Source: Mesostigma viride (taxonomy: Eukaryota; Streptophyta; Mesostigmatophyceae; Mesostigmatales; Mesostigmataceae). Taken from it: 64,000 nucleotides of DNA. Location of the stretch: the NCBI GenBank assembly GCA_009746045.1, contig RPFO01000156.1:2083345-2147344 (forward strand), read 5' to 3'. The translations under genes were made by a program, and so were the position numbers. The notes under the pieces were generated by a model. It was not told the origin of the DNA, did not search any database, and was given only the letters and a program-made list of their open reading frames with translations. Shown one piece after another: positions 1 to 64,000 of this stretch. The stretch's first letter is position 1, and each line of letters opens with the position of its first letter.

Positions 1-19
1 GGTTTGGGGTAGGTGGGTG

Positions 20-49
20 GGTATCTTGTAACACGCCGGTGGCCTGGTA
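20..49 (-). repeat. Echo of the CYP51 exon-1 edge in the intron
   Basis: On the minus strand this stretch reads CCAGGCCACCGGCGTGTTAC, followed by AAGATACCC. The true exon/intron edge about 65 bp away reads CCAGGTCACCGGTACGTACC, followed by AAGATAACCC. The copy therefore spans both exon end and intron start, but the GT donor is degraded. It is one of the exon-edge echoes described in the findings. Confidence 0.6.
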
Positions 50-103
50 TCAATGATGGTACCATCGATTAGGGGAGGGGAGGGGGGTTATCTTGGTACG
101 TAC

Positions 104-953
104 CGGTGACCTGGTCGTCGGTGAGTGCGCGCCCATCCTTGTACCTCGCATCCATGAACGTCTGCAGCATGTCGTCCTCCTTGACGCCCTTGTCCCTGCG
201 TGCCTTGATCACGCCCGCAAACAGCTTGGACATGGCGACACGCGCGCGGTCGCGCCGGCGGTGGGCCTCGATCGGGAGGTAGGGCGCGATCACGCTGATG
301 GGGAGCATGCCCAGGTCCAGGTCGTGGAAGTAGCTCGCGACCTGCTCGAACATGTTCTCGCGCACCTCGCGCCCGAGCAGGCATCGGCTGGCGGTGAGGA
401 TGATGAGCTTGCTGAGCTCCTCCTTGAGATCGATCTCGCCTTCCTCGCCCCAGTTCTTGAAGTAGGCCTCGGCTTCCTGGACGAAGATGTCCACGTAGGA
501 CTTGAGGCGGGCCGACTTGAGGGACTCGGCGAAGAAGCGGAACTGCTCGGCGCGGGTCGCGTGGTCGACGTCGAAGACGACGCCCTTCCCGAACGTGGGC
601 ACGTTGAATTTGTAAACCTCCTCCTGGCTCATCTCCGAGTCGGGGGCCTTGAGGAAGTTGGAGATCACGTCTGGGCCCAGGAGGAAGGTGACATTGCGGT
701 GGAATATAGGCACCCGGAAAATCGACCCGTGCTTCTTGTACCCCTCGTGCATAAGGTAAATGGGGCCCTTGATAAATTTGAGGACGCCACCGATGACGGG
801 GAAGCATGCTAGCTTTGGAGGCAGTTTCTTCTTGCCAGACCCAGACAGGCCGAGAATAATGGCCACCACTAGCGATAGTGCCACTACCGCCCCCACTGCC
901 AAGACGGGCACGCCGATCCCCTTGTCTGCCGCATATGCAATGACGGCGTCCAT
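104..953 (-). CDS. CYP51: Sterol 14-alpha-demethylase (CYP51), first exon only
   Basis: This is the 5' exon of a CYP51 cytochrome P450, which removes the 14-alpha-methyl group of sterol precursors at the ER membrane. The chosen ATG is at 953-951; the frame extends upstream only through a non-ATG codon. The exon encodes about 283 residues: a hydrophobic ER anchor at roughly residues 6-32, a Lys/Pro hinge (KKKLPPK), and the CYP51-type B-C region reading FGKGVVFDVDHATRAEQFRF. It then continues through conserved helices (LIILTASRCLLGREVR, GMLPISVIAPYLPIEAHRRR) and stops at ALTDDQVTG, just before helix I. The donor GTACGT begins at 103. Full-length CYP51 is about 480-500 residues, so helix I, ExxR and the haem cysteine lie beyond the left edge of the window. 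The match is closest to plant CYP51s from memory. It is divergently arranged with the P4H gene. Confidence 0.93.
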
Positions 954-1614
954 GATGTTGCCACAAACCGGGCGAGCCAAGCCCGCGGAGCAGTGCTACT
1001 GACCTCGCACGACCAAGGATATAAGAGTGCCGGCTGTAGACACTACGTCGCCATGCTCGCGGGCATAGGTCACGCCGTTAGCAAGTGGAAGGGAGTCCAG
1101 CCCGCCACATCGGGCGGTTATTTGTATTTTGGCAGAGCGGAGAGTGGAATCTGTCACAGTTGGCGGGTTCAGGGGGGGGCCGTCAGGCGTTCTGGTCCCC
1201 ATGCAACGCCAGCTCCTGCGCCAGCGCGCAGATCCTGACGCTGGCATCACGCGATCCAGTATCCACCAGGCGCCCGTGTCCAGCGCGCAAGTAAGGAGAC
1301 TTGTGGGCGCGCCTCGTCACCGGTTCAGAACGGGCTCGGGCGGAACCTCGGCCGCAAATTACTGGCGACCACGTGAGGCATGACGCTCCGACGTCCTGGT
1401 GACGCGCCACCTGGACAATTCACGGCATACTCGTGACGACGTGCAGAATCCAATGACGTCCGATGACGCCAGCCACGAGGGTTGGATATGGCCATGGACG
1501 CCAGCAAAGATAACGCGAGTTTTGTAAGCGGTATGAAGTCATAAAACGCACGGTGCAGCCGACGAAGAAACGTGGAATGTAAATACAGGCTCATTACACG
1601 ACATCTTGTGAATA
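954..1614. promoter_or_regulatory. Divergent intergenic region between CYP51 and P4H
   Basis: A 661-bp spacer separates the start codons of two head-to-head genes, so it should hold both promoters and 5' UTRs. No clear TATA box or other core element could be assigned. Short open frames here are fragmentary and show no family resemblance. Its position alone supports the call. Confidence 0.5.
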
Positions 1615-2661
1615 ATGGTGGAAGTTTTAGAAAAGGAACGAGGACTGACCGACTCGATGTTGTTGGCGCTGTTTGGCCTTTTTTTTCTGTTTCCCGGTGC
1701 CCTGGGCCTGGACCTTCCAAGTACTAGGGACCGCAGCTTGCCGGGATGGCTTGGAGAAACCAATTTAGGGAATCCTACCCTCCTTCGGGGTGGCGATGAA
1801 GCCCTGGTCCAACTTCCAGGATTGCTGCCCCCAGGTGCCTGGATAGAAGTGGTGGGATGGACACCTAGGGCTTGGCTGATACACAATTTCTACTCCGATG
1901 CGGAATGCGAAGCAATTAAAAATTACGCGCTCCCACGCCTCGAGCGGAGCCAAGTCGTCGGGGATGGAAATAGCGACAGTGGACGAGTTGATGACATTCG
2001 CACCTCCTCGGGAATGTTCATATACCCTAAGCAGTCACCCGTAGTAGATGCTGCTTTGGAGCGACTCTCCAAGATAGTGATGCTGCCCACGGCCAACATG
2101 GAGGCCATGCAGGTCTTGCGATACGGTGTCGGGCAAAGTTATAGATCCCACGAAGACACGTTCCCGGTGCATATGCTTGACAGCGCCGGGCAGAGAACCG
2201 TTACTGCCCTTGGCTTCCTCAACACACCCGAAGAGGGAGGCGAGACCATTTTCTCCCGGGTACCCCCCGCGCCTCACCAGAAAGGCCCCGAATGGTCCGA
2301 GTGTGGACAGAAGGGGCTTGGCGTGAAGCCGAAGAAAGGGAACATCCTGATCTTCCACGACCTGCTTCCAGATGGACGGACGGACCTGAACAGCACACAC
2401 TATGCGTGCCCTGTCATCAAGGGAGAGAAGTGGAGCGCGCCCATCTGGGTCCACACAAACAATTTCCAAACCAGGCACAAGCTGCGCAGGGGGCCGCCCT
2501 GCCAGGACCAGGACGGTGGGTGCGAGGGCTGGGCCAAATCGGGGGAGTGTGTCAATAATCCCAGCTTCATGGTAGGGGTGGATGATCCAGGGTCATGCGT
2601 CACCAGCTGCCTGAACGCAGACCCCAACTCGGTGCCCCTTGATGTCAAAATGAAATGCTAG
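1615..2661 (+). CDS. Prolyl 4-hydroxylase with C-terminal ShKT domain
   Basis: An intact intronless frame encodes 348 residues of a 2-oxoglutarate/Fe(II)-dependent prolyl 4-hydroxylase, which would hydroxylate proline in secretory or cell-wall proteins in the ER/Golgi. Iron ligands fit H179 and D181 (SHED) and H262 (THYACP), with K272 (GEKW) as the 2-oxoglutarate-binding lysine. The GGETIFSR segment at 208-215 is typical of the family. The last 53 residues form a six-cysteine ShKT-like module (C296, C303, C312, C328, C332, C348, with GEC and SC spacing), known as a C-terminal extension of algal and plant P4Hs. A hydrophobic signal or anchor sequence begins at M15 (MLLALFGLFFLFPGALG), so translation may start at 1657 rather than 1615. 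It stands out as intronless among very intron-rich neighbours, which might mean origin by retroposition. Confidence 0.93.
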   Translation: MVEVLEKERGLTDSMLLALFGLFFLFPGALGLDLPSTRDRSLPGWLGETNLGNPTLLRGGDEALVQLPGLLPPGAWIEVVGWTPRAWLIHNFYSDAECEAIKNYALPRLERSQVVGDGNSDSGRVDDIRTSSGMFIYPKQSPVVDAALERLSKIVMLPTANMEAMQVLRYGVGQSYRSHEDTFPVHMLDSAGQRTVTALGFLNTPEEGGETIFSRVPPAPHQKGPEWSECGQKGLGVKPKKGNILIFHDLLPDGRTDLNSTHYACPVIKGEKWSAPIWVHTNNFQTRHKLRRGPPCQDQDGGCEGWAKSGECVNNPSFMVGVDDPGSCVTSCLNADPNSVPLDVKMKC

Positions 2662-3466
2662 CCACAGCAAGTCGGTAGCAGATGTGGAGGAAGCCAGCTG
2701 GCTTGGTGCTGGCCTCAAGTGGCTACATCATGCTGGCTGGGTCATTCTCATTCGCCATTCCCTACTCTAGTGCCATTCCCTACTACTGCAGCACAGTCAC
2801 GGCTGGCCATCGGCACCTGCATGTGCTCAGTGTAAGCAAGTACATCCGTGGACATGCCATTTATTATGTCCAGTCCACCAAGGGCGGGGACAACTCTCCA
2901 TCACGAGGCCCATTGCCTTCTTATTTATTTTAGTAGTAGTACTTTTGTACAAAACTATTTATTTGATTTAAAATGCCAAAGCGTGTGTCTTCCTGATCTT
3001 TCTGAATTGCCGTTGCCAGTCGGTGAAAAATGGCTCCGAATCGAATTGAATTCGGAGTTGGAAAGAGGCATGGTGAAATTAAATAAGAAGTATACCTCCA
3101 GCTCGATATCTGTGATTGGAATGGTAGTGCATTGGTGGTACTGCTCGACGATATTGGACGGAATTCCCGGTCAGGGATACGGATATTGCATCTCACGTTA
3201 CATGGAAAAAGGGCGCGGGCAACGCGGCGCCGAATGGCCTCGGGGGATGTGTCGTTGTTTGCACTGCTGGATCTGCATCTATACGGCATTCGTGGGTTGT
3301 TTGAAACCCAGTCGCTGAGATTTGACGGAGAAGTCGAATATATCAATATATAAGTGATCATTTTTCGATTGCTCGGTGCGGACTATAGTTCTAAGTAGCT
3401 AACTTGGGTCGCATGCGAGTTTGAATTGAATTGAATTGAATTGAATTGAAGTCGGTCTTGTGGTAG
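2662..3466. other. P4H 3' flank and intergenic sequence
   Basis: AT-richer non-coding sequence follows the P4H stop. I see no convincing gene. A (TTGAA)n microsatellite lies at 3422-3451, immediately before the first LINE fragment. Confidence 0.5.
3422..3451. repeat. (TTGAA)6 microsatellite
   Basis: Six perfect tandem TTGAA units. The same pentamer in the other orientation (AATTC) forms the 3' tails of LINE fragments near 31220-31233 and 32867-32891, so this may be the tail of a reversed, otherwise lost copy or an insertion target. Confidence 0.8.
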
Positions 3467-4945
3467 TTGCCAGCCGCTCATGAGGAATGTTCCAATTCAA
3501 ATAAAGACAGCCATGTGAACATACTCGCCCCAAGCTTCAACGCTTCGCCCTCTGCTCCCTTGTTGGACGCTCCGAATCCGAGATCTGGGCTTCCCCACCG
3601 CCCCCCCCCACCTTCCCCACCGAAGCCACCATCCGCACCCTCCTCAAGGAAGCTTTCGAGCAGCACGTGACCCCTCTTGCCGCAGATGTGGCGGCACTTG
3701 GCGGCACGCTGGCTGCTGAGCTTCCCACCATCCCCACCGCCACCGCCACCCTCCTCGCCTCCACCTCCCCCCCCCCTCCGTCTCCACCGACTCCATCACC
3801 GCCCAGCTCCGCGACATCGACCAGCGCCTCAAGGATAATGCAATCGCTATCGAGGTCTTGCAGAACACAGCAGGCCTCACCGCCCAGGCAGTGAAGGACA
3901 TTGCCGCCAAGCCAGCCCCGGCTGGCCTGGCCGGCGATGCTCCTCCCATCACGACCTGGGCGGACATGCTTAAGCAACATACCACCTCCACCACCTCCGC
4001 CGTCGCAGCCCAGCTCCAGCGGCAGACGCTTGACCTCCGCGAGGAGGCCGAGCTCGCCAAGCGCAGCCTCAACGTCATTGTCAAGAATCTCAAGATGGAG
4101 GAAGGTGAGAATTCCGAGAAGCTTGCGCGTGCTTTTGAGAGAGAAATCCTTGATCGCATGGGCCTTACTGGTGAGATCGAGCTGGCCGCCCACCGCCTTC
4201 CCCGCGCGCGGGGTAAGGCCGGGCCGCCCCCGCTCCTTCTCACCTTTAAGACCCCGGCGGACAAGATTTCTTTTCTCAGACGCCGCAAGCGGCTCGAGAA
4301 GACTCTCTTCACCCTTGACGACGACTTGACCCTGGCACAGCAACAACGGCGACGGGAGCTATGGCCGACCTACCTCCAGCTCCGGCAGACCAAGGCGGGC
4401 CAGCCGGTGTACTGGAAGGGGGCGGCCATCTACGTCGGCCACAAGCCCTGGCAAGCGACCCCCTCGACCACCGCGGCCCCAGCAACTCCAGCCCCCGCCT
4501 AGGGGAATACAGCAGTAGTGTAGAATAGTTAGACAGTGGCCTTGTACATGCCCGCCTACTACAGGCACTATACCAGCTGAGGCCTAGCCTTTTTACTCAT
4601 GTACATGTGTGCCTATGATGAGCCACACTCCAGACGATGCCTAGTTTTATTTAGTAATGCTGTGCCCATGCAGAGGGCTGCTCTCTGCTGAGATGCCACG
4701 CTCTAGTTTCTGTATAGCCATGATGATCTTCCCCCTCACAGGCATGCTCCCCCCCTCACCCGGGCATAGCGTGATAGACCATGAGGGTGCGGGTGCCCTG
4801 GTGCACCTAGAGCAGGGGTAGCTTACATTCCCACCCTTGCATGAAGTAGCCTAGAATGTATTAAAAGCCATATGCCCCTTCTCAGGGCTATGTGCTACAT
4901 CTACTCCCAACGGAGTGATGTTGATAATTAATTAATTAATTAATG
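3467..4945 (+). mobile_element. Non-LTR (LINE-like) retrotransposon fragment, family A: ORF1 plus 3' UTR and tail
   Basis: The element contains an ORF1-type coding region (to 4502), then a 3' UTR of about 420 bp that recurs, in whole or part, at 30040-30458, 31241-31541, 32436-32891 and in diverged form at 34380-34695. It ends with the conserved motif ACTCCCAACGGAGTGATG followed by a TTAA-type microsatellite tail (4926-4944). No endonuclease or reverse transcriptase is present here. A simple-repeat tail rather than LTRs indicates a non-LTR element. It lies in the tail-to-tail spacer between P4H and the minus-strand repeat-protein gene. The 5' boundary is approximate. Confidence 0.75.
3580..4502 (+). 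pseudogene. LINE ORF1 (RNA-binding, RRM/L1-ORF1-like), frameshifted
   Basis: The frame ending at TAG 4500-4502 holds a helical region (SITAQLRDIDQRLKDNAIAI) and then the ORF1 core: SLNVIVKNLKMEE, ILDRMGLTGEIELAAHRLPR, PPLLLTFKTPADKISFLRRR, FTLDDDLTLAQQQRRRELWP and a final YWKGAAIYVGHKPW. This layout fits nucleic-acid-binding ORF1 proteins of non-LTR elements. The upstream part (EATIRTLLKEAFEQHVTPLA) lies in another phase. The break falls at a run of ten C at about 3767-3776, which is one base short of keeping frame, so the copy looks dead unless that run is miscounted. Confidence 0.7.
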
Positions 4946-5103
4946 TGAACATGCCCATCAGTAAAGAAATAAAACACTTCCTTTCAATGTTTGCATTCAA
5001 AATAGATTACTCACAAAGTGTTTGTCTCTGTTTCTTTCCACATGGGCGGTGTCCAACACTGCCCGGGAAGGTTGCTTCCCATTGAAGCAACACATGCATG
5101 CCA

Positions 5104-8100
5104 TCAACTCTGCTTGGTCTTTCGTGATGCCAGGCTGCCTGGTGGGTTGTCTGTCCCTTGATGAGGGCGTCTCCCGAGCTTGCTGGCCTGCAGGCCCAGC
5201 ATATTTGCCAGCTTGGCATGCCCATGCAGCTGTCATGTCATTACGGGTTTAGATAAGCACAGGCACATGAGTCGGGGCTGTTAGGCGAATAAGAGGCTCT
5301 GTGCACATCACTCACTCATCATGTCCATGAAGCTCAATTCTGGTCTTCAAGGGTGAGATAAGCATTCCTAGATGAACCAGACGAAGACACTCTTGTCACT
5401 GTAGCTGCCAAAATATTAAGGGGGACAACTAAAAATAAATAAATATGCTTACTCCTGCTGATGAGCACCAAGCTGTCTATCAAACTGTAGCAACAACACT
5501 GTCCAACATATTTATGGATGCGCCTGCTGAGGATTTATTCCCATGTGACCCAGTCTATGTGTAAATTAAATTGACACAACCACTTCTTGTGTGAGCGTGT
5601 GGGGGGTGCCAAAGGGCGTCCCATTTACGGCACATCCGTTCCGCATGATGAGGAGAGGCCCATCCTCGAATGTGACCCTCGGTCACAGCACAGAGGTCTT
5701 CTAAAACGAACAGATAACAAATACCAAACGTGGAACGAATTCTGGATTCCTTGTAAGTGCATACGTAGGGAAAGACTGTCAGTAGATCAGAAACCACCAT
5801 CGATTACACAGCAACATGCCAATGAGATGCCTTGCCTGCCTATCTTGACTCCATTATGCAGGACGGAGAACTCCCAACATAACAAACCCTGGATAAAACA
5901 GGAAGAATAAAATAAGATGCAACTACTACCTTGACTACCCCCCTGCTAGCGGGGAAGGAATATTTGCCCAGCCCTCCATCCCACAGAAAAACGGTAAAGG
6001 GCTCTCTGGTGCTCCATGGTCCCTCAAGCGACGGTCTGTGCATACCTGCCCTCTTTGACTGCATAGTTCAGGTAAAGCTCTCGACCGTTACCTGACTCTC
6101 TACCTACCGTATAGCGAAATCCCAGGCAGTTTGAAATCCAATACCATACTCACAAACCTTCCACCAAAGTAAAGAAGTACTCCTCACCATGAATTATCAA
6201 CACCTCACTAGTTGCCTGCCTTGACCGCATCGTGCAGGTCGGACCCCTTATCAGCATCCAACCAGTAATCAAGCATCGCGAGGGTGTCCGATGCCTGGCC
6301 TACCTTGACCGCATAGCGCAGGTCGGACCTGCCGGCTTCCACCAGCTCCGATTGGGTGGGCATCCTGGCAGGGCGCGGCAGCAGACCCCTGGGGCACCCG
6401 CCCCCCTGGCCCTGCCGCTGCTCCAGGAACCGCTGGATCTCGAGTCCAACGTTCTTGGCGCTCCGCCAGTAACCGACCTGCGACCAGAAAAAGGGGCATC
6501 ACAATCATCCAGGAAATGGGCATCACCAATCATCCTAATCGTTTCGTCATGCATTGGCAAGTTGTGCACAAAAGAGCCATGGTGTCAAACCATCCATCCT
6601 TGGCGCTCCACTCCACCAACAGGCAATCCGAAAAAAGTTTGTGGGCGGTTGCATACTACCCAAGCCCCTTGTTGCCATGTTTCTCGCTAAATATTTTTTA
6701 CACACGCGCGCCATGCTACTGAATTTCAGGGATGTGCTAGTACCCAGCCTAGGAGACTGCGGGGCAGTTGGAACTAGACAACCATTAGTGGGCAGATGAT
6801 GCATGACTAGGCAGCCAGGGTGGCGAGCGTGGGTGGTATGAAATCAATAGCATGGGTGCAATGAAATGGATGGCCGACAAGGCTGCCAGCATCAGTAGAG
6901 ACCATCACAGTACTAGGTAGCGACACTGCAGCTCAGCGAATGGACGACGGGAAGATCATCCTAGCCAAGCTCAACTGTCAATACAAAACGAGCAACTTCT
7001 AAAGCAGTGGCCAACAAATGTGGTCAAGCACGCACTTGTGTGAAGGCCTATCAGGCAGCCAGCTTCCGTTGCTAGTCCCTTCATGTGTCCCTCACAGTCC
7101 CTGAGGTGCACGTGGTCTACTTCCATTTTCAGAAAGCTACCATGTTCCACTAGGGAGCCTACAAACCAAGCAGTGGAGCTACTGCAAACTGTTGCCTGGG
7201 GATTGTTGCAACGACGCCACTAACTTAACATCCTGTCCTCCACTGGCATACATCCATGTGTACTTGCTAGGGCCAATCAATGATAAATGAAATTGAAAAG
7301 GAAAAAACAGAAAATGTTTGAATAAACGGATGTCCGAGCACAAATAAGATGCACACCGGTCGGGGCCGTGCGGACGCCAGCGCCATCTGGCGGGCCACGC
7401 ACGCGATCCCCCCCCTGCGCTTGATCTCCTGCAGCAGCTCGCCGCGGTCATGCTCAATGAGCTCCGCCACCGTGGGGAAGCGGTCGCTGCTCGCGCCCGG
7501 CACGCACACAGGGTGCTGATGAATATGATTAAGCAGAACGTTACTAAACAAATAGCATGCTCATGGTGGCTCGTAGAGGTTTCTGGGTTAGTGCAAGGAA
7601 TGTTGTGCTCATATATGGCACACATAGGATTTTGCACATGGTACAGAATGGAACGTATAGATCATGTACTCACACGCAACGCGCGTGCGTGCTGCGCTTG
7701 CACACATATGCATAGGATATATCAAGGAGACAACCAGCGCATATATGTACCAATTGTGTTCGCGTTTGCGCATATATGAGTAGGGAATATAAATTGTGGG
7801 GTCACACACGACACGAAACCTACGGCTTCGCAAGGCAACCCCTTTCATGTCAGTGCAAGATCTGTTATAGCGCATGGCGCACAGGCCATGGTGTGAACTT
7901 TCACACGGAAAAAGGTCACATGTGTCATGCACCAACAGCAACTACGTGACCTAACCACCCAGACCTACCCTCCCCAGGGGGGGGAAGGGGGGGGGAGGGG
8001 GGGAAGGGGGGGGGAGGGGGGGGAAAGGGGTCAACTAGCACTTTTTGGCACCAGGGGCTTAAGGATTCGGAAATTGGCTCCTCATGCTGCACACCTGCCA

Positions 8101-11100
8101 CACATCCCACATGCAAGTGCACGAGGGAGCATCAAAGCGGGCAGGCTGCCCCCTCGCACACATTCCATGCAGCTGCTTGGGTTGGGTTCCCATGCATGTT
8201 GGGCAGCTGGTTGGGTTCCCATGCAAGGCTACATGGATGCAAGCTAGTGAGGTGTAAGCTAATGGGACGCAAGCTTCTTGTGCGCGGTGGGCATGGTCAA
8301 TAGAAACGCGATACTTGCTGGCGCATGTCACTGGTGCTACCCGGGAGCAACATGATTGTGGCCAGTTAGTGAAAGGTCAGGGAACAAAAAAATTAGTAAG
8401 AAAAACAATATATTATCAGAACGTTGGTGTGTCTTAAATGGCCTCTGCCCTCACTCCATTCTGCCACCTTAACTAACAGTATCTGCACTGGTTGTTACCA
8501 GTTAGTCATTATGGCCTCAGCCTTCATGACGTCCGCCACCTTATTTCTTCCTATCTGCACTAGTATGCTCTCATGGCCTCGGCCTTCATGACATCAGCCT
8601 CGGTCATTACTCCTAATCACACATCACGATAACATAGCCTCGGCCTTCATAACATCTGCCTCTGTCGTTACTCCTAATCACACATCACGATAACATGGCC
8701 TCGGCCTTCATCGCGTCCGCCACATTATTTATTCCTAGTCCTAATCCAAATCGCAATCCTAATCCTAATAAGATACTACGCGCTAGGTCTTACATGGCCT
8801 CGGCCTTCATCACATCCGCCACCTCCATCTCAAACGCGTCCTGCGTGAAGAGCGTGCGGCGCGGAGGGGGGCAGCGGCCCAGCGCCTTGCGCACGGCGTG
8901 GTAGCCGCCATGCGCGTTGATCTGCAGCAAAACAGACACATGCACTAGGGGCAATGGTCATTGATGCTTCGCGTGTTCCCTATTGGCATACTCCCTATCA
9001 GATGGCAGTCATGACCCACGGCCCATTTGCCCATGGCCCGTGCGCATTCATCTGCATCAAAACGGACCCATGCCACAACAGACAAAAATAGGCAGAGCAC
9101 CTGACATGCCACAACAGGCCACATGCCACAACGGGCAAAGGGGACGGAACACATGACAAGCCACAACACAGATGACATGCAACAACGGGCAAAAAGACGG
9201 AACACATCACCTGCCACTACGGACAAAAGGCACGTGGCGCCTCCTGGCTCATTCCCTAGGAGACAAGAAGGCGCAGAACACGCCACATGCCCCATGACAC
9301 GGCCACATCTGACACGACGGTGAAACGTTGTGCGTTTGATGCCACGACAAAAACAAGATCAATCTTTGTGGGGACAATGTCCTGAGTGCCATGTGGCATG
9401 CCGCATGAAGAGGGCCGTTTGCGCCGATGGGAAACATGTAAGAAGAACACATTCAATAAGAAAAGGGAAGTGGAATTCCTCACCAGGTCTGTTGTAGCGT
9501 TCAAAAAGACGCGCCGTGTGGTGAAGGCCAGACCGTCCCACGCGGCATATGGCCGTACATGCTGGAGAAAACAATTTTCTAATCCACATACATCCATCCT
9601 TATAAATTATAAGTCTAGATTATGGTCGTACATGCTGGCTGATTGATTTCTCTAATCCTTATCCATAAAGTCTAGATTATGGCCGTACATGCTGGCTTAT
9701 TGATTTCTCTAATCCTCATCTATCAAATCTAGACTATGGCCGTACATGCTGGCTAATTGATTTCTCTAATCCTCATCTATCAAATCTAGACTATGGCCGT
9801 ACATGCTGGCTAATTGATTTCTCTAATCTTTATCGATCAATTATAGATTATGGCCGTACATGCTGGCTAATCGGTTTCTCTAATCCTTATCCATCAAATC
9901 CAGACTATGGCCGTACATGCTGGCTAATTGATTTCTCTAATCCTCATCTATCAAATCTAGACTATGGCCGTACATGCTGGCTAATTGATTTCTCTAATAT
10001 TTATCGATCAAGTGTAGATTCTGGCGGTACATGCTGGATACAAGATTTCTCGAATCCATCCTTATCAATCACGCCCAGCTTAGCCTTTAACGGTGACGCA
10101 CCGCGTGGTGCAGATCAAATCGACCCGCGCTCTGGATACATGCGCGCGTGGGCAATATCGGCTTGCCGCCCAACATGGGCACGCTCCCCTCCGGTTCTCT
10201 GCTGCCCTCCGGCTCGTATTCACTGGCATCCGCCTCACCACCCCCGCCCTCCGAACCATCCTCCTCATCGTGGCTACTGGCACCGTCACTAGTGCTGCGG
10301 ACGCTGGTGGCACTGCTGCCATGGCCGCCGTGGTGATTGGTGACCCCGTGGCTATCGTGCAGCCAAGGCAGCGACCACGCAAAGGTCAACGTGGCGGTGT
10401 TGAAGAAGTACTTCTCTCCTGTCGGCGGCCGACGAGATCCGACCCACGGGCACGCCCAGGCAGTGGCAGAGGCGGCAGCAGCGGCAGCGGCAGAGGCAGA
10501 ATGCACAAGTGTCTTGAGCAGGAAGACCGGGACATGGGCTGGCAAGAAATGCAACTAGAAACCACAGCTGAATGTACTTTCAAAAGGGAGCTGTGTAAGC
10601 AACAGACAAGAAAGTCATCAAAGGTGCAAAGGGAGCTGTATAAGCAATAGATAAGAAACTCATCGGAGGTGCAAAGGGAGATGTGTAAGCAATAAATAAG
10701 AAACTCATCCGAGGTGCAAAGGGAGATGTGTAAGGAACAGATAAGAAACTCATCGGAGGTGCAAAGGGAGATGTGTGGAGAACAGATAATACTCATCAGA
10801 GGTGCAAAAGAACCACAAGCAGCACATGCCCCTGACCCCTACACGCACCCGTCTCGTCCTCTACGTGTTCTGTCCAGCATGCGCGGACGAACATGTCGAT
10901 CTCACGCTCCACGTTCTCCAAGTCATCCCTGCGACCGCGGGTTTAACAAACACTGGGAAGCGCCGCATTGTCACGAATGCGATGGAAACGATAGCCACTG
11001 CCACGAGGGATATTGTTGTCATAGCCCTCTACGACAACAGTTTAATGTGTAAAACACGCCGTCACAACGACAGTAGACTGAGAAGAATCATGGTTGTGCG

Positions 11101-14100
11101 CATTCACTCTATCATTGTTGTCTCCTTGATACCCTCGCTCCTCGCTCCCCAGCTCGCCTCTGCGTGACACAAGCCGACGCACCACATTGTTTACGGATGG
11201 CAGAACAACACGCGTGTGCATGCACCGCATGACACGAGCACACGCGCCCACCACAGGCATACCTGTAGCCCGCCAGCGATGCCATCCATACCAGCAGTAG
11301 TTAGTGAACCCTGAAATAAGTGCTAGTGCATACATTACTGATATTACTTCACTAGCGATGCCTATCCATACCCTGCTGGCTGCGGCTTCTGGCGCAGATC
11401 GCCTTCGGTGTACAGAGTCTTTAGCACACCGAGAGTTAGGGTTTAGGGTTTAGGGTTTAGGGTTTAGGGTTTACACAAATAGTGCACAATTAGTTATTGG
11501 TGATTATTAGCGCAGCAGCAAGCCCGCGACCTACCAGTACGCCGCCGGCCGCCGCTTCCAGCACAGTCTGCATTCGATACAACCAAGTCTTGGATACATA
11601 TGGCAGTAAATACAGATTTACTATCACTGCCGCCATCTACCAGTACCCCGCCAGCCACCGCTTCCATCTCCCATCCCACCCCGTATTCCACAATACGCTG
11701 CGCGAAATAGGATGCTAATTGTGCTGCAGCCAGCGCGGCCTACCAGTACCCCGCCGGCCGCCGCTTCCATCGCAGGCCCAGCGTCTGCGCCACGCTGGAG
11801 AACCCGCCCGCAAACTGGGCAGGGGGGGCGGGTGCATGGTGGGCGAACCATGAAGGCAAGAAATAAACAATGGATAAATAAATGAACGCAAATGAATGAT
11901 ACATATTAGTAGAACAAGTTATGCATGTTGCCAGTGCCAGCACACCATACGTGCTGGCAACGAGCAATGTAATGAGCATGGGTGCTACCGTGCATGGTAG
12001 GCAGGTCACACCACGGATGCCATCACATGATGCCACGGCCGCTGCATGATCCACACTGATTAGTACTACGGAAGTGCTAGTCTACTAAGCACGTTATTTC
12101 TTTAAGCGCGTCTCTCACCTCGGCCCAAGGCCTGAACAAAATGAACTTCTCCATCTCAGTGAAAATCAAGTCATTACCCCACACGATTCTCATCCTCACG
12201 ACCTCATCCCCACCGACATAACACTCAAGGAAAGCAAACAAGGTCCCTATCTCCCATCCCCATCCTACGTCCCACCGACATAACACTCAAGGAAAGCAAA
12301 CAAGGTCCCTATCTCGACAGCCATGCTAACATCAAGCATTCATATCAAATAGCTACAGCCCCACCGTATTTTGAACGGCTATTTATTAGAAATAGCTACA
12401 GCCCCACCCTATTTTGAACGGCTATTTATTAGAAATAGCTACAGCCCCACCGTATTTTGAACGGCTTTTTATTAGAAATAGCTACAGCCCCACCCTATTT
12501 TGAACGGCTATTTATTAGAAATAGCTACAGCCCACCCTATTTTGAACGGCTATTGATTAGAAATAGCTTCAGCCCCAAGTCCCAACACACCTTGATCATC
12601 TTAACCAGCTCGTATTTCCCGGCCGCCTGCAGCTCGGCCTCCGTGGGCATGAGCGGTGCCGCTTGCTGCGGGCGCCACCCTGGACGCTCCCTCACACCCG
12701 AGGCCCCCCGTGTGGCCCTGCCCCCATGCAGCTGGCCACCTGGCGTGCCACTCTCACGCCCCTCCCAGCCCAACCCACATCCGTACCTCCCGTCCCAGCC
12801 CATCTCGTGGCCCTCGCGTTCGTGTCTCTCCCCATTCTCTTGCCCGTCACGCTGCGAGCAGAAGGTCATCAGCTCCTCATTCAGCACCGTCATCGTCGCC
12901 TTCCAGTCCGCCATCTCCAGCAGGCCCTCGGGCGGCTGGTACAAAAATAAAAAACGATAAATATAAAAATAAAATTGATCGCGGAAGCATGCCACGACTG
13001 ACCCAGAGTTAGTGCCTTTCCGTCGGCCATCTCTCGTGGGCCCTCCCGCGGCTGTTGGTAGGGAAATCAGACTGCCAATAGACTAGAATAGATACGAGTG
13101 CTAGGTATAAGCCATCTCAAACAATTCACCTGGGCAACATCCCTCCTCCATATCTCAGAGACCCTCATTCGGCTGGCAATGATAAGAGAAAGGTGCTACC
13201 AAGAACCCTTCCACCATAAACCCTCCAAAAGAGAATCAATATCAATGTCGGTGTATAGCAGACCCTCTAAAGAAGGATGGGTTGATGAGCGCGCCATGAG
13301 CAAACCCTCTAACGGGTATCCGTGCCGAACAACAGTCATGTCTGACAGGCCCACCCATGGCTGCCAATAACGTTGATAGGGAAGACTAGGAGAAGAATAC
13401 ACACAAACAGAAGCATACTAGAGGAATAGAGGAGGTTAGAAGAAGAATACACACAAACAGAAGCATACTAGAGGAATAGGGGAGGTTAGAAGAAGAATAG
13501 AGGAGACCACCGCCAGAGCCTAGAAAGGAAGACTCGGAGAAGTAGAGAAGAACAGAAGAAGCACAGAGGAGGCACGGAAGATGAACTCGCAGACGAGCAA
13601 GGGAGCCCTCTAACAGCTGCAAGTACCAAACAAACGGCCACCTCTAACACCCGCTGCACTCTTATGGACGGCCATCTCTCTCACCCACCGCACCCAATGA
13701 ACCACTCACCAAGATGTGCAGGCATCGGGCTGATACGTCCACCAAAGGGACAATATCCGCGACCAGGGGCACCAGAATTGTCCGATCCAAGCAGGACGCC
13801 AGACCATGGGGCTCCATCACCCCATGCCCCTGCCCCTGCCCCTGCCCCACGGTGCCCACGGCATCCCCCCCCATGCCCTCCTCCGCCCTCGCCCCGCCAT
13901 TCCCCTGTGCCCCCACGTGCGGTGGCGGTTGCCCCCCCGGCCGGCTTCCCCTGCCGCGTGTGGTAGAGGCCAACGCGGATGCCGAAGGCTTCCTCTCGGT
14001 CCCTGGGAGCGCCCCCTGGGAGTGTGACAGCTGCCCTCCCGGGACCGTTGTCCCTCCCTGCTGGACCGGGAGCCCCTGCCGCCCGCCCCCGCTCGCGACA

Positions 14101-14858
14101 AGGGGATTGCCTTGCCAGCCCGACGCGTGGATCCCCAGCAGGCACACCTCGACCAATGGCGACGCGCCCTCGATGTCGACTATATCGATCACTGTACCGA
14201 TCTCCTCGCCGCTGCTCTGGAGGATCACACGCCAGCCCCGTAGGGACTCGGGGGGGGTGTCGGGCGGCAGGATTAGGGGCTGGGCAGGGGGAGGGAGTGG
14301 CTGGGCATCGGAAACGGGAGGCTGGCCGTCCGAAACGGGAGGCTCGGCGAGGAAATCCTCATCGACAAGTGATGAGGATGATGATGATGTTGAGGAGTAG
14401 TAGGCATAGGAAACATCAGACGCGGTGCTGGGTATGGCGCCCGATTTGGTGGTGGACCGATGGCGAGAGGAGGGAGCCTCCGCGGCGCCAGAAGTGCCGG
14501 TGGAGCGATGGCGAGAAGGAGGGGCATCCGCGGCGGAATCGTTGACGGCTCCAGAAGTGGCGGTGGATCGGTGGCAGCTGTGCGCGCTCACCGCTGTGCT
14601 GGCGCGGTTGCGAGTGCTGACTTGCTGTGTCAAAGGCTGGAAAGGTGAGCAATCGGAAGCGATTGCGGGGTGAGAGGTGATCCCGATACGGACGAACTGG
14701 GAGTCATCGTGGCCGCCACCAGGTCCAGAAATGAGGAAGCTTTTTGAATATTCGGCCAATGCTTTGTGGTTTGGCTTATTTAGTTTCTTGCTTGTAGTGC
14801 CTTTTGACTTGGTGGGCCAGGCCGCAATATTGTAAGCGCAATGGCAGCGTGACGCCAT
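5104..14858 (-). CDS. Putative plastid protein: RimM-like PRC barrel + WW + four MPT/HGG repeats (9 exons)
   Basis: Exons in mRNA order: 14858-13710, 12935-12591, 11814-11744, 10928-10865, 10512-10102, 8921-8794, 7515-7357 (5' edge uncertain), 6477-6304, 5229-5104 (TGA stop), about 870 residues. The start MASRCHCAYNIAAW followed by a Lys/Ser-rich stretch looks like a plastid transit peptide. Residues 207-242 (GWRVILQSSGEEIGTVIDIV) and 358-390 (RTILVPLVADIVPLVDVSA, then PPEGLLEM across the exon 1/2 junction) make a PRC barrel like the C-terminal half of RimM, split by a Gly/Pro-rich insert. A WW-like domain lies near 566-593 (W..RRPPTGEKYFFN...W). Four repeats follow the pattern 'xPT..EL..aGr.dL..a...HGG...va..LGL'. 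All junctions agree in phase except exon 6 to 7. I do not recognise a named orthologue; the repeats recall motifs in plant plastid proteins, so a plastid RNA or starch role is only a guess. Confidence 0.72.
5831..6246 (-). repeat. Three echoes of the exon-8 edge in intron 8 of the repeat-protein gene
   Basis: The exon-8 end on the minus strand reads GACCTGCGCTATGCGGTCAA, then G|GTAGGC at 6304/6303. Degraded copies occur at about 6215-6246 (GACCTGCACGATGCGGTCAA), 6041-6072 (CTGAACTATGCAGTCAAAGA) and 5831-5866 (CATAATGGAGTCAAGATAGG). The copy nearest the exon is the best preserved. Confidence 0.75.
7976..8030. repeat. Poly-G/purine run (C-rich on the gene's sense strand)
   Basis: Runs of 4-9 G broken by single A's form a potential G-quadruplex on the plus strand. 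On the sense strand of the minus-strand gene this is a long C/T tract inside intron 6, upstream of exon 7. Confidence 0.8.
8510..8722 (-). repeat. Four echoes of the exon-6 edge in intron 6 of the repeat-protein gene
   Basis: The real edge at 8794/8793 reads GTGATGAAGGCCGAGGCCAT|GTAAG on the minus strand. Copies containing ATGAAGGCCGAGGC or a close variant occur near 8692-8722, 8634-8660, 8572-8600 and 8510-8545. They are spaced about 60-100 bp, and two share the same intervening sequence (GTGATGTGTGATTAGGAGTA). Confidence 0.8.
9600..10045. repeat. Minisatellite, about 60-bp unit, about 7 copies
   Basis: Tandem units share TATGGCCGTACATGCTGGCT followed by AATTGATTTCTCTAATCC and an AT-rich spacer of variable length. 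The array lies inside intron 5 of the minus-strand gene. The unit does not resemble the neighbouring exon edges. Confidence 0.85.
10575..10815. repeat. Minisatellite, about 42-bp unit, 5-6 copies
   Basis: Units contain GAGGTGCAAAGGGAGATGTG then TAAGCAA-AGATAAGAAACTC. The array sits in intron 4 of the minus-strand gene, beginning about 60 bp beyond the exon-5 acceptor. Confidence 0.85.
11356..11675 (-). repeat. Echoes of the exon-3 edge in intron 3 of the repeat-protein gene
   Basis: The exon-3 end reads AGCGGCGGCCGGCGGGGTAC then TG|GTAGGC (11744/11743). Copies lie at about 11634-11675 (AGCGGTGGCTGGCGGGGTAC), 11522-11560 (AGCGGCGGCCGGCGGCGTAC) and 11356-11396 (AGCCGCAGCCAGCAGGGTAT). All three keep a G(G)TAG-like donor or a near match. 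Confidence 0.78.
11435..11473. repeat. Interstitial telomeric repeat (TTTAGGG)5
   Basis: Five tandem copies of the plant-type telomere heptamer (reading GTTAGGG then GTTTAGG repeats on the plus strand) lie in intron 3 of the minus-strand gene. They are flanked by unique sequence, so this is not a chromosome end. Confidence 0.9.
12226..12310. repeat. Short direct repeat, two copies
   Basis: The block CACCGACATAACACTCAAGG, continuing AAAGCAAACAAGGTCCCTAT, occurs twice about 55 bp apart within intron 2 of the minus-strand gene. Confidence 0.8.
12344..12575. repeat. Minisatellite, about 42-bp unit, 5-6 copies, abutting a donor site
   Basis: The units share AAATAGCTACAGCCCCACCC and TATTTTGAACGGCTATTTAT. 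The array begins about 15 bp inside intron 2 from the exon-2 donor at 12590 (minus strand). Confidence 0.88.
13386..13500. repeat. Direct repeat, about 47-bp unit, 2+ copies
   Basis: AGAAGAATACACACAAACAG plus GAAGCATACTAGAGGAATAG occurs twice in tandem, followed by a partial third copy. It lies in intron 1 of the minus-strand gene. Confidence 0.8.
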
Positions 14859-16356
14859 GGCCCCTGAGCGAGTACCGGCGCCCAGGCACCTGGGCACTTA
14901 GCTCCGCACGTAGTTGATTGGAAAGTAGTTCAGTGACCTTACGATGACAGGATATCAAACGGATTGGTGGGACCGTTTATCTGAGTGCCCGCACTCCAGC
15001 TGTTTGCCTTGCATTTTCAATGATTTTATTCGTCGCTGCATGGGCGGCACAAGCAGGACGGGCACGCGAAGCGCAACCGGTTTAACTGTCAACACAAGCT
15101 CCCGCCCAGGGCACGTTGCTGTCATCTGCAGCAAACCCGTGGTGGATGATGGACATGTGACTCGCACGAGAGCAGCAAGCGCATTGATAGCTGGTAATAT
15201 ACTGTTCGACAGGTAAGCTGCTTGCATGTGCACTCCTAACAGTACGAATGAACATGTGGAACGTTTCCAACGAGTTTACTATGTGGCATTCTGGTTATGG
15301 GTTCGCCATCGGCGCGGTATGACTGAAAAGAAGCGCAAACATAAGAAATTATATATGGAACGACAGCTATCGCCCTATCCGAGTACATCAACTCAGAAAC
15401 TGTGCCAATTGGAAAGTATCGAAACTTGAGGTCATACCTGCAGACACGAGCAAGCACGTTACTGCTGTTATTTCCTCGAAGCGTCATCCCGCAGCTCCCT
15501 GGGCAATCACGTCTGATGATCACGCCCTCCTGGATATATAAATTCAATTTCAAATACATAATTGAAGTTTTTTAGTATCTCTTGTTGTCGCCTCACCATG
15601 GCTCATTTCCCCCCTCAGGTTCTTGCGAGTTAACGTTGATGTCAGCAATCGTTGCGGCTGCTGCATGGATTTCCCAAGTAATTGCCCCTTTTCTGTCCTT
15701 GCAAAGATATCTCGGATGATTCTTCGATTGATTTGCTGATGCCTGGTACGTACAAGTGGCGCGTAACTCGCATCTTGATGTTGTTCTTGTTGCCGCCCAC
15801 GCCGCACATTAGCATTGGGCAGCAGAGATTTGGAAATGCGGGCTTGAATACGAGCGCGCTACAGTAGCGAATGCTAAAAAGTTACTAAAAAAGAAACTCA
15901 GAATCCTCCGTGAAACATTCCGCTGCGCCCAGGTTACTGAAGTTCCCGGTGCAGGCAGGGTGCAGGGGGGTAAATTTGGCGAGCCGAAGCGGGGACAAAG
16001 ACGGCGCGCCGCCGCTGGATGTTGAGTTGAGTTTATTCCCGCGCCGCTCATGGATGTGCGCAGTCCTGCGCAGTCCCACGGCAATACATCGGCGAGTCCT
16101 ACGGCATGATACTGTACGGATACGGGCATGAGCGGAAGCTGGTCCCGGCTACGGCGCCGGTGCGCGGTGGCGAAGGCGGTCGACAGCACACGGCCACGGT
16201 GCTGAGCTTGCATGGCATGCCAGTTAAACACGGGCGGCGAGGCAGTGGGCGCACACACGCAGCAGTCGGGCAGGAAAATAGGTGGCCCGTGCACTATATT
16301 TTAACGTCCGCAGCTATGTCCATGGCCGTGTAGTGGTGTAGAACGCCGTCGTTAAG
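14859..16356. promoter_or_regulatory. Divergent intergenic region between the repeat-protein gene and WDR43
   Basis: A 1498-bp spacer separates the two start codons and must carry both promoters. Open frames inside it show no recognisable family and appear to be chance. No mobile element was recognised. Confidence 0.5.
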
Positions 16357-19300
16357 ATGGAGGTTTCTGTTTTGAAGGGAGTTTTATCTAGTTTTAATGA
16401 AACAGGGTCGCTGTTCGCCCTCTCGACTGGTGATGGACGGGTGAAGGTACGTAGTGTCGATCAGGCGTTGATGCTGTCACCAATATTTGCTCACTTGGTC
16501 TGTTTGCTACTAGAAGTTGCAGTTACCCCTTCCGCCTGCTCTACTTTGTTCATGGCGCCTATCTTTTATTAGGGTATGTTCGACGCCGAGGCAACGATTT
16601 GCCAAGAGGCGGTAGCATTGCATTGCGCGTCGTTAACTAACGTGGTGACCGTAGATGCCCTGCATGGGTTGCATACGGTCGTCAAGTATCACATAGCAAT
16701 CCTGCAGCTGTAATTGTTGACCTTGGCGATTTGGGGGCGACGGGAATGGTGTACTCGATGAATGTCAGCTGTTGCTATAAGTGTGCACCCGCCAGTTTAG
16801 TGTACATGCGCAATGCTATCTGTCGATGACAGGGGCGCTTGGTCGTTGGGGTTGAATACATCTTAGACAATGCGCTTGAGCGCTGTGGTCACTGATGGCA
16901 ACCTTACGACCGTATTGTTTGCTTTTTTGCAAATTGCCCCGCGCGCCCATTCCAGGTATTCAATGTGTCTTCCGGGCAGCTGAAATGTCAGTTCGACGGA
17001 GGCGCGGCGCCTGCGGATGGCGCCGCCATGGATGACGACAAGGGTCATCTGGATGTGCAGTACACATGCATGACATGGGCGGTGGCAGCGTCCCAAGCAA
17101 AGAGAAAGGTTAGACACCGCCATTCCTTTTTTTGTGTGTGTTATAAATTGCTTGGATTGTCTTCTTCCGTTCTAATTATGCACCCATATACTGCTCCCAC
17201 ACTTCCCTCTTTATTCTGTGATGGTCGATTATGCTGGTTGTAGTTTGAAGCAACATGTAAGTTTCTGTCCAATCACAGGCCTCGTTGGCCGGGTTGCTGG
17301 TTTGGCTTGCTGCACAGCCCCCTCCGACTTCATAGCACACGCACGTGATTTATTTATGGCACACGCACGTGATTTATTTATAGCACACGCACCTTTACGT
17401 GTCCTACTGGCCTCTGGGCCAGCGCGCAAGGAGATGTACCAGGGGACTTTTGCTTAGGCAACTGCGGTAGTAGTACTCGTGGGATAATTGTGTTGTAATA
17501 ACACAATGTCGCACAAGCTTGTTGCTTATTAGTCACACTTGTGTTCGCACTAGTGTGATGGCCACCCTGGCTGCTTCTTGTAAAACGATATCGTGGCCAC
17601 ACCATGTGAAACAAATGCCCAATTTTGGCCAAATAACCCATTGACCCCTTGACCTAATCACCCAATACGGACGACGTAGTAACCCAATATCCATGACCTG
17701 ATATCCCAATAGTCATCACCTAATAACTTAATATCCATGACCTAACAATCCAATAATCATGACACAACGTCATGCATGGTTTGCGCGCAGGTGGCGGACA
17801 AGTCCCTGGCCCTCATCCTGGGCATGGCGTCGGGGGAGGTTGCCGCGTGGGACACGCAGGTGGACGAGATCTCCTGGAGGGAGGTGGCCAGCCAGACAGG
17901 GTACGTGATGACCCTTGCCAGGCAGGGCGCGTGTAATGGTCCCGTTTAGTAGTTTGCCATGATCAAATCCTAGTCTATTCAGGTAAGAAACAGTACACAC
18001 CTACCTATTTGTTATCCTTGGGGCGTGTAATGGTCCCGTTTAGTAGTTTGCCATGATCAAATCCTAGTCTATTCAGGTAAATACAGTACACACCTACCTA
18101 TATGTTATCCTTGGGGCGTGTAATGGTCCCGTTTAGTAGTTTGCCATGATCAAATCCTAGTCTATTCAGGTAAGAAACAGCACACACCTACCTATTTGTT
18201 ATCCTTGTGGCAATGAATGTGTTATCTACCTCGTGGTACTGTTTGAACACCGCCTGTTTGAATACACTAGACACGGACTACGTCACCAGCCCCCACATGG
18301 CCATAGACTTACATCGCCAACTCCATTCCTCTGCGACATGGATATTGACATGGGTGCCAGTGAGCAGTGGTGTCATGGAAAGACTGTGTGTGCGACAACG
18401 GCGCCGTGGAAAGGCTCATTGGCCCCTTACATAAGACCCGAAACCACTGAATGTGAGTTGTTTACTTACCCCGTCCCCCCCCTTTGCCAATAGTCGGGCT
18501 CCCCTCCTTCCTTCCATCCGCATCCGCCTCCTACCCATCCTCTAGCTTATCCTCCACCCTTTCTCAGCTGCTCGCCCACCTGATCACAATGCCTCTTTGT
18601 CCACCACCACCTGCCGCTTCCCCCCCCCCCCCTTGCGTCCCCCACTGGCCGTGCTTCCCTTCACCCACCCACACCATCGCCCACTGGCCGCTACTCTAAG
18701 GGTCACCCCGTTGCCGTAGCTTTTGTCCCTGCTACCTATTGCCCTCGCTATTGCCCCTGACCACCCTCCTGCTTCCGCTCGCTGCCAGTGATGTCACCGC
18801 TGCTTCCAATCTCACCCCCATGCCCCTTCGCTTCCCCTTGTCCACCCACCTTTGCGTATCCCTCCCCCCCCCCCCTTGCTGCCTTCCCCCCCCCGGTCTG
18901 CCAGCGCCGTCACTGCGCTGGTCTCGTCCGCACGCTCCGCATCAGTGTTCAGTGGGGACGGCGGCGGTGACGTGTGCGAGTGGGCGGCGGCGACAGGCCA
19001 GCGGCTGCGGAGCTTCTCGGCGGGGAAGCACGCAATTTCAGGGCTCGCGCTCTCCCGTGGTATGTGCCTGTTGAATGTTATATATATTTACTATAGAAAT
19101 ATATATACTACATAGATATGTATACCTACCATATATACTAGTATCTCTCTAGGTTGTCTTCTTGATACTAGTATAGTAGCAGTATATATTATTATGTAGC
19201 AGTATATATTACTATATATAGCAGTATATATTGTAGTATAGAGTAGCATATATATATATCAATCTCCACTCAACCGTCATCGCGCAAGAATGGCTCCCCG

Positions 19301-22300
19301 AGACCTCGCATCGCTCCTATCACTCAATAGGGATTATACATGTATAGCGCGTCCTGCGGTCTTAGACACTATCATCGTGTGGCTGCTTGGCCTTGCTCAC
19401 CCGCGATATATGCGCTCCGTCCCAGATGAAGACGCTGCTTTCTCATTCATTCATATCCGTAGGAGGGCAGCGGGTGAGCATGGTTGCAAACCCTAAGCCC
19501 TAAACATGGGCAGTGGGGGCTCGGGCCGCACCGATCCGCGATTATGTGTGTTTAGGGCATTCATTTGGGAGGCAGGTGGGCCCGGCTCACCTGGCAAATT
19601 GCTGGTAAGGCCCATGTTGGCTCCCAGCCAAATGAATTGATGGTTCACGGCGCTGGGGTGCTATGCACAGACGGAATGGGACGGGGGGTTGCCCCAATGG
19701 ATGGGGTGTGGACCCCCTGATCGGTTTCGCGCCGTCGCATATTCCGCGCTGTGGCATAAATATAGTGGCATCGTTTTCCCTGCATGGTTGTTCTGTGTAC
19801 CTTTGGCCCGCATGGCGGCTGCGTCCCTCACCTCCTGATGTGTGCCGCATACACCCCTCGCATTGTTAATTTTACTAAATAATTATGAGGCTGGGCGTCG
19901 ACCACCTGCAAACGATACCTAAAACAAAAGATTTTCAATTACTTAATTCCCAAGTGTACTCCCCTGTTGGTTTTCTAGCTACCAAACAAACAATGTGTAA
20001 ATAACAATTCTTTGACTGCCAAAAGCGCTTCTTTCGCAGTAAAAAACAAAGAAAGTTACATCTCTGGCTGACAAAGGTGCTTTTGCTGGCGGTAACAGCA
20101 GTCCACCCGGCTGGGTTATACCAAACAAATCAAGAATGATTAAATTGTGCAGCCAGTTCAACGGTTGTTCGTCAACCAAACTAGCTAACTAATGATTAAA
20201 TAATTGGACGGGCACAGTTGCACTTGCAACCAATCAAACGCTATTGTCTGATTCCGAAGAGCCTTTTGGCTCAACCGAATCAAAATTAACAATGCTGAGG
20301 GTGTATGTGTAAGCCCATATTTGTAATATATTCGCATGTGTATTCTTTTTTCCGTCAACCGTCACGCTGCGTCCCGCGCCTCCTCATGTGCGCCTCATGT
20401 GTCACATATTTGCATTTGTAACGTGTTAATGTCTTTTCTTCCCCGTCAACCATGATGCTGTGTTCAGTGGCTTGTGGGTTATCTAAAAACAGTTCAACTC
20501 ATCCTATTTTGTCACTTATTATTCTGTCTTCGTCTCTTCATGGTGTGTGCATGCCCCGCACTCACCCCCTGTCGCGTCATCTTACTAATTTACTATCGCC
20601 ACGTCCTTGTCTTTGGTCTATTGTCACCGCGTGACCAGTGGGCGGTGCCGGCGCGGGTGGCTCAGATGGCCTGCTGGTCGCCGGCACAGGGATCGCGCTC
20701 TACGACCTGGCCAGCGAGAAGCGCGTCTGCAAGTTCACGGGGCACACGGTGAGGGGGTTGCTCATGGCTTTTCCCCTTTTGAAGCACTGATAGAGACTCT
20801 GATAACAAAATCGATGTTGCAGCATTGGCACGTTCACGGGGCACATGGTGAGGGATGTTACCCATGGCTGTAGGTGGCACTGATGATGGTCTCCCATGAC
20901 TTGGCAGCAGTAGTTGTGGATACGTTGGAAGCAACAGGTTCGGATATGTTGGCAGCAATAGCTATTACACCTGCAAGGCCTTTCAGAACGATGGTAGTGA
21001 TCGTCGCTTGTGTCGCATCGTGATCGCAGGCATGAGCACGCCATGCTCGTTCGCTCAACTTCACCTAGCTTGGTTCGCGCGAAATGAATCAAGCCTTGGG
21101 CTTCCGAAACTCCCTCCAGTTCTTCCCATCTGTCGGATCACCATGCCCGGTGATCCGACAGCTTGCACATACACACACCGGTCTCCCCACCATGCTAACG
21201 CCGCCACCATTGGCCAGCTCAAACAACTTCTAACAACTCCCCCCCGTCATCGACCAACCATTCCCTCGCCACCCATGTGACATCAAACCCGGGATCCAAA
21301 CACGTCGCACCCAACAGCTGCCCGTTGTTGGGCTTGCCTGCGCCCCAGGGGCCCCCTTTGCCGTCTCCGTCGCCGAGGGAGAGCGACAAGCCGCCGTGTG
21401 GGACACCGCCGCTGCCCAAGCCGAGGCAGCCGAGGATGCCGACGCCGAGGGGCAAGCCGCCAAGCCAGGCGCCAGCGGCAAGAAAGCCGGCGCCAAGGTC
21501 AAGAGCAAGAAGAAGAAGGCAGAGGCGGCGGCAGTGCTGTCGTTGACGGATGCAGCGGTGGCAGTCGCGGTGGGCCCTGCGGTGACAGGTGGCGGTTTTA
21601 CGGTGACGGCGCTCTCGGAGCGCGGCGAGGCGTTTGTGTGGCGTTGCGATGAGAATGGGGTGGCCGAGCGGGCGGACGCACCATGCACGATCCGGTGAGG
21701 GCGCCTGTGGGTTCTTTATGTGTTGTGGTTAACTAGTTGTTATGGTCATCTATGTGTTGTGGTTTTCAATGTGTTGTGGTTATGTATTTATTGTGATTTT
21801 CGATGACTGTGTGGGGTGCATCGTCCGCCCTGTACGACTGGGTGGGATTGGTGGTATATTCCCTGTTGTTGTTGCTCAATACCAGAAGCCATTTCGGTTC
21901 ATTTGTAGTGGCTATAAGTGCCTAGTCGTTTGCTAGAGTCTATCTGGGTACCAGCAACGTAAGTCTTATAATAATAATAATTTAGGATTGGCCTTGCGAA
22001 GCTTTGTAGTCCCTCTTTTATTAGCCTCTTCAAATATAGATTGCCTTGCGATGCGGTCGTTTTCCCTCATCTATTAGGCTCTTGAAATAGGGATTGCCCT
22101 GCGAACTTGTTGCCGCCGTCTTCTTCCCTTGCGTGTCAGCCCTTGGAAGGAAATACGGGGGATGCACGTTCCCTGAACATCCGACACATGTATACATCTT
22201 TCAGGGTAGATGAGCGAAACAACCTATTGAAGTCTATCACTTGCTAGTCCCCTTCGTGTGATGACTTTTTTGGGTGCCTGTCCATATCTCACATGTCTTG

Positions 22301-25300
22301 CGCCTTCGTTTGCCCCCCCCCCCTCATCCCTGTTCCCGCGCACACCCCTCCCCCCTTCCCCATCTCCCCCCCCTTGTCCCCCTTGCCCCCCTTGTCCCCC
22401 CTTGGTCCCTTCCCCCCCGTCACGCCCCTCACCCCCTCCCCTGCTTTCTGACTCCAGGGTCCAGCATAAGAAGAAAAAATCCAAGGCGGGGCAAGCCCTC
22501 GAGTCCCTCATGGCGGTCCGTGTGCTCCCCTCGGCGGGGCCCTCCGCCACCAAGGGTGCCGACGCCAGCTCATCGCCCGCGTCCTCTGCGGCGGTCATGG
22601 TCGTGCGCGGGTCGTTCGCGGCCCCCGTGTTCGAGGCGGTGGCGGTGCCTGAAGTGGGCGAGGGCGGCGCATCGCCCGCGGTGGAGCTGGAGCCCGCAGA
22701 CAAGGGGCTCTTGTTGCGACACGTCAAGGATGCCGAGGGGGAGGACGGCAGCGCTCCGGCATCGGGGAAGAGCGTCCGGGGTAGGTGGCTGGGGCAGCAT
22801 GAACCCGTTGTTGTTTTGCTAACGATGTGACAGCGATGGCTTGGCAAGCAAAAGAGGTAATAATAGGTAGTTTAAGTAGCTTATATAGTATTGAGCAAGG
22901 TTTCGGTGCTCGGGGCGCCAGTGATCCGACCGCAACGGCGCCCCTGCCGTTTTCGCCCCTGTATTCGTGCCTGGGTGTGCCTGGGTGTGCCTGGGTGCAG
23001 TAGCACAAAATCCTTTTCAAGCCTATAAATTATTTGGTTATGCTATTTTGGGATTCGCTTTGTGTGTGTTTTGTGCGTGTGTCTTTGGTCTGCCTGCATG
23101 CGTGTGGGGGTCTGTGTCTGTGGTGTGTGTTCGTGACGGTCTATGGTTTGTGCGCGTGGCGGCGATGGGGCGGGGGACACAAATGGCTGGCTGTAACCAA
23201 CGCCCGCAACCAACCGATTTACCTTGGGAATCTACGATTGTTGGAAACGGGAGGGAACTGCCCGAAGCCAAGCCAATGCCGACGGTCAAGACCTGCTGAA
23301 TGTGAGCAGTCGTAATGCCCGAAACCATGCCAATGCCGACAGTCAAGACCTGCTTAATGCGAGCAGTCGTAATGCCCGAAACCATGCCAATGCCCACGGT
23401 CAAGACCTGCTTAATGCGAGCAGTCATTATGCCCGAAACCATGCCAATGCCCACGGTCAAGACCTGCTTAATGCGAGCAGTCCTAGTGTCCGAAACCATG
23501 CCAATGCCCACGGTCAAGACCTGTTTAATGCGAGCAGTCGGAATGCTCGAAGCCATGCCAATGCGCACGGTCGAGACCTGTTTAATGCAAACAGTCGTAA
23601 TGCCCGAAACCATGCCAATGCCCACGGTCAAGACGGTCAAGACCTGTTGATGCTAACAGTCGCACTGTCCGTAACCCACACTCGAAATCTGTTCATTCGT
23701 AAACTGTCACTGTTGACAGTGGCGGTGCACGGCCCCGAGAATGCCATGGACGCGGAGCTGCCGTTTGCGACCGCGGCCATCGAGGGCGAGGACGGCGGCA
23801 AGAAGAAGAAGAAAAAGAAGAAGAAAGACAGTGCCGCCGACGACAACAAGGAGAGCAATGCCGCAGAAGACCAGGGAGGCAACAAGCGGAAAGCAGGGGC
23901 AGAGGATGAGGAGGATCACAGGGGGCCAGGGGGGGGGCTGGAAAGGGGGGGGGTGGAGGGGGATGAGGTGCCCCTGGAGGAGCAGCTGGAGAGGGAGAGC
24001 GAGCTGCCTAGCTTGGGCGATGTGCTGTCGTCGCTGGGGATCGACACGGAGCCGCCGGACGTGGAGGATGAGGCGGGACGGGTGGCGGAAGCGCCCAGGG
24101 CGGACTCCTTGCAGGTGGGACGGGATAACGTTTTCGGATTGACTAGAATGATGGATGTCAATGTTTGCATTCTTCTTGATTAGCACGCATTCTGGGGTTC
24201 ATTAGCCTGCGTTCTGCCCCCCTGGACATGCATTCATGCTTTTTTGTCGTTGCTGTTTTGCCCCTGGTAAGAGGTGTGTCTGGCTTTTGTGGCTACGCAT
24301 GAACTGGGCCGGTATGCGGTTTTCTGCGTTACCCCACAGTTTGCAATGGCGTGCCTGCCTCTCACTCAAAGTCATCAAGTAATAGGTACAGTAATTTTGG
24401 AACTAATGTGTTTGTTTTCTTTCCGGATACCTGAACTAAGCAATATTACGTTTTGCCTCCTTGCCCCCCTGCCCCCTGGCACCCTGGCACCCTCACACCG
24501 GTGTGGTTGACTCTATGACCGATGATTGGCTGGCGATGTGTTGGCAGGTCCTCCTCACACAAGCCGTGCGCTCGGGCGACAATGCGCTGTTGGAGCGCTG
24601 CCTCAACGTGGTGGACGAGAAGGTGAGTGATGGCTGTTAGCAAACGATAAGCTGTGTGGTGTGGTTATTCCTAGCAATGAAGTGATAGGGTAATTATGAA
24701 CGTGCTGGTAAATGCTGAAGCGCTGCCTCGGCATGGTGGATGAGAAGGTGGGTTGCAGATTTCAGTACAGGATATGCTGAGTGGTGTGGTCAACGAGTTT
24801 TCAAGAAATAAAAAGGAAATGGGAGGGCTTTCAACAGAATGGTGGGCTTGCATTCATGGGTTCTCTGGTAGATGCTAAGCTGGGTAGAGACGGTAGAAAC
24901 GGTGTAATCCGTTCATCTCTTGCTACTTCGTGCACATATTAATCATACCATCCATTCATCTGGTGCTGCTTTGCTCACTTATTGATGATATCATCCTTTC
25001 AACTGGTCTTACTTTGTTCTCTGGCCACTCGGTGACTTGACTCTGGCAGGTTATCGCAAACACGGTCAAGAAGCTGAGGCCGTCTGACGCCGCGCTGTTT
25101 TTGAAGTCGGTCGTCGACAAGTTTTCCTCGAGGTAGGCAAGAAACGTCTCCTCTACCACCACCACAAGACACATACGCCTAAACAAGAGGGAGGAAAAAG
25201 CACTGCGCACCATTACCTCCAGCCACACACAGCACCGCCTTCCTGAATGAGACGGGGGGGGGTGGGGGGTCATACGTGCATGAGCCTATAGGGTTGCTGT

Positions 25301-27392
25301 TATTCTGTCACGTCGTGGCACATGCACGTTAAGTTGATAGCTTGCTTGGGTGCATCCAAAAAATATGTTTTTGAGTGAGATGGTGGTGGCGCCCTTGTCA
25401 GCATCTCGCTGGCCGCTGTATCAGTGCATAGAGTGGCCCTCATTTAGGTGAGCCTTTTTCGTTGTCTCTTTGCCCATGTTAGGTTAGGCTTTTCCGTATC
25501 TATCCCCCCGTGTGTTCTAGGTTTTGTTACTTCTCAATTTTGTTTTATGACCTTCTTTACTTTTTTTAATTTCGTTTGCAGATCGGGGCGCGGCGCGGAC
25601 CTGTCCCGCTGGCTGCGTGCGGTTCTGCTGCACCACGCGTCCTTCCTCATGCAGGCGCCGGACATGCAGCGCACGCTGACGGCGCTCTACCAGGTGCGTA
25701 AAGGGGGGGGGGGGGGGGGGGAGGGGAAGCGTTGAAATAGGGAAACACTAGAGTGCCCCCGCTGGCTCCGCCCAGCCCCAAATGGCAGTCCTAGCAACCA
25801 ACCAACTCCGGACAAGCTGCGCTTTGGTGGCCATCTGTCCGAGCTAGCAACCAACCCACATGCAGCCTGCGTTTCAGTGTTCTACACCTGGATTAGGAGT
25901 AGCTTGTAGACCCGCCGCTATTGGCCCGCTTTGGCTTCCCAAGGTTGGATTGGTCGCATACTTAGGGTTTTCCCAAATAGTCTGGGATCAGGATATATCC
26001 CTAAATTTAGAAAGTAGATGCGCTCAACATGCGACTCAGGCTCACTGCCGTCTACTGGGTGTGTGAAAGGGGGGGCGCTCTGTGTGGTAGTACTCTACCG
26101 GGTGCATTGAGGCACGGGGTCTCTGTATCATGTGCGGGGAGTGGGGGTGTTGAAAAGGTTGTCAAGTTGGTGGGAATTATTTACGAGGGGAACATGCGCC
26201 AGACATGGATCGCGCCCTCCCCGCTCTCTATCAGGTCTGGGTGGGTGGTTTGGGGTTGGCGTCTAGCAGGGAAACGTCTTGCGATCATCTATTATAGGAG
26301 TAAAATTGAAGTTGCTATATTATCATTACTAAGTTGATTTACCCTGTTCATTCCGTTGTGGGTTTCGGCTCTACCAGCGTCGTGGGGTGGGGCTAAACAG
26401 AGTGCCAGAAGGGTGGAGGAAACCAACGTGTAAGCTGATAGTTGACCAGGGCGGTAGAGCCTGTATGTTGTGGGCTATGCATGTTACACCCCCTTTGTAT
26501 GAAATGATTTCTTATTCTGTGTGTATTGATTATGACCGCCTTGGTTTCTTGCTGCCTATGTAATTGCCCTGCCTGGCCTGGCCTGGCCTGGCGGCCGATG
26601 CCTTGTCCCGGCACGTCGCAACAGGTGATCGACGCCAGGCTGGCCGTACACCAGCCGATGCTGGCGCTGCAGGGCCGGCTGGACCTGCTGGCAGCGCAGG
26701 TGAGTTAAGGGGCACACAAGTGCTGACGTCCTTCCACTAGCGGCTCCATTGGCACGGAACTTTTGACGTCCAACTTGCACCTTTTTTTTCCCTTAGCAAG
26801 TTCTCACGCAGTCGTGTGTGCTGATGGTGGCATATTTTGGTTTTAGTTGGCGGATGTGAAATCGGTCAGGGTGCTTGTGATCTAAGCCGCTTGTTACTTC
26901 TATTAGTTCTTCCCTATCACTCTTTGTGTTAGTTCTTCCACACACAGGGGCACAGCGCGGGTTTATTTATGAGGCTGGGTATGCGGTACCAGAAAAGGGG
27001 CAGCCATCGCAAAGCCTATGGCCTTGTTTTCTGTTTCTGACATGGCTGGATGGTGTGCACCATTTGATCCCCACCCACAAAACCTTTTCACTTTTCGGAG
27101 TGTGGCTCAGATCTCAGCACAGCAGGCCAACCAGGGGTCAACCACCGGCATGCCATGTGGCGCCGCGGTGGTCTACGAGGAAGAAGATGACGAGGACGAG
27201 GAGGACGTTTTCGTGGAAGATGCGTTCAATGCCTACGATGAGGATGATGAGGATGTGGACGAGGACGAAGACGACATGATGGAGGAGGATGAACAGGAGC
27301 GGGGTGCCAAGGCGAATATTGGGACGGGGTATTACGAAACAGATGAAGAGGAGGAAGAAGAAAGCGATGACGAGGATGACGATGAGGAATAG
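16357..27392 (+). CDS. WDR43: WDR43/UTP5-like ribosome-biogenesis WD40 protein (13 exons)
   Basis: Exons: 16357-16446, 16956-17108, 17791-17900, 18905-19059, 20639-20748, 21318-21694, 22458-22780, 23720-24114, 24548-24622, 25050-25132, 25582-25693, 26625-26699, 27123-27392 (TAG). All junctions are in phase and give about 775 residues. UTP5/WDR43 acts in the nucleolar small-subunit processome (t-UTP/UTP-A complex) for pre-rRNA transcription and processing. The N-terminal half is WD40 (FALSTGDGRVKVFNVSSGQL, VFSGDGGGDVCEWAAATGQR, VAGTGIALYDLASEKRVCKF, FTVTALSERGEAFVWRC). Lys-rich stretches follow (exons 6-8). Exons 9-12 encode the Utp12 domain (VLLTQAVRSGDNALLERCLN, VIANTVKKLRPSDAALFLKS, RWLRAVLLHHASFLMQ, MLALQGRLDLLAAQ). 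The last exon is a very acidic tail. The last acceptor is a tandem CAGCAG, so either of two forms differing by one Gln is possible. Confidence 0.9.
17931..18209. repeat. Minisatellite, about 93-bp unit, 3 copies
   Basis: Three near-identical units start with GGCGTGTAATGGTCCCGTTT and end with CTACCTATTTGTTATCCTTG, in WDR43 intron 3. The first copy begins about 30 bp after the exon-3 donor. Each unit includes CAGGTAA, an exon-edge-like donor motif. Confidence 0.9.
20825..20870 (+). repeat. Echo of the WDR43 exon-5 edge
   Basis: The exon-5 edge reads AAGTTCACGGGGCACACG|GTGAGGG (20748/20749). About 100 bp into the intron, CACGTTCACGGGGCACATGG is followed by TGAGGGATG. Both exon end and donor are copied, and the following CATGG is shared as well. 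Confidence 0.8.
23250..23640 (+). repeat. 57-bp minisatellite in WDR43 intron 7, translatable as 19-residue repeats
   Basis: About seven units carry CATGCCAATGCCCACGGTCA and AGACCTGCTTAATGCGAGCA. Because 57 is a multiple of three the array stays open in several frames. One frame (NARNHANAHGQDLLNASSR) runs without a stop into the coding frame of exon 8 at 23720. The spliced model excludes the array; the open frame may be chance or a retained-intron isoform. Confidence 0.8.
24716..24752 (+). repeat. Echo of the WDR43 exon-9 edge
   Basis: The exon-9 end reads AGCGCTGCCTCAACGTGGTG then GACGAGAAG|GTGAGTG. The copy reads AGCGCTGCCTCGGCATGGTG then GATGAGAAG|GTGGGTT, keeping a usable GT donor. Confidence 0.85.
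26038..26392 (+). repeat. Echoes of the WDR43 exon-11 edge
   Basis: The edge reads ACGGCGCTCTACCAG|GTGCG followed by a long G run. Related copies occur near 26045-26075 (CGTCTACTGGGTGTGTGAAA then GGGGGG), 26088-26105 (TACTCTACCGGGTGCATTGA), 26205-26245 (CCCGCTCTCTATCAGGTCTG) and 26365-26392 (GGCTCTACCAGCGTCGTGGG). Decay increases with distance, except that the third also copies the GACATG...CGC..CTCCC exon text upstream. Confidence 0.65.
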
Positions 27393-28600
27393 CCTCGTAA
27401 CGCCAGTTGAGGTTGTCCTGGGAGACCGGAATATTCAAACTCACTTTTTCGTGTGATGCATACTGTGATGTCAGCGAGTCTGTCACCGTTGCATTGTTGG
27501 CAAGGAGCCTTGATATGCAGTCTGTCAAGTATGGACATTGGCTTGCATGACATGGAGGTATGTGTGGTTGGTGAAGGGAGGGAATGCTGCACCTTGGTGT
27601 GCCTTTCGTAGTACATTGATTACAAGTCTTTTTGGTGCTGTAACAGCTTGGAACCTTCAATTTTAATAAAGTCTGGGCGAACACCATAAAATTGTGTATG
27701 TGCAACTGATACTTTGGTCATCTCTGTGGCTATGGGCATGATTGTGCTATCCTAGGGACATTTGTCCAGCTACATGTGCCCTACCCCCCCCCAAAAAAAT
27801 GAAAACATGACTCCATTGGGAGTCATGTAGCACGTATTCCATTGCGGGTGGGTGGGGGTGAACGGAGCCGCGAAAACTAAGTGAACTCTAATCTAATCTA
27901 CCAAAATCCTAGCTACTCTACTCAGCAAAGCGCACCTTCCTCCTGCATGGGTGGGGCGGGGGGGCGCTTGCCCACAGGGCCTGGCATGTGGGCCTAGCTG
28001 GACAATTAATGGTACTCTGCCATCGATCTCAACTTGCCCTTCATGGCATGCAGTCCAAGCTAGATCTCGAGACGATGGAAATGCGGTGTTCAACCTGAGC
28101 TGGGACAATGAGGTCGGCCAGCAACTGATCTGTGCAGTTTAGAAAACTTGTATATTCTGATTGTATATGTCCATGACACGCAAGGACTTATATATAAGTT
28201 GGTTGTCTCCTTGATAAGTACTTGCGTGTCATGCGCATGGGCATGCCAGGTACCCTCTCCTCAGCCACGAGGTAGCCATCGCTGACGGCGGAGCTCATAA
28301 CTTTCACGTTTGGGCACCAAATTCAGCTGTGAATATCACAATCGCTTCGTCTTTCTAAGACGCACACGCTGATATAATTTTCCGAAGCTACTACGTAATG
28401 TATGACGAGCAAACGCTCCTCGACGCAACGCAGCCTGGCGGCTGCGCTAGGCCATGAAAATACGTCTGCAGCTACTCGATCCGGCTGCAGCTTCGCCCTC
28501 CTAGGTCCGGCAGGCAGCGGTGACACTAGTCACGCACTGGTGGTCGCCCCGAACCCTCCCGGGCATAATGCCTCGCCTTCAGCATCGCCTGAGCCCAAAC
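27393..28600. other. WDR43 3' flank and start of the repeat-rich convergent spacer
   Basis: The 3' UTR grades into repetitive sequence without recognisable coding capacity. Near 28190-28250 lies the first copy of a short repeat containing TGTCATGCGCATGGGCATGC, which recurs at about 29385-29420, 35085-35110 (reversed) and 40450-40470. Confidence 0.5.
27665..27670 (+). terminator. Candidate polyadenylation signal of WDR43
   Basis: AATAAA lies about 270 bp after the WDR43 stop codon in the expected 3' UTR. A TGTAA motif, the usual signal in many chlorophytes, also occurs about 25 bp upstream, so either may be used. Confidence 0.4.
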
Positions 28601-28639
28601 GCAGCCGCCCCATGCACCGAACCTAGCTGGTCTGAGCAC

Positions 28640-29110
28640 GACTTTGACGTTGACGAGTTATTTTCCACCTTCGACGTCCACAGACCCGGCTTTTTCGCAA
28701 GGCCACACATCCGGATCCTCAGTGGAGCTCGTGTTTTATGGGTCGCGTACGCCTCCCTTCTTGCCCTGTGCCAGCGCCTCCAACGCCATAACTGCTTCCG
28801 CAGCCAGTCTGACGTCCACTTTCAGTACCGCGCACCTGACCTGTCTGGTTGGTCGCGACCGCGCCTTCAGCTCGCCGCCCTCTTTTCCATCCTTCAGCGC
28901 TGTTCCGCGGACCTCTGGAAACCCACTCCCTTGACCGAATCCACCTTCCTCCTCCACCTCCACGAAGCCCTCTCACAGCACGTGACGCCCCTAGCTGCAG
29001 ATGTGGCAGCTGTGGGCCGCACGCTGCCGCTGCTGAGCTCCCCACCATCCCCACCGCCACCGCCACCCTCCTCGCCTCCACCCCCGCGCAGCCAGAGCAC
29101 GCGCTTAATT
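28640..29110 (+). pseudogene. LINE ORF1, N-terminal half
   Basis: This includes HEALSQHVTPLAADVAAVGR, matching the ORF1 segment at 3640-3700 (KEAFEQHVTPLAADVAALGG), preceded by a longer Ser/Pro-rich N-terminal part absent from that copy. Coding sense shifts between two frames, so the copy is broken. It is cut off at about 29110 and joined to ORF2-derived sequence. Confidence 0.6.
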
Positions 29111-29216
29111 GCGCCTTGCGGTCCTCGCCTAGGTCCTTCGAGTGCCAGTAGGTGAACATTGAGCGAGTGGAGTCTAGCTCAGGCCAGGACGATGCGGGCC
29201 GGTGTCCACATTGTCG

Positions 29217-29365
29217 GCCTCCTGGTTTGTCTGTAATATGGAGGCAGATGGTTCGCAAGGATAGATGGCAAGTAGTGATGATTGATGAAGGAGACCACCC
29301 CCAAGTCAGTGTGGGCTCCGCGTGTGAACCCGAGTTTGGCATTCATAGCGATTCGGACCGTAAGT
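29217..29365 (+). pseudogene. LINE ORF2 extreme C-terminus fragment
   Basis: The fragment reads PPGLSVIWRQMVRKDRWQVV followed by a diverged tail. The same text occurs after the ORF2 fragment near 32268 and again at 32893-33026, where the tail reads KPVGAPRVTKYGIHSDSGRG. The W..M(V/I)R.DRW pattern is typical of the last residues of LINE ORF2 proteins. Confidence 0.6.
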
Positions 29366-29589
29366 AAGTAGTAAGTACTTAATTGCGTGTCATGCATGCC
29401 GCATGGGCATGCCACGGAGTACTACGCTAATCTAGCTCATCAGAAAAATAATTACACGATCGGAAGTTACGGGTATACCAGTAGTGTAGATTAGTCAGGC
29501 TTAGCCTAGCATGTGGCCCACGCGCATGTGCGCCCATAATGGCCCCCATGGATGCTGCCTTCAACATTTAGCCATGCTTTGTCTATAAT

Positions 29590-30039
29590 GGGACCCCCAT
29601 GGATGTTGCCGACATCGCCCGGCGCAGCCACAATGTCATCGTCAAGCACTTCGACCAGCCGGCAGGTGAGACCTCCACGAGCCTTCTTGAGGCATTTAAG
29701 CGCGACATTCTTGCCCCCATGCTACTCACTGGTGAGCTGGACATGTCGGCTGTCCGCCTCCCCCGCGCGCGGGGGAAGGCTGGCCCGGCACCCGTGCTCC
29801 TCACCTTTAAGTACATGGCGGACAAGCTGTCGTTCCTTAAATGCCGCAAGAAGCTCTCGAGGACTCGCTTCACGCTGGACGACGACTTGACCCTGGCCCA
29901 GCAACAGCGGCGACGCGAGCTATGGCCGACCTACCTTCAGCTCCGGCACAGCGCAGGGGGGAAGCCGGTATACTGGAGGGGGGCGGTCATCCACGTTGAC
30001 CACAAGCCCTGGCAGCCCCCTCCTGCCACCCCAGACTAG
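29590..30039 (+). pseudogene. LINE ORF1, C-terminal half (family A)
   Basis: An open stretch of about 146 codons contains RRSHNVIVKHFDQPAGETST, LLTGELDMSAVRLPRARGKA, FTLDDDLTLAQQQRRRELWP and YWRGAVIHVDHKPW, clearly related to the ORF1 at 3.9-4.5 kb but diverged. It lacks the N-terminal half. It is followed by a shared 3' UTR to 30458. Confidence 0.7.
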
Positions 30040-30458
30040 GGAATTCATACCAGTAGTGTAGATTAGTCAGGCTTAGCCTAGCATGTGGCCCACGCGCATG
30101 TGCGCCCATAATGGCCCCCATGGATGTTGTCTACAGAATTTAGCCAAGCCCTGCCTATAACGGGACCCCCATGGATGTTGCACTAAGAATTTCGCCATGC
30201 TATGCCATGCAGAGAGATGCTCTCTGTAGAGAAGCCATGCCATAGCTCTTGTATAGCCATGATGATCTTCCCCCTCACAGGCATGCTCCCCCCTTACCCG
30301 GGCATAGCGTGATAGACCATGAGGGTGCAGGTGCCCTAGTGCACCTAGAGCAAGTGTTGTTTACATTCCCACCCTTGCAGGAAGTAGCTTAGAATGTATG
30401 ATAGGCCATATGCCCCTTCTCTGGGCTATGTGCTACATTAATTAATTAATTAATTAAA
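30040..30458 (+). mobile_element. Family A 3' UTR with ATTA-type tail
   Basis: The conserved block includes GTATAGCCATGATGATCTTC and CATAGCGTGATAGACCATGA, followed by GGGCTATGTGCTACATTAAT and a (TTAA)n-like tail. It is near-identical to 4690-4944, except that the terminal ACTCCCAACGGAGTGATG motif is missing here. Confidence 0.75.
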
Positions 30459-30465
30459 CTCGTGC

Positions 30466-31172
30466 TCCCGTTGGGGAGTCACGGAGCACCGAAGTGCTTT
30501 TAATCCCTGTGTGTGCACTACAGGAGAAAGGGCAGAGACCCCCAGTCTCCTTCATGCCAAAGGCATGCCACAGCTGCAATCGGGCGCGGCTAGCTAAAAG
30601 GACAGGCTAACGATCCGGCAAACTGTGGGTGCAATAAGACCCATGTGAGCATATCATAGCAAGGAGCGTGGGCAAGTAATCTGAACATAGCCAGGGCGTA
30701 GCATGGCTGTACTAGGACTAGGCTAAGGCTATGGCTGGTTGTGTACCGTGCGTTGGCGGCACGTGACTAGGTGTGTTGGCACAGCTAGGCAACATTCTAG
30801 GCATGGCTGCCTTAGCGGCAGTGACGCCAATGGTTACAAGCTAGGGCTATTGCTATTCTAGCCCGCTGGGGGCGTCCACATCTTGTGGTTGATCATCAGG
30901 TCCCCGCCCCTCCAGTACACCTTGGGCTTCTGGGAGTCCTGCTTATGGCGGAGGTATTCCGGCCACAGGTCGCGTCGCTGCTGTTGCTGAGCGGGGGTGA
31001 GGTCGTCATCCAGCGTCCAGGTGAGGTCGTGCAACCGCTTGCGACGAGAGAGGAACCGCTGCTTATCCTCAGGGGAGGGGAAGGTGAGTAGGACTGGTGG
31101 GGGGGCCGCCTTGTCCCGTGAGTGGGGAAGGCGGTGGCACCCACGCAGTTCTACCTCACCTACCAGGCCCAT
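30466..31172 (-). mobile_element. Family B LINE fragment: ORF1 C-terminus (30861-31172) plus 3' UTR
   Basis: On the minus strand an open frame reads MGLVGEVELRGCHRLPHSRD, PPVLLTFPSPEDKQRFLSRR, LDDDLTPAQQQQRRDLWPEY, ending NHKMWTPPAG and a stop at about 30858-30860. The downstream 3' UTR runs to about 30466. The whole is an inverted copy of 33640-34290. Confidence 0.72.
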
Positions 31173-31174
31173 GA

Positions 31175-31541
31175 GGGTGTGCTACATATACTCCCAACGG
31201 AGTTATGTTACAATCAGTCAATTCAATTCAATGGATGTTGCATTAAGAATTTAGCCATGCTATGCCATGCAGAGAAATGCTCTCTGTCGAGAAGCCATGC
31301 ATGCCCTAGCTCTTGTATAGCCATGATGATCTTCCCCCACATGACATACTCCCCCTTAGCTGGGCATAGTGTGAAGATCATGAGGGTGCCGGTGCCCTTG
31401 AGGCCCCTAGAGCAAGTGCTGCTTACATTCCACTCTTGCAGGAAGTAGCCTAGAATGTATTAAAAGCCATATGCCCCTTCTCAGGGATATGTGCTACATT
31501 GACTCCCAACGGAGTGATGTTGATAATTAATTAATTAAGTT
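31175..31541 (+). mobile_element. Two family A 3' ends in tandem, with AATTC and TTAA tails
   Basis: The first piece is only the last few tens of bases (GTGTGCTACATATACTCCCA then ACGGAGTTATG) with an imperfect ATTC-type tail at 31214-31232. The second (31241-31541) repeats the 3' UTR and ends in (TTAA)n. Two 3' ends side by side imply successive 5'-truncated insertions. Confidence 0.65.
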
Positions 31542-31884
31542 ACGGGCCGGGGTGCCCACGTACAACCCTGTAACTAGATAGTTGAGACGAGCTAGCATCA
31601 TCCATTCCATCCCATGCCCCCCCCCCACGCACGGATCGAGGACTTATCCTCACTGAGAACTTATGCTGACGTGACTCAGTCACGTGTATATTAACTAATA
31701 CATTAATTAATCAATCATGCAATCAATCAATCAATCAATTATGCGCATGCAAGTCAGACGTACAGGCGATTTAATTAATTAATTAATCAATCGACACGTG
31801 ACTGCGTCACGTGAGCATAAGTCCTCAGTGGGAGGGGAACATGGGATGGAACCACCCTCCATCAAGGAATATGTGCTAAATGAT

Positions 31885-32265
31885 CTCCCAATTACCGCGC
31901 CGAGACCTGGACACTGACGCAGGAGCTGGAGCAACTGACTCGACGGCGCCGTCACCAAGATGCTGCGCAAGGCCCTTAACATCCCCTTTGGTTTGCACAT
32001 TAGTAATGAGGATTTGTACGCTGATTTGCCCTATGTTTCCCACATTATTAGGCACAGGCGCCTGGGCCTAGCCGGGCACCTGGCCCGCACAGATCAGGTA
32101 GATACATCAGATAGACTAGCTGGCACCAAGCCCGCCCAGCCTGGGCGATATGTCCTCACCTGGCGTGCCCCCGGCCGCGCGCGGCAGGGCCGCCACCCGT
32201 GGACTTTTCGTGATAGACTCGGCATGGACATGTGCTACACTAGACGTGACAGGCTCACCCACGGG
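31885..32265 (+). pseudogene. LINE ORF2 C-terminal region (post-reverse-transcriptase)
   Basis: The text runs AETWTLTQELEQ, then after a shift of frame near 31937 LDGAVTKMLRKALNIPFG, SNEDLYADLPYVSHIIRHRR, LGLAGHLARTDQ, and GRYVLTWRAPGRARQGRHPW. The order 'ETWTLT...KMLR...DLY..LP.VS..I..RRL..AGHLAR...GR..W' is the conserved region downstream of the RT domain in many non-LTR elements. One frameshift and absence of upstream RT show it is dead. Confidence 0.72.
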
Positions 32266-32299
32266 CAGCCTCCTGGTTTGTCTGTAATATGGAGGCAGA

Positions 32300-32891
32300 T
32301 GATACGACCTACCTCCAGCTCCGGCAGACCAAGGCGGGGCAGCCGGTGTACTGGAAGGGGGCGGCCATCTACGTCGGCCACAAGCCCTGGCCGGCGACCC
32401 CCGCGGCCCCAGCGACTCCAGACGCCCCAGCTTAGGGGAATACAGCAGTAGTAGTGTAGAATAGATAGACCGTGGCCATGTACATGTACGCCTCCTAGAG
32501 GCACTATCCCAGCTAAGCCACGCGCTTTATTTAATCATGTACATGTGTGCCTATGATGAGCCACCCTCCAGACGATGCCTAGCTTTATTTAGTTATGTTG
32601 TGCTCATGCAGGGAGTAACTCTCTGCTGAGACGCCATGCCCTAGCTTTTTTTGTATAGCTATGCTGATCTTCCCCCCCATGACAGGCTCCCCCTTCGCTG
32701 GGCATAGCTTGAAGATCATGGGGATGCAAGTGCCCTGGTGCACCTAGAGCAAGGGTCCTTTATTACATCCCCACCCTTGCAGGAAGTAGCTTAGGATGTA
32801 TGATAGGCCATATGCCCTCCCTCAAGGGCTATGTGCTACATATACTCCCAACGGAGTTATGTTACAATTCAATTCAATTCAATTCAATTCA
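32300..32891 (+). mobile_element. Family A LINE 3' end: last ORF1 codons, 3' UTR and (AATTC)n tail
   Basis: The ORF1 C-terminus (TYLQLRQTKAGQPVYWKGAA and IYVGHKPW) joins ORF2-derived sequence directly at about 32303, a chimaeric junction. The stop is near 32435 and the 3' UTR ends with ACGGAGTTATG and five AATTC units (32867-32891). Confidence 0.7.
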
Positions 32892-32892
32892 A

Positions 32893-33026
32893 TGGTGCGC
32901 AAGGATAGATGGCAAGTAGTGATGAAGGAGACCACCCCCAAGCCTGTGGGGGCTCCGCGTGTGACCAAGTATGGCATTCATAGCGATTCGGGCCGCGGTG
33001 CCCACACCCCTGTAACTAGGACCTAG
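32893..33026 (+). pseudogene. LINE ORF2 extreme C-terminus, second copy
   Basis: The frame reads VRKDRWQVVMKETTPKPVGA then PRVTKYGIHSDSGRGAHTPV and a stop. It begins exactly after the (AATTC)n tail of the previous element, so that tail marks the junction. Confidence 0.6.
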
Positions 33027-33034
33027 ATAGCCAC

Positions 33035-33535
33035 CACCTCCACCGGCACCTCCGCCGTCGCAGCACAGCTCAAGAAGCAGCAGATCGACGCTCGACCTCC
33101 GCGAGGAGGCCGAGCTGGACAAGCGCAGCCTTCACGTCATCGTCAAGAACTTCGACCTGTTGGAACGTGATCTCGAACTCCGTGAAGCTTGCGCGCCCAG
33201 GCATTTGAGAAAGAAATCCTTGGCCGCATGGGCCTCATTGCAATGATGGTGAGATGAAGCTGGAGACCCTCCGCTCGCGGGGTAAGGCGGGGGCGCCTCC
33301 GCTGCTGCTCATCTTTGAGAGCCCGCGCGGACAAGATTTCGTTCCTCAGATCGACGCCGCAAGCGGCTCGAGAGGACTCACTACAGTGCCTTGGACGACG
33401 ACTTGACCGCTGGCGCAGCAACAACGACGACGGGAGCTATGGCCGACCTACCTCCAGCTCCGGCAGACGGCGGTGGGGAAGCCGGTGTACTGGAAGGGGG
33501 CGGCCATCTTTGTCGGTCACAAGCCATGCACCGGC
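33035..33535 (+). pseudogene. Heavily frameshifted LINE ORF1 remnant (family A)
   Basis: Recognisable ORF1 pieces appear in alternating frames: LREEAELDKRSLHVIVKNF-like text near 33100-33160, 'GKAGAPPLLLIFESPR' near 33280-33330, and LWPTYLQLRQTAVGKPVYWK near 33440-33500. Several indels break it. It is followed by another scrap of ORF2 tail (GIHNDSGRGA) at about 33540-33580. Confidence 0.6.
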
Positions 33536-33628
33536 CGCGTATGGCATTCATAACGATTCGGGCCGCGGTGCCCACCGGCACCCCTGTAACTATAGGACCT
33601 AGATAGCTTACACCATCCATTCCATCTC

Positions 33629-34290
33629 ATGTTCTTCTACAAGCAGCGGTTCCTCTCTCGTCGCAAGCGGTTGCACGACCTCACCTGGACACTGGACGAC
33701 GACCTGAGCCCCGCTCAGCAGCAGCAGCGACGTGACCTGTGGCCTGAATACCTACCTCCGCCACAAGCTAGCATGCAGGACCCCCAGAAGCCCAACAAGG
33801 TGTACTGGAGGGGCGGGGACCTGATGATCAACCACAAGATGTGGACGCCCCCAGCGGGCTAGAATAGCTAGTAGCCCTAGCTTGACTTCATTGATAGTCA
33901 CTGCCGCCGCTATGGTAGCCATGCTTAGAATGTTTGCCTAGCTGTGCCACCATGCCTAGTCACGTGCACCGCTAACGCACGGTACACAACCAGCCATAGC
34001 CATAGCTTAGTCCTTGTACAGCCATGCTAGCTACGTCCTGGCTTCGATCAGATTACTTGCCCACGCTCCTTGTTATGCCATGCTCACATGGGTCTTATTG
34101 CACCCACAGATTGCCGGATCGTTAGCGTGTCCGTTTAGCTAGCGCGCCCGAATGCAGCTGTGGCATGCCTTTGGCATGAAGGAGACTGGGGGTCTCTGCC
34201 CTTTCTCCTGTTGTGCACACACAGGGATTAAAAGCACTTCGGTGCTCCGTGACATCCCAACGGGAGCACGTGTTTAATTAGTTAATTAGT
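33629..34290 (+). mobile_element. Family B LINE fragment, plus-strand copy (ORF1 C-terminus and 3' UTR)
   Basis: KQRFLSRRKRLHDLTWTLDD through NHKMWTPPAG and a stop at 33860-33862, then a 3' UTR ending near a TTAAT-type tail at about 34274-34294. It forms an inverted repeat with 30466-31160. Confidence 0.7.
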
Positions 34291-34379
34291 TAATCCCATG
34301 TTCCCCTCCCACTGAGGACTTATGCTCACGTGACGCAGTCACGTGTCTATTAATTAATTAATTAATATAATTAATTCAT

Positions 34380-34695
34380 ATGCTGTGCCCATGCAGATCG
34401 AGAGTTGCTCTCTGCCGAGATGCCATGCACCCTAGCCATTGCCTAGCCGTAATTTTTCTGGCCCCCGCTGGTACGTTGTCTCACTTAATAATAATCTTCC
34501 ACCCCATGCCAGGCCTTTTAGGTATTATACATCATGTAATCAGATTATACATCATGGTGGTGCAGGTGCACCTTGTGCACCCGGAGTAGGTGGCGCAGTC
34601 TACACCCCCCCACCTGCAGGTTGTAGCTCAGAATGTACTAGAAATGCCCCCTCTCCGGGCTATGTGTCACATAAGGTCCCAACGGAGTTATGTTC
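34380..34695 (+). mobile_element. Diverged LINE 3' UTR ending at the (GAAT)n array
   Basis: The order of blocks is the same as in other family A 3' UTRs (CATGCAGA..GAGTTGCTCTCTGC, then GCACC..GGAGTAGG, then GGGCTATGTGTCACATAAGG and TCCCAACGGAGTTATG), but it is strongly diverged. It ends directly in the tetranucleotide array. Confidence 0.6.
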
Positions 34696-34861
34696 TTAAT
34701 GAATGAATGAATGAATGAATGAATGAATGGATGAATGAATGAATGAATGAATGAATGAATGAATGAATGAATGAATGAATGAATGAATGAATGAATGAAT
34801 GAATGAATGAATGAATGAATGAATGAATGAATGAATGAATGAATGAATGAATGAATGAATG
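34695..34861. repeat. (GAAT)n microsatellite, about 41 units
   Basis: A nearly perfect tetranucleotide array (one GGAT variant near 34728) directly follows a LINE 3' UTR end motif and so is probably an expanded retrotransposon tail. Confidence 0.95.
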
Positions 34862-34866
34862 ATGCA

Positions 34867-35130
34867 GACGCTACTCGTGACTTTCGCATGTAATTATTTT
34901 TCTACATCAATGAGATCAGCGTAGTACTAATGTAGTACCCTGCCCACTTGCGCCAGTGAGAGAAGCTAGGGCGCCCTCCCTCCTTCTCGCTGTGTATATA
35001 GGGTTGAAGGTTCCTTTACTCTGTATTGGCACCCACGTGACACAGTCACGCGCTTATTAATAATTAATTACTTAGCATAGTACTCCGTGGCATGCCCATG
35101 CGCGTGACACGTGCACTTGTACTTACTTAG
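34867..35130. repeat. Short dispersed repeats flanking the LINE cluster
   Basis: One block (about 34970-35060: GGCGCCCTCCCTCCTTCTCG, then CACCCACGTGACACAGTCAC) recurs near 39468-39540 in a SYP81 intron. A second (about 35070-35128: AGCATAGTACTCCGTGGCAT) is the reverse of sequences at 29375-29440 and 40436-40510. The second is palindromic around AGTACT ends and may be a small non-autonomous element. Confidence 0.6.
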
Positions 35131-35383
35131 TACTTAGGCATAAGAAAAACAGTCAGTGTCAAATATTGCTTGTTCGTACAGCAGCTAGAGCTCCACAATT
35201 CATGTATATCTAAGTATTTGGTGCAGGTGCTGTACGCCAAGTACTTTTTCATGCATTGAATAATCCATGCTTTCCTAAAATACATACGTTCTCTGGCACA
35301 ATGATGTTCAACTTCAGGCATGCGAGCCGGTGTACATGGGTTCACACTACACTGATTTGCCAATCTGGGTCAAAGTTCACCCT

Positions 35384-38300
35384 TCAGCTATTGTACCAAT
35401 CCAAAAACAGCAGCCCAAATATTGCCACTGCAAAAGTGAGAATGATGTACACACGTGTACTTCCAGACCTTTCTACTGCCTTTTTTAGCTCCACATTCCC
35501 TTTCTCCATGAATTGCGTTGCCTCTACCGCCTGCAACCACAAAGCACGACCCACACAACAGCAGCAAAGAGCACCACTCATACTCAGCGTCAATACAAGC
35601 TCGTGAAAAGATTCACAACCCAGACTACACCTACCGCAATAGATGCAAGGTCAGCAAGGGCGTACTGGTGGATCAACGGGCAAGTAGCAAGCAAGGGGAC
35701 ATCATGGCGAGCAATCCGCAAACTCTGGCAAGCAGGCTGACAGACGGGCCAGACAAGTCTAGTGCAGCAACAGTGCTCTGGATGGCGTATCCTTCAGCAT
35801 GTTGACTGGGCAGATGGGAGTATGCACCCATGACTCCCATGTCTATTAATCGAGGTGCGTCGTACCCGTAGCAGTTTATACAAAAATAAACAATATATCA
35901 AAGAGACAACTAGTGCAGGCCAGAAATCTGGAAGAATCGGGACCATGGTGGTAGCTGCACGTTTGTCGAGTCGTTCAGGATGATGGAAGGGAATGGAGGT
36001 GGATATGTGTAGCCCTGGATATTAAAAATTATGGCTGGCTAAGGCTCATCGAGACCTAGACGGATGAGCTAAAAGATGAACAATATATGATAAATAAAGA
36101 TGTTTATATAATAAATGATCATTGATCATTGATCAATGATAAAAGAAAGTTACGGCTGTGGTCAGTGAGGCTAGAAAAAGGCAGGCCTTGCCAGACCCCA
36201 GACATTGTTGGTCTTGGACCGGGGACCCCAGCTTTATCTCACAAACACGTCCCACATGTTTGCGCAATGTAGGAAGCTTTTAAGAAAGCTCAAAGGATAA
36301 CTAAATATCTGTGCAAGCAAGAAATAGCAGCCTGGTGGCACTCCCATTTTCCATGCAACACCCTGATGCCACCTCCAAGCAGCGGTGGAGGCGATGGCAT
36401 ATATACGCTGTGTACTGGAGTACAATCTTGTTCCATGCTGATCTAGAAATGAGGACAGGTGTATTTCCTGTAGCGCACAATAAACACATCGCACAACACA
36501 TCGTGCCAGATCGCTTGCACCACAGCCTATTATATGCCGTGTGCAAGGTTACAAATTGCGCCTGCAGCATGGCTACTATCATACGTGGATTAAAACTACA
36601 CTGTATTATACTGTGGCAGTCACAATAGCTATAGCGATATTGCCCACCTGGTTGTACAGCTGCTCGATCTGCTCCCGCTGCTGCAGCACCGTTGTGGCAA
36701 ACATGTGGTTGAGCGCCGATACCTCGAGCATCTTGCTCTCGGCCTCGCGAACGCTGTCCATCAGGCCACTCAGCTCCTCCTGTCGGCATGGTACCACGGG
36801 TCGATTTAAACCATAACAACACGGATAGGCATCTGTAGACGGGTCGGTTGAAAACAGCTGTCACGGGCCGGCTTGTCACAGGTCGGTTGGCATACGCAGA
36901 TTGGAAGTATAAGGTTTGACACGCGTCGTTTGGCACCCGCGGCAAGTAAACTTTTAATACATAAAATCATTCGATAAAACATTTGAAAACACGCGGTTTG
37001 AAACACAGACCAGGTGACATATGTCGGTTGGGACATCTCGTCTCAGCAAACGCGGCGTAAAGCACAACATTTCGCACGCGTGAATTGCTTCGACCCCTTT
37101 CTTCCCCAGCCCCATTACGCACTACCCGCGACGCCCTCCCAGGCACGGCCCCCTGCTATTCCCAATGAAGGCCATTCCACGATCAGCGCGGCCAAGGACG
37201 CAGAAGCGCAAAGTCCAAGCTTTGGGTTTACATAACCCACGCTCCTCACATACCTAAGTCCTCACATACCTAGTCTAATCTAATAGAAATTTATTACATG
37301 GAACGATGCAGATTCGAGACGTTGCTTGATCATCAGGCCCTTCTTTTTCTCACCCAGCTACCGCTTCCCATGGGGGGCCGGTCGTGAGACTGTCGTGGAA
37401 GTGTCAACACCCCCATGCAAACTCACCTCCAATGCCGAATGCTCCTCCTCTTCCTGCAGCAGCTGCTGCTGCCGCGGCGACGCCTCTCCCCCCCCGCCCC
37501 CCGCCCCATTCTCTCGCCCCACCCCCCGGGTCTCCACGGGCCGCCTTGGCGACCCCATCTCGACCCACCGCCGGTCGGCTGCGCTCGCCTGCTTCCACGC
37601 GGCCTCGAGAGGGCGGGCCGGGCGGGCCGGCTGGGAGGGTCGGGTGACCCGCTTGGCAAGCGCCTGCTCGTAGCGCGCCGTGCGGCACTGGTCAAACACG
37701 GCCGTGGCGTATGCCAGCCGTTCGCTCAGAATGAGGACCTGCCATGGAGATGCAGTCAAGGGGTACGTGATCCCATGGTTGAGTGCTGTGGAGTTGAAAA
37801 AAGAAACGGGCACGAAGACCTAGCCAGCAAAGGTACGAACGATGAAGTGTAATGGGAGGGCCACGTGGCAAACAGGCGGGTGCTCCCTCAGAACGAGCAC
37901 GCTAGTACAAGGAGGAAAAGGGGCGAGGAAGACGCTCTCTGAGAATGAGGCCCTAGTGATAGGAGGGAAATGGGTCGAACAAGGGGGTGCTCGCTCAGAA
38001 TGAGGCCCTAGCAGGATTAGTTAGGGAATGGGGCAGACAGCCGGGTGCTCGCTCTCCCTGCCAGACTAATCATGCCTATGCCGCACCCTAATGGACAGCA
38101 AATAGTATGCGCACAAGCGTAAAGTGCGCATCAAGAAGCAAGAATTGACAAGGGAAGAAGCTGCGCGTGCATGCAAGTGCATGGGATGAGGTTGTACGTC
38201 TCCATTGTGCCAGGCGCGCTCTGAACGAGAGGGAGCTAGCCCCACCACTTGGGGCCACCCTCGTGGAACACTCAAGGGTACTCTTATATGTTGGGAGGAG

Positions 38301-41300
38301 GGATAGTACTAGCATGACATATCCTAGTTCGAACCCGGTCCAACATGCACCGAGGGAGGCTGACTGCAACAGCTGGGGATGCCTTCTGAGACCATGAAAG
38401 GATACCATCACCGATACAATAGGGCATTTTAACATATGTATAGCTCCATGGAACGATACCATCACAGATACTTTAGGGAATTATAACATTCAGTTGCATT
38501 GAAGGATTTCATGAGAGATACATTAGGGCATTTAAACATATCTATATAGCTCCATTGAAGGATACCATAACAGATACAAAAGGGCATTATAACTTTTAGT
38601 CCCATTGAAATGACCCTCATGTAACTATGACAGGCCTCCGCCCCCTCCCCCCCCACTCACCACCCCTTGCTCATGCGCGTGGCGCTGCGGGTTGCCACCG
38701 CCCGATCTCAAGAAGCCGAGGCCAAAGCCTCTGCTGCCACCTGCACGGTCATCCGCATCAGGAGCCACGGCACCATCACCAGATTTGGAGCCGGCCACGG
38801 TGGATTGGAGCGAGTCGATGCGTGCTTTGCAGGCTTTGATGAACAGGTTGACCTGGCAGCAACACAGGGGCACAGGCAGCAAGGGAATGGCAGCAGTCAA
38901 CTTCTCTTCCACCAGCCGGTTGGCCTGGCAGACGCATTGCAGGAGGCAGAAAGGAAGTATCGGTGGTCGATCTACATTCCACAAGGTCATCACACACATG
39001 CTGATGAGTCTTCACCTGGGTAATAGATTGGAGTAGGCCTAAAGGAAACAGCACCTTCCATTTGACAAGCACATGGGATAAGCACCTGACCAATACATGG
39101 GAGGGCCCTTCCAGGAGGCAGCAGCCATCAGCCTATGCACTTTCCCTTTGACAAGCACATGGGACAAGCACCTGACGAAAACATGGGAGAAGCCTTCCAG
39201 GAGGCAGCAGCCATCAGCCTATGCTTACCAGCACGTTTGACTTTGAAAGTCTCTATTCAGGAGGCTGTCCGCAATCTGAAACACAGGTCTAGGGTATAAG
39301 AGGACAGCATGCGCACACCTGAGCTGTACGATGCATGAGGTGACCCTGGCACAGCCCTACCCCATGCGACAATGAATTAATCATGAAGGCCGCTTCATGA
39401 CTATATCCATATCCTCTAAGGCCTGCCCGCTTGGGGCAGTGCGAGAAGCTAGTGCAAGCTAGTCGAGGGCGCCCTCCCTCCTCGTTGTGTATATGGGTCG
39501 GACGTTGCTTCATGGGTACCCACGTGACACAGTCAACGTGATTAGTTAATATAACTATTTAAGAGCCCTTTCCAAGGAATACATGTATGAAGAAGCCGCT
39601 TCATGAATCCCGCAGGGGGGTCAACGTGATTAGTAGATATAACTATTTAAGAGCCCTATCCAAGGAATACATGTATGAAGAAGCCGCTTTATGAATCCCG
39701 CAGGGGGGTCAACGTGATTAGTAAATATAACTATTTAAGAGCCCTATCCAAGGAATACATGTATGAAGAAGCCGCTTCATGAATCCCGCAGGGGGGTATC
39801 GCCATGGTCTTATAGGCTACCACCATGGTTTTATAGGCACAGCTCCCCATAATCCGATGCAGAAATCCGGCACACTCCTTCAACAGTTCAACGGCATGCA
39901 GTCTGCACCACCATGCTGGACACGCAGCGACGTCTATTATACAGCAGCTCTGGCATAGTGACCAACCTCATTCTCGATGCTGTCCCTCGCGGGTTCGCTC
40001 AGCTTTAGGGGGTCCAGGTAGTCCTGCTGGTGCGCGCGGATGAAGGCCTTCATCGTGTGGATGTTGTCCAGCTGCCGTCACCACGGAATAGGGAGAGGGG
40101 TAGGGAGGGAGAGGGAGAGGGAGAGGGAGAGGGAGGGAGAGGAAACATGTGCCGCACCACGATAAAGAGAGTGAATAGGGAGAGGGTAGGGGACAGGTGG
40201 CACATGGGTCAGGTGGCAGAGGACAGGTGGCAGAGGACGTGTGGTCCATGGGTCAGGTGGCACGGAGCGAAACCATGCTGACTGTACAAGTGGCACAGGA
40301 CGGTGGCGCAGTTGCAAGTGCTTTCAGTTGTCACCTCATGGGAACGGCTGCATGTCTGTTTATCCGCGTGTTTACTTCTTTGTGCGTGCGATGATGCTTG
40401 TGTGTACTTCGTCTCACTGCCGTAGGCGTGTAAGTAAGGTACTTGAGGGTCATGCGCATGGGCATGCCACGGAGTACTCTGCTAATCTCATTAGAAAAAT
40501 TATAACACGAAAGTTCAAATATCGTCTGCATCATGCACCAACCATATAGTCACTAGAGGGGAATGTAATCCTCATCTGAGCGTAGGCGTGTGTTTCTATT
40601 ATTATTTGTGTGGCCACACACGTGCGTGCCGTGCAATTGCTTCTGTGCGTGCAGAGTACGCGTACGTCTTTGCGTGTGCGTGCATGCATGCATGTGCGTG
40701 AGAGAGCGGGTGAAAGGGGGGGGGGGAGACCCTGGAAAATCACTTCAAAGAAACTGTACAGTGAGGGAAAACTGCACAGGCGCCGAGAAAACGGCTTGAC
40801 TTCCACACGCAAACACAGTGACGCACATGCCCATGTCCACAGCGGCAGGGCAGCAGCAGCGAGACATGCATGGACGGCTACGTTCACCCACCTGGGCAGG
40901 GATAGTGCAGGGATGCGTTGCCAATGCCATAGCAAACTTACGATATCGTAAGCCGTGGTCATAAACTCGGAAGTATGCGGCTTGGGCGGGAGAAGCCATG
41001 ACGCGGTAATTAATTTCAACTTTTCCTGGACGCATTCGACCGACAAGTGGACGACGACGCAAAGAACGCAGGGAGGTAAACGGAAGCCGTAGGGCAGAGT
41101 GAGTAGATGTAAAAGCTGCAGCAGCGGCAAAAGCTTTGACATGCGGTTGCTTGGTAACATTTTTTATTATTAATAACATAACTCGTGCAACATTTGCACG
41201 GTGATCTCGCGAGAACGCAAAGGCAGCCAGTGCAGACTAACCCCACGTACCTCACTTAAGCCATAGTCGACCGCCTTTTGACGCACGACTTCTCTATATT

Positions 41301-41322
41301 CCTGACTTCTGTCAAACGCCAT
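35384..41322 (-). CDS. SYP81: Syntaxin 18-type SNARE, SYP81 (7 exons)
   Basis: Exons in mRNA order: 41322-41251, 41025-40942, 40071-39967, 38852-38661, 37738-37427, 36779-36648, 35530-35384 (TGA). All introns are phase 0 and the spliced product is 347 residues. SYP81/STX18/Ufe1 is the ER Qa-SNARE for retrograde Golgi-to-ER fusion. The N-terminus MAFDRSQEYREVVRQKAVDY matches the family's 'DRT..F...V' start. The Habc region includes KAFIRAHQQDYLDP and HAHEQGVVLILSERL (formed across an exon join). The SNARE motif (about 262-325) reads ESKMLEVSALNHMFATTVLQ then QREQIEQLYNQAVEATQFME. A C-terminal anchor (VYIILTFAVAIFGLLFLDWY) ends two residues later. A Gly/Glu-rich linker in exon 5 is lineage-specific. 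It is head-to-head with the NEK kinase. Confidence 0.94.
37880..38060 (-). repeat. Echoes of the SYP81 exon-5 5' edge (acceptor side)
   Basis: The exon begins CAG|GTCCTCATTCTGAGCGA on the minus strand (37738). Copies in the upstream intron read GGCCTCATTCTGAGCGAGCA (about 37988-38008), GGGCCTCATTCTCAGAGAGC (about 37945-37966) and GTGCTCGTTCTGAGGGAGCA (about 37883-37905), most with AG or TAGG in front. Here the acceptor edge is copied rather than the donor edge. Confidence 0.75.
38390..38620. repeat. Degenerate minisatellite, about 60-bp unit, 4 copies
   Basis: Each unit carries 'CCAT(T/G)GAA(G/C)GATACCAT', then ACAGATAC, then TAGGGCATTT and AACAT. It lies in SYP81 intron 4. Confidence 0.75.
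39525..39800. repeat. Tandem repeat, about 88-bp unit, 3 copies
   Basis: Units read GTCAACGTGATTAGTARATA, then ACTATTTAAGAGCCCTATCC, ending CCGCTTCATGAATCCCGCAG and a GGGGG run. The copies are nearly identical, so the duplication is recent. It lies in SYP81 intron 3. Confidence 0.9.
40084..40142 (-). repeat. (CCCTCT)n sense-strand tract abutting the SYP81 exon-3 acceptor
   Basis: On the plus strand this is GGGAGA-type hexamers; on the gene's sense strand it is a C/T tract ending about 10 bases before the acceptor CAG at 40074-40072. It fits an expanded polypyrimidine tract. Confidence 0.85.
40436..40510 (+). repeat. Copy of the short palindromic dispersed repeat
   Basis: AGGTACTTGAGGGTCATGCG then CATGGGCATGCCACGGAGTA and CTCTGCTAATCTCATTAGAA closely match 29370-29460. 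It is the only dispersed-element copy recognised inside an intron (SYP81 intron 2). Confidence 0.65.
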
Positions 41323-42805
41323 TGGCAGCAGGAATGCTGCGATGGCTTTAAGAAACTGATGGCCCTCCCCGTCAGTATAGCGACATGAAGAACGTCGGAT
41401 AATACTATAGTTGGGTACAATTGTTACAGTGTGAATATCCCGACAAGCGCAAAAGCCTCATCATGCATCGCGTCATTATGCAAGTTTCCTCAGACAATGA
41501 CACCAGCACCGCTCAGCTTGTCTTAAAATATCTACACTGTAATCATCGAATCCGCATGAAAGGTTCTTAACTAAATGCAGTCCATTAATGGAAGTTGTTG
41601 CAGGGTTGTGAGTTTCTAGTGTGGCCGTGAGTCTATGGCGGACGCCGAGTTTGCACTGTTGCAGACGGCAGAACTTTGCCTACAGGATTCCCGGTTTACG
41701 TCCCCACATGAGGCGTGTACCTGTGTGTAAGACCGGTAGAATAATGAGGCGTGAATGTATATGCCACGTGCGGCAAACTTGTACAGCAAGGTACACGTCG
41801 CGTCGCCTGTGCATGTACAAGTGGCCTCGGGCACGTCTGTCTTTTAAAATCAAAAGATTTTGGTTTGACTAATGAATACTACAGATACTGAGTCAACTGG
41901 CACTACCTTCTGCGCAGTGGGAAGAAACCAGCGTGGGAGTAAAACTGCCTTTATGACCCATCATTGGCTAATAAAAAATATTCCCATTTCCCCGAAACTG
42001 CCTTGTTGACCGCATACAGATACTGAGTCAACTGGCACTACCTGCTGCGCCCAGGTGCGAGATTCTCTGCTGCCCATGTGCGGCGTGGGACACAACAACA
42101 ACCACAACAACAACCTTCTGCGCAGTGGGAAGAAACCAGCGTGGGAATAAAACTGCCTTTATGACCCATCATTGGCTAATAAAAAATATGCCCATTTCCC
42201 CAAAACTGCCTTGTTGACCGACTTCTGCGCGGTCCCGGCGCGATCACATACCGTTTTGTCGCTCTGAAGTAGGCTAGGAATCTCTTGGAATCTTCTTGCG
42301 TGCGCTGTCGAGCAACATGCACCGGACGTCCACACCACGTTGGCCCACTGCTGAATGAGTTGTGCGCCTCGTGGCTCCAGACTCCAGAGCTGGAGTTCTA
42401 ACCACTGACGAGTGACGACTGAACACCAGCACTGACCGCGCCCGGAATAGATTTGTGCTCACTGCTTGCGTCCCCTGCACCCACATTTTCGCCATAGCAA
42501 CACCGGTATATAGAAATGCGAGCAGGGCCGATCATGCCAATGAAATTACATTAGTTGCTGAAATGGGGACACTTGTCTTGATCGGGTTTTGGTATTAACT
42601 GTAACCACAGAAAATGCCTTGAAACTGTGGTAACTTGCCAGCGGTAACTTGTCGGGAGGAATGCGCGTCGGAGTAATGATTTTGTTCGACCTGGTTGACA
42701 AGTTAAACCATGTAGCACGGGAATTCTGGTCTGTCGCCAGGCCAGATGTTACCCTATGCTCTGACATTAACTTTCTTCTGACCAATTGATCGCCTGAATA
42801 AAAAA
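41323..42805. promoter_or_regulatory. Divergent intergenic region between SYP81 and the NEK kinase
   Basis: This 1483-bp spacer holds both promoters. A block of about 110 bp (GCAGTGGGAAGAAACCAGCG through AACTGCCTTGTTGACCG) occurs at about 41913-42010 and again at 42118-42221. The segment ACAGATACTGAGTCAACTGG is also repeated (41882 and 42016). No mobile element or gene was recognised. Confidence 0.6.
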
Positions 42806-63747
<20,942 letters not shown>

Positions 63748-64000
63748 GTGAGTGCTCTTTATGCGACATCCCCGCCGACTGGCGTAAACAAAACATATCG
63801 GATATTTGGATCGAGACGGAAAGAAACCTGCGTGGAGGCCATCCACCTCCCTAAAACTGTTTCTACCACCCTGTCTCTGTTTCTATTCCCATCTAGTATT
63901 TATACGTTCGTATTTCTATTCCCATCCACCATTTATACTTTTGTCTCCAGGAGCTGCAGTAGACCGGGAGCGTATTGCCAGGTGCTGCTTGACGTTATTC

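Follow-up and report, generated by a model that had tools for sequence, protein, structure and literature searches.

Copies of exon edges inside the introns of a 64,000-nt eukaryotic window and their probable origin in local tandem duplication

Internal tandem repeats at exon-intron boundaries are described as altering splicing in human segmental-duplication genes (PMC2812944). The gain of introns through tandem duplication is the subject of a review (PMC3443670) and is reported for Drosophila in PMC2891723. Exon-edge echoes, i.e. copies of an exon end and its splice site within the flanking intron, are a real pattern and well supported in the window analysed here, a single stretch of 64,000 nt of eukaryotic DNA (51-57% G+C). 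Among the literature matches listed, as represented by titles and the openings of abstracts, none describes exon-edge ladders in existing algal introns at such density. A 2007 paper is said to deal with tandem arrays that contain repeated splice sites.

Gene models and other features of the window

For five genes of this one window, exon models were assembled manually, with reading frames and GT/AG sites as the guide; exon prediction by codon usage was too noisy and was dropped. The models contain 85 splice junctions (44 donors and 41 acceptors). Exon numbering is not that of the original prediction, and cases were paired by coordinate. In addition to a repeat protein and a SYP81-like gene, both on the minus strand, the modelled genes are:

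953-104, minus strand: CYP51, a P450 by Pfam
Exon 1 at 16357 to exon 13 at 27111, plus strand: WDR43/UTP5-like gene, twelve joined exons without a stop
45181-63747, plus strand: NEK-like kinase, 18 joined exons without a stop

The P450 is presumably a member of subfamily CYP51. The WDR43/UTP5-like product matches Pfam Utp12 (E=7e-20); when its first 332 residues are compared with PDB, the best matches are designed and other WD40 propellers, with Utp5 lower (E=1e-4). The kinase part of the NEK-like protein has NEK1 as its best PDB match (E=7e-60). The putative SYP81-like gene is named from a reading of its protein, for which a Pfam search gave no match, and the searched portion of the repeat protein also had no Pfam match. 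The joined exons of the repeat protein, an incomplete set, include a stop, and some of its junctions may therefore be wrong. The models lack the kinase's exon 1 and the acceptors of exons 4 and 7 in the repeat protein, and probably also one exon of SYP81; in the NEK gene, the reading frame served to place the exon 8 donor. Comparison of ten ORFs of the window with Pfam yielded P450 and 2OG-Fe(II) oxygenase only, and an Rfam scan of the window at gathering scores found no match.

A dispersed motif, TTGTCTCYTTGAT, was picked out by eye at six places on both strands (~28203, 43857, 7735, 11118, 35930 and 56165), and its occurrences were then aligned. It closes a longer shared stretch at 56110 and 35980, and is perhaps the end of a transposable element. 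ORFs resembling retrotransposon remnants were seen by eye at 3500-4500, 13640-14900 and 28480-33600; two ORFs of the last block had no match in Pfam. Two hairpins lie in kinase introns, at 59520-59583 (29-nt arms, 86% complementary, 6-nt loop) and 63351-63390 (19-nt arms, 100% complementary, 2-nt loop), and a short internal telomere-like array of TTTAGGG type lies within a repeat-protein intron (11436-11473). This array, together with the plant-like character of the genes, points to a green alga as the probable source. Very long microsatellites occur in kinase introns (46664-46848, 47439-47701, 48788-48988 and 54586-54926) and outside them (34698-34862), and include 36 CTC, 66 TCCC, 50 CACC, CT and CA runs, and 41 AATG. 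Microsatellites were masked in the echo tests.

Exon-edge copies and their controls

The original prediction that junction sequences recur inside their flanking introns is borne out. With a long query (up to 80 bp of exon and 12 bp of intron, compared with the junction's own intron at a threshold score of >=11.5), an echo is found at 22/85 junctions, comprising 15/44 donors and 7/41 acceptors. At this threshold the reverse complement gives 3/85 in the same intron, the wrong-side intron (the other flank of the exon) 1/78, and other introns 212/6766 query-intron pairs, equivalent to 2.7 per 85, each intron being counted once per end in this last control. At a score of >=15 the own intron gives 19, the reverse complement 0 and other introns 5/6766 (0.06 per 85). 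A short query (30 bp of exon and 8 bp of intron, with p from shuffles) gives 16/44 donors and 8/41 acceptors at p<=0.01, where the reverse complement gives 1 donor and no acceptor. The looser level of p<=0.05 is not clean, with 19 donors and 10 acceptors versus 8 and 2.

Echoes had been noted in all five intron-containing genes. Four of these pass the threshold; CYP51, with only ~100 bp of its intron in the window, is the one nominal case (score 10.5, p=0.005), so the pattern holds for four genes and not five. Acceptor-side cases do exist, as claimed, yet they account for 7 of the 22 ladders and are commoner than the two originally named. The higher frequency at donors (15/44 vs 7/41, Fisher p=0.087) is suggestive only; a competing AG upstream may do more harm than a competing GT downstream. 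Intron length does not differ significantly between echo-bearing introns (median 868 bp, 18 introns) and others (median 776 bp, 21 introns; p=0.71).

The 22 ladders contain 53 scored copies, no more than eight having been sought per junction, and 14 ladders have at least two. The distance from the junction to the nearest copy ranges from 58 to 365 bp (median 113.5), and many copies mismatch the exon edge by 5-27%. Almost all of them (52/53) align across the junction, the unit spanning exon end and splice site. The perfect splice sites highlighted originally are present to within ~6 bases, as GT at 60194, 56243, 56308 and 63098. The ladders, and the nominal CYP51 case, are:

36..104, minus strand: CYP51, donor 104; nominal echo 48-36 below threshold, intron fragment reaching the window end
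5833..6304, minus strand: repeat protein, donor 6304; three echoes, GT lost in all, best spacer pair p=0.045
8431..8794, minus strand: repeat protein, donor 8794; five echoes, 61-bp array (at 8511)
8921..9063, minus strand: repeat protein, acceptor 8921; one echo (9063-9038), spacers p=0.02
9561..10038, minus strand: repeat protein, acceptor 9561; eight preceding echoes, 57-bp array at 9614
11256..11744, minus strand: repeat protein, donor 11744; four echoes (11668-11637, 11566-11525, 11397-11354, 11277-11256)
12935..13054, minus strand: repeat protein, acceptor 12935; one echo (13054-13014), spacer homology not significant (p=0.29)
20748..20854, plus strand: WDR43-like, donor 20748; one echo, GT kept, spacers p=0.02
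24622..24753, plus strand: WDR43-like, donor 24622; one echo, GT kept, spacers p=0.005
25693..26236, plus strand: WDR43-like, donor 25693; two weak echoes (identity 0.73 and 0.75), best spacer p=0.19
37738..38009, minus strand: SYP81-like, acceptor 37738; two scored echoes (37954-37930, 38009-37991), spacers p=0.01
38852..38931, minus strand: SYP81-like, acceptor 38852; one weak echo (score 11.5), spacers p=0.01
46073..46519, plus strand: NEK-like, donor 46073; two echoes, longest exon reach (48 bp), spacers p=0.005
47866..47997, plus strand: NEK-like, donor 47866; weak scored echo (score 12) within a 62-bp array
49116..49493, plus strand: NEK-like, donor 49116; two echoes, spacer homology via large gaps
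55304..55445, plus strand: NEK-like, donor 55304; two echoes, 69-bp array (at 55287), spacing 69-69
56065..56312, plus strand: NEK-like, donor 56065; two echoes (GT 56243 and 56308), weak spacer homology (best p=0.045)
56872..57068, plus strand: NEK-like, acceptor 57068; two upstream echoes, spacing 93 and 94 bp
58018..58465, plus strand: NEK-like, donor 58018; four echoes, 88-bp array (at 58109)
59323..59437, plus strand: NEK-like, donor 59323; one weak echo (score 12.5)
60135..60533, plus strand: NEK-like, donor 60135; five echoes, all with GT, 58-bp array (at 60118), spacing 58-58-58
61727..61928, plus strand: NEK-like, acceptor 61928; two upstream echoes, best spacer pair p=0.03
62969..63099, plus strand: NEK-like, donor 62969; one echo, GT 63098 outscoring the real site, spacers p=0.04

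The eight echoes at acceptor 9561 equal the search maximum per junction, so the true number is at least eight; the 57-bp spacing recurs seven times and 36/36 spacer pairs are homologous at p<=0.005. At donor 11744 the first two steps measure 103 and 106 bp and the next two 169 and 103 bp; the spacers have decayed, and spacers 0 and 2 are homologous (p=0.005) while adjacent spacers are not. Within 60292-60533, two 58-bp units seem to bear different insertions at about the same place, soon after the echo donor.

Tandem units, splice sites and exon reach

The clearest ladders are minisatellites in which the unit, of 58, 61, 69, 88 or 57 bp, includes the exon end and splice site. Uneven ladders are found too (316-123, 177-64, 129-239 and 214-55), and similar arrays occur within introns away from junctions. 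Direct local repeats in the whole window number 185 pairs at a score of >=16, compared with 0 in each of three shuffles.

A flank test limited to neighbouring copies found homology between junction and first echo in 8/22 ladders at p<=0.01 and 13/22 at 0.05. Because older units carry insertions (large ones are visible in alignments of the spacers of older ladders), this was followed by a test of all spacer pairs with long gaps allowed, in which the lowest reachable p is 0.005. Homology of one or more spacer pairs reaches p<=0.005 in 12/22 ladders and p<=0.05 in 20/22, with the proviso that multi-copy ladders had more pairs to test. Eight ladders reach p 0.01-0.05 only, and two (25693 and 12935) have no homologous pair at 0.05. 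Counted by pair, 58/124 are homologous at 0.005, 36 of them from the 9561 array and 22/88 elsewhere, and 72/124 at 0.05. Head-to-tail homologous units that include the spacer are thus present in 12 ladders. The serial duplication proposed originally is backed by these homologous spacers and by several evenly spaced ladders. The accompanying claim of decay with distance fails: of the 24 unequal consecutive pairs, 14 show a drop in identity and 10 an increase, and the correlation is not significant (Spearman -0.17, p=0.21, n=53).

A GT or AG is kept within 2 bases in 41/52 junction-crossing copies. Of these echo sites, 32/41 score below the real site, including 16/16 acceptors, and nine, all donors, score equal or higher, on a matrix built from the window's real sites and hence favouring them. 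The echo-to-junction distances fall into the three classes modulo three as 10, 19 and 12; use of an echo would therefore shift the frame in 31/41 cases.

Exon reach is 48 bp at most. Own-intron matches are absent for windows whose centres lie 45 to 150 bp within exons (0/37 donors and 0/35 acceptors at +45, 0/32 and 0/31 at +60, none deeper), and their reverse-strand matches total 4. The ratio of reach to unit is <=0.51 in 14/14 ladders in which exon length equals or exceeds unit length, a departure from uniform breakpoints (KS p=0.001). Selection may limit exon reach, as a longer echo would compete with the true donor; more exon in an echo would bring more splicing enhancers (SR proteins) just downstream of that donor. 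Spacers that lengthened after the duplication would inflate the apparent unit and so reduce the ratio as well.

In 800-bp blocks, the proportion of tiles with a copy within 500 bp is 27% in introns and 8% in unassigned or intergenic DNA (49 and 17 blocks; p=0.001), the non-genic set being small and its annotation rough; leaving out 41.3-45.2 kb, the non-genic mean is 6% (12 blocks). The corresponding tile counts are 231/823 and 24/300. Transposon-like blocks (24/185 tiles, 13%) lie between introns and non-genic DNA. The density in introns and the 48-bp limit are the two features of the pattern that remain out of the ordinary.

Explanations and comparison with known systems

The echoes are probably products of ordinary local tandem duplication across a splice junction, viewed against an exon reference that is frozen. 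Intron sequence would be added and replaced through such duplications, in units of roughly 55-180 bp, and some units would straddle a junction by chance. Unlike a duplication inside an exon, one across the junction would be tolerated, since the mRNA stays unchanged while the outermost site is used. The exon copy would be held constant by selection, so that the exon half of an echo decays once, while the intron part changes and acquires indels in both copies; the exon half, with its splice site, would therefore be the last to become unreadable. The copies, their significance, the spacer homology in many ladders and an equal rate of copying in intron interiors are all observed. It seems likely that the outer site is the one in use, that the echoes are neutral, and that selection on competing sites limits the length of exon copied. 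Several observations sit poorly with plain duplication and decay: ten of the 22 ladders lack spacer homology at p<=0.005, the spacing is irregular in some ladders, the exon reach is always short (KS p=0.001), donor windows exceed the interior before correction for the frozen exon (p=0.006), and one echo in the 58018 ladder joins a perfect exon match (27/27) and GT to an unrelated flank, which plain decay does not predict.

A more specific version, which we regard as doubtful, is that the duplication is linked to transcription or splicing, enriched in introns and sparing non-genic DNA, and that splicing competition filters the survivors, capping the exon part of echoes at ~50 bp and leaving real sites mostly above decoys. 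If so, a quarter of all junctions would hold a fossil ladder by which the growth of introns could be dated, with the copy under selection as reference.

It is unlikely that a junction-aimed process, linked to R-loops, repair or splicing, copies exon edge and splice site into the intron. Seeding at or targeting to junctions, as first proposed, was assessed against intron interiors, from which 38-mers were scored for a one-sided local copy in the same intron: 119/609 have a downstream and 116/589 an upstream copy (reverse strand 4/754). Windows just inside the intron at junctions have the same rate (donors 8/41, acceptors 7/38), which goes against the expected excess near the junction; 30 and 45 bp into the intron the counts are 7/39 and 9/41 for donors and 4/36 and 4/36 for acceptors. 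Centred on the junction itself, 15/44 donor windows have a copy, where 8.4 are expected from a random interior window per intron (43 introns, p=0.006), and this speaks for targeting, as do the ending of copies within 48 bp of the junction, the greater density of local duplications in introns than outside genes, and spacer homology that is weak or absent in 10/22 ladders. Acceptor-centred windows show no excess (5/40; 5 vs 7.6 expected, 41 introns). In a simulation with equal duplication rates and only the exon copy frozen, which assumes a constant birth rate and a chosen indel ratio of 0.15, detection rises 1.41-fold when half the window is exon and 1.73-fold when most of it is; the observed donor ratios are about 1.75 and 1.5, and those of acceptors are below 1. 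The donor excess is thus covered, since a frozen exon alone raises detection 1.4-1.7-fold. Decay with distance, as noted, is not significant, and spacers were copied as well in at least 12 ladders. Junction-targeted copying beyond the frozen-exon effect was not found in this one window, and targeting is not needed to account for the pattern; the interpretation put forward originally is thus partly supported.

We think it quite improbable that, after tandem duplication, gene conversion from the selected exon refreshes the exon halves of echoes while the spacers diverge. The echo at 58192-58220, identical to the exon over 27 bp and GT with a flank unlike the real one (p=0.16), would fit such conversion; an adjacent echo, whose flank is almost identical to that echo's, is altered at several positions of the exon part. 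In 6/8 echoes of the 9614 array, 18 bp match the exon edge exactly though the spacers differ. However, some spacer columns of this array are constant to the same degree as the exon part, and the unevenness may be ordinary; echoes were also picked by exon similarity, which deprives exon-part conservation of a proper null. Column-by-column conservation in the arrays is uneven and does not by itself demonstrate special conservation of the exon part.

That the introns are recent gains through tandem duplication of an exon segment holding AGGT is highly improbable: the mechanism is known (PMC3443670, PMC2891723), but most echoes carry intron bases after the donor, and an exon-end copy right before the acceptor, or an exon-start copy right after the donor, occurs in 0/78 cases at a score of >=10. 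Chance similarity or assembly artefact has a negligible probability, for even though low-complexity sequence is common in the introns of echo-bearing genes and short-query reverse-strand matches at p<=0.05 occur at 8/44 donors where 2 are expected, chance is rejected by the reverse-strand, other-intron, wrong-side and shuffle controls, the first two of these at stricter thresholds, and the 5-27% divergence of many copies is not a product of misassembly.

Ladders beside a frozen exon may offer a natural clock of intron turnover, in which decay is one-sided in the exon half and two-sided in the spacer. If the pattern is genome-wide, it would provide a natural experiment on the choice of the splicing machinery among duplicated sites, and on what confines the exon part of the copies to about 50 bp. 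Caution is also called for, as likeness to an exon edge inside introns alone is no evidence of a junction-aimed process.

Boundary repeats themselves are known; the new part is their occurrence as decayed ladders in existing introns, at about a quarter of modelled junctions. As in AGGT-segment intron gain (PMC3443670, PMC2891723), splice sites are multiplied by tandem duplication; unlike in that process, the intron here pre-exists and merely lengthens, and the signature of gain is absent (0/78). The likeness to the human boundary repeats (PMC2812944) is that the tandem units include the exon-intron boundary and so multiply splice sites. In the human system, the repeats are variable and give rise to new introns and alternative transcripts in paralogues of recent origin, whereas the ladders described here, recognized from their sequence, are mostly old and decayed and lie in existing introns of ordinary genes.
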